A DNA stretch of 64,000 bases from Paeniglutamicibacter sp. Y32M11 (GTDB lineage Bacteria > Actinomycetota > Actinomycetes > Actinomycetales > Micrococcaceae). The translations under genes and the position numbers were made by a program. Below are positions 1 through 64,000 of this stretch, in pieces; position 1 is the stretch's first letter, and each line of letters opens with the position of its first letter. Under the pieces are notes generated by a model. That model was not told where the DNA came from. It worked only from the letters and a program-made list of their open reading frames with translations, and did no database searches. The stretch is taken from positions 868,001 to 932,000 of the forward strand of contig NZ_CP079107.1 in the NCBI RefSeq assembly GCF_019285735.1. Direction: 5' to 3'.

Positions 1-370
1 CGGGGGCCAAATACTTGGGCCGGATGATGGCCAAGGTATTGAGGAACATCAGCAGCCACCCGGCTGCTAAGACGATCAGTGCCACGGTGGTAGCCAATTG
101 CACCCATGGTTGGGCAAAAATGTTCAGCAGCCAATCGCGCTTTAACAGCGCGGTGAGCAGGATCGCGATGAGCAGGCCCCAGCACACCATGGTGACGCGC
201 ATGACGAATCCGCCCAGCGCTCGTTGTCCCGCAACCCACTGGGCGCTTCCGGGGAAGAATGTGGTCAGCAGCAGCAAGAACAGTGCGCGTTTGGTGCGTA
301 CTGGTGCCGTTGCGGATTCGGGATCCGGGAGCAGGTTAGTGGTGCCCTTCGGGCGGTGCGGTTCACTCAT
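1..370 (-). CDS. LCP (LytR-CpsA-Psr) family protein, N-terminal part only
   Basis: The gene starts at ATG 370 and runs leftwards out of the window, so only about 123 residues are visible. They read as a short polar N-terminus followed by at least three hydrophobic segments (around residues 29-50, 55-75 and 90-115) with the sequence FFPGSAQWVAGQRALGG in the first. This multi-pass N-terminus precedes the catalytic domain in actinobacterial LCP proteins, which transfer lipid-linked glycans to peptidoglycan. The catalytic domain itself lies outside the window, so the family call rests on the N-terminus and on position just after purK-purE. An AAGGA ribosome site overlaps the purE stop codon, indicating co-transcription. 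An unrelated multi-pass protein remains possible. Confidence 0.6.
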   Translation of the reverse strand, partial: MSEPHRPKGTTNLLPDPESATAPVRTKRALFLLLLTTFFPGSAQWVAGQRALGGFVMRVTMVCWGLLIAILLTALLKRDWLLNIFAQPWVQLATTVALIVLAAGWLLMFLNTLAIIRPKYLAP

Positions 371-378
371 TGAGGTCC

Positions 379-912
379 TTAGTTACCGGTGAATTCGGAG
401 GCGGCTGCCGCACGCAGTACTGCGCCCTTGTCCGAGGCGACGGTGCGAAGGGACGCTGCGAAGTCGATGAGCTGGCTGCGCAGTTTTGCGGCCAGCTCAT
501 CGGTGCCGGTGGCCAGGATACGCACGGCCAACAGGCCGGCGTTGCGAGCCCCACCGATCGAAACGGTGGCGACGGGGACACCCGCTGGCATCTGAACGAT
601 GGAAAGTAGTGAGTCCATGCCGTCAAGAGTCTTCAGGGGCACGGGGACGCCGATGACGGGCAACGGGGTGACGGAGGCGAGCATGCCCGGAAGGTGGGCT
701 GCTCCGCCGGCGCCGGCAATGATCACGCGGATGCCGCGGTCGTGGGCGGCCTTGCCATAGGCGATCATGTCTTCGGGCATGCGGTGCGCCGAGACGACGT
801 CTGCCTCGAAGGGAATGGAAAATTCGCTCAGTGCCTCGGCGGCCAGTCGCATGACGGGCCAATCCGAGTCGGAGCCCATAACCAGAGAAACCAGGGGTGC
901 GGGGGTGCTCAA
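379..912 (-). CDS. purE: N5-carboxyaminoimidazole ribonucleotide mutase
   Basis: PurE, 177 residues, the usual length for class I. It converts N5-CAIR to CAIR in de novo purine synthesis in the cytoplasm, directly after PurK. Visible signatures are [10 protein letters not shown] near the N-terminus (CO2/substrate loop), SAHRMPE (residues about 41-47, with the catalytic histidine) and [14 protein letters not shown] in the middle. The ATG start overlaps the purK stop by 4 bases (909-912), so the two are translationally coupled. The gene order purK-purE-LCP is shared by related actinobacteria. Confidence 0.96.
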
Positions 913-2093
913 GATGTCAGTCCTTCGGAGATGGTGGTGGCCGGAGCGCCGTCGCGGATGATCGAGGCCACGGTGCTGGCGCGGGCACGCAGTGAGTCAA
1001 CCGACTCGCCGGGCTCGGAGACCACATTGACGTGGCCGATTTTGCGGCCCGGGCGTACGGACTTGCCATAGACATGGACCTTTACGCGCGGTTCGGCGGC
1101 CAGCGCCGCAGCGAAGGCGCTGAAGAGGTTTTGATTGGCCCCGCCGAGGTAGTTTTTCATCACGGTGGTCTCGGCCAGCGCGTCGGTGGCACCCAACGGC
1201 AGGTCTAGGACCGCGCGGAGGTGCTGTTCGAACTGGCTGGTGATGGAACCATTCATGGTCCAGTGCCCGGTGTTGTGCGGGCGCATGGCAAGTTCGTTGA
1301 TGACAAATCCTGCGCCGTGGCCCGGGGTTTCAAAGAGTTCGGCTGCCATCACGCCGGTGACCCCGAAGGCCTCCGCGATCTGCAAGGCAGCTAACCGTGC
1401 GGCGGCGGCAACGTCTTCGGAGAGCTCCTTGGCCGGGGCGATGACCTCGTCGCAGACGCCATCAACCTGGATGGTGTGCACCACGTCCCATCCCTTGGCT
1501 TCACCGCTGGGGGTGCGGGCCACCAGGGCGGAAAGCTCGCGAGTGAAATCGACCTTGTCCTCGGCCAAGAGTGAGCCATTAACAAACCAGTCGGCGGCGG
1601 CGCGGGCGTCATCGGGACTATCGATCATGCGCACCCCCTTGCCGTCATAGCCGCCACGCGGGGTCTTGAGCACGATCGGCCAGCCGATCTTCTCGCCAAA
1701 GGCCAGCAGCTCCGCCACGTCGTGCACCTCGGCCCAGGCCGGGTTGGGCAGTCCGAGTTCGGCAATTGCTCTGCGCATCACCAGCTTGTCCTGAGCATGG
1801 ATCAAGGCCGCTGGGCGCGGCTGTACATTCACACCCTCGGAAATTAGTGTCTGCAGGTGGGCGTTGGGGACATGCTCGTGGTCAAAGGTGAGCACGTCGA
1901 GGCCGCGTGCGAATTCACGCAGGGCCGTCAAATCCGTATAGTCGCCTACGGGCGCAGTGGCAACACTGCGCGCTGCAGAGACATCCGGGCCCTCGGCCAG
2001 GATGCGTAGTTCGAAGCCGAGGTTCAATGCTTCGGGGGCCATCATTCGTGCGAGTTGGCCTCCGCCAACAACGCCAATCACTGGAAACGTCAC
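909..2093 (-). CDS. purK: 5-(carboxyamino)imidazole ribonucleotide synthase
   Basis: PurK, 394 residues, an ATP-grasp enzyme that carboxylates AIR with bicarbonate and ATP to give N5-CAIR. The N-terminus [14 protein letters not shown] is the family signature. [15 protein letters not shown] is the ATP-grasp glycine-rich loop, and [14 protein letters not shown] is the metal/ATP-binding segment near residue 265. The start is GTG at 2093, with the conserved sequence beginning three codons later. It overlaps purE by 4 bases. The divergent gtrA gene begins about 200 bases upstream, so this intergenic stretch carries promoters in both directions. Confidence 0.96.
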
Positions 2094-2290
2094 CCGCCTA
2101 GCCTACCCAACGCGCGGCCTGCCGCGTTGAACCAAGGCGAGTTGGGACACTATTGACGGTTAACTTCCAGTGAACCGCACTAGAATACTTAGGTTGGCCG
2201 TTCCAAGAAGTTGCGGTTCGACCGCACCGACGGCACGTAGGGCCAGCGCCCGTGGCGGCGTAGTGAAATCGAAACGAACCATGGAGGAAC

Positions 2291-2851
2291 ATGCTGGTAC
2301 AGATCTGGGGCAAACTCATGGGCTTGGCGTCCATGATGTGGCGCGAAGTAGCAAAGTTTGGCGTAGTCGGGGGTGTCGCGTTCATTATCGACTCCGGCAT
2401 TTACCTGTGGCTGCTCCACGGTTCCATGGCAGATTCAGCGGTTAAAGCTAAGATCATCGCCGGCGTTGTCGCCACGGTGTTCTCTTGGGTGGCCAACCGC
2501 TTCTGGACCTTCCGCCACCGTCGTCAGGCCAACGTTGTCCGTGAAGTAGTGATGTTTGCCATCATGAACGCCATCGGCCTAGGTATCGCAGCGGCCTGTG
2601 TTTGGGTCACCAAATACTGGATCGGACTGACGGACACCACCAGCGTGTTCATCGCCGGCTCGGTAGTGGGGCTGGTGCTGGGCACCATCTTCCGCTTCTT
2701 CGCCTACCGCTTCTGGGTTTTCAGTGCCGAGCTGGACGACGATCCCGAGTTCTCATCGGACCGCGAACTCCTGCATGTTGGTTCCGAGCCAACAACACCT
2801 GCCGCGCCGAAGGCCGATACCAACCCGTTGCCACCTCGTATCGACGAGTAG
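2291..2851 (+). CDS. GtrA family membrane protein
   Basis: A 186-residue protein with four predicted membrane helices between about residues 15 and 145 and a polar, charged C-terminal tail of 40 residues. FGVVGGVAFIIDSGIYLWLL and the paired motifs ANRFWTFRHRRQ and FAYRFWVF are typical of GtrA/DPMS-like proteins, which are thought to move lipid-linked sugars across the membrane. It resembles the mycobacterial GtrA-like protein associated with arabinogalactan building. ATG 2291 is preceded by GAGGAAC at 2283-2289. Possible promoter elements upstream are TAGAAT at 2181-2186 and TTGACG at 2153-2158, but their spacing is too wide to be convincing. The substrate cannot be read from the sequence. 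Confidence 0.85.
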   Translation: MLVQIWGKLMGLASMMWREVAKFGVVGGVAFIIDSGIYLWLLHGSMADSAVKAKIIAGVVATVFSWVANRFWTFRHRRQANVVREVVMFAIMNAIGLGIAAACVWVTKYWIGLTDTTSVFIAGSVVGLVLGTIFRFFAYRFWVFSAELDDDPEFSSDRELLHVGSEPTTPAAPKADTNPLPPRIDE

Positions 2852-2891
2852 TTCCCAGTCCTTTGTTGGCTTCCGGGCGCACACCATCACG

Positions 2892-2970
2892 AGCCCCGAC
2901 ACCATGCCGCACGGCTTGGTCCACCCAGAACGGATGGACCAAGTGGTGCGCTGCGGTATCGGGGCTTTTT
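2892..2970 (+). terminator. Long rho-independent terminator after gtrA
   Basis: A long imperfect hairpin. The outer arms are AGCCCCG (2892-2898) and CGGGGCT (2960-2966), the middle part is imperfectly paired, and the inner perfect arms are CTTGGTCCA (2915-2923) and TGGACCAAG (2935-2943). It is followed by five T. It sits between the convergent gtrA and TIGR03089 genes and probably stops + strand transcription. It lacks an A-run for the other direction. Confidence 0.8.
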
Positions 2971-3002
2971 GTGTCTGAGGGCTGGCTGAGCCGTGGAGGC
3001 GT

Positions 3003-3737
3003 TTAAGCCTCGTGGTCCAGGCGGTGGGCCACCTGCTCGCCACGCAGCAACGCATCGGTGATCTCCACTGTCTGCTCCACGAGGATCACGGAGTTGCCGG
3101 CGCTCCATTGGGAGATGAGGGTTTGAAGGATTCGTGCCAGCGGCCAGGAGGTGCCCATGAGGGTGCTTCCCTCGGGTACCTGTTTGTCATCGGCGGTAAA
3201 TAGCTCGGTATAAGTGAATTTTCCGGCCGCGGAATCAAGCGCCGTCGCCGTGACCTCGATGGGGGAGGGCGAGAAAGAATCGGCGTAAGATCGAACCTCG
3301 GAAGCGTAGTCGGTGGCGCCCACGGGAAGCTCTCCGTCGTAGGCCATCGCTAGGGATGGCAAGGGAACGGCCAAGACCTCGACAGTTCCGTTCACTGCTA
3401 AAGTTGTAGTGTCGGCGGTGATGAAAATATCGACATCCCCGGGGTTAGTTCCCGGCTCCACGCAACGTAGTTCGGCACCCAGATGCCAAATAGCCAGAGC
3501 GAGTGCAGCGGACTTCCAATGCCCGGGTAAATCGGTGGCCACAACAGCGCCGGGGGCTAAGTCAAATTCCTCGTGCAAAAGGTTGGCGCTCTTTGCCACC
3601 CAGTTATCAAATACACGACCGCTAAGCTCGACGCGCTCCCCGGATTTTGAGTACCAGGTCAAGAATGGGCGAGTTGAATGGCGCAGCGGAGCCAAGAGGG
3701 ATTCGACGGGAGATAACGAATTGGTTTCAATGATCAT
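3003..3737 (-). CDS. TIGR03089 family protein (AMP-ligase-like N-terminal fragment family)
   Basis: A 244-residue cytoplasmic protein matching my recollection of the actinobacterial TIGR03089 family, which resembles the N-terminal part of acyl-CoA synthetases but lacks the adenylation core. PFLTWYSKSGERVELSGRVF and NWVAKSANLLHEE near residues 25-57 are typical. No catalytic motif is recognisable and no reaction is established. ATG 3737 has AAGGAG upstream with 7-base spacing. It is monocistronic and diverges from whiB. Confidence 0.75.
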   Translation of the reverse strand: MIIETNSLSPVESLLAPLRHSTRPFLTWYSKSGERVELSGRVFDNWVAKSANLLHEEFDLAPGAVVATDLPGHWKSAALALAIWHLGAELRCVEPGTNPGDVDIFITADTTTLAVNGTVEVLAVPLPSLAMAYDGELPVGATDYASEVRSYADSFSPSPIEVTATALDSAAGKFTYTELFTADDKQVPEGSTLMGTSWPLARILQTLISQWSAGNSVILVEQTVEITDALLRGEQVAHRLDHEA

Positions 3738-3871
3738 GGGATGCTCCTTGTCAAGCCTGTGAATTCGCCGGGAATTCGCGGGCGGCTGTATTTCGGTATG
3801 GTCTCGGTGAAAACTCGGGCGTGGCGTGACTCTATTTTGACGTTAAGTGTCGCTAAAATCTTCGACCGCAC

Positions 3872-3901
3872 TTGACGCGACCGGAGTTACACCAGTATAA
3901 T
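3872..3901 (+). promoter_or_regulatory. Near-consensus promoter upstream of whiB
   Basis: TTGACG at 3872-3877 and a perfect TATAAT at 3896-3901, separated by 18 bases. This is the best sigma-70-type promoter I could see in the window. Transcription should begin near 3908, immediately before the terminator-like hairpin at 3913-3953. Confidence 0.7.
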
Positions 3902-3912
3902 TAGATAGTGCA

Positions 3913-3953
3913 CCGTCCGAGAGAGGGATTTTGTCTCGGGACGGCTTTTTATT
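3913..3953 (+). terminator. Intrinsic terminator or attenuator in the whiB leader
   Basis: CCGTCCGAGA (3913-3922) pairs with TCTCGGGACGG (3934-3944, one bulged base) and is followed by CTTTTTATT. No + strand gene ends here. The structure lies just downstream of a strong promoter and about 75 bases before the whiB start, which suggests attenuation or a very short RNA rather than termination of an upstream operon. Confidence 0.65.
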
Positions 3954-4025
3954 GAAAGCCGTTGACGTCGATCATCTTGGCAGCACATTGGGTTTATGTT
4001 CGTAACGGCGGAAGGTCAGTAAACC

Positions 4026-4556
4026 ATGGGGAACATGGAACGAAGCTACGACGAAGCCGCAGCGCGGGCGCTGGCACCCTCCCACAGCGGGGCACGCGAT
4101 GTGCCCTCTGACTGGTTTGTGGATCCCGCAGAGGCCGGGATTGAACACGATGGCAGCGCAGAGCGGGTCTTGAGCCCTGCCGAAGAGACTGCCGCATTCC
4201 TGCTGGCGCATGACGCCGCCAATGAACTGGTATCGGAACCCACTCCCTCGTGGGCACCTAGCCTTGACGCTTCACCAGATGGCAAGAGCCCTGCGCAGGC
4301 CATCTGGATCGGTTTAGGGGCCGAAGAGGAAGAAGGCGAACTAGGCTGGCAGTCCGAAGCGTTGTGCGCACAGACTGACCCCGAAGCTTTCTTCCCCGAA
4401 AAGGGCGGATCAACGCGGGACGCCAAGCGAGTATGCGGCGCGTGCAACGTGCGATCCGAATGCCTCGAATATGCGCTGACCAATGATGAACGGTTTGGTA
4501 TTTGGGGCGGACTGTCCGAGCGCGAACGTCGTCGTTTGCGGAAACGAGCAATCTAA
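4026..4556 (+). CDS. WhiB family iron-sulfur transcriptional regulator with long N-terminal extension
   Basis: A 176-residue protein. The WhiB domain occupies about residues 108-176: WQSEALCAQTDPEAFFPEKG, then the CGACNVRSEC block supplying three more cysteines (four Fe-S ligands in all), then the GIWGGLSERERRRLRKR turn and basic DNA-binding tail. Most WhiB proteins are about 80-130 residues, so the acidic, low-complexity first 105 residues are an extension. The start is ATG 4026 with GGAAGG upstream; ATG 4035 is an alternative. Its neighbours (large glycosyltransferase, DUF5719, zincin, DUF3499) match the conserved WhiB2/WhmD neighbourhood of actinobacteria, where the regulator acts in cell division and septation. 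The paralogue assignment is inferred from that context. Confidence 0.9.
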   Translation: MGNMERSYDEAAARALAPSHSGARDVPSDWFVDPAEAGIEHDGSAERVLSPAEETAAFLLAHDAANELVSEPTPSWAPSLDASPDGKSPAQAIWIGLGAEEEEGELGWQSEALCAQTDPEAFFPEKGGSTRDAKRVCGACNVRSECLEYALTNDERFGIWGGLSERERRRLRKRAI

Positions 4557-7500
4557 TTCTTCCCACGATCCATGTCACCGCCATTGTTGCTACGCACAAT
4601 GGCGCGACTTTTTTGCCCCGAACTCTCTCTGCCTTGCGTGGCCAGACCCGCTTGATCGACCGCTTCGTCGGCGTTGACGCGTCGTCCACCGATACCTCGG
4701 CGGATTTGTTGCGCGATCAGCTGCCTTCCGACGCCACGCTGCTCTCTGCCCCGAAACATAGTTTTGGCCACTCGGTGATGGCGGCGGTCAAATCCCTGAG
4801 CGCGCCCCGCGCCGGACGTACCGAGTGGCTGTGGCTGATTCACGACGACTCGGTGCCCGAGCTTAACGCTCTGGAAAAACTCGTCACGGTGGTTGAAGCC
4901 ACCGAATCTGTGACCATCGCCGGGTGTAAGCAACTTGATCTAGATTCCCCACGCCGCCTGCTTGATGTAGGCCTGGGCGTGAACAAATATGCCGAGCGTT
5001 TATCCCTGATGGAAATCGACGAGGTTGATCAGGGACAGTACGACGCTCGCACGGACTCCTTCGCCGTCAACAGCGCCGGCATGCTCATTCGCCGCGACGT
5101 CTTTGAGGCCCTGGACGGCTTTGATCCAGCATTGCCCGGACTCGGCGATGACATGGACTTGTGCTGGCGTAACCGGCTCATGGGCAACCGTGTAGTGATC
5201 GTTCCCGCGGCAAAGATTTATCACAAGGCCGAGGTGATCCACGCCTTGGCCGGTCCCTCCGAAACGCGCCGGGCCGAGGTCTTCCTCCGCCTGAAGCACG
5301 CAACCGCCTGGACCATCCCGTTTATCGTGGTGGGTGCCGTACTCGGGGGAATCTTCAGTTTCTTTGGATCCCTGCTGGCCAAGGACCCCGGATACGCCTT
5401 TGGCCAACTCGGCGCAACGCTGCGAGCGGTGTGCACACCGATGAAGCTGGCCCGCTCCCGTGCCGCAGCTGCAAGCACCCGTAGGGTCCCACGCAACTCC
5501 ATCGCCCGGCTGCTGACCGACCAAGATATCGTCCGCGAACACCGCAGACACATGATCGATTCGATGGGCGGCGAAAGCGTTTACGGCGACGGTACCGGCG
5601 CCACCGCAACCCAGGACCCCACCGGGGACACTCGTAATGACTTTGCCGCGCTCGCGGCCCCCACTCGGACCGCTGCCTTCGTCAGCGCCATCATCGCTGT
5701 GGTGGTGACCCTGGCGCTCTCCCTGCTCGGTCTGCGGGCCTTGCTTGGGGCCTCTGCCGTGGGAGGCGGCGCGCTGCTGCCGATCTCCGCCAACCCCGCG
5801 GAGATCCTGAGGAATGCCACCTCTTGGTGGGCCAACCTTGGCGCAGGAAGCCCCGGAGGTGGGGATCCCATAGATTTCCTTTATTGGTTCACTGCCCTGC
5901 TCGGTGGTGGCAACGCCAACGTCGTGGCCGTGGTGCTCACCTTGTTGTCCATGCCGCTAGCCGCACTGAGTGCCTGGCTGGGCCTGGGAGCCGTCACCCG
6001 TTCGCGCGCGGCGCGAATGGTTGGAGCTCTGCTCTGGGCGCTTGCTCCGGCACTGCAAATTTCATTGGCATCGGGACGAGCCGGTAGCGTGCTGGTGCAC
6101 GTGTTGGCACCCCTGTTGCTGCTGACACTGATGCGTTCGGTCGGCGCTGGCGTCGACTTTAGGGCCCATGGTGATCGCTCCTCCCGCCCGGGCACCGGAT
6201 CCATCCCGTCCTGGACAAGTGCCGCCGCCGCGTCCCTACTGCTTGCTGCCATCGCCGCAGGCTCCCCGGCCGTGGGACTGACACTCCTCGTGATGATCCT
6301 CGTGGTTGCCATCGCGCTACGTTCCCGGGCTAAGACACTGTTCTGGGTGCCGTTACCCATGGTGGTCTTCCACCTCCCGTTGCTGATCAACGCCGTGCGC
6401 AATCCGCGGGTGCTGTTCACCGACCCGGGGATTCCGCTGGCATTCAACCCCGCTCCGCTCTGGGCTCAGGCACTGGGATTCCCCACCGCCTTTGACCCGC
6501 TGGCCACGCCCGCAGGGTTCGCCTTCCTGCCCGAAGGCCCCTGGGCGCTGGTATTGGTGCTGTTGGTTGGTTTGCCATTGCTGGCATTCGCCGCCATGGG
6601 CCTCTTTGCCGGAGGAGCCAAGGCGTCGTTGCCCTTAGCCAGGATGCTGTGGCTGTTGAGCGTGCTGATGCTAGCCGCCGCTTATGGTGCTTCGCTGATT
6701 CCAGCGGCCGTGGACGGGAATGTCCTCGTCACCGCGTTTACTGGCCCCTTCGTTTCCTTCTTTGTCCTCGGACTGATTTTTGCTGCTGGACTGGGCATCT
6801 CCGTGTTCCGTGGTGAACGCTCCATCCTTGGAATTGATGCTGCCCAGGCAACACCACGGGTGAACAAGGGAGTGCTGATCGGCGCCTCGACGCTGTTGGG
6901 TCTCTCGGTTCTGGTGGCTGGATCCAGTTGGATCATGGCTCAGCTCCCAGCGCCCGCCGATGCCCGAGCCACCACGGATATGGGCAGCACCAGTGAGCTG
7001 CGGGCTGTCTCGGCCCGGACCTTGCCCGCCACCGCCGCGGACCGAGGACTGGGGGACTATGAAGAACGCACTCTGGTGCTGACCCAGACCGGGGACGGTG
7101 CAGTCAGTGCCGCGTTGATGAACGGGGCCGGCACCACCGCCGATGCCCTGTCACAAACCACAACCGCCAACCGGCTGATCGGCTCGCTGCTGGCGCCGAC
7201 GTTGCGCGGATCCGATGACGCAGACCAGCTCATCGAACGGAGCGTGGCAAAACTCGTCTCAGACTCCGAACTCGACCCGCGTGACGAACTTGCGTCACTG
7301 AGTACCGGATTTGTGGTGCTCAAGGATGATCGACAGACCGCCTCAGCCTTGGTCGCGCGCCTCGACGCGGTGCCCGGTCTGGTCTCGGTCGGTAGGACCG
7401 AAGCCGGTTGGTTATGGCGTGTCGCCCCACAACAGGTCATCGAGAACGTGGATAACGCCACCGACTCAACCTCACGGGTGCGCATTGTCCAGGACGGAAA

Positions 7501-7933
7501 AACCACCGCACTGCTGGCCTCAAACCGTGCTCAGGTCACCGCGACACACATTGAAGCAGGCACCGAGGGCCGCACCCTGGTGTTGGCCGAACGGAGTAAC
7601 GCCGGCTGGGTGGCAACCCTGAACGGTGTTGAACTTAAATCCGTGACGGTGGGTGCCGAGAACACCACCGGCGCCGCGCCTTGGGCCCAGGGCTTCGAAC
7701 TCGGTGCTGGCGCAGGCACCCTGGAACTGAGCTATCAGAGCCCGTATGAGGTGCCGCTTTCGATCGCCAGATTCGTGGTGCTGTTACTGGCCCTCTTGCT
7801 GGTTATCCCCATTCCACGCAACCGCCGCTTTGCTGCACGCCGACTGGCTGAGTACCGTACCAGCGGCAATGCCGAAAGCATCGATGAGCTTGACCGTGGC
7901 ACTCATGCCGCGAAGGGCAAGGAGCAAAAGTGA
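4502..7933 (+). CDS. Giant membrane-bound family 2 glycosyltransferase
   Basis: About 1143 residues. Residues 25-260 form a GT-A fold: VTAIVATHNGATFLPRTL, the acidic HDDS motif near residue 118 and FDPALPGLGDDMDLCWRN near 205. Then come about a dozen membrane helices (first near residue 275, the rest between about 390 and 800), an extracytoplasmic domain (about 810-1070) and a last helix near 1090. The likely role is building a cell-envelope glycan; donor and acceptor cannot be read. The only standard start codon in frame is TTG 4502, giving a 55-base overlap with whiB. ATT at 4556, next to the whiB stop, would remove the overlap. The 3' end overlaps the next gene by 4 bases (GTGA). Confidence 0.85.
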   Translation: MGRTVRARTSSFAETSNLILPTIHVTAIVATHNGATFLPRTLSALRGQTRLIDRFVGVDASSTDTSADLLRDQLPSDATLLSAPKHSFGHSVMAAVKSLSAPRAGRTEWLWLIHDDSVPELNALEKLVTVVEATESVTIAGCKQLDLDSPRRLLDVGLGVNKYAERLSLMEIDEVDQGQYDARTDSFAVNSAGMLIRRDVFEALDGFDPALPGLGDDMDLCWRNRLMGNRVVIVPAAKIYHKAEVIHALAGPSETRRAEVFLRLKHATAWTIPFIVVGAVLGGIFSFFGSLLAKDPGYAFGQLGATLRAVCTPMKLARSRAAAASTRRVPRNSIARLLTDQDIVREHRRHMIDSMGGESVYGDGTGATATQDPTGDTRNDFAALAAPTRTAAFVSAIIAVVVTLALSLLGLRALLGASAVGGGALLPISANPAEILRNATSWWANLGAGSPGGGDPIDFLYWFTALLGGGNANVVAVVLTLLSMPLAALSAWLGLGAVTRSRAARMVGALLWALAPALQISLASGRAGSVLVHVLAPLLLLTLMRSVGAGVDFRAHGDRSSRPGTGSIPSWTSAAAASLLLAAIAAGSPAVGLTLLVMILVVAIALRSRAKTLFWVPLPMVVFHLPLLINAVRNPRVLFTDPGIPLAFNPAPLWAQALGFPTAFDPLATPAGFAFLPEGPWALVLVLLVGLPLLAFAAMGLFAGGAKASLPLARMLWLLSVLMLAAAYGASLIPAAVDGNVLVTAFTGPFVSFFVLGLIFAAGLGISVFRGERSILGIDAAQATPRVNKGVLIGASTLLGLSVLVAGSSWIMAQLPAPADARATTDMGSTSELRAVSARTLPATAADRGLGDYEERTLVLTQTGDGAVSAALMNGAGTTADALSQTTTANRLIGSLLAPTLRGSDDADQLIERSVAKLVSDSELDPRDELASLSTGFVVLKDDRQTASALVARLDAVPGLVSVGRTEAGWLWRVAPQQVIENVDNATDSTSRVRIVQDGKTTALLASNRAQVTATHIEAGTEGRTLVLAERSNAGWVATLNGVELKSVTVGAENTTGAAPWAQGFELGAGAGTLELSYQSPYEVPLSIARFVVLLLALLLVIPIPRNRRFAARRLAEYRTSGNAESIDELDRGTHAAKGKEQK

Positions 7934-9768
7934 GCAACGATTCCCGCAGGGCACGGCGTGAGGAAGAACGCCGGGCGCAGTCCGCCCGTGAAGCTGCTGG
8001 ATTAGCTCCCGGCACTGCAGCGCCCAAAAATCCCGAGCCGACGCCCGTGCCCACGGCAGCTGAACCCCCGGTTACGGGCAGCACCGGATCACAGGATGCC
8101 GCGAACCCCGATGTTGGCGTCACGGCACCGCGCAGCGAGCCAGCCTCGGAACGCTCCGCTGCCAAGGAACACATCTCAAAGTCCAAGAAGCAGCGGCGTG
8201 GCATAGGAATGTTGGGGTCCATCGGTGTGCTCTGCCTTGGCGCGGGAGCCATCACCGCTGGCACCCTACTTCCACCGGGAAACCTCGGCGCTGGCACCGC
8301 CGTCGAAGTAGCGGCAACCTCATTGCCTGCCGGTGACTCGCTGGCCACCTGCCCGGCAACCATGAAGCTTTTCACCGGAGCCGGCACCGGGGTCGACCCC
8401 GAGTTTGAGCCCGCCTCCAAGGATGCCAAAACGTCTGTGCGCGCAGCAATCATCTCCGATGCGGCCGGAAGGATCCCCGGTGGCGAGCTGCTCAAGGGGG
8501 ATACAAAGGTCGACAAGAGTATCGCCCCACGGATCAGCGCCGAAGAAGCGGAAACCTCCACCGGATCCAGCGCCGATGGCAGCTCGGGACTCAGGGGAGT
8601 ACTTGGCCCGGTGAGCTCATTCGCCGAGACCCTGACCCTGCACGCCCAGCCGCTGGGCGGAGTGCAGACACTGGCCTCGGCCGTCCGCACCTATAGTGCC
8701 AATGGCGGGGACCTAGCTGGCCTTGCCGTTGCCGGTTGCACGGCTCCCGCCGCCGAGACCTGGCTCACCGGAGCGATTACTACTCCGGGTTCAACCGCCG
8801 TGCTGAACCTGGTGAACTCCTCGGCTTCCGTCGCCGCGGTCCGCGTGGACCTGCGCGGTGCCGAGGGTGCGATTTCCGCCCCTAACCTCACCGAGTTGGC
8901 CGTGGCGCCGGGCGAAACCAAATCCATCATCTTGGCGGGCTATGCATCAAACGAAGCGGCCCTTTCGGCCAAGGTGACCGCCAGCGGTGGACGGGTGAAC
9001 GCGACCATCCAGCAGAGCACACTGCGTGGGTTAGTTCCCGGCGGCATCGATTACTTAGGGGCTGCCGCCACGGCTAGCGCTACCCAAGTGATCCCCGGCG
9101 TAGGACTTCTAGACCCGGCACTGGCTACGGATCTGGCCAAACCCGCAGCGAATGCCAACGCCGTGGCACAGGTGGTGTTGGCAGCAACCTCCGCCGAGGG
9201 CGCCACCGTCAAGGTGAAGGCCATGGGGCCCAATGGGGAGGTAGAGATTCCCGGTGGCGGTGAGGTTGTTGTGGCCTCGAACGCCACCGCAAGCCTGTCC
9301 CTGGCCGGGCTACCCGCCGGGTACTACACGATCCTTGTTGAGGCCGATTCTCCGGTCAGCGCGAGCGTGAAGATGGTACGCGGTACCAAGGCAGCGGATC
9401 CCATCGACCAGGCCTGGGCCACGGCGGCACAGCGCTTGGGCAGCGAACACCTCCTGGTACTTCCCACGGTGGGCTCGGCCCGTTTGGTGCTCAACGCACC
9501 AACCGGCGAGTCCACGGTCAATGTGCGCTCGATGAGTAGCGACGGGAAGCTCTCTGCGGCACGATCCGTGGAACTGACCGGCGGTAAATCGACGGTGCTC
9601 TCCGGCAACGACTTTGGCAAGGGCACGGTGGCCGTAATGCTCTCGGCCACCGGATCACCCGCCTACGGTGCAGCAGTAGTGCAAGAGGGTTCATATGGCA
9701 TTGCTGCCCTGCCGGTGAGCGAGGCTCCCGCTGGGCGCGAGGGCGTCACGGTTCAACTGCGGGACTAG
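7930..9768 (+). CDS. DUF5719 family membrane-anchored protein
   Basis: A 612-residue protein: a charged, Ala/Pro-rich cytoplasmic N-terminus of about 90 residues, one membrane helix (around 94-116, GIGMLGSIGVLCLGAGAI), then a large extracytoplasmic part rich in Ala, Gly, Ser, Thr and Val with beta-sandwich-like repeats. I recognise this as the DUF5719 family, which has no established function. GTG 7930 overlaps the stop codon of the glycosyltransferase, so the two are probably made together and may act together at the membrane. Its stop codon overlaps tail-to-tail with the stop of the opposite-strand gene at 9765. Confidence 0.75.
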   Translation: MSNDSRRARREEERRAQSAREAAGLAPGTAAPKNPEPTPVPTAAEPPVTGSTGSQDAANPDVGVTAPRSEPASERSAAKEHISKSKKQRRGIGMLGSIGVLCLGAGAITAGTLLPPGNLGAGTAVEVAATSLPAGDSLATCPATMKLFTGAGTGVDPEFEPASKDAKTSVRAAIISDAAGRIPGGELLKGDTKVDKSIAPRISAEEAETSTGSSADGSSGLRGVLGPVSSFAETLTLHAQPLGGVQTLASAVRTYSANGGDLAGLAVAGCTAPAAETWLTGAITTPGSTAVLNLVNSSASVAAVRVDLRGAEGAISAPNLTELAVAPGETKSIILAGYASNEAALSAKVTASGGRVNATIQQSTLRGLVPGGIDYLGAAATASATQVIPGVGLLDPALATDLAKPAANANAVAQVVLAATSAEGATVKVKAMGPNGEVEIPGGGEVVVASNATASLSLAGLPAGYYTILVEADSPVSASVKMVRGTKAADPIDQAWATAAQRLGSEHLLVLPTVGSARLVLNAPTGESTVNVRSMSSDGKLSAARSVELTGGKSTVLSGNDFGKGTVAVMLSATGSPAYGAAVVQEGSYGIAALPVSEAPAGREGVTVQLRD

Positions 9769-10274
9769 CGTTCCGGGCCCCAGGCGCCATAGCCGGGGTC
9801 AACCGCCTGCGGATCCATGGCCCAAAGCTCGGCCAGTTGCTCCACGATAGAAAAGTGGATCAATTCGGGTAGCAGGTCGATGCCCTGATGGCTGGCCTCC
9901 TCAATGGGGCGGCGATAGAGCGTAATGCGTTCTGGCTCGCCCCGACGTGCTGACCTGCTGGTGGCCCACGGCACACGTATGCCAGCTGCCTCTGCACGGG
10001 TGATGACCTTGGCGGTGGGTGCCTGCAAGATCCGGAAATCGATCCGGGTCACGCGATCCCCCCAACGGTCTGCCAGACGCTCGGCCGATTCGACCAAGAG
10101 ATCCTCGAAGCGTTCGGCCCGCGTACGGGCTCCGGGCAGGGGTGCCATGAGCATCGGACCGCGTCGACCACGGCCGTGGCGGTTGCGCTTGCGCATCTCA
10201 AAGCCCCGAGCCACGCCGCTGTCTAAGGATCGCGGGTCGCGTGTATCCAAATCGATCGACAGTTTTCCGAGCAT
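9765..10274 (-). CDS. Zincin-like metallopeptidase family protein with degenerate active site
   Basis: A 169-residue protein. A basic N-terminus (RKRNRHGRGRRGPM) precedes a domain with RTRAERFEDLLVESAERL and RITLYRRPIEEA, which I match to the PF06262-type metallopeptidase family found beside DUF3499 in actinobacteria. The expected HExxH zinc motif is absent; the corresponding helix reads LIHFSIVEQLAELW. Catalysis is therefore doubtful. The start is taken as ATG 10274, with ATG 10196 as an alternative. It is convergent with the DUF5719 gene (stop codons overlap) and divergent from the DUF3499 gene. Confidence 0.7.
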   Translation of the reverse strand: MLGKLSIDLDTRDPRSLDSGVARGFEMRKRNRHGRGRRGPMLMAPLPGARTRAERFEDLLVESAERLADRWGDRVTRIDFRILQAPTAKVITRAEAAGIRVPWATSRSARRGEPERITLYRRPIEEASHQGIDLLPELIHFSIVEQLAELWAMDPQAVDPGYGAWGPER

Positions 10275-10367
10275 GTTCCAAGCCTAAACCACGCCACGGT
10301 GACACGATCCACCGGGCCTTGCACGGCGGTGCGGACCATGCGCCCGAAGCCTGCTGAGGTAGTCTGT

Positions 10368-10772
10368 GTGATCGTGGGATCATCCAGACTTTGTTCACGT
10401 TCGGCGTGTGGCCAGCAGGCCATCGCCACCTTGACGTATGTGTACGCCGACTCGACGGCGGTGCTCGGCCCCTTGGCCACCTTCGCAGAACCGCATTGTT
10501 ATGACTTGTGCGCACAGCATGCGCAACGCCTGACCGTGCCCCTGGGATGGGAAGTGTTGCGACTGGCATTGCCCGAGCAGGGTCGCCTACGCAACGACGA
10601 CCTTTACGCCCTGGCCAATGCCGTCCGCGAAAACGAAGAACTGCCCCCCGTGGTTCCGGCCAGTGAAACTCCGACGGCGCGATCAGCACCTCCGGCCATC
10701 GAACCCGGTGACACCCAAGCCCTGACCCGTCGTCACCTGCGCGTGCTGCGCGAAGGAACGCTAGAGCCCTAA
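10368..10772 (+). CDS. DUF3499 family protein
   Basis: A 134-residue protein from GTG 10368. LCSRSACGQQAIATLTYVYA, DSTAVLGPLATFAEPHCYDL and CAQHAQRL are the family core, with paired cysteines suggesting a small metal-binding fold. The C-terminal third is polar and Pro-rich. GTG 10368 is preferred because GAGG lies 8 bases upstream and the family normally starts just before the first cysteine; GTG 10374 is possible. In other actinobacteria this gene usually precedes phosphomannomutase manB, but here a Trm112 gene follows after 9 bases. The function is unknown. Confidence 0.8.
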   Translation: MIVGSSRLCSRSACGQQAIATLTYVYADSTAVLGPLATFAEPHCYDLCAQHAQRLTVPLGWEVLRLALPEQGRLRNDDLYALANAVRENEELPPVVPASETPTARSAPPAIEPGDTQALTRRHLRVLREGTLEP

Positions 10773-10781
10773 ACTGGGATC

Positions 10782-10967
10782 ATGTCGAATCTTTCCTCAC
10801 TGCTCACCACCGCGCTTCGTTGCCCCATCACCGGTTCCCCGCTGACTCAAATCGGCGACACCCTGGTCTCCACATCAAAGGGTCCCAACGGGGAATCCTA
10901 TTCCTACGCTATCGACGAAGGAATCCCGCTGATGTTGGCCACCGAAGCAACCATCATCCCCGCTTAA
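10782..10967 (+). CDS. Trm112 family small protein
   Basis: A 61-residue protein. LRCPITGSPLTQIGDTLVS followed by an acidic turn and EGIPLMLATEA matches the Trm112p-like (PF03966) fold. Only the first cysteine of the classical zinc site is present, as is common in bacterial members. Bacterial Trm112 proteins are thought to be methyltransferase partners or stand-alone metal-binding proteins. It starts 9 bases after the DUF3499 stop, probably in the same transcript. Confidence 0.8.
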   Translation: MSNLSSLLTTALRCPITGSPLTQIGDTLVSTSKGPNGESYSYAIDEGIPLMLATEATIIPA

Positions 10968-11302
10968 GCAGCCTCATCACCGCTGGGTCACCACCGCGAA
11001 GGCGACCGCGCGACAGTGGCGCCGGCACCCACCTCGGCGGACCCGCAGCAGTGCTGAAGCAGCCGCCGGAACGCACAAAAGACCAGCTCACCGTTGCCCG
11101 TAGGAACACCCCGCGAAGGGTCTCTACCTGCGGGCATCGTTATATTGCGGCACCGACACGCGGGCGTCAAAATACCGTAGTGGCCCGCTGGCACCCACTG
11201 TGCTGGATAGTCTTGGTCATGGTGTGTGTCAGGTCAGGAGCCTTGTTCCGGCTGAAGCGCACCACAAGCGCACCGCATGTCAGAGTTTTTTGAGGGAGAA
11301 GC
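10968..11302 (+). other. Intergenic region with candidate structured RNA
   Basis: A 335-base stretch with no supported gene. It holds a nested hairpin: TGCCCGTAGG (11095-11104) pairs with CCTGCGGGCA (11127-11136) through 9 Watson-Crick pairs and one G-U, with an inner ACCC (11108-11111) and GGGT (11118-11121). I could not match it to a riboswitch class. It may be a leader of the DUF1461 gene, whose ribosome site GGGAG lies at the right end. Confidence 0.35.
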
Positions 11303-12901
11303 ATGGCTGAGCAGGACAAACTGCAGACCGGCAAAGCGGAATCGAGCACGCCCGCCGCGGACGGTGCCCACGCCGAGGCCAAACCGGTAGAGGAGCGCGG
11401 CACGCTCAGTGCTGCCGCTGCCGCAGCCGCTGCCAAGATCGAGGCCTCCATGGTGGTAGCGCGTGCCCAGGCCGCCGCCGCCAAGGAAGCCGCTGCAGAG
11501 GATGCCGCTAAAGCCGCTGCCGACAAGGACCACAAGGAAGCTGGCGCTAAAGCCGCCGCTGCCACGGCCGCCACCGATAAGGAAGCTGCCGCAAAGGCCG
11601 CGGCTGGCAAGGAGGACGCTGCAAAAGCCGCAACCGCCAAGGGCTCCGCAGCTACAGTTGCCGTCGCCAAGGCGACACAGCCTCAGACAAAAGCACCCGT
11701 GGCCCCCGCAGCCACGACCGTTACGTCAGCGGCCACCCCGGCTCCGAAGACTCCTGCAGCACCCAGCAGTGCGCCCGGGGCATCCGCGACTCCTGTGGCC
11801 AAGGTAGACTCGCCGGCCGCGCAACCGGCAGCCGCGCCCAAGGTCGTTCCCGCTAAGCCCGTGGAAAAGCCCCAGGCCAAGGAAGTCAAGGAACCGGAGG
11901 AGATCGAAGACATCATCGCCAAGATCCCCGTTGAGCCGCCGCCCGCCACGACCAAGGTGGCCGTCACCGAGAAGCCGCGCGCCGCACACTCAAGTGCTCC
12001 GGCCGAGCAAAGTACCGACGCCACCACGATTTTGCCGCGGCCAACCTCGGCCGAGCCCAAGGTTAAAGCCGCCGAGCAGACCGCCTCGGCCGTTGCCGAG
12101 GCCCGTAGCCGCGTCTTTGGTGCCTACACCCCGGTCCCCGAACCCACACCCGCAGCCCGTGAACGCCGTAGTCGCCGCGAGGCAGCCCTAGAGGCCAAGC
12201 CACCGTTGGCACGTACCCTGCAGGTGCTGCTGGCTATTTGTTACCCATTCCTGCTGCTCATCGTGGTCATTCGGCTCATCGCCAGCCCGATCTTCCTCTG
12301 GATCGCATACCAGCGCCCGGGATTCCCGGCCGATAGCTTCGGATTCAGCACCGCGGACCGACTGAATTACGGATCCTTTGGCGTGGACTTCCTGAACAAC
12401 GTCGCGGATAACCGCTTCTTGGGCGAGTTGCGGGATATCAACGGAAACCCCTTGTTCCTGGCCACCGAGGTTCAGCACATGGCCGATGTTAAGCATGTGA
12501 TGTCGTTGACTTATCTTGCCGGTGCGATTCTGGGCTTCATCGTGCTCTTCGCCCTGATCTACCTGGGCAAGCGCTACGCGGGAGGGACGCGCCGCGGACT
12601 CTTCGCCGGATCCATCGCCACAATTGTGCTGCTGGCCGCGCTGGTGACCGTCGCGGTGATGGGTTGGGAAACGTTCTTCACCAGCTTCCACAAGATCTTC
12701 TTCGCCAATGGCACCTGGACCTTCAACTACTCCGACACCCTGATCCGGCTCTACCCGCCGCAGTTCTGGGTGGATGCCGCCATGGGCATCGCAGGGCTGG
12801 TGCTCATTACCTCGATCATCACGCTCATCGCCACGTGGCCCACCGCCAAGCGTCGCGAGCTGGCACGCCTGCGCCAAGAAAAGCGGGTCTTCGGGCTCTA
12901 A
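11303..12901 (+). CDS. DUF1461/TIGR01906 membrane protein with long Ala/Lys-rich N-terminus
   Basis: A 532-residue protein in two parts. Residues 1-300 are extremely Ala-rich with regularly spaced Lys and Glu, then Pro-rich, resembling histone H1-like or PAKA tails. Residues 305-530 are an integral membrane domain with about four helices: LQVLLAICYPFLLLIVVIRL, then an extracytoplasmic loop with SFGFSTADRLNYGSFGVDF, and helices near 405, 435 and 490. I match the membrane domain to TIGR01906/DUF1461, whose function is unknown. The Ala-rich part is ahead of the first helix and so is probably cytoplasmic. ATG 11303 follows GAGGGAGAAGC. Confidence 0.75.
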   Translation: MAEQDKLQTGKAESSTPAADGAHAEAKPVEERGTLSAAAAAAAAKIEASMVVARAQAAAAKEAAAEDAAKAAADKDHKEAGAKAAAATAATDKEAAAKAAAGKEDAAKAATAKGSAATVAVAKATQPQTKAPVAPAATTVTSAATPAPKTPAAPSSAPGASATPVAKVDSPAAQPAAAPKVVPAKPVEKPQAKEVKEPEEIEDIIAKIPVEPPPATTKVAVTEKPRAAHSSAPAEQSTDATTILPRPTSAEPKVKAAEQTASAVAEARSRVFGAYTPVPEPTPAARERRSRREAALEAKPPLARTLQVLLAICYPFLLLIVVIRLIASPIFLWIAYQRPGFPADSFGFSTADRLNYGSFGVDFLNNVADNRFLGELRDINGNPLFLATEVQHMADVKHVMSLTYLAGAILGFIVLFALIYLGKRYAGGTRRGLFAGSIATIVLLAALVTVAVMGWETFFTSFHKIFFANGTWTFNYSDTLIRLYPPQFWVDAAMGIAGLVLITSIITLIATWPTAKRRELARLRQEKRVFGL

Positions 12902-12925
12902 GCCAAGGGTTTAGGTTCACGACTC

Positions 12926-12998
12926 ATCCCGGGTCGGGGGAGTGACGCAGTACTTCATGATGAAGGGTAGCGTGTTCCCCCGGTCCGGGATTCTTTTT
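12926..12998 (+). terminator. Rho-independent terminator after the DUF1461 gene
   Basis: ATCCCGGGTCGGGGGAG (12926-12942) pairs with TTCCCCCGGTCCGGGAT (12975-12991) across a 32-base loop and is followed by TTCTTTTT. It closes the + strand transcript ahead of the convergent mannosyltransferase gene. Confidence 0.85.
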
Positions 12999-13126
12999 GC
13001 CCGTAAAAAACGGTGCCGGAACGCTCAGGATTCGGCGTCGCGGAGCATCCGGATCCCGGTGCCAGATACACCCGATCATAAGGCGCTGGACAGTAAAAGG
13101 CGGATGTAGCTAGCCAGAAGCGCGGG

Positions 13127-14734
13127 TTATCCCCAGCTGGGCATCCAGATATGGTTGCGCCAGCTGTTGTAGGTGATCATGTCCCCGGTCCATACCGGGA
13201 GGAAGAACGCGGAGAGTGCCACCACCAAGGCCAGGAAGATGCCAATGCCCCACAACGCCCGGCGCCGCTGCCACAGCGATTGCTCGGCGCTGGGTAGGAA
13301 GCGAGCGATGACGTAGCAGAGCGCGAGCACCATGAAGGGGGCGAAGGGCAGTGTGTAGAAGAAGAACATGGTGCGGTCCGGGTAAGCAAACCACGGCAGG
13401 AAACCCGCGGCCAACGCGGAAAGAATGGCACCGGCACGCCAGTCCCGCGCACCGATCCAATAGAAGAGCACCAGCAGCAGGCTCAGCGTTGCCGCCCACC
13501 ACATGATCGGGTTGGGTAGATCGGTGATGGCCTGAACACAGTCGGCAGTGGTGCAGCCATATTCGCCGTTCGAGCGCGATTCGTAGAAGAAGAGCACGGG
13601 ACGTCCGGCAAAGAGCCAGCTCCAGGGCGAAGATTCCCAGCTGTGCGGTGAACTGAGGCCCTGATGGAAGGCATAGGCGGCGCGATGATATTCACCGAAT
13701 GAACGCCACACATCTGGCACCCACCCCCACGTTTCCGAGGGATTTTGCGCGCCCCACTGGCGGTAGCGACCTCCGCTGGAGAATAGCCAGCCACTCCAGG
13801 TGGCCACATAAACTAGGGCGGCCGTGGGGATGATCAACAAAAATGCGGGGATTCCATCACGCAGCAGCCCACCGAGCATCCAATGCCGGATGCCCACGCG
13901 GCGGCGGGCGGAAAGATCCCACAACACCGTCATTAGTCCGAAGACGGCAATGAAGGACAGCGCCGACCATTTCACCCCGGCAGCGCAGCCCAGCATGATT
14001 CCTGCCACCAGACGCCACGGCCGCCACCAGAGCCACGGCCCGTAGGCCAACAACCGGTCCGCCGGGCGTGAACCATCCGCGGTGGCCAAGATGCTGGCGA
14101 GCTTTTCGCGTCCGTGGGAGCGGTCAATGAGCAGGGCGTAGAACGCGGCAAGGATGAAAAACATCAGGAAGATATCCAGCAGCCCGGTCCGGGATGTGAC
14201 AATCTGGTGCCCATCAACCGCGGCCAACAACCCCGCAATTCCGCCCAGGACCACCGAGGAAAACAAGCGTTGGGCGACCAGGGCGCAAAGCAATACCGCC
14301 AGCGTGCCAAAGAGCGCCGAAGAAAAACGCCAGCCCAGCCCATTGTCGGTGCCAAAGAGCCACATGCCACCGGCGATGAGCCACTTGCCCAGCGGGGGAT
14401 GAACCACAAAGGACGCGGCGGTGGAGGGGGCGGGTTGCCCGGCGATAAAGGAGTCGTTGGGGTCATCTCCCCACTCCAGCTCGTAGCCCGCCTGCATCAT
14501 GGTGTAGGCATCCTTGACGTAGTACGTCTCGTCAAAAATCAACAGGTGCGGGTGGGCCAGATTCGAAAAGCGCAGCACCGCACCGAGCAACATCATGGCC
14601 AGCGGAACGATCCAGCCCAGCATCCCTGCGCGGTACACGGGGCCCAACAATCGATCCCTGAGCACTGCTAGACCAAAGGCGTCGGCGGGAGCTAGTACCC
14701 AGCGGCGCCGGGTCTGCGTGGAGGCTGTAGTCAC
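13127..14734 (-). CDS. Dolichyl-phosphate-mannose--protein mannosyltransferase (PMT family)
   Basis: About 535 residues with ten or more membrane helices. The first periplasmic loop carries LLIFDETYYVKDAYTMM, with the catalytic DE pair of GT39 enzymes, and HPPLGKW follows shortly after. The enzyme transfers mannose from polyprenyl-phosphate mannose to Ser/Thr of secreted proteins, as Pmt/Rv1002c does in mycobacteria. I place the start at GTG 14734 because the frame further upstream would run into the divergent rsmI gene; GTG 14743 and two TTG codons between are alternatives. The neighbouring pair rsmI/pmt, divergently arranged, is conserved in actinobacteria. Confidence 0.88.
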   Translation of the reverse strand: MTTASTQTRRRWVLAPADAFGLAVLRDRLLGPVYRAGMLGWIVPLAMMLLGAVLRFSNLAHPHLLIFDETYYVKDAYTMMQAGYELEWGDDPNDSFIAGQPAPSTAASFVVHPPLGKWLIAGGMWLFGTDNGLGWRFSSALFGTLAVLLCALVAQRLFSSVVLGGIAGLLAAVDGHQIVTSRTGLLDIFLMFFILAAFYALLIDRSHGREKLASILATADGSRPADRLLAYGPWLWWRPWRLVAGIMLGCAAGVKWSALSFIAVFGLMTVLWDLSARRRVGIRHWMLGGLLRDGIPAFLLIIPTAALVYVATWSGWLFSSGGRYRQWGAQNPSETWGWVPDVWRSFGEYHRAAYAFHQGLSSPHSWESSPWSWLFAGRPVLFFYESRSNGEYGCTTADCVQAITDLPNPIMWWAATLSLLLVLFYWIGARDWRAGAILSALAAGFLPWFAYPDRTMFFFYTLPFAPFMVLALCYVIARFLPSAEQSLWQRRRALWGIGIFLALVVALSAFFLPVWTGDMITYNSWRNHIWMPSWG

Positions 14735-14799
14735 CAACAACACTCTACCGGCGGCCCCTTGCGGGATTCGGCGGCGCGCGCTGGGCGTAGGCTTGAGAC

Positions 14800-15648
14800 G
14801 TGGAAACTCAACAAACACCGGGCCAGATCGTGTTGGCGGCAACCCCCATTGGCAACCTTTCCGACGCATCCCCTCGGTTGATCGAGTTGATGAAGAGCGC
14901 CGACATCGTCGCGGCGGAAGACACCCGCAGGTTCTTGCACCTGGCTACCGGTCTGGGCGTGCGTGTTCCAGGCCGACTGATCAGTTACCACGAACACAAC
15001 GAAACGCACCGACTCACCGAATTGCTGGAACTGGTGGCCGGCGGCGCAACGATCCTGGTGGTCTCCGACGCGGGCATGCCAGCGGTCTCCGATCCCGGCT
15101 TCAAGCTGGTGGAGGCCGCCGTTAAAGCAGGCGTCACCGTCACCGCAGTTCCCGGTCCCTCCGCAGTCCTCACCGCGTTGGCACTCTCCGGGCTGCCCAC
15201 CGACCGGTTCACCTTTGAGGGTTTCTTGCCGCGCAAGGCGGGGGAGCGCACCAAACGCCTCCAGGATTTGGCCACCGAGCAGCGCACCATGGTGTTCTTC
15301 GAGGCACCGCATCGCCTCGACGCCATGGTCCGCGCGCTGCGTGAGGCCTTCGGCCCGGACCGCAAGGGCGCCATCGCCCGCGAACTGACCAAAATGTATG
15401 AAGAAGTGATCCGCGGCAGCCTCGACGAGCTATTGGTCTGGGCAGAGGGTGAAGTTCGTGGCGAAATCGCCGTGGTCATCGCCGGCGCCCCGGCCGGGGA
15501 ACCAGCTCGCGCGGTTGACCACGTGGCGCAGGTACAGGCCTTGGTCACCGATGGGTTGCGCCTGAAGGAAGCGGTGGCCGCGGTGGCGGAGACCGAGCGC
15601 TTATCCAAGCGTGAGCTTTACGCGGCGGTCCTTGAGGCCCGCGCCTAA
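14800..15648 (+). CDS. rsmI: 16S rRNA (cytidine(1402)-2'-O)-methyltransferase
   Basis: RsmI, 282 residues, of the tetrapyrrole-methylase fold. It methylates the ribose of C1402 in 16S rRNA using S-adenosylmethionine. Visible signatures are VLAATPIGNLSDASPRLIE at the N-terminus, ADIVAAEDTRR, LVVSDAGMPAVSDPG and VPGPSAVLTALALSGLP, with GFLPRKAGER after it. The start is GTG 14800. It shares a 65-base divergent promoter region with the mannosyltransferase gene. A short inverted repeat (TCTCCCGGCGGGAGA) lies just after its stop but has no T-run. Confidence 0.95.
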   Translation: METQQTPGQIVLAATPIGNLSDASPRLIELMKSADIVAAEDTRRFLHLATGLGVRVPGRLISYHEHNETHRLTELLELVAGGATILVVSDAGMPAVSDPGFKLVEAAVKAGVTVTAVPGPSAVLTALALSGLPTDRFTFEGFLPRKAGERTKRLQDLATEQRTMVFFEAPHRLDAMVRALREAFGPDRKGAIARELTKMYEEVIRGSLDELLVWAEGEVRGEIAVVIAGAPAGEPARAVDHVAQVQALVTDGLRLKEAVAAVAETERLSKRELYAAVLEARA

Positions 15649-15814
15649 GTAAAGGGCACATTCTCCCGGCGGGAGACTCATGGGATAAGTGCACAAAAAC
15701 GGGACCCCGTCATAGTGCAGCTGGAAATTTACACCCATGGCTTCGCGCCACTACCGTGGGGTGCAACACGTCCCACAATTTTGCACCCCCATGTTCAAGG
15801 GAGAACGCACGACT

Positions 15815-17299
15815 ATGACCATTACCCCCGAACGCGAAGCCGAACTCCTTGCTTCCGTCCCCACCGGCCTGCTGATCAATGGGCAATGGCGTGAAGCTTC
15901 CGACGGCGGAACCTTCGACGTCCTGGACCCGGCCACCGGCAAGGTGCTAGCCACCCTAGCCTCCGCCACCTCCGAGGACGCCATGGCAGCCCTCGACGCC
16001 GCGGATGCCATCCAATCCACGTGGGCACTGACCGCACCGCGTGAACGCGCCGAGATCCTGCGCCGCGCCTTCGACCTAGTCACCGCGCGTGCCGACGACT
16101 TCGCGCTGCTGATGAGCCTAGAAATGGGCAAGCCGTTGGCCGAGGCCCGCGGCGAGGTCACCTACGGCGCCGAGTTCCTGCGCTGGTTCTCCGAGGAGAC
16201 GGTGCGCGACTACGGCCGCTACCTCACCACGCCCGAGGGCAAGAACAAGATGATCGTGCACACCAAGCCCGTTGGTCCGTGCCTGCTGATCACCCCGTGG
16301 AACTTCCCGCTGGCCATGGCCACCCGCAAGGTCGCCCCGGCGATCGCCGCCGGTTGCACCATGGTGCTCAAGCCCGCCAAGCTCACCCCGCTGACCTCTC
16401 AACTCTTCGCCTCCATCATGATGGAGGCAGGCCTGCCGGCCGGCGTGCTGAACGTTGTGTCCTCCAAGAGCGCCTCGAAGATCTCCGGCCCGTTGATGCA
16501 GGACGATCGCCTGCGCAAGGTGTCCTTCACCGGTTCCACCGCCGTGGGCAAGATGCTGATGAAGGATGCAGCGGACAAGGTGCTGCGCACCTCCATGGAA
16601 CTCGGCGGCAACGCACCGTTCCTGGTCTTCGAGGATGCGGACCTGGACGCCGCGGTTGAGGGCGCCATGGCGGCGAAGATGCGCAACATGGGCGAGGCCT
16701 GCACCGCGGCCAACCGCTTCTTGGTCCACGAGTCGGTGGCCAAGGAATTCATTGCCAAGTTCTCCGCCGCCATGGGCGCGCTGAAGACCGGCCGCGGTAC
16801 CGAGGCCACCACCAACGTTGGCCCGATCATCGATTCCGGTGCGCGCGATGACATCCACGCGCTGGTTTCCCAGGCCATCGAGGCCGGTGCCACCGTTGAG
16901 ACCGGCGGCGCCCCGATCGAGGGCCCGGGCTACTTCTACGCACCCACGGTGCTCTCGAACGTCGCCAACGACGCCGAGATCCTGCGCCAAGAAATCTTCG
17001 GTCCCGTCGCGCCGGTGACCACCTTCCGCGACGAGGCACACGCCATCTCCTTGGCTAACGCCTCCGAGTACGGTCTGGCCTCCTACATCTACACCCGCGA
17101 CCACAACCGGCTCTTCCGCGTCGCGGAGCAGATCGAATTCGGCCTGGTCGGCTTCAACGCCGGCGTCATCTCCAATGCGGCGGCACCGTTCGGCGGAGTG
17201 AAGCAGTCGGGTCTGGGCCGCGAGGGCGGCGCCGAGGGCCTGGCCGAATACACCACCACCCAGTACATCGGCATCGCCGACCCGTACGCCGCTCGCTAA
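15815..17299 (+). CDS. gabD: NAD(P)-dependent succinate-semialdehyde dehydrogenase
   Basis: A 494-residue aldehyde dehydrogenase oxidising succinate semialdehyde to succinate, in the 4-aminobutyrate degradation route. Signatures: TPWNFPLAMATRKVAPAIAA, the cofactor loop VSFTGSTAVGK, the catalytic glutamate in MELGGNAPFLVFEDAD and the catalytic cysteine in NMGEACTAANRF (near residue 290). The ATG at 15815 begins MTITPERE and has GGGAGAA upstream; an in-frame ATG at 15737 would add 26 residues that do not resemble the family. The long upstream gap suggests its own promoter, and no other GABA gene is adjacent. Related semialdehyde substrates cannot be excluded. Confidence 0.88.
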   Translation: MTITPEREAELLASVPTGLLINGQWREASDGGTFDVLDPATGKVLATLASATSEDAMAALDAADAIQSTWALTAPRERAEILRRAFDLVTARADDFALLMSLEMGKPLAEARGEVTYGAEFLRWFSEETVRDYGRYLTTPEGKNKMIVHTKPVGPCLLITPWNFPLAMATRKVAPAIAAGCTMVLKPAKLTPLTSQLFASIMMEAGLPAGVLNVVSSKSASKISGPLMQDDRLRKVSFTGSTAVGKMLMKDAADKVLRTSMELGGNAPFLVFEDADLDAAVEGAMAAKMRNMGEACTAANRFLVHESVAKEFIAKFSAAMGALKTGRGTEATTNVGPIIDSGARDDIHALVSQAIEAGATVETGGAPIEGPGYFYAPTVLSNVANDAEILRQEIFGPVAPVTTFRDEAHAISLANASEYGLASYIYTRDHNRLFRVAEQIEFGLVGFNAGVISNAAAPFGGVKQSGLGREGGAEGLAEYTTTQYIGIADPYAAR

Positions 17300-17315
17300 G
17301 CCGAGACGCACTACA

Positions 17316-17403
17316 CGGCGCCCGAGTGCCTCACACCCCGGTCCTCTTCCTCATGGAAGGGATGAACGGGAGCGTGGGTGGCTCGGGCGCCGTCGTGCTT
17401 TCT
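17316..17403 (+). terminator. Terminator between gabD and the transglutaminase gene
   Basis: CGGCGCCCGAG (17316-17326) pairs perfectly with CTCGGGCGCCG (17382-17392), followed by TCGTGCTTTCT. It lies between convergent genes. The T-run is weak and the loop is long, so strength is uncertain. Confidence 0.6.
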
Positions 17404-17426
17404 GCTGGCGGGCCGGTACGCCCGTT

Positions 17427-19871
17427 TTAGCTCCGGGAGGCGTAGCGGGCCGGTTCTAGCGGGCGCGGGGCGAACAGCGACGCCGGCCACAGGGCGCGGC
17501 GTAACCGCTGGCCCAGATCCCCGCGGGCAGCCAGGGCATGCTCGAGAGTACCGAGCGCGCTCAACAGCTCGTCCTCCGTGGGCCCCGGCGCACCCACCGG
17601 TGCATAACGCAGGCGCTCATAGGCCGAGGCCAAGAATTCGAGCTCACCGGTGTGTGCGGGAATGAGCTGGGCGAGCCGGCGCGCATAGTGCCCCACGGCT
17701 TCGTCCTGCCGCATCGGCAAGGAATGATCCAAGCCTAGGGCCACCAGTTCGGCCCAGGCCGCCGCCGCACCGCTTTCCTTGCCATAACTCAACACCGCCT
17801 CACCGGTACGGCGCACCCGGGTCAGCCGGTTGGCCCGCTGGATCCGGCGCAGTGCCCAGGGCAGCGCGCCGAGCACTACCAGGGCAAGCAGGATCAGTAG
17901 TGGTGCTGCGGAGACCGGGCTCGAGTCTTCACCGGTTCCCGGGGCACCCAGCGCCGCGCCGGAAGAGCTGGAGGACGGCGTTGATGATGCTGCTGCCCCG
18001 CGTGAGGTGGACAGCTCCGGATCTTCCCCGGTGCTGGCGGTCGGGACGGTTGGTGCAGGAGCATAATCTGGCGGAGCCCCGCGCCCCGGTGTCGGCTCAA
18101 AGGCCACCCACCCGGCACCGGGCAGATATAGCTCGGGCCAGGCGTGGGCATTGCGGGAGCTGACGGTGAATTCGGCCAATTCCGACTGGTTCTGCCCGGA
18201 GACGACCTCTCCGGTGGCGGTGCCCGGCGCGTATCCGGTGACCAAGCGGCTGGGGATCCCCAATTCGCGGGCCATCAGCGCCATGGTGGAGGCGAAGTGC
18301 ACACAGTATCCGGATTTTTCCCGCAGGAACGCGTCGATCACCTCCATCCCACTGCCGTCGTAACCGTCGCGCACCGGAGTTTGTTCCGAATAGCTAAAGG
18401 CACGCGAACGCAGGTAATCCTGAATCGCGACGGACTGGCTATAAGCATCTTGATCCGCGTCCTTAACCGCCTCCGCGGTGGCCGATGCCAACGACGCTGG
18501 AGCATCCGCCGGTAGATCGAGATATTGCCCGTCGACCTCGGAGAAGTAACCGTCCGGGAAGGAGCCGGATAACTCGCTCAGCCCGCGCGCAGTGATCTTC
18601 GGATTCACACTCATCACGGTAATGTCGGCGGCCGCCGGCGTGTAATTTTCGGCGGCGCGCAGCGTCCCGTTCTCCGCGCTCCAACGCCAGCTCTCATCCA
18701 GCCCGTTCAGCGTGATGGCGTTTGCTGGAAGCGGCATCCAGACTCCCCGATAGCTGTCGGTGATCACCCGGGTAAAGGTCGGCTCGCTGGCCTCGAAGGC
18801 ACCGGGGAAGGTGAGGGTCATCAGGGATTCGGTGGCCGGCACCCGGTAGGCCGCCGCATCGGGTTCCCAGCGTTGTGCGGTGAGATTCCCAATGACCGAG
18901 GTGCGCAGGTAGACCGGTTCGGTGGAATCGGTGAAGTAGTGCAAAACCGTGCCGCTGGAGCGGCTGCGCAGGTCATTGCCCAGGGAAATCAACGGGTCGA
19001 TGTTGGTCGCCTGCTGACCCCAGGAGGGCCGGGTGCCCTCGGAGAGCATGCCCTTGGAGAATCCGGGGATGAGGATCGGGAGCACCAGCAGGGCCACCAT
19101 GGAACCGGCAAGGATGACACCTCCCTGGATGAGGACACCACCGCGTCGGGCCCCGGCGGAGAACCGCGCGCTCGGCTCCGTCGGGTTGGCTATTTCCAGG
19201 GCGCTTGGCCCTCCGGCACGAGTGGACGTGGCTAAACTGCGCTCCGCGGCGAGGATCAGCAGGAAACCCAGGATGGTCAGGGCGACGGGCCCGATGCCCG
19301 CACCGTGCGGTTCGAAGAGCGAGGCGATCGCTACCAACATGGCCAGCGGGATACCGGCCAGCGCCGGGGCACGAATGGCGAAGGCCAGGGTATCGACGGC
19401 GAGGGTGATCACCGCCGCCCAGAGACACACGGAGAAGGTGATGACCCCGGTGGTGGCCACCGGGGGTACCTGGGAACCCATTTCCGCATTGGCCTGCGCC
19501 CACACCCGCAGCAGAGCCCGGAGGGTGGATCCGGTGGGGATGAACCCTAGGGCGGCGGTATTGGCGAAAAATAGCAGCGTCAGCATCAGCACCGCCGTGA
19601 GTATCCCGGCCGCGGTGGGCAGGTAACGCGCGGGACTCAGGTAACGCACCACGGTGGTGCTCAGCACGATGCCGAGCACCACCACAGCCACTTGGAGCAT
19701 CCATCCCCAATCGCTGATCACACCGTGGATCGAGGCGGTGGCTGCGAGCACGGCAGCCACCGTGGCCAATCCGGCAGCGAGGTGTGCGCGGGCAGATCCG
19801 CTGCGCCTTCGTGCCCTGGATGGTGGGGTCGGGGCGGGGGATTCGGTCCGCTGGAGGGTATCGGCACTCAT
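17427..19871 (-). CDS. TgpA-like membrane transglutaminase-domain protein
   Basis: An 814-residue protein: about six membrane helices in the first 220 residues (DUF3488/TgpA N-terminal region), an extracytoplasmic transglutaminase-like domain, a Ser/Thr-rich linker, another helix and a cytoplasmic C-terminal tail. The catalytic triad can be followed: cysteine in SGYCVHFASTMALMARELG, histidine in NAHAWPELYLPGAGW and an aspartate/glutamate shortly after (FEPTPG). ATG 19871 overlaps the DUF58 stop by 4 bases. With DUF58 and MoxR it forms the usual three-gene operon, probably acting in envelope homeostasis. The substrate is unknown. Confidence 0.88.
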   Translation of the reverse strand: MSADTLQRTESPAPTPPSRARRRSGSARAHLAAGLATVAAVLAATASIHGVISDWGWMLQVAVVVLGIVLSTTVVRYLSPARYLPTAAGILTAVLMLTLLFFANTAALGFIPTGSTLRALLRVWAQANAEMGSQVPPVATTGVITFSVCLWAAVITLAVDTLAFAIRAPALAGIPLAMLVAIASLFEPHGAGIGPVALTILGFLLILAAERSLATSTRAGGPSALEIANPTEPSARFSAGARRGGVLIQGGVILAGSMVALLVLPILIPGFSKGMLSEGTRPSWGQQATNIDPLISLGNDLRSRSSGTVLHYFTDSTEPVYLRTSVIGNLTAQRWEPDAAAYRVPATESLMTLTFPGAFEASEPTFTRVITDSYRGVWMPLPANAITLNGLDESWRWSAENGTLRAAENYTPAAADITVMSVNPKITARGLSELSGSFPDGYFSEVDGQYLDLPADAPASLASATAEAVKDADQDAYSQSVAIQDYLRSRAFSYSEQTPVRDGYDGSGMEVIDAFLREKSGYCVHFASTMALMARELGIPSRLVTGYAPGTATGEVVSGQNQSELAEFTVSSRNAHAWPELYLPGAGWVAFEPTPGRGAPPDYAPAPTVPTASTGEDPELSTSRGAAASSTPSSSSSGAALGAPGTGEDSSPVSAAPLLILLALVVLGALPWALRRIQRANRLTRVRRTGEAVLSYGKESGAAAAWAELVALGLDHSLPMRQDEAVGHYARRLAQLIPAHTGELEFLASAYERLRYAPVGAPGPTEDELLSALGTLEHALAARGDLGQRLRRALWPASLFAPRPLEPARYASRS

Positions 19872-21301
19872 TTCTGATTCCCCAGTTCGTTCCAGATGTC
19901 GTTGAGCGCCATGGTGGGAGTCACGGCGAGCGCTGACCAGCCGGCCTGCCGAAAGCTGGCCATGACCGTGGCCAGTCGTTCGGCGTGGTTGACCACACAC
20001 AGCACCGTGACCTTGGTGGTGGTCCCGACGATGCTCAGCCACGTGTTGGCCTGGGCCGTGCTGGTCTCACCCAAGATCAGGATCAAGCGGTCACCCGACT
20101 CGCGCAGCCGTGCCTTGAGCGCCGCGGCCACCTCGACCCGATCCTCACTGAGCTGCTCGGGGATCGGTTCGGCCAGGCCCACGGCGGCCAGCGCCTGCTG
20201 CATTTCGGTGGTGGCATGTACTCCGGTGAAGGGCTCGAGCCCATTGGCGGCAGCGGAGGCCGAAACACTATTGATGGCCGCTCCGCGGTCGTCAATCAGA
20301 TCGATGCCGAACCCGGTGTGGGACAGATGCGAGCCGATGCCCAGCGCGGCATGCAGCGCCCATTCGAAGCGGCGAGAAGAATCCTTGGGCGTGGCGGTGA
20401 ATTGCGGGATGGAAATGACCGGTTCGGCTCCCACTCCCTGGGCCAGGAAGGCCGCGCGCGACCGGTCGATCAGCACGACGGCCCGTGGGGTGGCGCGGTA
20501 GTCTTCCTGGCGCACCATCAGCGATCCACGCCGCGCGGTGGCTGGCCAATGGATGCGGCGCACCGTGTCTCCGGGGCGGTATTCGCGGGTCATCACCTCG
20601 AAGGAGTCCGGGGTCAGCCGGCGATTGGAGGAGGCCTGGCCGTGGGATCCATGCTCACCGGGGAGGGTGGCCGGTTCCAGCTGTTCACATTGCGGCAGCG
20701 CGATCAACGCGCTGGGGGAGTCCACCGCTGCCGGCCGGGCGGCCAAACCAAACACGTCGCCGACGCTGGCCCGCAGGGGGCCGATCGGGTAGATCCCGCG
20801 GGTGGCCGGGCGCAGCCGGTATTCGTACCAGCTCGAGGATTCGCTCCCGCTGTGGGTGGCGGTATGCGAGGGGTAGTGCAGGACCGGGCCCTTGCCAAAA
20901 TCCGCGGGCAGGGTGTCGCTGAGTTGAATTGCTGCGGCGTTGCGACCCTGGTGAGCGATGTGCAGACGCACGCGCACGCTGGAATCACTCACCGCCATTG
21001 GCGGATTAAAGGTACGGGTCACCGCGAGTGTCGAATTTCCGAAGCGCAGCAGGAAGGCGGCGAGCAACGGGGTCAGCAGCAGGACCAGCGAAATGGCCAG
21101 CAATTCGCGCCTGCCCAAGAGAAACGCAAAAAACAGGGCACCGGCGCCGGCGGCAAAAAGTCCCCACCCGCGGGCGGTCAGGAAGCCAAGATGAAGCCGC
21201 TCGCGCAGCGTGGCTGGCGGCTCGTCAAGTTCCCAGTGGGAAAAGGAATGTGCCTCGCGAAACTCTTCGGTGTCCGGGCTCGGGGTGCTGTTCGGTTCCA
21301 T
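19868..21301 (-). CDS. DUF58 domain-containing protein
   Basis: A 477-residue protein with two hydrophobic helices near residues 40-80, a beta-rich middle and the DUF58 core MTREYRPGDTVRRIHWPATA (around residue 240), followed by a von Willebrand A-like region (AVVLIDRSR). DUF58 proteins partner MoxR ATPases, probably as their membrane-bound substrates. I choose ATG 21301 because GGAG lies 7 bases upstream; GTG 21307 is two codons earlier. It sits 20-odd bases after moxR and overlaps the transglutaminase gene by 4 bases. Confidence 0.88.
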   Translation of the reverse strand: MEPNSTPSPDTEEFREAHSFSHWELDEPPATLRERLHLGFLTARGWGLFAAGAGALFFAFLLGRRELLAISLVLLLTPLLAAFLLRFGNSTLAVTRTFNPPMAVSDSSVRVRLHIAHQGRNAAAIQLSDTLPADFGKGPVLHYPSHTATHSGSESSSWYEYRLRPATRGIYPIGPLRASVGDVFGLAARPAAVDSPSALIALPQCEQLEPATLPGEHGSHGQASSNRRLTPDSFEVMTREYRPGDTVRRIHWPATARRGSLMVRQEDYRATPRAVVLIDRSRAAFLAQGVGAEPVISIPQFTATPKDSSRRFEWALHAALGIGSHLSHTGFGIDLIDDRGAAINSVSASAAANGLEPFTGVHATTEMQQALAAVGLAEPIPEQLSEDRVEVAAALKARLRESGDRLILILGETSTAQANTWLSIVGTTTKVTVLCVVNHAERLATVMASFRQAGWSALAVTPTMALNDIWNELGNQK

Positions 21302-21327
21302 GGCCACGCTCCGTGATCGCCGCTGCC

Positions 21328-22308
21328 CTAGCCGCGAGCCCCGGCACGCACCGGAATCGAATTGAGGATGGCCACCAGGATCGATTCGGCATTGGAGCCG
21401 GCCGCCTCGGCGCGCCGGTGCAGGATCAGCCGGTGACCGAGGACCTTGGCGGCGATATTGCGCACGTCCTCGGGTAATACGTAGTCGCGGGTGTTCAGCG
21501 CCGCCTCGGCCTTGGCGGCACGAAGAAGCTGCAATAGCGAACGTGGAGATGCGCCCAGACGGATATCCGGGTGTTCACGGGTCGCTCGACCCAGCGCCAC
21601 CACATATTCCTTCACCGGTTCGGAGGCATAAACGGCAGCGACGGTGTTGATCAGCGTATGCAGCGATGCCACGTCTAACACGGGGCGGAGATCATCAAGC
21701 GGGGATGCCGATTGGTGGCTTTCAAGCATTGCCATTTCGGCGGCTGCATCCGGATAGCCCATGGAAATCTTGGCCATGAACCTGTCGCGCTGGGCCTCGG
21801 GCAAGGGGAAGGTGCCCTCCAACTCAATCGGGTTCTGGGTGGCGATCACCATGAAGGGGCTCTCCAATGCGTGCGTTATCCCATCGACGGTCACCTGACC
21901 TTCCTCCATGCATTCAAGCAGAGCGGATTGGGTCTTGGCGTTGGCCCGGTTGATCTCGTCGCCGATCACGATGTGCGCGAAGACCGGGCCCGGGCGGAAC
22001 TGGAACTCGTGGGTGTTCTGGTTAAAAATTGAGACACCCGTGACGTCCGAGGGCAAGAGGTCCGGAGTGAACTGGATGCGGTGTACGGTGCAGTCAACGG
22101 ACTTGGCCAGCGTTTTGGCCAGCATGGTTTTGCCGACGCCCGGAACGTCCTCGAGCAGCAGGTGGCCCTGGGCCAACAACACAATCAGCGCGGTGCGTGC
22201 CACTTCCGCCTTGCCATCGATCACCGTCGCGATCCCGGTCAGCACTTTTTCACAAATCTTTCCGAACTCGTCGGCCGGAAGAATCTGGGACTCGGTGGAA
22301 AGCGACAT
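21328..22308 (-). CDS. MoxR-type AAA+ ATPase
   Basis: A 326-residue MoxR-family ATPase. Walker A is LEDVPGVGKTMLAKTLA, Walker B and sensor regions are HIVIGDEINRANAKTQSALLE and VIATQNPIELEGTFPLPEAQ, and the C-terminal lid contains RLGASPRSLLQLLRAAKAEA. MoxR proteins act as chaperones for metal insertion or for assembling secreted complexes. The start is ATG 22308, with AGGAGG 7 bases upstream; the open frame further upstream is not coding-like. It is the first gene of the moxR-DUF58-transglutaminase operon. Confidence 0.93.
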   Translation of the reverse strand: MSLSTESQILPADEFGKICEKVLTGIATVIDGKAEVARTALIVLLAQGHLLLEDVPGVGKTMLAKTLAKSVDCTVHRIQFTPDLLPSDVTGVSIFNQNTHEFQFRPGPVFAHIVIGDEINRANAKTQSALLECMEEGQVTVDGITHALESPFMVIATQNPIELEGTFPLPEAQRDRFMAKISMGYPDAAAEMAMLESHQSASPLDDLRPVLDVASLHTLINTVAAVYASEPVKEYVVALGRATREHPDIRLGASPRSLLQLLRAAKAEAALNTRDYVLPEDVRNIAAKVLGHRLILHRRAEAAGSNAESILVAILNSIPVRAGARG

Positions 22309-22493
22309 GCAATGTCCTCCTGGACTACAGCCGTAGGGTAAATCGGTGGCTTCCTTCTCCTCAAAGAATACCTTTATAGTTGTGCCGCCGGTCACTCTCG
22401 GGTAGGCGCGGCGCGGGGCCACGTACCCTAGTAGGGGCGAAAGCCCATGGCCCCACCCACGGGGGAGCAACACTTAGGAAGGCGTGGTCAGCG

Positions 22494-23456
22494 ATGGCAA
22501 CAGTAGATAACCCGGCCCGAACCCCGCGCGACCAGGGCGTCCCGCACGCCTACCTGCCCGCCCCCGAAGCGGGCGCATCCGCCGACAATCTGGTCCGCAG
22601 CAAGCAGGACGACTCGGGACAGAAGCGCAATCTTGCCTACCCTCCGGCTCCCTTACCGCTGCCCTTCGGTGTGCCGGATAACCACACCCACCTCGACTTC
22701 CGCGACGGAGTGGTGAGCGTGAGCGTTGCTCAGGCGTTGGATGCGGCAAATGCCGTAGGCGTTCCGGGTGTGATTCAGGTGGGTTGCGATGTCGAGTCCT
22801 CCGAATTTGCCGTTCGTGCCGCGGCGGAGGATCCACGCGTCTTGGCGGCGGTGGCCATTCATCCCAATGACGCGGCGCGCCTGGCCGAAACCGGCGACCT
22901 TGAGGCGGCCGTTAACCGTATCGAGGAGCTGGCGGCACATGAGCGGGTCCGGGCGATTGGTGAGACCGGGCTCGATTACTTCCGCACCAAGGAACCGGGC
23001 CGACCGGCGCAAGAGCGCTCCTTCCGCGAGCACATCCGCATTGCCCGCGAGCACTCCAAGGCCCTGCAGATACACGATCGTGATGCACATCTCGATGTGG
23101 TCCGTGTCCTGAAGGATGAGCAGTTGCCCGAACGGGTGGTCTTCCACTGTTTTTCCGGCGATGCACAGCTGGCGGAGATCTGCAATGAGAACGGCTGGCA
23201 TCTCTCCTTCTCCGGGACGGTGACATTTAAGAATTCACATGATCTGCGTGCTGCATTGATGGTGGCCAGGCCGGAATTAGTCATGGTAGAGACGGATGCT
23301 CCGTTCCTGACTCCGCACCCCTATCGGGGACGTCCGAACGCCAGCTACTTGATCCCGCAGACGGTGCGATTCATGGCCGAAACCAAGGGGGCAGACCTAG
23401 AGGAATACTGCCGGACCTTGGCAGCAAATACTCGGCGTGTCTACGGCGCTTTCTAG
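22494..23456 (+). CDS. tatD: TatD family metal-dependent hydrolase (DNase)
   Basis: A 320-residue TIM-barrel amidohydrolase. The metal ligands appear as PDNHTHLDFRD near residue 63, IGETGLDYFR, QIHDRDAH, VFHCFSGDA and VETDAPFLTP. An extra N-terminal stretch of about 60 polar residues precedes the barrel. TatD proteins are 3'-5' exonucleases or hydrolases in DNA repair. The start is ATG 22494 with GGAAGG upstream. In many actinobacteria the order is metG-tatD-rpf-rsmA-ispE; here tatD-rpf-rsmA-ispE is present. Confidence 0.92.
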   Translation: MATVDNPARTPRDQGVPHAYLPAPEAGASADNLVRSKQDDSGQKRNLAYPPAPLPLPFGVPDNHTHLDFRDGVVSVSVAQALDAANAVGVPGVIQVGCDVESSEFAVRAAAEDPRVLAAVAIHPNDAARLAETGDLEAAVNRIEELAAHERVRAIGETGLDYFRTKEPGRPAQERSFREHIRIAREHSKALQIHDRDAHLDVVRVLKDEQLPERVVFHCFSGDAQLAEICNENGWHLSFSGTVTFKNSHDLRAALMVARPELVMVETDAPFLTPHPYRGRPNASYLIPQTVRFMAETKGADLEEYCRTLAANTRRVYGAF

Positions 23457-23473
23457 GCGAAGTTATGCCCAAA

Positions 23474-23492
23474 GCAAGCACAAAGTGCTTGC
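23474..23492 (+). terminator. Small hairpin after tatD
   Basis: GCAAGCAC (23474-23481) and GTGCTTGC (23485-23492) are perfect arms with an AAA loop, 18 bases after the tatD stop. There is no proper T-run, so it may be a weak terminator or an mRNA 3' end. Confidence 0.4.
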
Positions 23493-23499
23493 CACCTTA

Positions 23500-23516
23500 T
23501 TACGATTCGGTTACGG
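23500..23516 (+). promoter_or_regulatory. Direct repeat upstream of rpf, possible MtrA-type site
   Basis: TTACG at 23500-23504 and TTACGG at 23511-23516 are 11 bases apart, one helical turn, about 245 bases before the rpf start. On the opposite strand they read GTAAC-N6-GTAAT, close to published MtrA direct repeats. MtrA regulates rpf genes in other actinobacteria; the link here is inference. Confidence 0.35.
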
Positions 23517-23758
23517 TTAACTTTTAGTAGCCGGGATCGGGGAAGGTTCCCGGGTGCGTTTGACTCTGCGCGCAGCCAGCCTTTGATGAGGTTTCGGCCG
23601 CGCGGGACCATCTTTCGGATGGGCGGAATCGAATCGTACTCGTACCAATCAAAGTGGCACACGGAGGGCAGCGCCAAGCATTGCTTAGCGCACCGTTCAC
23701 CCGCCGTGTTCACCTTGATCTGCCCCCGTGCCTGGGTAAAACCTAAGTTTGGAATCCT

Positions 23759-24937
23759 GTGCAGAATGTCCTAAAGAATCGCTGGGTGAAAATCGGCGCG
23801 CAAGCAGCAGTGCTGACCGCGCTGATCCTCGGTCTGGTTATGTTCGTCGGATCCGGCAAGACGATTGCCGTAGCCATCGATGGAGAGAACCAAAACGTCT
23901 CCACCCGTGCCGCAACCGTGGCCGATGTCTTGAAGGACTCCTCGATTACGCTCGATGAGCGGGACGAAGTTTCCCCGGCACTGGATGCACCAGTGGCCGA
24001 CGGCGCGTTGATTGATATCAAGCGTCACAAAGAGGTCAACGTGAACATCGACGGCGTGGACCGCGTGGTTCACACCACCGGCTTGACCGTCGCAGATGTC
24101 ATTGATCAGCTCAACCTCTCCAAGTCTGCTCAGGTTGATCAGGGTGCGGCACTTGCCCTGGCCTCGTTGTCCAACCCCATCGATATCTCCACTCCCAAGG
24201 ATGTATCGATCAAGGTTGATGGCAAGACCAAGACGCTGAATACCACCGTTGAAACCGTCGCCGAGGCCCTGAGCGAAGCGAAAATCACCGTGGGTAAGAA
24301 GGACGAACTCAACGCCAAGGCCACCGACGCAATTGTTGATGGACTGAAGCTGAAGATCGTCCGCGTGAGCACCAAGACGATCACCGAAACTAAGACCATC
24401 AAGAACGAAACGGACACCGTCAAGGACTCCGACGCTCTGGTGGGCACCGAGAAGACGATCACCGAGGGCAAAGACGGCGAACGCACTCTCACCTACACCG
24501 TGACGTTGCGGGACGGTAAAGAAACCAAGCGCAAGCTCGACAGCGACAAGGTCACCACCAAGCCCGTCGACGAGAAGGTGTCCATCGGCACCAAAGCCAA
24601 GCCGAAGCCGAAGGTTGAAGCCAAGACCGAATCGAACTCGGGCTCCGAATCGAAATCTGAGCCCAAGAAGACCTCCACTCCCGGCAGCGTCTCCGCATCA
24701 TGGGCAGCACTGGCCAAGTGCGAATCCGGTGGAAACTGGTCTATCAACACCGGCAACGGCTACTACGGCGGCCTGCAGTTCTCCGCCAGCAGCTGGCTCG
24801 GCGCGGGTGGCGGAAAATACGCGCCTCTGCCGCACCTTGCCTCTCCCTCGGAACAGGTAGCTACCGCGGAAAAGCTTCGTGCCAACGGCGGCTGGGGTCA
24901 CTGGCCACACTGCTCCTCCAAGCTCGGACTGCGCTAA
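23759..24937 (+). CDS. RpfB-like resuscitation-promoting factor
   Basis: A 392-residue secreted protein. The N-terminus has one membrane/signal helix (IGAQAAVLTALILGLVMFVG). Three DUF348 repeats follow (around 37-80, 92-135, 148-190, each with a TVADVL-type or VAEAL-type motif), then a G5 domain (about 198-278, with TETKTIKNETDTVKDSD), a charged Lys/Pro/Ser linker and the C-terminal Rpf lysozyme-like domain: WAALAKCESGGNWSINTGNG, YYGGLQFSASSW and paired cysteines at the end. The catalytic glutamate is in CESGGNW. Such proteins cleave peptidoglycan and wake dormant cells. The start is GTG 23759. This is the standard tatD-rpf-rsmA context. Confidence 0.93.
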   Translation: MQNVLKNRWVKIGAQAAVLTALILGLVMFVGSGKTIAVAIDGENQNVSTRAATVADVLKDSSITLDERDEVSPALDAPVADGALIDIKRHKEVNVNIDGVDRVVHTTGLTVADVIDQLNLSKSAQVDQGAALALASLSNPIDISTPKDVSIKVDGKTKTLNTTVETVAEALSEAKITVGKKDELNAKATDAIVDGLKLKIVRVSTKTITETKTIKNETDTVKDSDALVGTEKTITEGKDGERTLTYTVTLRDGKETKRKLDSDKVTTKPVDEKVSIGTKAKPKPKVEAKTESNSGSESKSEPKKTSTPGSVSASWAALAKCESGGNWSINTGNGYYGGLQFSASSWLGAGGGKYAPLPHLASPSEQVATAEKLRANGGWGHWPHCSSKLGLR

Positions 24938-24966
24938 GCCCAGGCCAAGTACTGTTGCACTCACTA

Positions 24967-25003
24967 AAATGGGTCCCGCCAGCATCTGGCGGGACCCATT
25001 TCA
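24967..25003 (+). terminator. Perfect hairpin terminator after rpf
   Basis: AAATGGGTCCCGCCAG (24967-24982) and CTGGCGGGACCCATTT (24986-25001) form a perfect 16-base stem with a CAT loop, ending in a short T-run. It separates rpf from rsmA. Confidence 0.85.
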
Positions 25004-25081
25004 CATTCCCGTCGTATACCTCACCGCACCGCGCACGCGGGATCGGTCGGGGCGCGACGGGCCCTGAACTAAGATTGAAAC

Positions 25082-25963
25082 GTGACTTCCGTAGAATCTT
25101 CCCCGCCGCCACTGCTCGGAGCGACCGAGATCCGCCGCCTCGCCGGTGAACTCGACGTCCGCCCCACCAAGACGCTGGGTCAAAACTTCGTCATTGACGG
25201 AAATACCATCCGCCGCATCGTGGCGACCGCCAAGCTTGATCCCACCGAAACCGTGCTCGAGGTCGGCCCCGGTTTGGGCTCACTGACCCTAGGTCTGCTC
25301 GACGCCGCTGCGCGCGTCGTCGCGGTGGAAATCGATCCAAAGCTGGCAGCCCGGTTGCCGCAGACGGTGACCGAGATGCGACCGGCCAAGGCCGAGAACC
25401 TTACGGTCATCCTCTCGGACGCGCTGAAGATTACCGAGCTTCCGCATGAACCCACGGCACTGGTCGCCAACCTGCCCTACAATGTTGCCGTCCCCGTGGT
25501 GCTGCACCTGCTTGAACACTTCCCCTCGCTACGCCATGGTCTGGTCATGGTGCAGGACGAGGTGGCGGACCGCATGGTCGCGGATCCGGGGAACAAAACC
25601 TACGGTGTTCCCTCGGTCAAGGGTGCCTGGTACGGCACCATGCGCAAGGCCGGCGTCATTGGCATGAACGTTTTCTGGCCAGCGCCCAAGATCCGTTCGG
25701 GTCTGGTCAGCTTCGAACGCGGGCCACGACCCGTGACCACCGCCAGCCGCAAGGAAGTTTTTGCGGTCATCGATTCGGCCTTCGCACAGCGTCGCAAGAC
25801 CTTGCGTGCGGCACTTGCCGGTTGGGCCGGATCCCCGACCCTGGCAGAGGAAGCCCTGAAGGCAGCGGGCGTTGACCCGCAGGCCCGCGGCGAAAAGCTC
25901 GGCATCAACGAGTTCATCGCCATCGCCGAAGCCAAGGTTGCCGTGGAGCCCGAAGGCAAATGA
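25082..25963 (+). CDS. rsmA: 16S rRNA (adenine1518/1519-N6)-dimethyltransferase
   Basis: RsmA/KsgA, 293 residues. It dimethylates two adjacent adenines in the 3' hairpin of 16S rRNA during ribosome assembly. Signatures: [18 protein letters not shown] at the N-terminus, the SAM-binding [30 protein letters not shown] and the catalytic motif [15 protein letters not shown]. The C-terminal ALAQR-like helix is [14 protein letters not shown]. The start is GTG 25082. It overlaps ispE by 4 bases. Confidence 0.97.
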
Positions 25964-26901
25964 CCCACACCGTCGTTGCCCGCGCACCGGGAAAGATCAA
26001 CTGCTACTTCAGGGTCGGCCCGCCTAGGGAAGACGGCTACCATTCGGTGGCCAGCCTCTACCTTGCCGTCTCGTTGTACGAGGACGTCGCGGCCACCGCC
26101 CGGAGTGACCAAGAGATCCAGGTATCCCTGCATCCTGACTCCACCGTCGTCTCGGAACCCGAATCCTTTCCGCTGGGTCCGGATAACCTCGTGGTTAAGG
26201 CGGCCATGGCGCTGCGCGAACACACCGGGCACTACGCAGGGGTAGATCTTTGCATCACCAAGCGCGTACCGATTGCCGGAGGCATGGGTGGGGGATCGGC
26301 TGACGCCGCTGCCACCCTCGTGGCCTGCAACGCGCTCTGGGGGACCGGACTGAACCGCGAGGAGTTGGCTCGTCTTGGTGCCCGGCTGGGCGCCGATGTC
26401 CCCTTCGCCCTACAGGGCGGTGCTGCCGTGGGTCTGGGCGTGGGTGATGAACTGGCCCCGCTGCTGCTGCGCACACGTACCGACTGGGTGCTGGTTCCTG
26501 CCTCCTATGGACTTTCCACGCCGCGGGTTTACGGCATGCTTGATCGGCTCCGCGCCCACGAGGATGTTCAAACGCCCACGGAAGTCGACCCGATGATGGT
26601 CGGCGCCCTGCTCGATGGTGACCTTGATGCCTTGGCACCGCTGCTGGCCAACGATATGACCCGGGCCGCACTGGCATTGGCACCGGAACTCGGTGTGGTT
26701 CGCGACTTGGGCGAGGCGGCCGGTGCGTTGCACGCGCTGGTCTCCGGATCGGGGCCCACGCTGGCGCTGCTGGCACGTAATGAGGCCCATGGAGCTCAGA
26801 TCATCAACCAACTTTCCGACGAAGCGGGCGTAGCAACACTGCAGGTTCATGGCCCGGTTTCCGGCGCTATCATCCTGCCTGCACACCCCGAATCCCTCTA
26901 A
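25960..26901 (+). CDS. ispE: 4-diphosphocytidyl-2-C-methyl-D-erythritol kinase
   Basis: IspE, 313 residues, a GHMP kinase of the non-mevalonate isoprenoid pathway. The N-terminus is [20 protein letters not shown], with the substrate-binding DGYHSV following. The ATP loop is [19 protein letters not shown] (around residue 110), and the third GHMP motif is [14 protein letters not shown] near residue 270. ATG 25960 overlaps the rsmA stop, so the pair is translationally coupled. Confidence 0.96.
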
Positions 26902-26917
26902 CAAGGAGCACCCCACC

Positions 26918-28726
26918 GTGGCCCATCTGCTCGGCGCCGAAAATGTTTCCATGTCCTTCGGTACGCGTACCGTTTTGGACAAGCTCTCACTGGGCCTGGA
27001 AGACGGGGACCGCATCGGCATGGTCGGGCGCAACGGCGACGGTAAATCCACGCTCATGCGTCTGCTGGCTGGCCGCATGAGCCCGGATGAGGGCCGGGTG
27101 ACCAAGCGCGGAGACGTGCGCGTGGCCTACCTGGACCAGACCGACGTGCTCGACGGAGCGCTCAGCGTCGGTGAAGCCATCGTGGGGGAGGCCGCCGACC
27201 ACGAGTGGGCCTCCAATCCGCTGGTGCGCGAGGTCATGGGCGGGCTGGTCGGCGAGGTTGATTGGCACGCTGAGGTCAACTCGCTCTCCGGTGGTCAGAA
27301 GCGTCGTGTCGCGTTGGCCAAGCTGCTCATCGGTGAACATGAAGTGATCATGCTTGACGAGCCGACCAACCACCTGGACGTTGAGGGTGTCGCTTGGCTG
27401 GCCAAACACCTCAAAAACCGGTGGCGTGCCAACTCCAATAGTCTTCTGGTTGTCACCCACGACCGTTGGTTCTTGGACGAAATTTGCACACGGACCTGGG
27501 AAGTTCACGACGGTATCGTTGACCCGTTTGATGGTGGCTACGCCGCCTACGTGCTGGCTCGTGCCGAGCGCGACCGCACCGCCTCGGTGGTGGAGAGCAA
27601 ACGCCAGCAATTGGTGAAGAAGGAACTGGCCTGGCTGCGCCGCGGTGCCCCCGCCCGCACCGCCAAGCCCAAGTTCCGCATCGAGGCAGCCAACACGCTC
27701 ATTGCCGACGTGCCAGCAGCCCGCGACACCGTGGAACTGAACAAGATGGCCACCGCGCGTTTGGGCAAGGACGTGCTCGATCTGGAACACGTCTCGTTGG
27801 ACTTCGGCACCGGCAAACCAATCTTCAACAACATCACCTTCCGTCTGGCACCCGGTGAACGAGTGGGCATTGTGGGTGTTAACGGCGCCGGAAAGTCGAC
27901 GCTCCTGCGCCTACTGAACGGCGAAATCGAACCCACCTCCGGTGTCATGAAGCGTGGCAAGACCGTCAAAACTGCCATCTTGACCCAGGAGGTCAAGGAA
28001 CTCGACGAGGTCAAGGACATGCGCCTGATCGAGGTCATCAAGTCCGAGCGGATGTCCTTCGAGGTTGGCGGCAAGGAAATATCGGCCGGGCAGCTCGCCG
28101 AACAACTGGGCTTTGGCACCGACAAACAGTGGACCACGGTGAAGGAACTCTCCGGTGGTGAGCGCCGCCGCCTGCAGCTGTTGCGCCTGCTCATCGGCGA
28201 ACCCAATGTGCTCATGCTTGATGAGCCGACCAATGACCTGGACACCGATACTCTCGCGGCCATTGAGGACATGCTCGATGGCTGGCCCGGCACGCTTGTA
28301 GTCGTCAGCCACGACCGTTACCTGCTCGAACGCGTCACCGATCACCAGATTGCCTTATTGGGCGATGGAAAGCTGCGCGGGTTGCCCGGCGGCGTTGACC
28401 AGTACCTAGAGCTACGGGCTGGTGCACAGAGCAGTGGCAATACCGGCGCGCCGACCGACAAATCGGGTTCCAGCACCGATGCTGTGGCTTCGGGGCCCAG
28501 CGAAGCAGAGAAGCGTGAGGCTCGAAAAGAGATGAATCGTCTCGAGCGTCAAATGGGCAAGCTTGAAACGCTGATCAAGAAGCTTCACGCCGAGATGGCG
28601 GTGGCCTCCGAATCCATGAAGTTTGACCAGGTCTCCACGCTCAACGCCACCTTGCGGGGTGTTGAGGCCGAAAAAGAGGAGTTGGAGATGGTCTGGCTTG
28701 AAGCCGCGGAGACTCTGGGTGAGTAA
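26918..28726 (+). CDS. ABC-F family ATP-binding protein
   Basis: A 602-residue protein with two ABC domains and no membrane helices. Domain 1: Walker A GRNGDGKSTLMRLLAG (K near residue 45), signature LSGGQKRRVALAKLL, Walker B VIMLDEPTNHLDVEGV. Domain 2: Walker A GVNGAGKSTLLRLLNG, signature LSGGERRRLQLLRLL, Walker B VLMLDEPTNDLDTD. A linker of charged residues joins them, and the C-terminus is a coiled coil rich in Lys/Glu. ABC-F proteins act on ribosomes; this one resembles the Uup branch. The first GxGKS-type loop reads NGDGKS instead of NGxGKS with small residues, still functional. GTG 26918 has AAGGAG upstream. Confidence 0.92.
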   Translation: MAHLLGAENVSMSFGTRTVLDKLSLGLEDGDRIGMVGRNGDGKSTLMRLLAGRMSPDEGRVTKRGDVRVAYLDQTDVLDGALSVGEAIVGEAADHEWASNPLVREVMGGLVGEVDWHAEVNSLSGGQKRRVALAKLLIGEHEVIMLDEPTNHLDVEGVAWLAKHLKNRWRANSNSLLVVTHDRWFLDEICTRTWEVHDGIVDPFDGGYAAYVLARAERDRTASVVESKRQQLVKKELAWLRRGAPARTAKPKFRIEAANTLIADVPAARDTVELNKMATARLGKDVLDLEHVSLDFGTGKPIFNNITFRLAPGERVGIVGVNGAGKSTLLRLLNGEIEPTSGVMKRGKTVKTAILTQEVKELDEVKDMRLIEVIKSERMSFEVGGKEISAGQLAEQLGFGTDKQWTTVKELSGGERRRLQLLRLLIGEPNVLMLDEPTNDLDTDTLAAIEDMLDGWPGTLVVVSHDRYLLERVTDHQIALLGDGKLRGLPGGVDQYLELRAGAQSSGNTGAPTDKSGSSTDAVASGPSEAEKREARKEMNRLERQMGKLETLIKKLHAEMAVASESMKFDQVSTLNATLRGVEAEKEELEMVWLEAAETLGE

Positions 28727-28754
28727 GAATCGCTAAACGGTGTATTTATTACCC

Positions 28755-28783
28755 TTGACATCCTCAAGGCAGACTGCTTGTAT
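28755..28783 (+). promoter_or_regulatory. Probable promoter of the regulator/exopolysaccharide run
   Basis: A perfect TTGACA (28755-28760) is followed after 17 bases by TTGTAT (28778-28783). It lies about 200 bases ahead of the first LuxR gene, within the 258-base gap after the ABC-F gene. The -10 is poor, which fits an activated promoter. Confidence 0.45.
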
Positions 28784-28984
28784 GTGATTGTGATCATATC
28801 CATTTGGGGTGGGTTGGTCATGGCAAGAACGTGTCGTTGGGAACTCGGTGATTGAATCAATGCAGTGCTTCGTATGTCACGATACGGAGGCAATCCGTCC
28901 AAGGATTCTGACAATGCGTTAGTCGAAACTTCGGCCATCCGTGGGGGTGGTATCACGGAGTAAATGCATTGCTGGGGGCACCGC

Positions 28985-31279
28985 ATGAACGTCATTATTG
29001 GTTTTTCTGCATCGTCTTATGACTATGTTCGGGGGGAATCGGACACTTTTTCGGCTGCTGTTAGCGGCGTCGTGTCCTCACTGCGGGCAAACCGCGGAGT
29101 TGTGCTCCGAGGTTGTGCTGGTGCCGGACACACGGAGGTCATCCAATCCGCATTGGAATCCCTCGGCTGGTCAACCGTGATGAACGTGGTTGGCACCGGA
29201 TATGCAAAAAATATCCGCTGGGGAGCATTGATGTTTCTGCTCTCGAAATTTGGTCTAAACCCTGAATCTTCGGTTTCGCACGTTTGTAGTGCCCTGAACG
29301 AATGGATTGAACAGGAATCAGCCAGTGGTTCTCGCGTAATTCAAGTCTTGCGTCCCGATCTTCTCGATCCATACTCGCGCACGGCTATCATGCGTTTAGC
29401 CAGTCGAGGTGGAGCTCGTGTTGTTGTCTTATGTGAAAACAACCACCCACTTGATCCTGAAACCTCAAGTCAACTGGCAAACGGCACGTACGCTTCGGTC
29501 GACCTCAGCCCCGTCGGACTTGCCGAAACGGGGAAAACTCTTCAACGGTGGCTGAACGCAAAAGTATCCCCGGCCGCGGTCTTACTGCTTTGGGAACGGT
29601 CCCATGGCGCTCTGGGCAAGCTTCATCAGGCGATGATATTGATGCAGCAATCAGGGTCCCTTATCGAACACCAGGGGGTCTTTGTGATTGCGCCCGTGCT
29701 TCAGGGCGTCGCAGAATCGGCCGTCAAGGACACCGTGAGTTCGAGTTTGGAGTGGTCGAGCGTTGAAAAGGGTTCAAGCTTAGATTCGCTGCATTCAGTT
29801 GCTCCCAGAAACCCAAGTGATGTTGCCCGGTTTATCACACAGGTCCACAAGATCGAACTTCCTCTCGAGCGCGCCATCATTCGACAGCGTCTTCAACTGA
29901 GTATCAAAAGCCTGATGGGAAATGGCGCAGAGATTAGCAAACACGATGCGGAATCGTGGCTGCTGGGGCAACTGGAAATCCTGTCTATTGGTCTGGCTCT
30001 CGAAGATGGGTTGCTCACCGAAGCAAGAAATTCTTGCAGTATTCTTTGTGCCGGTTCGTCCACTCTAGAAAATGGTCCATGGATCAACGACGTGGAGTGG
30101 CTGGAGGCAACCTCGTTAGTAGCTCAGGTGGCTGCTTTCAGCAACGATGAAGAACTTTTTTCCGTGCTGGCCTCGGCCATTGAAAGGCGGTACGAACGCC
30201 TCGAAGGTGCGATCCTCGGCGGGGTAAAAAGTCCCAGCCATGATAGGTTGCGAAGATTTGATCGCGCCATGCTCAACGCCCACTTTGCACGCGGAGATTG
30301 GCAACGCGCTCAGGTAGTGGCATTGCGGATGGTGGATGCGCCGTACGCGGATACACGTTCGTTGGAAGAGGCCCATTTCATGTTGGCTGTGATGGCCACC
30401 AACGCCGGCGCGTGGGACATCGCACGGGAGTTGATCGAGCCGATTCTCATACAGTCGACATATCTTGAAACTCCCTTGCGTGCCTCGGCCCAAGCGCTCC
30501 TCGCCTACGTCTCTGCCCAACTTGGTGACATGCTCAAAAGCGAAGGGCTTTGCATGGCGGCGAATGGTGGCGGACTACCGGCACCATCGGGCGCGGAGAT
30601 GATTCGAAACTACTACTTACTGCTGACCGTTAATTTGTTGGGCAGCAGTGGTGCCCAGACAGACGTTTCGCAGATTGAAGAGCAATTGAAGTTGTTCTCC
30701 GCCATACCAGCCTTCAGCGGAAGGGTCGCTTTGGCGCTGCAATTGACGCAGCAAAAGTACGTTGCGGATGTGGCGCCAGATGAGGATGGGAATGGTAAAT
30801 CGGCCTTGACCGTGGCCTTGGACGATCTAACGGTGGCGCTGAAAGGTGAGGATGAAACCGATATAGTCGAGGCGTTGCTCTCCGTTGCTGTGGGCGGAAT
30901 GGCACATGTTGTCCGATGCAGAAGCAACGCCGTGGTTGCTCGGTTGGGGCAACGCTCTAAACGGATTCTCTCCGGGAAGATGCAAAGGCTGTCCCGGGAA
31001 CAACTCTCCTTGGGCCTCGATTCAACGGCACCAGAACGCTTCGAGGGGCGCCATGACTACTGGGCGGCAGCACTTACGCACAAGGAGAATCGGGTCCTTG
31101 ATTTAGTTGCCAAGGGGCTGTCAAACGCTCAAGTTGCGTCACTTGAAGGTGTATCGGTACGAACCGTGGAGGGGCATCTCTACCAAATTTACTCGAAGCT
31201 GAGCCTCCACGGTCGGGCCGACCTCAAGACCATGGTCGGAGCCGTAGAACCTAGAGTCCCAGTTCTGGTGAACTCATGA
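28985..31279 (+). CDS. Large LuxR-type regulator with degenerate P-loop
   Basis: About 764 residues. The N-terminal P-loop position reads VLRGCAGAGHTEVI (around residues 38-50): the Walker A lysine is replaced by histidine. The region expected to hold Walker B (SRVIQVLRPDLLDP) lacks the acidic pair. A helical middle follows, and the C-terminus is a LuxR HTH: ENRVLDLVAKGLSNAQVA and VRTVEGHLYQIYSKL. This is the LAL/MalT-like architecture. The start is ATG 28985 (GGGGG upstream) or ATG 28964 (GGAG upstream). Its stop overlaps the next regulator's start by 4 bases. Its position at the head of the exopolysaccharide run suggests it controls that locus. Confidence 0.85.
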   Translation: MNVIIGFSASSYDYVRGESDTFSAAVSGVVSSLRANRGVVLRGCAGAGHTEVIQSALESLGWSTVMNVVGTGYAKNIRWGALMFLLSKFGLNPESSVSHVCSALNEWIEQESASGSRVIQVLRPDLLDPYSRTAIMRLASRGGARVVVLCENNHPLDPETSSQLANGTYASVDLSPVGLAETGKTLQRWLNAKVSPAAVLLLWERSHGALGKLHQAMILMQQSGSLIEHQGVFVIAPVLQGVAESAVKDTVSSSLEWSSVEKGSSLDSLHSVAPRNPSDVARFITQVHKIELPLERAIIRQRLQLSIKSLMGNGAEISKHDAESWLLGQLEILSIGLALEDGLLTEARNSCSILCAGSSTLENGPWINDVEWLEATSLVAQVAAFSNDEELFSVLASAIERRYERLEGAILGGVKSPSHDRLRRFDRAMLNAHFARGDWQRAQVVALRMVDAPYADTRSLEEAHFMLAVMATNAGAWDIARELIEPILIQSTYLETPLRASAQALLAYVSAQLGDMLKSEGLCMAANGGGLPAPSGAEMIRNYYLLLTVNLLGSSGAQTDVSQIEEQLKLFSAIPAFSGRVALALQLTQQKYVADVAPDEDGNGKSALTVALDDLTVALKGEDETDIVEALLSVAVGGMAHVVRCRSNAVVARLGQRSKRILSGKMQRLSREQLSLGLDSTAPERFEGRHDYWAAALTHKENRVLDLVAKGLSNAQVASLEGVSVRTVEGHLYQIYSKLSLHGRADLKTMVGAVEPRVPVLVNS

Positions 31280-33678
31280 ACGGCCACGTGCAAGCACCTG
31301 GGACAGTGGATCCGTCACTGTTGATTTTGCTTCAAGACTCCACAAAAGCGGGCATCTTTATCGTCGGGGGACCTGGCTCCGGGAAGTCCTATGTGATTGG
31401 CCATCTGGCGCGATCGTTGGGTGTGGATCACGCTGTCGTGCTCATTCGCTCCGTGGCAGATGCATCGGATGAAGCATACACAGCTTTTGTGCCTTTGCTC
31501 GGTCATTCCGTAGTTGAGGCTGAAGTGTTTGACGTGGTGCAAAATTTTCAGCAATATTTGGAAAGCATCAAGCCGCCGCGTAGTTCTACGGGGCTCATAC
31601 CCCGACCAGTCGTCATCGTTGAGGAGTCCCAGCAGCTCGATGAAGCAAGTTGTTTCGTCCTCCATCAGATTGCTCTTGCTGGACAGGCAACTTTGGTCTT
31701 GACTTTGACGGCGGGAGTGAAATCTCGCCCAGGCGTGGAGTCTTTGTTTGATTCCGGGCTATTCGGAATCAAAAAACTCGCGCCCAAGAATGTCGATGAG
31801 ATGGTTTCCGTCGCCAAGGAAGTTCTCGACGGAGCTGCCACGGAAATTACGTTTGATATGCTCACGCGGCTCTCCGGTGGGATCCCCGCGTTGAGTGTCG
31901 CCTATCTGAATGATCAAGTCCGCAACCATTCACTCGCACGCCACGGAAATGTGTGGGCGCTGGGTCCCACAAACATCAGTGCGGGTGGTGAAGTTGAGCA
32001 ATGGACCGTCGGAATGTTGGAACGCTTCAGGCCGGAGGAGAAGGAAGCGTTGAGGTTCCTGGCTCGTCACGGTACTTGCCTAATAGCCGACGTGGAAGAA
32101 AGTTGCGGAGCTTCGGTGACCCGCCTCATTGACTCGGGATTGGTCGCCAATCGCGAGGGATTCCTCCATCTCAGCTCGGAGCTGTTGAGATATTCCCTGT
32201 CTTCGCAACTGTCGTTGGTCGGTAAGTCATCGGGCCCAGATGCTGAAGATTTCGCAGACAATGGGTCAAAGCGTGATGATGAGGTTCACCCTTGGGAAGT
32301 CGATTCGGAAACAGGGCTTCGGGTTCTAGGTGCGCTTGCCAAACAAGGGGAGCACCTCCGCGTCAGGGCATGGACGGAGTACCTAATCTCGTCAGCTGAG
32401 AGACCAGAAATTGCCGAGGCCGCCTTACTTTATGCCGCTAATGCCCTAGTGGAGGACGGCAGCAGTGGGGAGTTCTTAGCCCAAGAAATAGCGCGTATCA
32501 CGGCTAGAGAATTGGACACCCTGGGTTCGTCTTTGCCACTTGTTCAAGCTTGGCAGAGGTACAAATCTGGAGATTTGGTGAAAGACGTTCTCATCATCTT
32601 GAATGCGGCGGGAGATCCAGTTCCGGGCGAGCACGAAAAACTCAGAGAACGTCTACATACGGAGCTTGCTGCAACAAGCACAGGCTGTGAACCCCTATAC
32701 CAGTCGCCCCGATGGCAAGTTATCCAAGCGGTTTCTCGGGCATTGGCTGGACATGAAGCTGAGGTGCGTCGCGCTGTGGCCGCTTGCCTGTCGGAGATGG
32801 ACCTTACGCAGCCTGTCGTGGCAGCGGAACTTGATTTGGTGATTGGTCTGTTGAACTTGCGATCTGGTCGTCTCTCTGACGCGAAAATTGCCTTCAACTC
32901 AGTGATGGCAAGGAAGAGAGTTCGGGAGTCTGGCATCCAATTAGTTGCAGAGTCAATTAGTCGATGGATCGACTGCCAAAACGATGAATTTGGCTCGAAG
33001 AATGAGTCAGCGACCGGGCCCGACCGCGGTTTTCTGACCTCATTGGCTTCGCTCTATGCGTTGGCGGCGGACAGTTACCAAGATCCTTCGGCATCAAGCC
33101 GTGTCGAACTTCGGCATCTTGCCACCCGGCACCAAGGGCTCGGTGAATATGTGCTTGCCGCCGAGGCCTCGGTTCTCCTGTTGCGTCTTGAGGAAAACCT
33201 AGGAGTGAAGGGAATCGATTGGCCCGACGGTCCTTGGTACTCAGCTGCTGACGTCGTCAGCCGGGAATGGAATAGCACATTCGTTAAGGCGCTGACCGAA
33301 GCGGGCGACAATGCAGCCAGACTCGGTCAAATTGAGTGGACCATTTACGCTCTCGCGAGAGCAGTTCGCCACCCCGACATGGTGGATCAGCCACGGTCCA
33401 AGGGGCGTGTAGTACGAAGATTGATGGCACTCCGGGACCTTCTCGGCCCTCAGCTTTTGCCCGAAATCAAAGAAGCGATTGATTTGGGGAGATTAACGGA
33501 ACGCGAACAAGAAATCGCCGCTCTGGTTGCCGAAGGAATAAGCAATCAGGAAATCGCCCGCAAGCTGACGCTCTCACGGCGAACTGTGGAGGGACACCTC
33601 TATCGCATTTATTCGAAGCTTGGAATCGACGATCGAAGCCAACTTGAGAATTTCAATGAGGGAGTACGAGAAATATGA
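31276..33678 (+). CDS. Large LuxR-type regulator with intact P-loop
   Basis: An 800-residue paralogue of the preceding regulator. Walker A is intact: FIVGGPGSGKSYVIGHL (lysine near residue 38). Walker B is PVVIVEESQQLDEAS near residue 114. The middle is helical and TPR-like. The C-terminal HTH (EREQEIAALVAEGISNQEIA, RRTVEGHLYRIYSKLGI) is almost identical in its recognition helix to that of the upstream protein, so both probably bind the same DNA. ATG 31276 overlaps the upstream stop, and its own stop overlaps the cytidylyltransferase start, an unusually tight coupling of regulators to a biosynthetic gene. Confidence 0.88.
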   Translation: MNGHVQAPGTVDPSLLILLQDSTKAGIFIVGGPGSGKSYVIGHLARSLGVDHAVVLIRSVADASDEAYTAFVPLLGHSVVEAEVFDVVQNFQQYLESIKPPRSSTGLIPRPVVIVEESQQLDEASCFVLHQIALAGQATLVLTLTAGVKSRPGVESLFDSGLFGIKKLAPKNVDEMVSVAKEVLDGAATEITFDMLTRLSGGIPALSVAYLNDQVRNHSLARHGNVWALGPTNISAGGEVEQWTVGMLERFRPEEKEALRFLARHGTCLIADVEESCGASVTRLIDSGLVANREGFLHLSSELLRYSLSSQLSLVGKSSGPDAEDFADNGSKRDDEVHPWEVDSETGLRVLGALAKQGEHLRVRAWTEYLISSAERPEIAEAALLYAANALVEDGSSGEFLAQEIARITARELDTLGSSLPLVQAWQRYKSGDLVKDVLIILNAAGDPVPGEHEKLRERLHTELAATSTGCEPLYQSPRWQVIQAVSRALAGHEAEVRRAVAACLSEMDLTQPVVAAELDLVIGLLNLRSGRLSDAKIAFNSVMARKRVRESGIQLVAESISRWIDCQNDEFGSKNESATGPDRGFLTSLASLYALAADSYQDPSASSRVELRHLATRHQGLGEYVLAAEASVLLLRLEENLGVKGIDWPDGPWYSAADVVSREWNSTFVKALTEAGDNAARLGQIEWTIYALARAVRHPDMVDQPRSKGRVVRRLMALRDLLGPQLLPEIKEAIDLGRLTEREQEIAALVAEGISNQEIARKLTLSRRTVEGHLYRIYSKLGIDDRSQLENFNEGVREI

Positions 33679-34115
33679 TTCGCATAGGATATGCGGCGGG
33701 AGCTTTTGACCTTTTCCACGTCGGTCATCTCAATATTTTACGTATGGCCAAGAGCAGATGTGATTTCCTCATTGCTGGCGTGGTCTCCGACGAAATTTGC
33801 GAAGCGACGAAGGGTAAGCGGCCGATTGTGCCGCTCGAGGAACGGCTGGAAATTGTATCCAGCATTGAATTTGTTGATTCGGCCATCGCTGATATGTGGC
33901 CCGATCGCCTGGATACCTGGCGTGAGGTGGGTTTCAATGTCTTCTTCAAAGGTGATGACTGGTATGGCACTGCTCGTGGTCTTGAACTAGAGCGGCGATT
34001 CGCGGAGGTAGGAGTGGCCGTCGAATATTTCCCCTACACCGTTCACACGTCATCAACCGGATTGAGAAGTGCCCTAGATGCGCTATCGGCTACGTCTCGA
34101 CCATTGGGGACTTAG
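33675..34115 (+). CDS. Cytidylyltransferase family protein (TagD-like)
   Basis: A 146-residue nucleotidyltransferase. The N-terminal GAFDLFHVGHLNILRMAKS carries the HxGH signature (VGH) and the ISSTGLR-like motif appears as HTSSTGLRSAL near residue 125. Size and motifs match glycerol-3-phosphate cytidylyltransferase, which activates an alcohol phosphate as a CDP derivative. ATG 33675 overlaps the stop of the second LuxR regulator. The CDP-alcohol phosphotransferase at 40948-41721 is the natural consumer of its product. The alcohol (glycerol, ribitol or other) cannot be told. Confidence 0.82.
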   Translation: MIRIGYAAGAFDLFHVGHLNILRMAKSRCDFLIAGVVSDEICEATKGKRPIVPLEERLEIVSSIEFVDSAIADMWPDRLDTWREVGFNVFFKGDDWYGTARGLELERRFAEVGVAVEYFPYTVHTSSTGLRSALDALSATSRPLGT

Positions 34116-34296
34116 AGCCGGAAATTTAAATTCATAAACATATTAGTACTTGACTATTTTATTAATCAAAAACAAATGCAAGTTACGCGATTTGTAGGAA
34201 CGGTTCGAATCTTTGGCCATTCAGGGTATTTGCTACCCGATAAAGCGAATGCACGTAGATACATATTGATCCTCGAACAGAGCGAAGGAGAGCACC

Positions 34297-35730
34297 ATGG
34301 CAAATGGGGGGCGGAGCGATTTCTTACGGGTAAATGACCTATTTCGTCAGCTTCGGAGGCGATGGAGAACGCTGCTGGTGACTGTGGCGGCTACGGTGGC
34401 CCTTTCGGCCGCTGGCGCGCAGTTAATACCCGCAGAATATTCTGCGGTTGCCACTTTGACGGTTTCGCCCATTACGACGAGCCCATTTTCCTCGGCAGCT
34501 GTGAACCAACAAATCAACATCACCACAGAACGCGCGATCCTTGGGTCGTCGCAAGTCGCAACGTTGGCGATTAAGACACTCGGTCACGATATTGGGCCCG
34601 AAGACCTGATGCGCCATACGGAGGTCGCTGCACCTCAGGGGTCTCAGATTCTTGAAGTTACAGTTTCTGCTGACACCCCGGAAAAGGCAGCTGCACGAGC
34701 AAATGCCTTGGCCAGTGCCTATCTGATTTCTCGTGCAGATGGGGCCAAAGAGATCGCCGACGCCTTTATCGCCGATCTTGATGGTCAAATAAAGGAAATC
34801 GAGAATAAGGCCAACGCAGATTCACAGGAGCGGCAGCAGCTTTGGGATTTGCGGGCCCAGCGAACGACCTTGAAGCTTGTTGCGCTCGCACCAGGCCAAG
34901 TCATCGGATTGGCCATTCCGCCGACAGAAAAGTCTTCCCTCGATGCCAAAATCTTCTTGGTTGGAGGGCTCGTCGGGGGGGGTCTGTTAGGTCTGGCCTT
35001 GTCTCTCCTGCGTGATCGATGGGACCGTAAAGTCCGCTTTGCGGATCGCCTCGTTGCGGCTACTGGCGCAACGGTCTATACCCTCAACCAGGATGACGAA
35101 GAGGAATCTTTGCGCTGGATCCTCAGGTTCCTGACACGGTCCTACGAGCCCAACCAACGACCAGGTAGGCCCGCAGGATTCTTGGGTTTGATGCCTGCGG
35201 ATCCAAGCGTGCTCGTTTTAAAGCTCCGTGACATGGCACAAGCCCATGGACTCGATTCATGCACGGTCGATAAAGATGTCCTAAACGGTCAAGCTCTCGA
35301 CGCGGGTTGGCCTTTGGAGATCGATCGAATCGAATTGGGCTCAAGGGACCTGGTGTTGATGGAACTCGCCGAATTCGTCGCCGGTTCGAGACTGGCCAGT
35401 ATCTCAGAGCGCTTCCTGGAATCCCTCGTACTGGTCGTACATCACAAGACCAACATAAAAGATGTCATAGCCGTTGTTGGCCAAGCACGGGATCTGCCCC
35501 ATATGAGGCTCATCGTAGTTTTTTACGACGGACGTCCGCGGCGAAGAGCAACCGACACACCACAAACAACAACCACGCCAAGCGGTACAGAACCACAAAA
35601 TTTGAAGGACCCTTCGCCGTTTGAATCGAAAGTAAGCCAACAGGACATGTCAGTTAACAACCCGCTGAAATCAATTGAGCGGAAGTTGGACGCAGGGCAA
35701 CGTCTCATCGCCGGAAGGAAAGAAACATGA
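34297..35730 (+). CDS. Wzz-like polysaccharide chain-length protein with P-loop-less C-terminal domain
   Basis: A 477-residue protein. The first membrane helix (about 24-44) and a second (about 225-245, IFLVGGLVGGGLLGLALSLL) frame an extracytoplasmic Wzz domain. The cytoplasmic part (250-410) sits where a BY-kinase ATPase would be: RDRWDRKVRFADRLVAATGA precedes it, as in kinase fusions. I see no Walker A, A' or B, and no Tyr-rich tail; the C-terminus is a polar Thr/Pro/Ser segment. It probably sets polymer length without kinase activity. ATG 34297 has GGAGAGC upstream; the 181-base gap before it is AT-rich and may hold a promoter. It overlaps pssD by 4 bases. Confidence 0.8.
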   Translation: MANGGRSDFLRVNDLFRQLRRRWRTLLVTVAATVALSAAGAQLIPAEYSAVATLTVSPITTSPFSSAAVNQQINITTERAILGSSQVATLAIKTLGHDIGPEDLMRHTEVAAPQGSQILEVTVSADTPEKAAARANALASAYLISRADGAKEIADAFIADLDGQIKEIENKANADSQERQQLWDLRAQRTTLKLVALAPGQVIGLAIPPTEKSSLDAKIFLVGGLVGGGLLGLALSLLRDRWDRKVRFADRLVAATGATVYTLNQDDEEESLRWILRFLTRSYEPNQRPGRPAGFLGLMPADPSVLVLKLRDMAQAHGLDSCTVDKDVLNGQALDAGWPLEIDRIELGSRDLVLMELAEFVAGSRLASISERFLESLVLVVHHKTNIKDVIAVVGQARDLPHMRLIVVFYDGRPRRRATDTPQTTTTPSGTEPQNLKDPSPFESKVSQQDMSVNNPLKSIERKLDAGQRLIAGRKET

Positions 35731-36176
35731 AAATCCTGTTTGTCACATCAGCTGGCGGTCACCTGGCTCAACTACTGCCGCTCAAATCGTGGTGGCAAGA
35801 ACATGAACGAGTTTGGGTAACCTTCAGACTGCCAGAAGTCGAAGCTGCCTTGGAAGGCGAGACTGTTGTCTGGGCACATCATCCGACGACGAGAAACGCA
35901 AAAAACGCCGTGAAGAACCTCTTCTTAGCGTGGCCGACCCTACGGCACGAGCGCCCCGACGTTGTGGTCTCCATTGGAGCGGGGGTCTCCGTCCCATTCT
36001 TCCTAGTTGCCAAACTTCTTGGGATCAAGACCGTTTATATTGAGTGTTTTGATCGCATCACGATGCCCACATTGAGTGGTCGAATTTGCTACCCGATGGC
36101 AGATCTATTCTGTGTGCAATGGGCGGAGCAGCAGAAATACTACCGAGATGCTCTGAACATTGGACCAGTGTTATGA
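35727..36176 (+). CDS. pssD: PssD-like glycosyltransferase accessory subunit (Alg14 type)
   Basis: A 149-residue protein of the Alg14/PssD family. MKILFVTSAGGHLAQLLPL at the N-terminus, the RPDVVVSIGAGVSVPFFLVA segment near residue 75 and VYIECFDRITMPTLSGR are typical. These proteins have a membrane-associated N-terminus and anchor the catalytic PssE/Alg13 partner, together forming one GT28 enzyme that adds the second sugar of the repeat. It overlaps the Wzz gene by 4 bases (ATGA) and pssE likewise. Confidence 0.88.
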   Translation: MKILFVTSAGGHLAQLLPLKSWWQEHERVWVTFRLPEVEAALEGETVVWAHHPTTRNAKNAVKNLFLAWPTLRHERPDVVVSIGAGVSVPFFLVAKLLGIKTVYIECFDRITMPTLSGRICYPMADLFCVQWAEQQKYYRDALNIGPVL

Positions 36177-36745
36177 AACTGGAAAATGGCGATCAAAATA
36201 TTGTGGTGTCCCTCGGGACTGACCACCATCGATTCGATCGGGCCGTCGATTGGATCGACGATTGGCTCGAAACACAAGAAACGCAACCGAGGTGTTTGAT
36301 TCAGCATGGATCCAGTAGACAGCCTCGTCAAGGAAACGGGGTTGACCGAATGCCTCGGACCGACTTGCTGGACTTGTACGCTGGAGCCGATGCGGTAATA
36401 GTGCAAGGAGGACCGGGGTCCATCTTGGACGTCAGGGAAATGGGTAAAATCCCGATCGCAATTCCGCGACGACCAGAACTCGACGAAGTCGTTGATGGGC
36501 ATCAGATTGCTTTCGCTAGATTTATGGCGAGCCAGGGGGAAGCTCTATTGGCTGAATCGGCTGATGACATGGATAGACTGCTGAAATTGATCTTGGCGGA
36601 TCCGAATCATTTTTCGACGCCCCCACGACACGCAGATGCCGGGCATGCGGCCGGACTACTTGCTGCCGCGCTTGACACACTTGAGAGTCATCAGCGACCT
36701 GATGCGATGATCAGCCGGCTTCGACAGATGTGGGGCCACCATTAA
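36173..36745 (+). CDS. pssE: PssE-like glycosyltransferase catalytic subunit (Alg13 type)
   Basis: A 190-residue protein starting at ATG 36173 inside the pssD stop. NIVVSLGTDHHRFDRAVDWI opens the GT-B C-terminal half, and the UDP-sugar binding region is VIVQGGPGSILDVREMGKIP followed by IPRRPELDEVVDGHQ (around 90-125), the usual PssE/Alg13 signature. With PssD it makes a UDP-sugar glycosyltransferase. The donor cannot be read. It is the last gene of the left arm; a small hairpin terminator follows. Confidence 0.88.
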   Translation: MKLENGDQNIVVSLGTDHHRFDRAVDWIDDWLETQETQPRCLIQHGSSRQPRQGNGVDRMPRTDLLDLYAGADAVIVQGGPGSILDVREMGKIPIAIPRRPELDEVVDGHQIAFARFMASQGEALLAESADDMDRLLKLILADPNHFSTPPRHADAGHAAGLLAAALDTLESHQRPDAMISRLRQMWGHH

Positions 36746-37216
36746 TCCGTGAAGTATCGTGCCAATAACACGATTTCTTCCGTCATTGGCTTGAACGGCG
36801 GTACTGGGGCCGCCAGCCAATCCGTCAGTGCAGAATTCCCTGCCGATGGTCAAATGACTGTGGCAGACGCACGTGACTGGAACATCTACAACTTGGAGCC
36901 GCTAGTGCATTCCGAGGACGTCCACTGTTTGGAATTTGACCCGACCATGCTTGCCCTGAACCATGTACTCGCCCATGGCAGTACCGTCCCAGGAAATAAG
37001 TTTTCTGTCCCGCTCGTTGTCGAAGAGATTGAAGTCTCCGCCAACCCCGGGGAGTTCTCGGAAGGTCAGTTCTCCGGCCTCAATCCCGATGAAGGATAAG
37101 ACGCACAGCGAACGAACCGTGCGCAAAATAGCCGTAGAACTGGGTGACAACTCGAAACAGGAATATCGCAATGCAGGGGGTCTGTGATCGGCACGCTCTG
37201 CACCCGAACCAAAGAA
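36746..37216 (-). other. Gap between convergent exopolysaccharide arms, possible gene remnant
   Basis: A 471-base gap. On the - strand between about 37120 and 36902 an open stretch reads LTFRELPGVGGDFNLFDNER and so on, with the feel of a secreted beta-helix enzyme, and a second stretch in another frame follows (VQANDGRNRVIGTILHG near 36800). The frames are interrupted and no start or ribosome site fits. I regard it as a possible decayed gene, or as meaningless open frame. Confidence 0.25.
36757..36780 (+). terminator. Short hairpin terminator after pssE
   Basis: ATCGTG and CACGAT are perfect 6-base arms around CCAATAA, followed by TTCTT. It lies 12 bases after the pssE stop. Confidence 0.45.
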
Positions 37217-38707
37217 CTACGCCTGAACCAGATAACGACGCATTTTCCAGCCAATTCCCGCTGCCAACATGCTGGCGACACCAACGGACACAGCGAGGGC
37301 AGGGAGCGTAGCGCCCAGCTGCATTCGAACAAACAGCGCGAACCCCCCGAAAAGAACTGTTGAGATGAGTGCTGGCCAGAGCATCGAGGCCCACGCAACG
37401 TGAATTCGGAGTCCCCGAGCCACTTCGAGCGTAGCAAGACCATAATCAACGACTACAGCGGCCGACCACGCCGTGACGGCGCCAATAAGACCCCACATAG
37501 GAACTAGCCAGAGATTGAACGTAACTGCGACGACAAGGGCCGAGCACTTGTTGATGAGCTGCCAATGACTCTTGCCGCCCATCAACAACAATGACTGCAC
37601 ACCTCCGGTGGACACGGCGAACATCATCACGGTAGCGATGATTGATAGGGGAAGCGCTCCGGCAACAAACTCTTCGCCGAACCACGACAAGACCACCGGC
37701 GCAAAAACGATCAGTGTTAGATAGAACGGCCAAGCCGTGACCAGAAGGATTCTCGCTGTGGTCGTAAAGATACGTCGTGTGGTTGCAGCATCACCGGTGG
37801 TGAGCGATGCGCTGAGCATGGGTCCTGTGACAATCCTGGCGGTGTGTTCCAACATTGAGCCCAAATGAACGCACCGGTTGACCACTCCATAAACTCCGGC
37901 AGCTGTGGGTCCGAGGAATATGGCAACGGCGATGACATCAATCCATTCCAGAAGGATTTCCACTAGAGATGCGAATCCGCGGGCGGAAGCGAACGCCCAG
38001 AACCGGCGAAAGGTGACTGCCTCGGCGCCAATGCCCTGCGCCTGTGGTGGAGCACTCCTGGGAATACTCTTTAGCGTTCGCCAGACCAAAACCCAAGCCA
38101 ATATCGCAACAATTGCTACGGGAGTGGCCCACGCCGTGGAAAGAGTTGCCACTGCGGCACCCGCCCACAAAGCAACTGCCACTGCAAGGAGCCGCAATAA
38201 CGACAAGATGACGTTCTGCAGGAGCGCAAAAGAGATGATTCGGTGGGTTCCCCGGATGAAACCGAAAGCAACGGTCATCAGCGCCGCCACTGGAACTGTC
38301 ACGGCAGCGATCCGGATGGCTCCGGCGAGTTGAGGTGTGTCGGTGATCAGCCCTATGGTCGGGGCAACACACCACATGGTGATGCCGACCATGCTCGAAA
38401 GTGCAGCCACTGGAATAGCTGACCAGCGCAGTAACTTCCACAGAGAAGGATGTTCCTCAAGCGCCAACGCGGCAGAAACTGAGCGGACCAGGGCTGTATC
38501 GCTACCAAAAACGCAGGCAACGGTCATGACCGCGAAGAGGGCCACGACCTGAAAAAACAGGCCCGACACCGTTGCACCGGCGATATTACTGACCAGCAAC
38601 GTGGTGCCGAATGCGAGGATGGCTCCACCGATGACACAGGCGAAGCTGAACACGCTTGTCGAAGCGACAGTGGATTTTTGATTGGTGGTTATAGAGGAAC
38701 GCGCCAT
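37217..38707 (-). CDS. Wzx-type polysaccharide flippase
   Basis: A protein of about 496 residues with twelve or more hydrophobic segments spread over its whole length and no soluble domain, matching Wzx/MATE-like oligosaccharide flippases. GGAILAFGTTLLVSNIAG at the N-terminus and FGFIRGTHRIISFALLQN are family-like. It should move the undecaprenyl-linked repeat unit outwards. ATG 38707 overlaps the wzy stop by one base (TGATG); GTG 38710 is another option. It is the last gene of the right-arm operon. Confidence 0.85.
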   Translation of the reverse strand: MARSSITTNQKSTVASTSVFSFACVIGGAILAFGTTLLVSNIAGATVSGLFFQVVALFAVMTVACVFGSDTALVRSVSAALALEEHPSLWKLLRWSAIPVAALSSMVGITMWCVAPTIGLITDTPQLAGAIRIAAVTVPVAALMTVAFGFIRGTHRIISFALLQNVILSLLRLLAVAVALWAGAAVATLSTAWATPVAIVAILAWVLVWRTLKSIPRSAPPQAQGIGAEAVTFRRFWAFASARGFASLVEILLEWIDVIAVAIFLGPTAAGVYGVVNRCVHLGSMLEHTARIVTGPMLSASLTTGDAATTRRIFTTTARILLVTAWPFYLTLIVFAPVVLSWFGEEFVAGALPLSIIATVMMFAVSTGGVQSLLLMGGKSHWQLINKCSALVVAVTFNLWLVPMWGLIGAVTAWSAAVVVDYGLATLEVARGLRIHVAWASMLWPALISTVLFGGFALFVRMQLGATLPALAVSVGVASMLAAGIGWKMRRYLVQA

Positions 38708-40014
38708 CACGAATCCGAGCTTTCAACATAGCGCTCTCGAAGCAGCAGGGCGATGATGATGACCACGCAGCTGAGTTGAATCGTCGCGTAACTATAGAAG
38801 GGGATCGTGCACATGACGGCGAGCGGCACCGAATGTAACCAGTGCGTATCGGTACCTGTATGCCTCATGGTTCTCAGCCACGCCGAAACCAGAAAAAGGC
38901 AAAAAAGACCAAGGCCCACAAGCCCATAACAAAACGCTAGCATCCACACATAGCCTTGGGTGCCGAGAGAAACCCCGATAGTTTCCTCCAGCCGAGGACT
39001 GCCGAATCCGAGGAAAGGGGACTTGGCGACTTCCTTTAACGTTGCTTCGTACAGGGCAAGTCTGCCTCCGGTGCTGTCGCTATATTCCTGACGCCCGAGG
39101 ATTTCAGAAATCGCACCACTCGCCATCAAGACGAACGCACCGCTGAGGACAACACCCAAGATTCCCGCGACTTGAAGGACTTTTCTGCGAAGTAGAAGCC
39201 GAAGCGTGACGTAGCCGATGGATATTGCAAGACCGATAAACATTCCCCTGTTGCTGGTAGCGAGAGCAGGGATCAGAGACGCCGCGAAACCCATAAAGAG
39301 TCCCACTTTTATCCACCAGCGATGATCGGAAACGATTCGCGAGAAGACCACTGGCGATAGAACGATGAAGGCCACACCCCAACTATTGGCGTAGGGGAAT
39401 GGCGCTGATGGTCGAACATAGGGCTCGGGCGCACCCCACGGCTGTTGTACCTCAGCCAGCGGAGGGTTTACCAGATCCGAAACCAGCTCGTTAGAAGTTA
39501 AAGAACCGGGCAGTATCGCACCGATCGGCGTGTGAAGTCTGAACTCGGGAAACATCATTCCTGCAAAACCCAAAATAACGACGGTTGCCCACACGATCAA
39601 TAACGCGGAAACCAGCTTGCGGCGGGGCAAGAATTTTCTGGCATTCACCACATAGAGCATGAAAATTCCGACGGCCACAAGTTCCCCGACGCGTTGGGAG
39701 TAGGCCATGATGGCCCCCGAACCTCGGATCGAAATTCCTGCCCCGAATATCCATATGAGGAAGGCGGCCCACGGAAGAATACCCGGTACAAGAATCGTAT
39801 GGCGTTTCCAGAACAAGATGAGGGCCATGAGCGCGGCAAGCATGATGGGCATAAAGGGTGTTGCTCCCAGCGCCCACCACACAGGAAGACCCGCCAACAG
39901 GATCAATACGGGGTAAGCCGGAAGATTCCCTACCTCTCCCTCGAACATTCTGTGGGCTGGCCCCGTCATCCGAGGGTACGGCGGAATCCGCGCCTTGGTA
40001 CTGAAAATTGTCAT
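38707..40014 (-). CDS. O-antigen ligase/Wzy-type polymerase
   Basis: A 435-residue protein with about eleven membrane helices and one large extracytoplasmic loop around residues 165-225. LATSNRGMFIGLAISIGYV and the SPFLGFGSPRLEE segment are typical of the Wzy_C (PF04932) fold. It would polymerise the flipped repeat unit. It starts within the stop codon of the glycosyltransferase gene (ATGA) and is coupled to the flippase gene. Confidence 0.82.
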   Translation of the reverse strand: MTIFSTKARIPPYPRMTGPAHRMFEGEVGNLPAYPVLILLAGLPVWWALGATPFMPIMLAALMALILFWKRHTILVPGILPWAAFLIWIFGAGISIRGSGAIMAYSQRVGELVAVGIFMLYVVNARKFLPRRKLVSALLIVWATVVILGFAGMMFPEFRLHTPIGAILPGSLTSNELVSDLVNPPLAEVQQPWGAPEPYVRPSAPFPYANSWGVAFIVLSPVVFSRIVSDHRWWIKVGLFMGFAASLIPALATSNRGMFIGLAISIGYVTLRLLLRRKVLQVAGILGVVLSGAFVLMASGAISEILGRQEYSDSTGGRLALYEATLKEVAKSPFLGFGSPRLEETIGVSLGTQGYVWMLAFCYGLVGLGLFCLFLVSAWLRTMRHTGTDTHWLHSVPLAVMCTIPFYSYATIQLSCVVIIIALLLRERYVESSDS

Positions 40015-41042
40015 AACCCACGGCCCATTCGCTGCACCATCTCAAGGAGGGTGTCGGCCTTAACTAGTCCGAGGGCGACAACAAGGGCACTCCATGCACG
40101 CGGCTGGAACGGATCGCGAGCCAGGGTGCTTCGAATCCAATGTAGGCAATCCGTTCGATTTCCCAACGCGGCATGGGCGAAAGCTACCTGGCCAGCAATC
40201 CTGGCAAGTCCCCGTGGGTCTTGCTCAAACTCGGGGAACTTTTGAAGTACGTATGTCAGGCCAGCGATAATATTCATCCAACGGCCGCTGAAGAACGAGG
40301 GCCGATCCCAGCGAACGGTCACCAAGGCTTCGTTAACCGCATGAATGGGGCCATGCTGAGTGGCTCGCAAGAGCAGGTCGTAGTCCTCACCGTAGGCAGC
40401 GGGAAGTAATTCGTCGACCAATCCGTAGATTTGGGTGAAGCCGCTACGAAGAAAAATCATCGTTGATGGGTGAATGGCGGTGATTCGGGAACGAAGGAAG
40501 TCATCGAAATTGGAAACAGCCGGAGCCAAACGGTCCACTTCGGTTTTCATGGTTCGAAGACGAATGCCCGAGCTAATGGCGATCGCGGAGCGGTTCGCGT
40601 TCCATAGCTCAAGTTGCCGCGTGAGCTTGTCGGGCAACCAAAGGTCGTCGTCATCGCAGAACCCGATGATCTCTCCAGAAGCTGCCAAAATTCCGGTGTT
40701 TCTTCCCCCGGCGAGACCGGTGGTGCGGGAGTTTTTCATGGTCCGCAGGGTTCTGCCCTTAACGACCTCGATGTCGTGGAGTGGATCAACGGAAATTTTG
40801 TCGTAGACGACGACGACCTCGATGCTGCCGAGGTAGTCCTGGGCGAGGATAGATCGGACCGCATCTCTGAGCATTTCCGGACGCCCACACGTGGTGATGA
40901 CGGCGCTGACGGATGGTGTCCATGGGCTCAGACCGGAGTTTGGCTGTTCATCGAGAAAGGGCAAGGTACTTTCGGCGCATTGATAGCGCAGCAACGAACG
41001 AGTTGATGATGCAAAGTGCAACGTAGCTAACGGCGAAAACAT
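40011..41042 (-). CDS. Family 2 glycosyltransferase
   Basis: Roughly 340 residues with a GT-A domain: SVSAVITTCGRPEMLRDAV, TGLAGGRNTGILAASGEII, the metal-binding FCDDDDLWLP and YGEDYDLLLRA. After the domain come about 80 helical residues. No membrane helix. The start is unclear: ATG 41042 gives a 95-base overlap with the CDP-alcohol transferase gene, while TTG 40964 overlaps by only 17. It probably adds a third or later sugar to the repeat unit. Confidence 0.82.
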   Translation of the reverse strand: MFSPLATLHFASSTRSLLRYQCAESTLPFLDEQPNSGLSPWTPSVSAVITTCGRPEMLRDAVRSILAQDYLGSIEVVVVYDKISVDPLHDIEVVKGRTLRTMKNSRTTGLAGGRNTGILAASGEIIGFCDDDDLWLPDKLTRQLELWNANRSAIAISSGIRLRTMKTEVDRLAPAVSNFDDFLRSRITAIHPSTMIFLRSGFTQIYGLVDELLPAAYGEDYDLLLRATQHGPIHAVNEALVTVRWDRPSFFSGRWMNIIAGLTYVLQKFPEFEQDPRGLARIAGQVAFAHAALGNRTDCLHWIRSTLARDPFQPRAWSALVVALGLVKADTLLEMVQRMGRGL

Positions 41043-41721
41043 GTGGAAACCCCCAGAGGATGAAGATCCAGCACAGAGTGCCCGAATCCGTTGGTAGAAG
41101 TACCACGGAGCGCAGGACGTCCTTGGCACCCCTCTCCGCCGCGACTGCCTTGGTTTGCTGGACAGAATTCACGGCGCTCTTGCGTAATTGCTCGGCCAGA
41201 ATTTGACTCATGAACTGTGACGCGGAAAGAACCACGAACCCGAGCGCAACGTAGGGGACCCAAGCGGGAACCAACGCGGCGGAACTCAGTGCTAGGTAGA
41301 CCGCAAGGTGAATGGCCGGAGTTCGAGCGGCATCGATGACGTGGTCCAGCCATTCGCCGGCAGGGCTCCCCGTGCCAGTGACTCTGGCGACCTGACCGTC
41401 TGCCGAGTCCAAGCAGTAGCCGACGGCAAGGAGCCCAGCCACAACCAATCCGGTCACGACGGAAACCGGGGAAAGGAGCAGAACCACAATCGCCACGATG
41501 GAGAATGCCGCGGAAATCGCCGATACGGTGTTGGGGGAGTACCCCATCCGCACTGCAACGGCAGCAGCTAGCCGTGCCGCACGCCGATTGAGCCACCGCG
41601 TGTAGGCCGGTACACCGGTCCCGGGCTTTTGCGCTGATCGAAGTTCGATCAAGACACCACCAATGGTGGGTCTCCTCGAGGGGGACCCACCGGTGATGAT
41701 CGGTGAAGTGTCACCGATCAT
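40948..41721 (-). CDS. CDP-alcohol phosphatidyltransferase family protein
   Basis: A 257-residue membrane protein with about five or six helices. The family signature DG-x2-AR-x8-G-x3-D-x3-D is complete: DSADGQVARVTGTGSPAGEW followed by LDHVID, around residues 107-130. The enzyme transfers a phospho-alcohol from a CDP donor. ATG 41721 lies inside the stop of the large secreted gene (ATGA). Its setting in a polysaccharide operon and the TagD-like gene in the left arm suggest that the acceptor is the glycan or its lipid carrier, not an ordinary phospholipid; that is inference. Confidence 0.87.
   Translation of the reverse strand: MIGDTSPIITGGSPSRRPTIGGVLIELRSAQKPGTGVPAYTRWLNRRAARLAAAVAVRMGYSPNTVSAISAAFSIVAIVVLLLSPVSVVTGLVVAGLLAVGYCLDSADGQVARVTGTGSPAGEWLDHVIDAARTPAIHLAVYLALSSAALVPAWVPYVALGFVVLSASQFMSQILAEQLRKSAVNSVQQTKAVAAERGAKDVLRSVVLLPTDSGTLCWIFILWGFPHVFAVSYVALCIINSFVAALSMRRKYLALSR
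41696..41721 (-). promoter_or_regulatory. Hairpin enclosing the CDP-alcohol transferase start codon
   Basis: ATGATCGGTGA (41696-41706) and TCACCGATCAT (41711-41721) are perfect 11-base arms with a 4-base loop. In the mRNA the start codon of the CDP-alcohol transferase is the first three bases of the 5' arm. Ribosomes finishing the upstream gene would open it, so it may enforce translational coupling. Confidence 0.6.
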
Positions 41722-44700
41722 TTGGTGTCTTCTTTCGGTGGTGCACTGGATGCCGGAGTCTCAGCCGTTGGTACCGGGATTTTCAGCTCGGTCCCTGGAC
41801 GAGGCAACACCGACTGCGAAGGAACTTCTGCCGATCGCTTTGCACCGGTGGACTCAGAAGGCGAACTCTTGGCTACCGAGGGGCTCGGCAGCGCCGACGG
41901 CTTCCTTGATGGTTCGGGTGCGCTCTTCGTGGATGGTGCAGCGGATGTGACACTGGGCTTGGTCGGCGCCGGGGCGACACTTGGTTTAGTTGGTTCCGCT
42001 GTGGTGGACTCCTGCTTCTGTAGCTCCGGGGCCTTCTTCAGTAGGTTGGCCTGGGCGCCGTCGACCAGCGTGGCCTGAGCCTTGAGTTCGAAGGAATGGC
42101 TCGGCGTTGTCCGGTAGTTGGAATGGACCTCGGCCGCAATCACGTTCTGGCCCGTGACGAAGGCGCTGGCCGGGAGTTCGAACACCACTGGATTGGCGTT
42201 GACGACGGCGACCGATGGGGCAGTCGTCGCGTAAGTGGTGCTCGTGATTGTCCCCGCGGGCATGTTGACCCGTTTCGCTTCGGTGCCATTGACGTAGATG
42301 ACAATCCCGTCATCGGCCCGCGTGGTGATTTCTACGGTATTGACGGCCGAGACATTAGCGAGCGTAAAGCTCTTGCGGTATTGCGAAGCGATGGGCCGAG
42401 TTGCGACGGTGGGGAAGGTGGTACCAAGTCCGGTCCAGCCCACACCCAACGGGGCAGCTCCGATGTCCCACGTGGAATCGTCGAAGGAGGTTTGCTTCCA
42501 GCCGGAAGCCGGTTCACTGTTCTCGTAACGGTAGGACCAGTTGCTACCCGCCGTGATGAGTTGCTGTGTCTGCGGCGGGATGACAGCCCCGGCGACGACT
42601 ACGACCGCAGTGCTGGCCGAAACATTGTTAGCGGTATCGATCGCCCGAACCGCGTAGCGGCCCTGAGCCAGTGCCGGAACCTGAACGGTGCGAGCGGTGG
42701 TGGTGGTCGCAATGACCCTGTCACCACGCAAGACCTGATAGCCGGCCGGGGTGCCACTCGATGCCCCCCACGAGATCGTGTCGGTGGTTCCGTCGGAGGT
42801 TGCCGTCAGCGATCCGGGGGTGCCCGGCGCCGTGTGATCGTTCATTGCGAATCGAGCAAAGCCGCCGCTCCATTGCCCCGCCCCATTAGTTCGAACGGAT
42901 GAAACGAGATCCCCGCCGGTCCAGAGTGTGCCGGTACTGTCTACAAAGCTGCCCCACACCCCGTAGCCGACTCGACCCTTGATGATGGGGTTGAAGTCCG
43001 GTACGTATGCGCCGGTGGCTGCATCCCAGATACCGACCAGGTTAATCTTGTCGGCGATGGTCCAGTCGTTTCCGAGGCTGGGCCAGAGCGTGGCTCCGGA
43101 GTAATTCCAATGGCCACAGTGGCATCCGGCATACACGAGCCCGTTGGCGGAGCTCACATCTTGGAAGTCGCCGCCCTGACGAGTGATGTTGGCCGAGAGC
43201 CGATTAAAGTTGGCTGGGTTGTAGCTGAAAAGATTGTGTTCGGAGCCGCCGAGCCAGATTCTTCCACCCTGTTCCGCCAGACCGAACTGGAAATGGGTTG
43301 TAGCGCTCGGTGTCCAGTCCCAGGGGATGACCGCCGCTCCCGCCGCGGTGGAGATGGCAGCGGCCGTATTAGTGGTGGTTGTATTCGAGGCCATGAAGTA
43401 TCCCGATGCGTAAAGCCGGGTTCCATCATCGGAGCCTTCAACATCGGTGACAGTGCCGGCGAACGCGGGGTTCCAGCTGGCGTCGGGAGTTCCATTGGAA
43501 ATCTGGACGCGTGCTGCGGCACGTGAGTAGACCGAATTGGTTGTCGTTCCGCCGGTGAGGTGAGTGAATGCCCCGCCAATGTACAGCCACGATCCCTCCA
43601 CACTCAGGCTCCTGACCTGAACCGCACCGCCGGAAATCCGGTTTTCCAACTGGACATCCCATGTTGAGACGGTGTCGCCGGTGACCGGGTTCAGTGCGAC
43701 GATTCCATTAGCCGCTTTTCCGTTGGCCACGGTGAATTCCCCGCCGGCGATGACGGTGCCATTGGGCAGCACCGTGACTTCTTTGACCTCGTTGTTAAAG
43801 GTCGGTCTGAAGGTAGTCACGAATTCGCCGGTGGTGACGTTGAAACCTGCAAGATACGGCTGGGTGACCCGACCGGTCCCCGCAGAATCACGTTGTACCT
43901 GCAGGAAATTTCCTGCAGCGTAGACAGTTTGCCCTGATTGCGCGAACGACTGGATTTCGGTATTCAGCTCGCCGGTTCCGTTGGCCAGACCGTTAACACC
44001 CCATACGGTGGGCTGGGCACCGGTATTCTGGACTGCCTTGTTCTCCATCTTGGGAAGACCGGCATTGGGGATCGGAGCGAAGGCCAAATTGCTTTGCAAC
44101 AGGCGGGGACGGATGAACATCTGGGTGAACGGCAGCGGTTGTCCCGTAGTGGCCGAAGCGCTCCAAATGTAGCTGGTAGCGGAGTTGACACCGCGGGCCT
44201 GCGAGCCGAAGGCCCACCCTTGGTACCAGCTTTGGTTCTGGTTTTCGGAGGTGATGACACGGCGGAGCGTGTTGTCCAGCCCGAAGCTTGCGCTAGTTCC
44301 ACCCGTACCGTTCTGGTTCCCATTGAAGGTAAAGGAAGTGACCGGCGTTGCGGACGAGAAAGCCCACGACCAGCGATTCTTTTTGGAGACCTTGAAAGTC
44401 GATTCTTGCCAGGTCGTCCCGTCAGTTGATGCCGCTCTGCGCAGCCGGATCCCGTCGGTCAGCGCAGCAGGTGATGTGTCGTTGAGTAATCCATCAATGG
44501 TGCGCGAGTGCAGCTGGCGCGGCGTAAAAGCACCCGTGCCGGTGACGACGGAGTTCACTTGCGCAGTTGTGCCCAACCCTTCGTAGTTCTCTTTCCAGCC
44601 TTGTCTTCCTCGGCCGATCAACACCCAACCGCCGCCATTGGTTACTTGGTCACAATAGAACTGCTCCGGCGCCGACATCGCGGGGGTATAGAGCCAGTAG

Positions 44701-44903
44701 AGCCCACTGTCGGCTTGAGGATCGAGCTGTTTGGCTTCCCAACAGGAAGCTGCAGCGTTTAACTGTGTAGAGCCGTCATGGATAACTTCGGCTGCTTGTG
44801 CGGGTGCCGGACCCAACAGGAATCCTGCGGCCAGGGCAATAACGCCGAAAACGGCACATGCGGATTTCGGTGCTAGACGTGATTTTCTAATGCGCGAGTA
44901 CAT
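41718..44903 (-). CDS. Giant secreted protein with fibrinogen-like YCDxxxxGGGW domain and beta-propeller
   Basis: About 1061 residues. A signal peptide ends near AAGFLLGPAPAQAAEV. Then: a fibrinogen-like domain (about 35-270) with FYCDQVTNGGGWVLIGRGR; a repeat region (about 290-680) of short beta-propeller blades such as VTVLPNGTVIAGGEFTVANG and GSWLYIGGAFTHLTGG; a fibronectin III-like module (about 690-770); a jelly-roll-like module (about 780-935) with FDDSTWDIGAAPLG; and a Pro/Ser/Lys-rich tail of about 110 residues without LPxTG. It looks like an extracellular glycan-binding or scaffold protein. ATG 44903 has GAGGAG upstream. It is second in the right-arm operon. Confidence 0.8.
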   Translation of the reverse strand: MYSRIRKSRLAPKSACAVFGVIALAAGFLLGPAPAQAAEVIHDGSTQLNAAASCWEAKQLDPQADSGLYWLYTPAMSAPEQFYCDQVTNGGGWVLIGRGRQGWKENYEGLGTTAQVNSVVTGTGAFTPRQLHSRTIDGLLNDTSPAALTDGIRLRRAASTDGTTWQESTFKVSKKNRWSWAFSSATPVTSFTFNGNQNGTGGTSASFGLDNTLRRVITSENQNQSWYQGWAFGSQARGVNSATSYIWSASATTGQPLPFTQMFIRPRLLQSNLAFAPIPNAGLPKMENKAVQNTGAQPTVWGVNGLANGTGELNTEIQSFAQSGQTVYAAGNFLQVQRDSAGTGRVTQPYLAGFNVTTGEFVTTFRPTFNNEVKEVTVLPNGTVIAGGEFTVANGKAANGIVALNPVTGDTVSTWDVQLENRISGGAVQVRSLSVEGSWLYIGGAFTHLTGGTTTNSVYSRAAARVQISNGTPDASWNPAFAGTVTDVEGSDDGTRLYASGYFMASNTTTTNTAAAISTAAGAAVIPWDWTPSATTHFQFGLAEQGGRIWLGGSEHNLFSYNPANFNRLSANITRQGGDFQDVSSANGLVYAGCHCGHWNYSGATLWPSLGNDWTIADKINLVGIWDAATGAYVPDFNPIIKGRVGYGVWGSFVDSTGTLWTGGDLVSSVRTNGAGQWSGGFARFAMNDHTAPGTPGSLTATSDGTTDTISWGASSGTPAGYQVLRGDRVIATTTTARTVQVPALAQGRYAVRAIDTANNVSASTAVVVVAGAVIPPQTQQLITAGSNWSYRYENSEPASGWKQTSFDDSTWDIGAAPLGVGWTGLGTTFPTVATRPIASQYRKSFTLANVSAVNTVEITTRADDGIVIYVNGTEAKRVNMPAGTITSTTYATTAPSVAVVNANPVVFELPASAFVTGQNVIAAEVHSNYRTTPSHSFELKAQATLVDGAQANLLKKAPELQKQESTTAEPTKPSVAPAPTKPSVTSAAPSTKSAPEPSRKPSALPSPSVAKSSPSESTGAKRSAEVPSQSVLPRPGTELKIPVPTAETPASSAPPKEDTK

Positions 44904-44923
44904 GAGTGGCTCCTCGTTCTTCC

Positions 44924-45778
44924 TCAGCAAGACGAATCATTGGGAAATTGGTGATTGACGACTACCCAAGATTGAGCCTTGAGTGAGAGGTCATAGATGT
45001 TCACCGCGGTGCGTGTACCCGGGGGAGTCGCATCGGTCACAATGTGCCCGTCGGGTTCCGTGACTTTGATTGCGCTGGAGTCGAGACAGACGAAAACCCG
45101 TATTGATTTGGCGCCCTTGACGTTGAGGTCTTGAACCCGGGGCTCACCAACCACCTGAACTTTTCCTGTCTGGGACCACCCATTGGATGCATATTCAGCG
45201 AACTGGGATTCCAATTCCAATTCGGCGATGCCGGAGGCGATCTTCGAATAGTCCGGTACCTTGATGGCTTTTTCCGGAACTTGGCGACCGGGTGAGATTC
45301 CTTGTGCCCCGGTGATGAACTTCTTCACGGGCTCCGATTCGGAAGCTTGGGCAGAACGCGCATTTGATGTATTGGGCCAGCTCTTGGGCACGGGCGGGAA
45401 AGACGGTAATGGTTCCGCTTTCGGGTCCGTTGTGGGTGCGGGTTTAGCCACGGGAGCAATTGGCTTTGCTGCCGGTGCACGGCTGGTTTTTGGTTCCGTC
45501 GAAGCGTGGCTCGAACTTGGGGCCGCCGCCGGGGCCTTCTGCTGAGCTGCTGAGCTGGATGGCAGGGCGCTGCTCACTATTTGGCTGTTGCCCCCTGGTA
45601 TCGCTGGATCGCCTCGTGATGCTGCCTGAGCTGTGCTCACTGCAATGAACGCTGCAATGGACAAGCCGCCAACCCATATCCACCATTGACGCCAGCTGGA
45701 ACGGGATTGCCCGTGTGTTCGTTTTGCACCGTCGCCGGGCTCCCCAACGCCCCGGGACGAAGGTCCCATTTCCTGCAC
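44924..45778 (-). CDS. Secreted or membrane-anchored protein of unknown function
   Basis: I do not recognise this 284-residue protein. It has a basic N-terminus, one hydrophobic helix (about 31-53, WWIWVGGLSIAAFIAVSTAQ), a disordered Ala/Pro/Ser/Lys stretch (55-150) and a C-terminal folded part (about 165-284) with VPDYSKIASGIAELELESQF, FVCLDSSAIKV and a final cysteine that may pair with the one in VFVCLD. GTG 45778 has GAGGAG 5 bases upstream. It is the first gene of the operon with the giant secreted protein, 20 bases downstream, and may be its partner. Confidence 0.7.
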   Translation of the reverse strand: MQEMGPSSRGVGEPGDGAKRTHGQSRSSWRQWWIWVGGLSIAAFIAVSTAQAASRGDPAIPGGNSQIVSSALPSSSAAQQKAPAAAPSSSHASTEPKTSRAPAAKPIAPVAKPAPTTDPKAEPLPSFPPVPKSWPNTSNARSAQASESEPVKKFITGAQGISPGRQVPEKAIKVPDYSKIASGIAELELESQFAEYASNGWSQTGKVQVVGEPRVQDLNVKGAKSIRVFVCLDSSAIKVTEPDGHIVTDATPPGTRTAVNIYDLSLKAQSWVVVNHQFPNDSSC

Positions 45779-46684
45779 TTTAACTCCTCATTGGTCTACG
45801 TGCGGATAAGTTCCCACGCTTATTCGCAACCGATGCCGTGGTGATCCCCCAACCACGTGCCCTTGCACTGTAGGGCGCATGCGGAGGGTACTTCAAGGTC
45901 GGTTGAGGGTTCTTAGGACTGCGTGAATGGGTGATCAGGAAAGTCGAGTGAGCGGAGTCCCTGATCCAAGTGCTTAACGAGTATCTGCCCTCCTTGGGAC
46001 AGGTCCCGGACAAGAGTTTCAGCCGTATTTTCGAGATAGGAATACTCGTGGCTCAACGCCCGAGGAGCGATAGCGTTAGAGGTGTCGATTTCCGCTTCGA
46101 CGGCCAGAAATCATTAGTAGTTGGTTTTTGGCACGTAAGGGGCTAGCGGGTTAAGACCCGGCTCTCACTCCTTGCGCTCAGGACGGGCCGGCGGCGTGCA
46201 GTCGAAATCGTGAGACATTTCGATTTGCCCCCCAGACGTCGCCGACCCCCTCCGGCGGGAATACATATGACAACTAGCTTGGACTCGTGACACGGCAGAG
46301 GTCTGGTTTCGCCCCAGAAGTCTTACAGCCACGGCTTCGTCCTAGGACGAAGCAAGCACGGAAGAGAAGTTGGCTGTTCGCCTTATTCGTTGAATCGGGA
46401 TTTTGCGCGACATGTGGCATGTTGGTTTGCCTGACTGGCCGGGCTTTGAATTTGTCGCTCATCGGGAAAGCGCCGAACGGACCGCACCAGAGCCGGGGTT
46501 CTCGGAGAAACAAGACGTGGAGGCCAGCGGGCTTGCGCAACGGAAACACTGTCCCAGGGTGGGTATCCAGATATCCAAGACAGGAAATAGCGCGGTGAAT
46601 CGCGGTAGGACACCACATAATTGACCTGAGCGACGAGCAGCATCCAGATGTTCCGCCGAATGCAACGAATCCGAACATGACAAA
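45779..46684. other. Gene-less interval with a perfect 20-base palindrome
   Basis: About 900 bases between the secreted-protein operon and the GH16 terminator. Open frames on both strands lack ribosome sites and recognisable protein features. Visible structure: a perfect palindrome GCTTCGTCCTAGGACGAAGC at 46334-46353, an inverted repeat TCGAAAT...ATTTCGA near 46202-46224, and CGGGT/ACCCG arms near 46147-46162. It should contain the promoter of the right-arm operon. Confidence 0.5.
46334..46353. repeat. Perfect 20-base palindrome
   Basis: GCTTCGTCCTAGGACGAAGC has no loop and reads the same on both strands. It could be a dimeric operator; it has no T-run of a terminator. Confidence 0.6.
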
Positions 46685-46736
46685 GGACCGCCCACTATCA
46701 GACTCACGAAGGTGAATGGATAGTGAGCGGTCCCTT
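46685..46736 (-). terminator. Terminator of the GH16 gene
   Basis: GGACCGCCCACTATC (46685-46699) pairs with GATAGTGAGCGGTCC (46719-46733), one mismatch, with a T-rich end on both strands (TTTG). It lies 44 bases past the GH16 stop. Confidence 0.7.
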
Positions 46737-46779
46737 TGGTGGCTCGCGGTCATTCGCGGCCACTATGGAACTGTGTTGC

Positions 46780-48405
46780 TTAGCCCTTGTACGACCACGC
46801 CTTGACGTAGTCAACCTGGAAATCGGAGTGGTCCTTGGTCACTGAAGAATTGGTGACGTCTGGCATGCCCCAATAAGGGGATCCATACTGAGTGTTCAGT
46901 CGCATATGGAATTTCGCATTGGTTTCGAAGGCTGCCTCGTATGCTGCATTGCCAGCGCGGTCCACCGACTTGAATTCTTTGCCATCAAACAGCCATTTCA
47001 TCCCTTGTGGGGTCCATTCGAAGGTCCACGTATGGAATTCGCTGGATAACGTGGAAGTGACAGGAATCCAGGAATTGGTCTTGCTCTTACCGGTTTGGTC
47101 GTAGTGGAGCGTGCCCTCGGCCCGATTCTGAGGGTCAAACGACACAGACGTCGGGGTCCCGTAGGCCTCCATGATGTCGATTTCTCCGCCCGTAGCACCG
47201 CCATCGGGGCGCAGCCAGAATGCCGGCCAGATGCCCTTCGAATTATTGGCCGTCAGCGGCAGCTTGGCGCGCATTTCCCAGCGTCCGTACTTCTGTGAGA
47301 ACTTGCCAATCGTGTCGATGTAGGCGGTAGAGAACCAGCGTTCGCCGCTCTTAACAACAGGAGTATCGAGCTTCTTGCCCTCCAAGTGGAGCAGTCCGTT
47401 GGAAGTGCTGGCGTTGTCTTTTGAGATTACCGCGCGATCGTACGAAAGGACGCCATGCGTCGAATCGTCACGAACGATCCACTTATTGAGACTAGTTGTC
47501 CCAAAATCATCGGAGAAGACCGGGGTGCCCCACTGCGAGCCGACGTTTGACGTATCGGTGTCGGGGAGGGGTGCCGGAGTGGGGGTTGGAGTCGGCGTTG
47601 GCGCCGGAGCCGGAGCCGGATCGCTGACCTGGGTTAGAGGCAGAATCTTCAAATCGTCGAAGGCAAGTGTCATGGCCTGGCTGCCGCTGCCTCGATATCC
47701 GCTGATCGAGGTCATGCCCTTGGTCGTGATGGCACTCGCAGACGAATCAGTGAACGAGGCCGACCATTCGGTTGGCTCGGTCTGTCCAACCGCCCAGACC
47801 TTGGACTCAACAACTACTTTAGGCTTTCCGGTAACACGTAGCTTGAGGTTGAACTGCTGGCCAGCCTTTACCGTCAACGGCAGTGAAACTGATTTAAGTT
47901 GGGTCGTTCCACCACCGGAGTTCCAACGCGAGATCTCAATTACGGTTTTTCCCGTGGGCAAGATGCGCAGAGTTGAACGGTAGTTTCCAGTACCGCTATC
48001 GCGACCAAAGAGCGAGGTGTACACACCGGCTGACCCGGTGGGTAGCACCGGTACCTTGACCTTGACCGAAGATTCGGAATCCATCAGGTCGTACCTGGTA
48101 CGGACGGTGGTGGTGCTGCTGGCGGACGACAGGGGCATCAACGCCGTGCCGGCAAAAACCGAGAGGTTGCTGGCAGTGCTGTAGTAATTGACACCGCTTG
48201 GCGATTTGCCCCACGAGCCGGTGACGGTGCGAGTCATCGAATCGTCGACAATCGGATCTCCAGCCTCCATGGTGGCAGCGTTTGCTGGGGATACTGGGCC
48301 GGTAAAGCCCGCGGTAGTCAACATCGCGGCCATGAGGATGGCAGCGGGAACCCTGAAGCTGAACTGGCGAGGGGTGGGAGATGATTCTTGGCTTGAATTA
48401 GACAT
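46780..48405 (-). CDS. Secreted GH16 family glycosyl hydrolase
   Basis: About 541 residues. A signal peptide (RVPAAILMAAMLTTAGFTG ... ANAA) is followed by a beta-sandwich domain (about 45-255), a Pro/Thr linker (PAPAPTPTPTPTPAP) and a C-terminal GH16 catalytic domain (about 285-541). The catalytic motif ExDxxE is complete: GGEIDIMEAYG. FSQKYGRWEMRAKLP and GIWPAFWLRPDGGA are typical of beta-glucanase-like GH16. It likely cuts the polysaccharide of this locus or a related beta-glucan. The start ATG 48405 has no clear ribosome site. Confidence 0.88.
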   Translation of the reverse strand: MSNSSQESSPTPRQFSFRVPAAILMAAMLTTAGFTGPVSPANAATMEAGDPIVDDSMTRTVTGSWGKSPSGVNYYSTASNLSVFAGTALMPLSSASSTTTVRTRYDLMDSESSVKVKVPVLPTGSAGVYTSLFGRDSGTGNYRSTLRILPTGKTVIEISRWNSGGGTTQLKSVSLPLTVKAGQQFNLKLRVTGKPKVVVESKVWAVGQTEPTEWSASFTDSSASAITTKGMTSISGYRGSGSQAMTLAFDDLKILPLTQVSDPAPAPAPTPTPTPTPAPLPDTDTSNVGSQWGTPVFSDDFGTTSLNKWIVRDDSTHGVLSYDRAVISKDNASTSNGLLHLEGKKLDTPVVKSGERWFSTAYIDTIGKFSQKYGRWEMRAKLPLTANNSKGIWPAFWLRPDGGATGGEIDIMEAYGTPTSVSFDPQNRAEGTLHYDQTGKSKTNSWIPVTSTLSSEFHTWTFEWTPQGMKWLFDGKEFKSVDRAGNAAYEAAFETNAKFHMRLNTQYGSPYWGMPDVTNSSVTKDHSDFQVDYVKAWSYKG

Positions 48406-49068
48406 TGGGGATGGGGGTCTCCAAATATGCGCTTGACCACCCAGACGGGCCAATTAGGATGCGGGGAACGGGTACTGGAACGAATATTGTTGTGAGACGC
48501 ATTGAGCCTTTCATGCACCAACTTCGTTAGCAAATCGTGACATTGAGGTCGCGAAACCTTCGAATCGCGCCTTTGAAGTGTGCTTATGCCCCGTCTTTCG
48601 AACGTTTCGATTCGGAGGCCAGTGGCAAAAGTCACTTTCCTCCGTGGAGCGAATCAAGGTTGAAAATTGCCGTTCTCGCATGCTGTTTCCACGATTTTCG
48701 CACGTAATCGTGAAGTTGGATCCTCGATTGTTTGTCCACTTATTTCTTCGGTGCTTTGCATTCCGACGTCGCGTAAGGTTCGCGTCCTGTGCAAGTGGTT
48801 TCGGGTCTCGATGGAGAAGCGCGAGCTGCCGGACACCGTGGGGATCAGCGTACTGCTTACCCGTGTATCAGCTTGGTGTGTTGCATAGCGTAGAAACACG
48901 GCCATGCAAATTGGCGAACTTGGGGGCTCTCGCTTTGGGGGTTGGGGCCGCATCGATTCAGGCAAGGATGGAGAACTTTGCGTACCGAAATCAAAAGTGC
49001 ATTCCGCAGCGGCGCCAGCGGGGGAGCAAGGGGAGTTTTGCCGTCGTTGTTGAGGGAAGTTTGCGCTG
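48406..49068. other. Divergent regulatory gap between GH16 and the sugar transferase gene
   Basis: About 660 bases without a supported gene. It must contain promoters in both directions. I see only a short inverted repeat (AGTGGCAAAAGTCACT near 48620-48635) and no convincing consensus promoter, which is consistent with regulated transcription, perhaps by the LuxR pair. Confidence 0.4.
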
Positions 49069-50562
49069 ATGTCCGCTGAACTGGGTGACGGGGTTCTTGA
49101 ATCAGTGCTCGGAATAGCTCCTCCATGGCGAGGGGCCCGACCGGCACTCAATAGCAACGCTACAGCGTCATTGCCCGCTAGAGCGCGACGTCGACGTTGG
49201 GTGAAGCTCCTGACAATTGTCGATGCTTTGGTAATTTCCTCAGTCATGGTCTTCGCGTGGAATACCGTCGCGGATGTCGAACGTGGAGGACTCTTCCCTT
49301 ATCTTCCGATTATGGCTTTTTCGTGGTTCCTGATGTTGGGTATCGGGGGAGCAAGGCGAGCGGAAGTCCTAGGTCGCGGGGTGGATGAATATCGAAGGGT
49401 TGTCGGGGCCAGCCTGCTCACGGTAGGACTCATGGCATTCACCGGCATGGAATTGAGACTTGAGGGCACCCGGCAGATCGTATTCTCCGCGATTCTTGCG
49501 GGACCCCCGGCATTGTTGTTCGCTCGGTGGATGCTGCGGAGATTGCTGCGCCATCGGGCGAAAAGCGGGGCCACGCTATCAAAGGTGGTTGTCATCGGAT
49601 GCGCCAGCGATATCGAGTACGTGGTCCGCCGGGTCTCCAAGGCATCATCAGCCGGCTACCAAATAGTGGCACTCGTTGAAGACACAGGAACTTCCATGGA
49701 GCTGGAACCGCTGGTTCCGGTGACGCACAACCCGGAAGACCTAGAACACATGATCAGCACGCATGGTGCAGATGCGGTCATCGTCGCGGGCCCGCTGAAC
49801 GCTGGCAAGGATGCAGTGAGAAATCTGGGATGGGAACTGGAAAGACTAGGAGCCGAGATGATCTTGGCTTCGAACCTGACAAATGTTGCCAGTTCTCGGA
49901 TTCACATCAGAGAAGTGGATGGACTCCCGCTGATGCATGTTGAACGCCCTGCCCTTTCTGGCGTGAGGATGCGAGCCAAGCGTGCGGTGGATATTTGCCT
50001 GACGGCTATTGCTTTGACGATCCTGCTCCCAGTGTTGTTAATGATTGCTATTGCCATCCGGATGGATTCGAGGGGACCTGTAATCTTCGCGCAGCGGCGT
50101 ATCGGCAAACGGGGTCAGGAATTCACCATGCTTAAATTCCGTACGATGTGTCTTGACGCGGAATCACGGCTGGACGGACTCAAAGAGCAAAACGAAGGCG
50201 CCGGACCGCTGTTCAAAATGAAGGCCGATCCCCGAGTGACGAAGATCGGCAAGATGCTTCGTAGGACTTCTCTAGACGAGCTCCCACAGCTGATCAACGT
50301 CATCAAGGGGGACATGTCTCTCGTGGGGCCGCGACCGCCGCTGCCATGCGAAGTTGAGGCCTATGAAGGTCACACTTTTCGGCGTCTGCTGATTCGACCA
50401 GGACTAACTGGACTTTGGCAAATCAGTGGAAGGAGCAACCTCAGCTGGGAAGACAGCGTCAGGCTCGATCTCTATTACGTCGAGAACTGGTCACTGATGG
50501 ATGATCTTGTAATCATGTGCCACACAGCCAAGGCGATGATTCGCCCGAGCGGTGCGTATTAG
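49069..50562 (+). CDS. Undecaprenyl-phosphate sugar phosphotransferase (WbaP/Cps14E type)
   Basis: A 497-residue polyisoprenyl-phosphate hexose-1-phosphate transferase. Four membrane helices (first about 45-65, last about 145) and a Rossmann-like middle (KVVVIGCASDIEYVVRRVSK) precede the C-terminal catalytic domain: KRAVDICLTAIALTILLP (anchoring helix), QRRIGKRGQEFTMLKFRTM, TSLDELPQLINVIKGDMSLV and GPRPP, ending in RPGLTGLWQISGRS. It starts repeat-unit synthesis on the lipid carrier. ATG 49069 has GAGGGAAG upstream. It stands alone at the right edge of the island, divergent from GH16. Confidence 0.93.
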   Translation: MSAELGDGVLESVLGIAPPWRGARPALNSNATASLPARARRRRWVKLLTIVDALVISSVMVFAWNTVADVERGGLFPYLPIMAFSWFLMLGIGGARRAEVLGRGVDEYRRVVGASLLTVGLMAFTGMELRLEGTRQIVFSAILAGPPALLFARWMLRRLLRHRAKSGATLSKVVVIGCASDIEYVVRRVSKASSAGYQIVALVEDTGTSMELEPLVPVTHNPEDLEHMISTHGADAVIVAGPLNAGKDAVRNLGWELERLGAEMILASNLTNVASSRIHIREVDGLPLMHVERPALSGVRMRAKRAVDICLTAIALTILLPVLLMIAIAIRMDSRGPVIFAQRRIGKRGQEFTMLKFRTMCLDAESRLDGLKEQNEGAGPLFKMKADPRVTKIGKMLRRTSLDELPQLINVIKGDMSLVGPRPPLPCEVEAYEGHTFRRLLIRPGLTGLWQISGRSNLSWEDSVRLDLYYVENWSLMDDLVIMCHTAKAMIRPSGAY

Positions 50563-50628
50563 GCATCGAGCCATGTGACTCGATTGCTCAGGCCCATGGC
50601 GAGGGCGAGTTATCGGATGCCGAAGATC

Positions 50629-51255
50629 TCAAGAATCGCGGAGCCCGGGTTCCTTTCGAAGCCCCGTAAGCCCGTACCAGGCGAGGTTCACCACGTGAGC
50701 GGCAACCGTTCGCTTGTCCGGTACTCGTGCATCCAGCCACCACTGTGCCGTCATCGCCACCATACCCACGAGCATTTGAGCGTAGATGGAGCTGTCCTCC
50801 GCGCTAAATCCACGCTGCGTAAATTCGTCAGCAAGGATCTCCTCAACCTGTTCGGTGACCTTGGAGAGCAGCGTGGCATATGTCCCGCCCGGCTCGGACG
50901 GTGGGGCATCCCGGACCAGGATGCGGAACCCTGCGGTGTTGTCTTCGATGTAGGTCAGGATGGCGAGCGCCGCCTTTTCCAACAAAACGCGCGAAGTATC
51001 TTCGCCCGAGAGTGACTCGGTGATTCGGGCCAATAACTCCCGGTATTCGTTGGTCACCACTTCCATGTAGAGCGCTTCCTTGGAACCAAAGTGCTCATAA
51101 ACGATGGGCTTTGAGACACCCGCCGATCGCGCGATTTCCTCGATAGTTGTCCCATCTACGCCACGCGAAGAAAACAACTGACGAGAAATATCCATTAGCT
51201 GCAGCCGACGTTGGACTCCGGTCATGCGCGTGCGAGGTCGTGCGGTGGGGCTCAT
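50629..51255 (-). CDS. TetR family transcriptional regulator
   Basis: About 208 residues. The N-terminal HTH reads MDISRQLFSSRGVDGTTIEE and IARSAGVSKPIVYEHFGSKE (around residues 21-60), a clear TetR signature. The C-terminal ligand domain is not assignable. ATG 51255 is chosen as the start of the conserved region; ATG 51264 and ATG 51291 are alternatives and none has a clear ribosome site. It is convergent with the sugar transferase gene, separated by 66 bases, and its neighbour glmU suggests ordinary chromosomal context, so a link to the exopolysaccharide is doubtful. Confidence 0.9.
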   Translation of the reverse strand: MSPTARPRTRMTGVQRRLQLMDISRQLFSSRGVDGTTIEEIARSAGVSKPIVYEHFGSKEALYMEVVTNEYRELLARITESLSGEDTSRVLLEKAALAILTYIEDNTAGFRILVRDAPPSEPGGTYATLLSKVTEQVEEILADEFTQRGFSAEDSSIYAQMLVGMVAMTAQWWLDARVPDKRTVAAHVVNLAWYGLTGLRKEPGLRDS

Positions 51256-51408
51256 AGCCAACATACTAAGCACAAATGTGGGGTTAACCATGCTCTGTCA
51301 CCGCCGTATGAACGCAGAATGAACAGGTTGCCGCCCGTCAAGTCGCATCGATGCCCCGAGTCGTGGCAGAATAGTTCACTGTGCCGCTGAGGCGAGCTCA
51401 ACGCACAT

Positions 51409-51480
51409 TCCGCCCTGGTGTAATGGCAGCACCCCAGCCTTTGGAGCTGTGGAGTATAGGTTCGAATCCTATGGGCGGAA
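51409..51480 (+). tRNA. tRNA-Gln (anticodon TTG)
   Basis: A 72-base cloverleaf. Acceptor arms TCCGCCC (51409-51415) and GGGCGGA (51473-51479) with discriminator A. The anticodon loop CTTTGGA between CAGC and GCTG gives TTG, and GGTTCGAATCC is the T loop. The 3' CCA is not encoded. It sits between the tetR and glmU genes. Confidence 0.93.
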
Positions 51481-51576
51481 CGCAACACTCATCGATGTCC
51501 CGGAATTTTGCCGGGATAGAATGATGAGGCCTGGCCCGGCCGGTCCGGCTAGCCAAATGTACAGGGAGTACCAATC

Positions 51577-53049
51577 TTGAGCGTTCAAGCCAACGCACCA
51601 GCCGCTGTCATCGTTCTCGCCGCAGGTGCGGGAACCCGGATGAAATCGGCGAAACCCAAGATCTTGCACGAACTCGGCGGTCGTTCGATGGTCGGCCACG
51701 CGCTGGCCGCGGCCGAGGGACTGGCCCCGCAAACTCTTGTAGCAGTAGTCCGCTTCGAACGCGAACGCGTCGTTGAGCACCTCCTCCAGATCAAGCCGGA
51801 TCTTGTCATCGCCGACCAAGATGAAGTTCCAGGTACCGGAAGGGCTGTTCAGCAGGGCTTGGACCAGCTGAACCCCGCTCTTGAGGGAACCGTCGTGGTG
51901 ACCTACGGTGATGTGCCGCTGTTGACCACAGAGTTGCTCAACGAACTAGTTGCCACACATGACCGTGACGGCAATGCCGTCACGGTTCTCACCGCACTTC
52001 TTCAGGACGCCACCGGCTATGGTCGAATTCTGCGCGCCGAGGACGGAACCGTCACCGGAATCCGTGAGCACAAGGATGCGTCCGACGAAGAGCGTGCCAT
52101 CCGTGAAGTGAACTCAGGGATCTACGCGTTTGACGCTCAGGTATTGCGCTCGGCACTGGCCGAGGTCACTACCGACAACGCGCAGGGCGAAATGTACCTC
52201 ACCGACGTTCTGGGCATTGCCCGGTCCACCGGGGGGCGCGTCGCCGCGGTTGTCACCGAGGACGCGTGGCAGGTCGAAGGTGCAAACGACCGTGTCCAGC
52301 TTGCCGCACTTGGCAAGGAAATGAACCGTCGCATCTTGGAAAAGTGGATGCGCTCCGGAGTGAGCATCATTGATCCGGACAGCACCTGGATTGACGTTCA
52401 GGTGGCACTGTCCAACGACGTCACCATCAAGCCGGGAACGCAGCTTCACGGAACCACCGCCGTCGGCACCGACGCTGTCATCGGTCCAGATACCACACTG
52501 ACTAACACTCGGGTAGGTCGCGGTGCCAAGGTAGTCCGTTCGGACGTCACCGATTCAAGCATCGCCGAGGGTTCCTCCGTGGGCCCCTTCGCCTATCTTC
52601 GCCCGAAGACCATTCTTGGTCCGGACGCTAAGATTGGCGCCTTCTACGAGACCAAGAACATCGTTGTTGGCCGTGGTTCTAAGCTTTCACACCTCGGCTA
52701 CGCCGGTGACGCTGAGATTGGCGAATTCACCAATATCGGCTGTGGCAACATCACCGCTAACTATGACGGCGTCAACAAACACCGCACCGTCATCGGCTCG
52801 CATGTTCGCACCGCCTCCAACACCGTATTCGTTGCCCCAGTTAGCGTGGGCGACGGAGCATATACAGGTGCAGGTGCGATCGTACGCAAAAACGTTCCGG
52901 CAGGGGCGCTCGCCCTTACCGTGGCCCCGCAGCGCAATACGGAGGGCTGGACGATCACCAAGCGTCCGGGTTCCCCGGCTGCGGAAGCTGCTTTCAAGTC
53001 CGCACTTGATTCTGGCTTAGTCGCCGGATCAGCGGATCAGGCAAAGTAA
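51577..53049 (+). CDS. glmU: Bifunctional UDP-N-acetylglucosamine pyrophosphorylase / glucosamine-1-phosphate acetyltransferase
   Basis: GlmU, 490 residues. The N-terminal uridyltransferase starts AVIVLAAGAGTRMKSAKPKI, with GDVPLLT and the NSGIYAF segment. The C-terminal left-handed beta-helix acetyltransferase begins near residue 255 and includes VGPFAYLRPKTILGPDAKIG and GDAEIGEFTNIGCGNITANY, with GAYTGAGAIVRKNVPAGAL near the end. It makes UDP-GlcNAc for peptidoglycan and, here, possibly for the exopolysaccharide. The start is TTG 51577 with AGGGAG 10 bases upstream. It precedes prs by 47 bases. Confidence 0.96.
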   Translation: MSVQANAPAAVIVLAAGAGTRMKSAKPKILHELGGRSMVGHALAAAEGLAPQTLVAVVRFERERVVEHLLQIKPDLVIADQDEVPGTGRAVQQGLDQLNPALEGTVVVTYGDVPLLTTELLNELVATHDRDGNAVTVLTALLQDATGYGRILRAEDGTVTGIREHKDASDEERAIREVNSGIYAFDAQVLRSALAEVTTDNAQGEMYLTDVLGIARSTGGRVAAVVTEDAWQVEGANDRVQLAALGKEMNRRILEKWMRSGVSIIDPDSTWIDVQVALSNDVTIKPGTQLHGTTAVGTDAVIGPDTTLTNTRVGRGAKVVRSDVTDSSIAEGSSVGPFAYLRPKTILGPDAKIGAFYETKNIVVGRGSKLSHLGYAGDAEIGEFTNIGCGNITANYDGVNKHRTVIGSHVRTASNTVFVAPVSVGDGAYTGAGAIVRKNVPAGALALTVAPQRNTEGWTITKRPGSPAAEAAFKSALDSGLVAGSADQAK

Positions 53050-53096
53050 CCTACTACTTTATTTCCGATCCCCAGTCTGAGCGAGAAAGCGATCCC

Positions 53097-54077
53097 ATGA
53101 GCGAACTGACCTATACCGTCGATAAGAAGTTGGTACTGGCTTCCGGGCGTGCCCACCCCGAATTGGCCGAGGAGGTGGCAGCGGCCCTCGGGACCGAACT
53201 GCTTCCGATGAGTGCCTATGATTTCGCCAACGGTGAGATCTACGTGCGTTCCGGCGAATCGGTGCGAGGCAAGGATGTATTTGTCATCCAGGCTCACCCC
53301 GCGCCGCTGAACAACTGGTTGATGGAACAGCTGATCATGGTTGACTCCATGAAGCGCGCCTCGGCTCACCGCATCACGGTAGTGGCCCCGTTCTACCCCT
53401 ATGCACGTCAGGACAAGAAGGGCCGTGGACGCGAGCCGATCTCGGCTCGTTTGGTCGCCGACATGTTCAAGGCTGCCGGCGCCGATCGCATCATGAGCGT
53501 TGACCTGCACACCGCGCAGATTCAGGGCTTCTTCGATGGCCCCGTCGATCACCTCTTTGCCATCCCGTTGCTGGCTGACTACATCCGTGAAATCGTCGGC
53601 GACGATGCCGTCACCGTTGTTTCCCCGGATACCGGACGCGTTCGTGTTGCAGAGCAGTGGGCGGAACGCCTTGGCGGCGCGCCGCTGGCGTTTGTGCACA
53701 AGTCTCGTGACCTCACTGTTCCGAACCAGGCTGTCTCCAAGACGGTCGTTGGCCAGGTTGAGGGCCGCACCTGCGTATTGATCGATGACATGATCGACAC
53801 GGGCGGAACCATTGCCGGTGCTGTGAAGGTGCTGAAGGACGCAGGAGCCAAGGACGTGATCATCGCCGCGACGCACGCTGTGTTCTCGGACCCCGCAGCG
53901 CAGCGCCTGGCCGAATGTGGCGCCCGTGAGGTCGTGGTGACCAATACGTTGCCGATCCCGGAGTCCAAGCGCTTCGATTCCTTGACGGTTCTCTCCATCG
54001 CACCATTGTTGGCACGCGCCATCACCGAAGTCTTTGAAGATGGTTCTGTGACCAGCCTCTTTGACGGCGACGCCTAA
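53097..54077 (+). CDS. prs: Ribose-phosphate pyrophosphokinase
   Basis: PRPP synthetase, 326 residues, class I. ASGRAHPELAEEVAAALGTE is the N-terminal ATP region, the flexible loop contains APFYPYARQDKKGRGREPIS (residues about 98-117), the metal-binding DLHTAQIQGFF follows, and the PRPP loop is VLIDDMIDTGGTIAGAVK near residue 225. The start ATG 53097 is clear. The glmU-prs pair is conserved in actinobacteria. Confidence 0.97.
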   Translation: MSELTYTVDKKLVLASGRAHPELAEEVAAALGTELLPMSAYDFANGEIYVRSGESVRGKDVFVIQAHPAPLNNWLMEQLIMVDSMKRASAHRITVVAPFYPYARQDKKGRGREPISARLVADMFKAAGADRIMSVDLHTAQIQGFFDGPVDHLFAIPLLADYIREIVGDDAVTVVSPDTGRVRVAEQWAERLGGAPLAFVHKSRDLTVPNQAVSKTVVGQVEGRTCVLIDDMIDTGGTIAGAVKVLKDAGAKDVIIAATHAVFSDPAAQRLAECGAREVVVTNTLPIPESKRFDSLTVLSIAPLLARAITEVFEDGSVTSLFDGDA

Positions 54078-54205
54078 AGAGCGCTCTGGCAACGCCCCTG
54101 AGCGCAGGCCCTGCTGTTTCCACCTTGGAAGCGGTGGGGCCCTCGCCGTTAAACGGCACGAGTCTTGAGCGCAGCATCGAGAATTTCTCTCCTGTGCCCT
54201 CATAC

Positions 54206-54214
54206 TGCTAAAAT
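54206..54214 (+). promoter_or_regulatory. Extended -10 promoter element of rplY
   Basis: TGCTAAAAT is an extended -10 element in an otherwise G+C-rich gap. Transcription would start near 54221, about 15 bases before the leader hairpin. Confidence 0.45.
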
Positions 54215-54235
54215 ATTTACTTGTGCCCAGGCGAG

Positions 54236-54259
54236 GGAACCTCATGAAAATGAGGTTCC
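54236..54259 (+). promoter_or_regulatory. Leader hairpin upstream of rplY
   Basis: GGAACCTCAT (54236-54245) and ATGAGGTTCC (54250-54259) are perfect 10-base arms with a GAAA tetraloop, in a 301-base gap between prs and rplY. It has no T-run and lies 120 bases before the start codon. It may be an RNA element for autoregulation by L25, in the style of ribosomal-protein leaders; I have no reference structure to match it to. Confidence 0.45.
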
Positions 54260-54378
54260 GTTATCGACGAGGCTAGAAACGCACTACGCGTCCTTCTCCT
54301 GAGAGGGAATCGGATGATGTTGCTTCTAGGCCCGAGCGGGGCAGGAACCAATTAATCATCTTCCTCAAGGAGAACACC

Positions 54379-54954
54379 ATGAGCAACATCCTCACGCTTG
54401 ACGGCGAACTGCGCACCGACTTCGGCAAGGGCGCAGCCCGCCAGGCCCGCCGCGCCGGCAAGATCCCTGCAGTAATCTACGGTCACGGTACCGATCCGGT
54501 CCGCGTTCTGTTGCCGTTGGCTGCAACCACCCTTGCTGTTCGTGGTGCTAACGCACTGTTGAACATCTCGGTTGATGGCGAAGACACCATCACCTTGGTG
54601 AAGGACATCCAGCGCCACGCACTGCGCCAGACCGTTGATCACCTTGACCTCTTGATCGTCAAGAAGGGCGAGAAGGTTATCGTTGAGGTTTCCATCGTCG
54701 TCGAAGGTGCACTGCCTGCCGGTGCCGTTCTGTCCATGGACCACCCGTCGGTTTCCGTTGAGGCTGAAGCTGTGGCACTGCCGGAGCGCGTTATCGTCAA
54801 CATCGATGGCCTCACCCCGGGTACGCACATCCTTGCTTCGGATCTGATCCTGCCGGAGGGCACCGCCCTGGCCGTTGAAGCCAACACCGTTGTCGCCATG
54901 ATCGAAGCCGTTGCAACCGAGACCGAAGAAGAATCGGCAGCTTCCGCCGAGTAG
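54379..54954 (+). CDS. rplY: 50S ribosomal protein L25/general stress protein Ctc
   Basis: A 191-residue L25 with the long CTC-type C-terminal domain. LRTDFGKGAARQARRAGKIP and AVIYGHGTDPVRVLL form the 5S-RNA-binding N-terminal domain, and the C-terminal beta domain ends in an acidic tail (TETEEESAASAE). It binds 5S rRNA. ATG 54379 follows AAGGAG. Confidence 0.95.
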   Translation: MSNILTLDGELRTDFGKGAARQARRAGKIPAVIYGHGTDPVRVLLPLAATTLAVRGANALLNISVDGEDTITLVKDIQRHALRQTVDHLDLLIVKKGEKVIVEVSIVVEGALPAGAVLSMDHPSVSVEAEAVALPERVIVNIDGLTPGTHILASDLILPEGTALAVEANTVVAMIEAVATETEEESAASAE

Positions 54955-54975
54955 TCATTTGAATTTAGTTGTCGC

Positions 54976-55557
54976 ATGAGTAGCGATACCTGGCTTGTAG
55001 CCGGGCTCGGGAATCCCGGGCCCGGCTACGCGCATAACAGGCATAATGTGGGCCAAATGGTCTTGGATGAATTGTCTTCACGCGTGGGGGGCAAATTCAA
55101 ATCGCATAGTTCCCGCGCTCAGATCCTTGAAGGCCGCATGGGGATCGGCGGCCCCCGGCTCGTTCTCGCCAAGCCGATGACTTACATGAATCTCTCGGGT
55201 GGCCCGGTGGCCAACCTCGCGAAGTTTTTTGGCATCGATCCCGCACATGTCATTGCAGTGCACGACGAAATCGATATTGACTTCGACACCATCAAGCTCA
55301 AAATTGGTGGCGGCGAAGGTGGGCACAATGGCTTGCGCGATATTTCCAAGGCGCTGGGCACCAAAGACTACATTAGGGTCCGGGTTGGCGTTGGTCGGCC
55401 CCCTGGTCGTATGGACACCGCGGATTATGTCCTCAAGGACTTCTCCAAGGACGAAAAGAACGATCTTCCGTTCCTGATCGACACAGCGGCGGACGCCGTT
55501 GAAGCGATCATGAGCCTGGGACTTGACGCTGCGCAGCGCAAATTTCATATCGCCTGA
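54976..55557 (+). CDS. pth: Peptidyl-tRNA hydrolase
   Basis: Pth, 193 residues. It releases peptides from peptidyl-tRNA. GLGNPGPGYAHNRHNVGQMV holds the catalytic His and Asn, GPRLVLAKPMTYMNLSGGPV and VIAVHDEIDIDF follow, and GGGEGGHNGLRDI is the tRNA-binding loop. It lies 21 bases after rplY, in the standard rplY-pth pair. Confidence 0.97.
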   Translation: MSSDTWLVAGLGNPGPGYAHNRHNVGQMVLDELSSRVGGKFKSHSSRAQILEGRMGIGGPRLVLAKPMTYMNLSGGPVANLAKFFGIDPAHVIAVHDEIDIDFDTIKLKIGGGEGGHNGLRDISKALGTKDYIRVRVGVGRPPGRMDTADYVLKDFSKDEKNDLPFLIDTAADAVEAIMSLGLDAAQRKFHIA

Positions 55558-55944
55558 GCAATAAAGCGCAACAACCCGTTCAATTTTCACCGCACACCGG
55601 TGGATTACGGGCTTCGGCCGCGGAATCGGCGAATGAGTTTGTTGAAGATTTGAGCGGGTTCTAGAATGATCTAGTGCCTTTTGGCCCCAAACCAGGGGCT
55701 GGTAGTGGGCGGCCTCCGAGACTGGGCCACCCCCATCCCACTGCCAGCCTCTTTTTTTATGCCTTCGTTCAGTGGTATCCCGAATTGGTAAGGGTCGACT
55801 TATGTGCCCTGAACGCTCGAACGTGGGAGAATTAGCGAAGTAAATGATGCCGTAATCGTTTTGCGCTCCGGAAGCTGCAGTTCATGAATCCTCTGCAGCC
55901 CAAGCGGCGCAGCCGGCAAAGAACATCCTTTGGAGGAGCCCAAC
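55558..55944 (+). other. Gap between pth and sufS
   Basis: About 390 bases with no gene. It contains the pth terminator (55697-55760), and the sufS promoter and leader must lie in the last 180 bases; I see no clear promoter consensus. Confidence 0.5.
55697..55760 (+). terminator. Terminator after pth
   Basis: GGCTGGTAGTGGG (55697-55709) pairs with CCCACTGCCAGCC (55737-55749), one G-U, followed by seven consecutive T (55752-55758). A strong terminator. Confidence 0.88.
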
Positions 55945-57261
55945 GTGTCCAGTGCAACGACCACGATGCAAGACACCCTTCCCAACCCTCTGAATGACGT
56001 GGAGGTTGCGCGGTTACGGGCAGACTTCCCAATCCTGGGGCGCAGCATCAACGGTGCACCGCTGACCTATCTGGATTCCGGAGCCACTTCTCAGAAGCCG
56101 AGCTGCGTCTACGAGGCGGAACAGCACTTCTACGAAAACTTCAATGCCGCCGTACACCGCGGAGCCCATTCACTGGCCGTTGAGGCAACAGATATTTTCG
56201 AACAGGCGCGTACCGCGGTAGCCGAATTTATCGGTGCCAAAGACAACGAAGTCGTGTGGACCTCGAACGCCACCGAAGCACTAAACCTCATCACTTACTC
56301 CTTCGGAAATGCGAGTACAGGACTCGGGGGAGACGCCGCCAAGCGCTTCGCGCTCGGCGTTGGCGACGAAATCGTCGTCACCGAACTTGAGCACCACGCC
56401 AATCTAATCCCTTGGCAGCAGCTGGCCCAACGCACAGGCGCCACCCTGAAGTACATTCCGGTGGACGAATCAGGTGCACTGCGTATGGATCTGGCTGGCG
56501 ATATCATCACCCCGGCCACACGGATCCTCGCCTTCACTCACGTTTCGAACGTCCTAGGCACCGTGATCGATGTTGCTGCGCTGGTGGCACTGGCCCGCAA
56601 CGTTGGAGCATTGACGGTATTGGACGGCTGCCAGTCGGTGCCGCACCTTCCGGTTGATGTTAAATCCCTTGACGTGGACTTCATGGCGTTTTCCGGACAC
56701 AAGATGCTTGGCCCGACGGGGATCGGCGGACTCTACGGTCGTGCCGAACTTCTCGACGCGATGCCTCCGTTCCTCACCGGGGGATCCATGATTACCTCCG
56801 TGAGCATGGAGAGCGCACAGTTCCTTCCCTCGCCGATGCGTTTTGAGGCCGGGACGCAGCGCATCTCCCAGGCCCACGGGCTGGCCACGGCTGTTTCCTA
56901 TCTGCGTGAAGTGGGCATGGAGCGGATCGCAGGCTGGGAGGAATACCTGGGCGAGCGCATGCTCAAGGGACTCTCGTCCATCGATGGCGTCCGCGTTCTT
57001 GGCCCCGGCCTTGGCGCTGCACGCATTGGAACCGCACCCTTCATCATCGAAGGGGTGCACCCCCACGATGTGGGCCAGTTCCTCGACTCGCGCGGTGTAG
57101 CCGTTCGCGTGGGGCATCACTGCGCTCAACCGCTACACCGGGCACTGGGAGTGGTTTCCAGTACCCGAGCTAGCACCTATTTATACAACACCACCAGCGA
57201 CATCGATGCTCTGCTGAATGCAGTAGCTGACGTGCGCGGATACTTCGGAGTCGTCAAGTGA
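55945..57261 (+). CDS. sufS: Cysteine desulfurase
   Basis: SufS, 438 residues, PLP-dependent. It mobilises sulfur from cysteine for Fe-S clusters. The PLP lysine is in FMAFSGHKMLGPTGIGGLYG (near residue 250) and the active cysteine in VGHHCAQPLHRALG near residue 393. LDSGATSQKP and NAAVHRGAHSLA are family N-terminal motifs. GTG 55945 has GGAGG 7 to 8 bases upstream and is preferred over TTG 55930. It overlaps sufU by 4 bases. The other suf genes are not in the window. Confidence 0.95.
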   Translation: MSSATTTMQDTLPNPLNDVEVARLRADFPILGRSINGAPLTYLDSGATSQKPSCVYEAEQHFYENFNAAVHRGAHSLAVEATDIFEQARTAVAEFIGAKDNEVVWTSNATEALNLITYSFGNASTGLGGDAAKRFALGVGDEIVVTELEHHANLIPWQQLAQRTGATLKYIPVDESGALRMDLAGDIITPATRILAFTHVSNVLGTVIDVAALVALARNVGALTVLDGCQSVPHLPVDVKSLDVDFMAFSGHKMLGPTGIGGLYGRAELLDAMPPFLTGGSMITSVSMESAQFLPSPMRFEAGTQRISQAHGLATAVSYLREVGMERIAGWEEYLGERMLKGLSSIDGVRVLGPGLGAARIGTAPFIIEGVHPHDVGQFLDSRGVAVRVGHHCAQPLHRALGVVSSTRASTYLYNTTSDIDALLNAVADVRGYFGVVK

Positions 57262-57707
57262 GCGATCTGGACCAGCTGTACCAACAAATCATCTTGGACC
57301 ATGCCAAGGCCCGGCACGGTGCCGGACTGCTCGAGGCACCCGAGGGCATTGCCCACGGCGAATCGTTGCAGCACAACCCCGTCTGTGGTGACCACATCCA
57401 ATTGCGTCTCCAGCTTGATGGTGACGTCGTTAAGAACGTCTCCTGGGAGGGCGACGGCTGCTCGATCTCCATGGCTTCGGCCTCGGTGCTCAGCGAAATG
57501 GCAGAAGGTCTCGACCGCGAAGAATTCATGAGCATTCTGAACGAGTTCCGTGAACTAATGCGTTCGCGTGGAACCCGGGCCGGAGACGAAGAGGTCCTCG
57601 GGGACGGGGCAGCCTTCGCCGGTGTCTCTAAATTCCCGGCTCGAGTGAAGTGCGCGATGCTTTCCTGGGTTGCCGCGGAGGCAGCCCTGTTGCAGGCCCG
57701 CGCCTAG
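57258..57707 (+). CDS. sufU: SufU-type iron-sulfur assembly protein
   Basis: SufU, 149 residues, a Zn-binding partner that accepts sulfur from SufS. It has the three cysteines: HNPVCGDHIQLRL, EGDGCSISMASASVLSEM and PARVKCAMLSW, around residues 40, 66 and 130. GTG 57258 overlaps the sufS stop, so the enzyme and acceptor are coupled. Confidence 0.95.
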   Translation: MSDLDQLYQQIILDHAKARHGAGLLEAPEGIAHGESLQHNPVCGDHIQLRLQLDGDVVKNVSWEGDGCSISMASASVLSEMAEGLDREEFMSILNEFRELMRSRGTRAGDEEVLGDGAAFAGVSKFPARVKCAMLSWVAAEAALLQARA

Positions 57708-57729
57708 GCGCGTTGCACCACGGCAGTTC

Positions 57730-57778
57730 AAGAGCCGGGTTGCTTCACCCTGAGAGGTGAAGCAACCCGGCTCTTTTG
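57730..57778 (+). terminator. Perfect bidirectional terminator between sufU and nhaA
   Basis: AAGAGCCGGGTTGCTTCACC (57730-57749) and its exact complement (57756-57775) form a 20-base stem with a 6-base loop, ending in TTTT. It separates convergent sufU and nhaA. Confidence 0.9.
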
Positions 57779-57798
57779 TGCCGTTTTTCGCTGGAGCT

Positions 57799-59151
57799 TT
57801 AGGCGTTGTTCTCCGGGCGCTGGAAGATATCGGGGATATTGTCCCCGTTGTCATCTCGGGCAGCTTTCTCATTGATCAATCGGTAACGACGGTCTCGGGG
57901 GCGTAACCAAATCGTGCCGAGAACCGCAGCAATCAGGGAGCCCAGCAGAATGGCCACCTTGGCATGGTCATAATGTGGTGAGGCCAATCCGAATGACAGC
58001 TCGGAGACCAACAGCGAGACGGTGAAACCGATCCCGGCCAGGAATGTCACGCCGAGTAGGTCACCCCATTTGGTGTCCGGATCTAGATTGGCCTTAGACG
58101 ACCGAGTCACCAACCAAGTGGCTCCGAGAATGCCGATGGGCTTACCAAACACGAGCCCGATGACGACGCCCCAGAGTACCGGGTCGCTCAGCGCCGAGGC
58201 GAAGCCTTCGGCGCCACCCACGGCCACGCCAGCGGAGAAGAACGCAAAAATCGGAACGCAGAAACCGCTGGAGAGCGGACGGAAACGGTGTTCGAACTGT
58301 TCGGCCAGGCCCGGCTTGTCGATCTCATGCTTGTTCTTTCGCAGCACTGGGACGCAGAAACCCAGCACGACGCCCGCGATGGTGGAGTGGATGCCAGAGC
58401 CGAAGACTAGTGCCCAAGCGATGATGCCCAGGGGCAAAAGGATCAGCCAGGGGGCCCACAACTGGGCAGCAAAGAACTTGGGCCATTTGTGGGTGACGAA
58501 GGCAAAAATGGCAATGGGAATCATTGCCAACAGCAGATATGGTGGCCGCAGATCATCGGTGAAGACGAAGGCGATGATGACAATGGCAATGAGGTCATCC
58601 ACGACCGCGAGTGTCAGCAGGAAGATCCGCAGCGGGGAGGGAAGATTTGAACCGATGACCGCTAGAACTGCAACAGCGAAGGCAATGTCCGTGGCGGTGG
58701 GGATGGCCCAGCCGCGCAAGGTTTCCCCTCCGGTCGAGGCGTTCAGGGCAACAAATATCAGCGCTGGAACCAGGACGCCGCCGAAGGCCGCCGTCACCGG
58801 GACGATGGCACGTTTCATGTCGCGCAAATCGCCGGCGACAAACTCTTTTTTGAGCTCTAGGCCGACCAGAAAGAAGAACACCGCGAGTAACCCGTCGGCA
58901 GCCCAGTGGCCCAGCGAGAGATCAAGGTCGATGCCAAAGATGGCGAACCCGATGTGGAAGTCGCGTAGTGCGAAGTAGCTGTCGGCCGCGGGAGAGTTGG
59001 CCCAAATTAGCGCAATAACTGCGCCAATGATGAGGACTAGCCCGCCGACAGTTTCTTTGCGCAGAATTTCGCCGATGCGGAGCGATTCGGCATAACTGCC
59101 GGGGCCAAAAGCCGTCTTGGGCTTTGGTGTAGGTGTGGGAGCTTGGCTCAT
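57799..59151 (-). CDS. nhaA: Na+/H+ antiporter NhaA
   Basis: NhaA, 450 residues, with about twelve membrane helices and a polar C-terminal tail. The ion-binding region [20 protein letters not shown] and [17 protein letters not shown] carries the adjacent aspartates of the transport site. GRPP- and GKPIGI-type loops are present ([14 protein letters not shown]). It exports Na+ in exchange for protons at alkaline pH. ATG 59151 has only a weak ribosome site. Confidence 0.94.
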
Positions 59152-59335
59152 GGGGAATCTTCGATTCTTTTGGGGACGCTAAAGTTATCGCCGACCAGAC
59201 TTCCCGGCACACCTGTTTCTACCCTAACGCCTTAACGTGTTCGGGTGCACATCCATTCGCGCAGATGAGCATCGACTCCGAGAACTATCGGGCCATCAAG
59301 GTGTGCCGAGTGCTGGTAAGAGTTCCCCGTCTAGC

Positions 59336-59596
59336 TCAGGCGATCCCATCTCCGTCGAAGACCAGATTCGAGTCAAGCTCGTCCACGGCGCTGGACACGG
59401 CTGCATCGCTGGTGGCGACGGCCTTCGGGAGGATGATTGCTTGGGCGCAGATGACGTTGGTGCCATCGAAGGTCACGGCGGGCCCACCATGGAGCACATA
59501 TCCCTCGGCGAGGGCGGTAGAGATGCGCTCACAGAAGCTGCTGTCATCGGGTCCGGTAATCAACCGGTAGGCCAGCAAGGTTTTTTCTTCGGACAT
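59336..59596 (-). CDS. DUF1737 domain-containing small protein
   Basis: An 86-residue protein. AYRLITGPDDSSFCERISTA and LAEGYVLHGGPAVTFDGTNV are the DUF1737 signature, a small alpha-beta domain of unknown function. ATG 59596 has AGGAG 6 bases upstream, which identifies this as the real start within a longer open frame. It appears to be monocistronic. Confidence 0.8.
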   Translation of the reverse strand: MSEEKTLLAYRLITGPDDSSFCERISTALAEGYVLHGGPAVTFDGTNVICAQAIILPKAVATSDAAVSSAVDELDSNLVFDGDGIA

Positions 59597-60004
59597 GGTG
59601 TCTCCTTTTTGATGGCACGGGGCTGGTCGGTACAAGTCCCGGCGCGTTCGTCTTGGCCGGGCTGCTAGGTAGCACGTCCAAGCCGAGCGCCGACACTGAG
59701 TACTTATTGTGAAACTAACACAACGTCCCGAACCGAACCGCACCAAAACCGGTGCCACTAAATAAACTCTGAAGAAACATTGCCTCTGTGTATCCGTCGG
59801 AGCCAACGTGAATGGTTGATGGGGGCATCGCGCTGCTGTGGACGTATTGACGCCCTTGCTCCCTTTACTGCCCGTATCGGATACACAAAAACGTGGGCAC
59901 CATCGTCGCTGGCGAAATCGCCGAAGACGGTGGTGCCCACGTTTTTGTGTCATGGAGACCTGTTGGCGGCCCACACAGGCACCGTCACCAGAGTCGGAAG
60001 GTTA
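59597..60004. other. Gap holding a long inverted repeat
   Basis: About 400 bases. The left part should carry the DUF1737 promoter, and the right part is the 68-base terminator at 59883-59950. No gene is supported. Confidence 0.5.
59883..59950. terminator. Long inverted repeat, probable bidirectional terminator
   Basis: Two 25-base arms (59883-59907 and 59926-59950) match with one mismatch (A-G, paired as G-U in RNA on one strand). The arms begin ACACAAAAACGTGGGCACC and end in GTTTTTGTGT, so both strands carry an A-run before and a T-run after. The loop contains GGCG-AAAT-CGCC. It closes the DUF2505 transcript on the - strand. Confidence 0.75.
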
Positions 60005-60501
60005 TTAGCCTCGTTCAATCCACGAGGTAACCTTGGCGCCCTGGAGTTTCAGTGCCTTGGAGATGAAGGGTTCCGCCGCCGAGGCGATTTTTCCGCCCAC
60101 AAACGGGATGGAGGAGGACACGGTGGCTTCGACGCCGAGCGTTGCGCCAGCTGCGGTGGGACGCAGAGACTCGGTACCGGCAACGGAGACCGGCAACGAA
60201 CCGACGGTGAGCTTCAAAGTGGCATCGCGCGAACCATCGGCTGCCGGGGCGCTCCATGACTCAACCTGAGTGACCTCAACCGACTGACCCACAAACTTCC
60301 GTGCGATTTCCGGAGCACGGTCCGTGGGCAGTGTGCGGACGGTGGTCAGCGTGAATGCGTTTGCGGTATCTCCGCTGACTTCAAAGCTCTTGAGCTTTCC
60401 GCCGACCAACGATGTCAGGTGTTCGGCAAAGTCGCGGTCGGCAAGGGTAGCAACAATGGCCTCGGGGCGTGTGCAATGTCTGTGGTGGCGTTAAGAGCCA
60501 T
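60005..60501 (-). pseudogene. DUF2505 family gene with a frameshift
   Basis: The first part reads MALNATTDIAHAP from ATG 60501 and the rest (EAIVATLADRDFAEHL..., GGKLKSFEVSGD..., about 150 residues) is in another frame. One base appears missing in the CCCC run at 60464-60467 (- strand), where CAC GCC CC GAG GCC would need one more base. Downstream of the shift the frame is intact to the TAA at 60005. Either the gene is a recent pseudogene or the base was lost in sequencing. DUF2505 belongs to a SRPBCC-like fold of unknown function. The upstream gene mfd diverges. Confidence 0.8.
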
Positions 60502-60674
60502 AGGGACGAAACTCCGTAAATTAGATTGGCCGAGCCAATATTGATGCAACCACACCAGCGTACCGGGCATGAGCGCGCGCGGCGGTACGCTTGAAGTGCG
60601 CACCCCGGGATTCATACTGAATCTCGGGTACTTGTGTTGTGCGCTTCTCGGTCTTCGGAAAGGACCCCCAGTCG

Positions 60675-63600
60675 ATGGCATTACACGGCCTGCGCACCGC
60701 CTTGCGAAACGACACCTCTTTTTCCCGGGTCAGCACCAATGCCGCAACCTCCTACGCTGCGCGTGCCAATGAACTGGAGATCGCTGCCCCCACTGGCATG
60801 CGCGCGGTCCTGACCGCCGAGACGGCAGAGGCCCTTCGTGGCAAGGTCAAGGGTGGAATCGTTTTGGCGGTGACCGCCACCGGCCGTGAAGCCGAGGAGC
60901 TGGTGGCTGCCCTTCACAGCTTCCTGCCGGAAGCTGCTGTGGCGGAGTTCCCCTCGTGGGAAACGCTGCCGCACGAGCGGCTATCTCCGCGCTCCGACAC
61001 CGTGGGGCGTCGTCTTCACGTGCTGCGCCGGTTGGAAACTCAGGACCCAACGTTGCAGGTCATCGTCGCTCCGATCCGCGCGGTCATTCAGCCGCTGGTG
61101 GCCGGGCTGGGTAAGTTGAAACCTGTCGAGCTAGCGGTGGGGGATGAATACGAGTTCTCTGCAGTAGTTCGAGCGCTAGCCGATGCCGCCTATGCACGCG
61201 TCGACATGGTCACCCACCGCGGTGAGTTCGCCGTGCGGGGTGGCATTCTGGATGTCTTCCCGCCTACGTCGAACCACCCGGTACGCATCGACTTCTTCGG
61301 TGATGAGATTGAAGCGATGCGCTACTTTTCCATCGCCGACCAGCGCTCGCTGGAACAGGAACCGCCCACCCGGATTCAGGCCCCACCTTGCCGCGAATTA
61401 CTCATCACCCCCTCGGTCATGTCACGGGCCGCCAAGCTTCAAGCCGAAATGCCCGCTGCGCACGACATGCTGGCAAAAATTGCCGGTGGAGTAGCCGTGG
61501 AGGGCATGGAATCACTGGCCCCCTTGCTTGTTGACGCGATGGTGCCGTTGCTCTCGCAGCTGCCCGTCGAATCCATCGCCGTGGTCATGGAGCCCGAACG
61601 AGTCCGAACCCGTGCACACGATCTTGAAGCCACCAACGCGGAGTTCTTGGCCGCAGCCTGGGCCACCGCCTCCGACGGTGGAGCCGCACCGCTAGATATC
61701 TCTCAAGCCCAGGCGCAGGCCGCAGCGGCCGAGCTTGAAGCGGGGAACTTCACCTCGCTGGCCCAAACGCGGGCCGATGCCATCAGCGCGTCCGTCTCCT
61801 GGTGGTCTCTGACCTCCCTGGGTGCCGACACCGAGCTCTTGCCCGAGGCCGACTCCATCCGCCTGAACGCCCGCGAGCCGCGCGGCTACCAGGGAGATGT
61901 GAGCGAGATGCTCGAGTTCATCTCCGGGCGGATCAAGGACGACTGGTCGATCGTGGTGGCCACCGACGGGCCCGGCCCCGCGCAGCGGCTGGCCGAACTC
62001 TTCCACGACGCCAACATTCCCACCCACCGCATCAAATCACTGGATGAGTTGCCCACCCCGGGGCTCATCGAAATCACCACGGCACAGGCCGGACGCGGGT
62101 TTGCGATGGATGAGCTGAAGCTCGGTTTCCTCACCGAGGCTGACCTCTTGGGCCGTTCCAGCGCCTATGCCCCGCGCGGGGCCAAGCGGCTTGCCTCCAA
62201 GCGGCGCAACGCCGTTGACCCGATGACCCTGACCGAGGGTGACTATGTGGTCCACGAACAGCACGGCATCGCCAAATTTGTTGAGCTGATCGCCCGCAAG
62301 GTCGCCGGGGGAGCCGAGGCCAAGCGCGAATACCTGGTGCTTGAATACGCACCCTCCAAGCGCGGAGCGCCGGGGGACAAGCTCTTTGTCCCCACCGACC
62401 AGCTGGACCAAGTCACCCGCTACGTCGGCGGGGAAGCGCCGAGCCTCTCCAAGATGGGTGGCTCGGACTGGTCAAGCACCAAGTCAAAGGCGCGCAAGGC
62501 CGTTAAGGAGATCGCCGGGGACCTCATCCGGCTGTATTCTGCCCGCATGGCATCCCGTGGGCACTCCTTCGCCAAGGACACCCCCTGGCAGTCGGAGCTT
62601 GAGGAGGCCTTTGCCTATGTGGAGACCCCGGATCAGCTGACCACCATCAATGAGGTCAAGGCCGACATGGAGCGCGAGATCCCGATGGATCGACTCATCT
62701 CCGGCGACGTGGGCTTCGGCAAAACCGAGATCGCGGTGCGCGCAGCATTTAAAGCCGTGCAGGACTCCAAGCAGGTTGCCGTGCTGGTTCCCACCACGCT
62801 GCTGGCCTCCCAACACCAGCAGACCTTTACCGAACGCTACTCCGGCTTCCCGGTGCGGGTAAAGACGCTTTCGCGCTTCCAAAGCGCCAAGGAGTCCAAG
62901 GAGATCATTGAGGGGCTGAACAATGGCACCGTCGACGTGGTCATCGGCACCCACCGGCTGCTCTCGGACACGGTGCAGTTCCGTGACCTGGGGTTGGTGA
63001 TTGTTGATGAGGAGCAGCGCTTCGGAGTTGAACACAAGGAACAGCTCAAGAAGATGCGCACCAACGTGGACGTGCTCTCCATGTCCGCGACCCCGATCCC
63101 GCGCACCCTGGAGATGTCCCTGACCGGGATCCGGGAGACCTCCACGCTGGCCACCCCGCCGGAGGAGCGCCACCCGGTGCTCACCTATGTGGGTCCGCGC
63201 ACCGATAAGCAGATCTCCGCTGCCATCCGCCGCGAGCTGATGCGCGATGGTCAGGTGTTCTTTGTGCACAACCGCGTCTCCTCGATCGATAAGGTCGCCT
63301 CCGAGCTGCGCGAGCTGGTCCCCGAGGCCCGCATCGAGGTGGCCCACGGCAAGATGAGTGAATCGCGGCTGGAGAAGATCATCCAGGACTTCTGGGAGAA
63401 GAAGTTCGATGTGTTGGTCTCCACCACCATCATCGAAACCGGCCTGGATATCTCCAATGCGAACACGCTGATCGTGGACCGGGCCGATAACTACGGCCTG
63501 TCCCAGTTGCACCAGCTGCGTGGCCGTGTGGGTCGCGGACGTGAGCGCGCCTACGCCTACTTCCTGTGGAATGCGGAGAAGCCGCTGGGCGAGGTGGCCC

Positions 63601-64000
63601 TGGAACGACTCAAGGCGGTCGCCGCGCACAACGAGCTCGGCTCGGGGTATCAGCTGGCCATGAAGGACCTGGAGATCCGTGGGGCAGGCAACCTGCTCGG
63701 CGGGGAACAGTCCGGGCACATCGCCGGGGTCGGCTTCGACCTCTACCTGCGCCTGGTGGGCGAGGCCGTGGCCGACTTCAAGGGCGAGGCGGATGAGAAA
63801 ACGACAGAGATGAAAATCGAGCTGCCGGTCAACGCCCACCTGCCGCATGACTATGTGCCCGGCGAGCGGCTGCGTTTGGAGGCCTACCGGAAGATCGCCG
63901 CCGCCACCGACTTCGTTGCGCTCGAGGATGTGCTGGCCGAGCTGGTGGATCGGTACGGTCAGCCTCCCGCCCCGGTGCTGAACCTGCTGGAGGTGGCACG
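60675..64000 (+). CDS. mfd: Transcription-repair coupling factor Mfd, C-terminus cut by window edge
   Basis: At least 1108 residues; the frame is open to the last base, so the protein continues beyond the window. It removes stalled RNA polymerase and recruits UvrA. Domains: UvrB-like N-terminal part (1-about 480), the RNA-polymerase-interacting CarD-like domain (about 515-590, TEGDYVVHEQHGIAKFVELI), and the RecG-like translocase: Walker A SGDVGFGKTEIAVRAAF near 677, Walker B VIVDEEQRFGVEHKEQ near 777, SATPIPRTLEM, and the second motor domain with VSTTIIETGLDISNANTLIV and QLRGRVGRG. The start is ATG 60675. The C-terminal UvrA-masking domain is only begun here. Confidence 0.97.
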   Translation, partial: MALHGLRTALRNDTSFSRVSTNAATSYAARANELEIAAPTGMRAVLTAETAEALRGKVKGGIVLAVTATGREAEELVAALHSFLPEAAVAEFPSWETLPHERLSPRSDTVGRRLHVLRRLETQDPTLQVIVAPIRAVIQPLVAGLGKLKPVELAVGDEYEFSAVVRALADAAYARVDMVTHRGEFAVRGGILDVFPPTSNHPVRIDFFGDEIEAMRYFSIADQRSLEQEPPTRIQAPPCRELLITPSVMSRAAKLQAEMPAAHDMLAKIAGGVAVEGMESLAPLLVDAMVPLLSQLPVESIAVVMEPERVRTRAHDLEATNAEFLAAAWATASDGGAAPLDISQAQAQAAAAELEAGNFTSLAQTRADAISASVSWWSLTSLGADTELLPEADSIRLNAREPRGYQGDVSEMLEFISGRIKDDWSIVVATDGPGPAQRLAELFHDANIPTHRIKSLDELPTPGLIEITTAQAGRGFAMDELKLGFLTEADLLGRSSAYAPRGAKRLASKRRNAVDPMTLTEGDYVVHEQHGIAKFVELIARKVAGGAEAKREYLVLEYAPSKRGAPGDKLFVPTDQLDQVTRYVGGEAPSLSKMGGSDWSSTKSKARKAVKEIAGDLIRLYSARMASRGHSFAKDTPWQSELEEAFAYVETPDQLTTINEVKADMEREIPMDRLISGDVGFGKTEIAVRAAFKAVQDSKQVAVLVPTTLLASQHQQTFTERYSGFPVRVKTLSRFQSAKESKEIIEGLNNGTVDVVIGTHRLLSDTVQFRDLGLVIVDEEQRFGVEHKEQLKKMRTNVDVLSMSATPIPRTLEMSLTGIRETSTLATPPEERHPVLTYVGPRTDKQISAAIRRELMRDGQVFFVHNRVSSIDKVASELRELVPEARIEVAHGKMSESRLEKIIQDFWEKKFDVLVSTTIIETGLDISNANTLIVDRADNYGLSQLHQLRGRVGRGRERAYAYFLWNAEKPLGEVALERLKAVAAHNELGSGYQLAMKDLEIRGAGNLLGGEQSGHIAGVGFDLYLRLVGEAVADFKGEADEKTTEMKIELPVNAHLPHDYVPGERLRLEAYRKIAAATDFVALEDVLAELVDRYGQPPAPVLNLLEVA

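Follow-up and report, generated by a model that had tools for sequence, protein, structure and literature searches.

The locus studied here lies in a 64 000-nucleotide stretch of Paeniglutamicibacter sp. Y32M11 DNA (the window), and it raises the question of why genes for exopolysaccharide assembly should be accompanied by a cytidylyltransferase-like protein (CT) and a CDP-alcohol phosphotransferase (CDP-OH), and of what the two enzymes do together. The reading that we favour, with a probability of about 0.6, is a Wzx/Wzy-type exopolysaccharide locus in which a two-step CDP-alcohol branch would decorate the polymer, the side branch probably attaching a small phosphate-linked alcohol.

Genes were assigned by Pfam and NCBIfam profile scans, the Pfam scan covering 16 window proteins. 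The window contains an exopolysaccharide gene set made up of a sugar-1-phosphate initiator, PssD/PssE, a GT2 glycosyltransferase, Wzx, Wzy, Wzz and a secreted GH16, and the profile scans thereby detected the initiator, Wzx, Wzy, Wzz and glycosyltransferases expected of a Wzx/Wzy exopolysaccharide locus. Every gene named in an earlier, sequence-only reading was recovered where that reading had placed it, and its list was correct as far as it went; it had overlooked two large LuxR-type regulators (28964–33678) and a conserved fibrinogen-like secreted protein (41718–44930). The first regulator (28964..31279, forward strand) has a C-terminal GerE domain (PF00196, 43.7 bits) and its open reading frame (ORF) runs into that of the second (31276..33678, forward strand; AAA and GerE domains, PF13401 and PF00196), which in turn overlaps the start of the CT (33675..34115, forward strand; PF01467, 56.7 bits, cut-off 21). 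On the same strand follow a Wzz-type chain length protein (34297..35730; PF02706, 27.2, cut-off 25.5) and the glycosyltransferase subunits PssD (35727..36176; NF041549, 120.5, cut-off 110) and PssE (about 36173..36745; PF04101, 25.8, cut-off 22; NF041548, 57.4, under its cut-off of 120). The PssE ORF is open from 36086, and the methionine at 36173, which overlaps the PssD stop, is the likelier start. Scans of positions 33400–37300 returned one promoter-like site (2.6 expected) and seven terminator-like sites (4.1 expected, standard deviation 2.2).

The reverse strand encodes the Wzx flippase (37217..38710; PF01943, 45.1 bits), the Wzy polymerase (38707..40014; PF04932, 38.1 bits, cut-off 31.7), the GT2 glycosyltransferase (40011..41129; PF00535, 70.4 bits, from residue 75) and CDP-OH (40948..41721; PF01066, 36.6, cut-off 22). 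The GT2 ORF and the CDP-OH gene share 182 bases, and the GT2 start is uncertain; in a related locus (L015) comparison of the ORFs shows the GT2 start overlapping just the CDP-OH stop. The same strand carries the fibrinogen-like secreted protein (41718..44930; 1070 amino acids, YCDxxxxGGGW domain, NF040941, 66.4, cut-off 30), a protein of unknown family and without a Pfam match, whose N-terminal stretch looks hydrophobic by eye (44924..45778), which is co-conserved in 51 of 80 related loci that were collected by CDP-OH alone, and the secreted GH16 glycanase (46780..48453; PF00722, 65.4 bits). The initiator, a polyprenyl glycosylphosphotransferase, is again on the forward strand (49069..50562; PF02397, 230.8 bits; TIGR03025, 419.7, cut-off 295.6).

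The CT has the PF01467 fold and an HxGH motif whose residues H15, G17 and H18 were invariant in a 20-sequence alignment, so that the earlier description of the protein as TagD-like stands at the level of the fold. It fails at the level of identity: the score against the TagD equivalog TIGR01518 was 63.1 bits (165.4 needed), and the TagD signature RTxGISTT is replaced by YTVHTSST, with loss of the conserved TagD arginine. A TagD identity was thus excluded by both cut-off and motif, and with it went the basis for proposing glycerol or ribitol in particular as the alcohol; an RTxGISTT-type signature is present in the genome's second CT. The highest NCBIfam score of the window CT was to HldE domain II (66.4 bits, 181.5 needed), about 3 bits above TagD. 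By its motif the protein is a member of a clade with the consensus PYTxxTSSTxLR, in which P, Y, T, then T, S, S, and L and R were invariant over 20 CT sequences and the motif positions at least 90% conserved over 59. Its best-scoring solved relatives are cytidylyltransferases, with ethanolamine-phosphate cytidylyltransferase at the top (best single domain 66.6 bits with the CT profile, versus 74.2 for TagD 1coz), and its PYTxxTSSTxL stretch resembles the solved chain 5x3d (IPYTPGISSTRL), which we take to be the cytidylyltransferase domain of Fom1. According to PMC6697681, Fom1 belongs to the fosfomycin pathway, where it uses CTP and hydroxyethylphosphonate.

The complete CDP-alcohol phosphotransferase motif noted earlier in CDP-OH is intact (D105xxD108G109xxA112R113x8G122xxxD126xxxD130), and its eight signature positions are invariant over the 80 loci except for A112 (77 A, 3 S). 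CDP-OH fell short of the NCBIfam models for archaetidylinositol phosphate synthase (52.8, 180 needed), PIPS (34.6, 170 needed), pssA (19.7, 107 needed) and ClsA (19.6, 240 needed), and showed no match to the pgsA model at E 0.01. The best solved relatives of its profile were AF2299, then CPT1 and CEPT1, with a further match to PIPS; among the solved relatives, CPT1, CEPT1 and the inositol-phosphate transferase 4mnd take a soluble CDP-alcohol as substrate. With no TagF-type transferase found in the locus, CDP-OH would be the transferase, which would be unusual; the PF01066 family is known for phospholipids and solutes. The alternative that CDP-OH itself initiates the polymer was dropped in view of loci such as L055, where the 10 kb read to either side contained no initiator; PF02397 was found over cut-off somewhere in all 20 genomes tested.

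Do the two enzymes belong together? We surveyed 120 genomes of the host's family, which are relatives and hence not independent. CT scores were bimodal (at least 194.9 bits in 37 genomes, at most 121.0 in 30), and the window type of CT and the window type of CDP-OH were each present in 37 of the 120 genomes, with both in 36, a single one in two and neither in 82. The link between CT type and CDP-OH type is thus near-perfect, the pair occurring together in 36 of the 38 genomes with either gene, and the two exceptions were found close to contig ends (CDP-OH alone in G053, with about 1.0 kb of contig left beyond the match, and CT alone in G082, with about 1.8 kb left). In 34 of the 36 genomes with both genes the two share a contig, at a median distance of 7.7 kb and a maximum of 20.0 kb. 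The TagD-type CT of the window genome falls in the low-scoring group, and this group accompanies a second, wall-teichoic-acid type of CDP-OH that we detected in 25 of the 120 genomes, all 25 of which have a low-group CT; 24 of these 25 couples are 1.4–3.1 kb apart. The view that CT and CDP-OH form one branch of the locus is borne out by this positional co-occurrence and by the existence of the paralogous couple. That the two enzymes keep recurring as a couple in relatives makes the pairing look real, while the chemistry proposed for it is putative.

Among the 80 loci, CT was found in 59, Wzx in 62, Wzy in 60 and GT2 in 61, and loci with both CT and CDP-OH occur in Rothia, Kocuria, Arthrobacter relatives, Microbacterium, Actinomyces and Propionibacterium. 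CT was present in 11 of the 16 loci that lack this Wzx/Wzy set, and one locus (L086) has the order LuxR-LuxR-initiator-CT-GT4-CDP-OH. In 21 of the 80 there was no CT in the DNA read, and contig ends had cut the read to less than 20 kb in just seven of these 21. Distances between species gave the pair no special standing: for CT/CDP-OH the Spearman correlation was 0.61 in 44 loci, the window among them, and only one of the 15 gene pairs compared scored lower; Wzx/Wzy reached 0.92. Over all loci with both CT and CDP-OH the value was 0.30.

The division of the pair between two arms of the locus had been taken as a sign that both genes are required, an argument that does not survive comparison with relatives. 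In two genomes of the same genus (G009 and G006) CT, Wzz, PssDE, CDP-OH, GT2, Wzy and Wzx are all on one strand, and Schaalia suimastitidis has overlapping ORFs for CT and CDP-OH; because of these layouts the split in the window is a rearrangement. In a third congener (G002) a PssDE/Wzy locus carries a divergent CDP-OH and a PF04464 protein, and the 19.9 kb read of it contain no window-type CT. No alcohol-supply gene was recognized by eye among the 45 listed clusters of ORFs (at least 110 amino acids, 80 loci), which were annotated solely by our own queries and include many antisense ORFs.

A decorating branch has to be weighed against a role in membrane lipids, in which the CT would make a CDP-alcohol and CDP-OH would pass the phospho-alcohol to diacylglycerol or another lipid in the manner of the Kennedy pathway, the lipid then anchoring or assisting the polymer or donating its head group outside the cell. 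We regard this as unlikely, though it is the rival with the most in its favour: CPT1 and CEPT1, which follow AF2299 among the solved relatives of CDP-OH, use diacylglycerol, PIPS also matches, and ethanolamine-phosphate cytidylyltransferase heads the solved relatives of the CT. However, CDP-OH stays under the cut-off of every NCBIfam lipid-synthase model that it matched, a separate pgsA equivalog is present elsewhere in the genome (L001, 125.1, cut-off 109.1), and the CDP-OH gene sits inside polymer loci, with a GT2 ORF starting less than 500 bp downstream in 38 of the 80.

The 3-bit lead of HldE domain II, itself under cut-off, would suit a CT that activates ADP-heptose or another sugar phosphate for a glycosyltransferase, with CDP-OH working separately on CDP-diacylglycerol; such a division of labour leaves the tracking of CT type with CDP-OH type unexplained and sits poorly with the motif similarity to 5x3d, presumably the Fom1 domain using CTP and hydroxyethylphosphonate, and we consider it improbable. 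That same similarity might point to a branch handling a phosphonate rather than a phosphate ester, which we rejected as very improbable since phosphoenolpyruvate (PEP) mutase was over cut-off in none of the 120 genomes, the 36 pair holders included (117 had a weaker match, the best at 144.9 bits with 319.6 needed). As for the two genes being chance neighbours with no functional link, Wzz, PssDE, Wzx, Wzy and GT2 do separate them in the window, but the genome counts and the two separate couples make chance very unlikely even among related, non-independent genomes, and we give it the least credence of all.

In the decorating branch that we prefer, the CT would join CTP to a small phospho-alcohol to give a CDP-alcohol, glycerol 3-phosphate being the simplest candidate substrate because we recognized, in this locus of the window, no gene that would supply a special alcohol. 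The initiator, PssDE and GT2 would build an undecaprenyl-linked oligosaccharide of at least three sugars, onto which the membrane enzyme CDP-OH would move the phospho-alcohol at the cytoplasmic face; flipping by Wzx and polymerization by Wzy would then yield a polymer with phosphodiester-linked alcohol groups.

The fibrinogen-like secreted protein may be a binding or matrix partner of this polymer. Of the 64 loci with a homologue of Wzx or Wzy, 63 also encode one of this secreted protein. The window protein had no Pfam match at 0.01; its N-terminal part is of the intelectin-type GGGW fibrinogen-like kind by NF040941, and is followed by regions whose counterparts in homologues score as DUF5122 beta-propeller and carbohydrate-binding-like domains. 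Its best PDB matches were XEEL (E 4.7e-9), a serum lectin and intelectin-1, in alignments that cover just profile positions 12–85 of 242, short of the C-terminal half where the calcium- and diol-binding site of intelectins lies. As intelectins bind terminal diols, glycerol phosphate included, we considered that the domain might be an intelectin-type binder of the phospho-alcohol's terminal diol.

A broader proposal, which we place a little below even odds, is that this PF01066 enzyme would be a dedicated transferase decorating a Wzx/Wzy exopolysaccharide with a phospho-alcohol supplied by a separate CT clade, that the couple would be widespread in Actinobacteria, with one version for exopolysaccharide and a parallel one for wall teichoic acid, and that the exopolysaccharide version would in many loci have a dedicated fibrinogen-like secreted protein binding the decorated polymer. 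If so, actinobacteria of several families make a phosphodiester-decorated polymer using a transferase whose family is not commonly linked to glycans, such polymers can be sought by sequence with a PYTxxTSSTxLR cytidylyltransferase close to a CDP-OH gene as the marker, and the acceptor question of orphan CDP-OH enzymes becomes testable. Among the open-access papers listed by literature searches, none described, in its title or the opening of its abstract, an exopolysaccharide locus with a CT/CDP-OH pair.

Among known systems, the locus resembles Wzx/Wzy-dependent PssD/PssE exopolysaccharide loci in its initiator, PssDE (named after the NCBIfam models PssD/Cps14F and PssE/Cps14G), GT2, Wzx, Wzy and Wzz, and differs in adding the CT/CDP-OH branch, the LuxR pair and the fibrinogen-like protein; the Pfam scan of the 16 window proteins matched no tyrosine-kinase family. 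With glycerol-phosphate capsules and teichoic acids it shares the CDP-alcohol logic of a PF01467 cytidylyltransferase plus a transferase. The TagF/TagB transferases of those systems are PF04464 proteins, whereas the window transferase would be PF01066; the abstracts of PMC8262930 and PMC5974469 describe TagF-like polymerases in glycerol-phosphate capsules. PF04464 was absent from the 16 scanned window proteins (Pfam) and was the best match in none of the 80 loci (phmmer, three PF04464 queries), and no LicD-family transferase was among the Pfam matches of the 16. The Fom1 domain, presumably 5x3d, shares PF01467 and the P-Y-T…S-S-T-x-L motif. It differs as a hydroxyethylphosphonate enzyme of the fosfomycin pathway (PMC6697681, in excerpt), PEP mutase being below cut-off throughout the 120 genomes.

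Closer at hand, the genome's own wall-teichoic-acid locus (L012, G000:C1:2352000-2371900) holds a paralogous CT with 45–51% identity to that of the window and a CDP-OH enzyme beside genes that appear GT2-like by eye, one of which matches the window GT2. Its CT, unlike the window's, is close to TagD (159.9 of 165.4 bits, RTTGISTT), and the locus differs further in having three PF04464 proteins, an IspD-SDR fusion, an ABC exporter and an LCP protein. The Kennedy-pathway pairs (CCT/ECT with CPT/CEPT) and the archaeal IPCT-DIPPS pair likewise combine a cytidylyltransferase with a CDP-OH enzyme that uses a soluble CDP-alcohol; those pairs make lipids or a solute, whereas the window-type genes sit in polysaccharide loci.

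The polymer locus, approximately 28964–50562 in the window (bases 868001–932000 of a one-contig 4.17-Mb genome), is bounded on the left by an ABC-F-like ORF and on the right by a tetR gene, a tRNA-Gln at 51409 and housekeeping ORFs, the ABC-F-like and housekeeping names coming from reading the translations. G+C content is 0.53–0.56 across 28–40 kb, compared with 0.60–0.65 at 20–28 kb and 0.57–0.64 in the right flank. A tetR homologue adjoins the equivalent locus in two genomes of the same genus (84% identity in G009; 88% in G006), and the window therefore has this site in common with them. The nearest named relative of the window CDP-alcohol phosphotransferase gene (PF01066, 40948–41721) is from Paeniglutamicibacter terrestris (98% identity). 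Pfam and NCBIfam searches recovered all genes named in the sequence-only reading, which had proposed a polymer locus with a CDP-alcohol branch, as well as parts absent from its list, i.e. a fibrinogen-like secreted protein and a pair of large LuxR-type regulators, the ORFs of which overlap one another and the cytidylyltransferase gene (PF01467, 33675–34115).

The central proposal, the CDP-alcohol branch, was well supported by comparative genomics. A profile of each of the two genes was run against 120 Micrococcaceae genomes from 32 genera. The window-type phosphotransferase was detected in 37 of these (E ≤ 1e-20), and the cytidylyltransferase scores split into two distinct groups, a high one of 37 genomes (≥194.9 bits) and a low one of 30 (≤121.0 bits). 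The high-scoring cytidylyltransferase and the phosphotransferase were found together in 36 genomes, each was found alone in one and neither was found in 82 (Fisher p = 2.5e-28, related genomes being non-independent samples). Both single-gene genomes carry that gene near a contig end: approximately 1.0 kb of contig remains past the phosphotransferase match in G053, which aligns as two separate pieces, and approximately 1.8 kb past the cytidylyltransferase in G082. Thirty-four of the 36 pairs share a contig (spacing 1.8 to 20.0 kb, median 7.7 kb), and the remaining two lie on separate contigs of draft genomes. The low-scoring cytidylyltransferase, used as an internal control, was weakly associated with the window-type phosphotransferase (14/37 vs. 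16/83, p = 0.04).

On a wider scale, a scan of 84,980 species (one genome each) with four phosphotransferase query sequences yielded 145 relatives, the record titles of which name actinobacteria, and the best 80 of the 145 loci were retained. The phosphotransferase signature is intact, its sole variable position across the 80 loci being one Ala (77 Ala, 3 Ser). Neighbours were counted by phmmer with the window proteins, 10 kb to each side of the phosphotransferase where the contig permits, and comprised homologues of the fibrinogen-like protein (64 of the 80 loci), Wzx (62), GT2 (61), Wzy (60), the cytidylyltransferase (59), Wzz (56, a second Wzz query matching in 8), PssD and PssE (37 each), the initiator (24) and GH16 (16). 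A GT2 ORF starts within 500 bp downstream of the phosphotransferase ORF in 38 of the 80 loci. The cytidylyltransferase was present in 48 of the 64 loci carrying a homologue of Wzx or Wzy and in 11 of the 16 loci lacking both, where a weak fibrinogen-like match occurred once; the couple is thus also maintained in loci of a second kind, exemplified by L086 (LuxR, LuxR, initiator, cytidylyltransferase, GT4, phosphotransferase). In at least two types of locus, large LuxR-type regulators, often in tandem pairs, lie upstream of the cytidylyltransferase or the initiator (28964–33678 in the window; L086:516–6091; L100). The closest spacing of the two ORFs is a few bases, and in Schaalia suimastitidis (L055) they overlap; the argument drawn from their split between the two arms of the window's locus found no support. 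An additional ORF family (cluster 16), the translation of which resembles an SRPBCC-type protein by eye, occurs near 21 of the 80 loci (e.g. L049:16842–17384).

The fibrinogen-like protein (41718–44930, 1070 residues) contains a YCDxxxxGGGW domain (NF040941, 66.4 bits, cut-off 30), detected in all 35 aligned members. No Pfam match was obtained for the window protein at E 0.01, and its homologues matched a DUF5122 beta-propeller (23/35), a polysaccharide-lyase CBM-like domain (17/35) and Fibrinogen_C (12/35). It occurs in 63 of the 64 phosphotransferase loci bearing a Wzx or Wzy homologue. Across the 120 family genomes, its domain was found in 13 of 37 genomes with the phosphotransferase vs. 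4 of 83 others, a much looser tie than that of the cytidylyltransferase. Relatives occur in loci L018–L097, several of which hold more than one copy (e.g. L034, L041, L047 and L056 (Rothia)). Among solved structures, XEEL and intelectins match its N-terminal part best. The product of 44924–45778 belongs to no known family, has a homologue in 51 of the 80 loci and is co-conserved with the fibrinogen-like protein; between its gene and that of GH16 lies a 159-amino-acid ORF (46274–46753) with no family match, which may not be a gene.

The same genome carries a second cytidylyltransferase and phosphotransferase at approximately 2.366–2.368 Mb, set among GT2-like genes in a wall-teichoic-acid locus that also encodes three PF04464 proteins, an IspD-SDR fusion, an ABC exporter and an LCP protein. 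This second cytidylyltransferase has an RTTGISTT motif and reaches 159.9 bits against a TagD cut-off of 165.4; the low-scoring group was named TagD type after it, a label extended from that one member. The wall-teichoic-acid phosphotransferase was found in 25 of the 120 genomes, all with a low-group cytidylyltransferase, at 1.4–3.1 kb in 24 and on a different contig in one; five further genomes have the latter gene without the former. Both couples track across genomes, and hence each phosphotransferase type retains its own cytidylyltransferase type, the two phosphotransferase types being distributed independently (9 genomes hold both, p = 0.63). In the wall-teichoic-acid paralogue (L012:15372–16193), a His aligns to D130 of the window protein, the fourth Asp of the signature.

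Several observations weigh against the branch. No cytidylyltransferase was found in the DNA read for 21 of the 80 loci, only 7 of which were read over less than 20 kb because of contig ends. Species distances failed to single out the pair: across 44 loci its Spearman coefficient of 0.61 ranked second from the bottom among 15 gene pairs, and the value was 0.30 when every locus having both genes was used. The polymer locus of a congeneric genome (G002:C1:2290000–2309900) holds PssDE, a Wzy-like protein, a divergent phosphotransferase gene and a PF04464 protein, with no window-type cytidylyltransferase in the 19.9 kb read. In the portions available of the literature on these gene names and genera, we recognised no description of the pair or its chemistry.

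The TagD label of the sequence-only reading failed for the window cytidylyltransferase on both cut-off and motif, and no specific alcohol is supported. Among its solved relatives, ethanolamine-phosphate and glycerol-3-phosphate cytidylyltransferases score best; a 20-sequence profile ranked 5x3d and the LPS-core-type protein 3glv next, before choline-phosphate enzymes. A PYT-SST-L motif is common to the window clade and 5x3d, presumably the Fom1 domain. Fom1 produces CMP-hydroxyethylphosphonate (PMC6697681). PEP mutase scored over cut-off in none of the 120 family genomes, making a phosphonate unlikely. Glycerol 3-phosphate is a candidate substrate by default only, since no special-alcohol synthesis gene was recognised in the window's locus.

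Because the window proteins gave no match to a PF04464 or LicD-type transferase, and phmmer with three PF04464 queries returned none as a best hit across the 80 loci, the phosphotransferase is the only candidate seen for using the cytidylyltransferase product. Enzymes of this phosphotransferase family work at the membrane with nucleotide donors. The position of the window phosphotransferase gene among those for GT2, Wzy and Wzx points to an undecaprenyl-linked unit as the probable acceptor, which would receive the phospho-alcohol prior to Wzx; a lipid is a possible alternative acceptor, CPT1 and CEPT1 being among the best solved relatives of the enzyme. Unlike TagF-type polymer loci, this would be a Wzx/Wzy polymer locus that employs a CDP-alcohol phosphotransferase for its phospho-alcohol.
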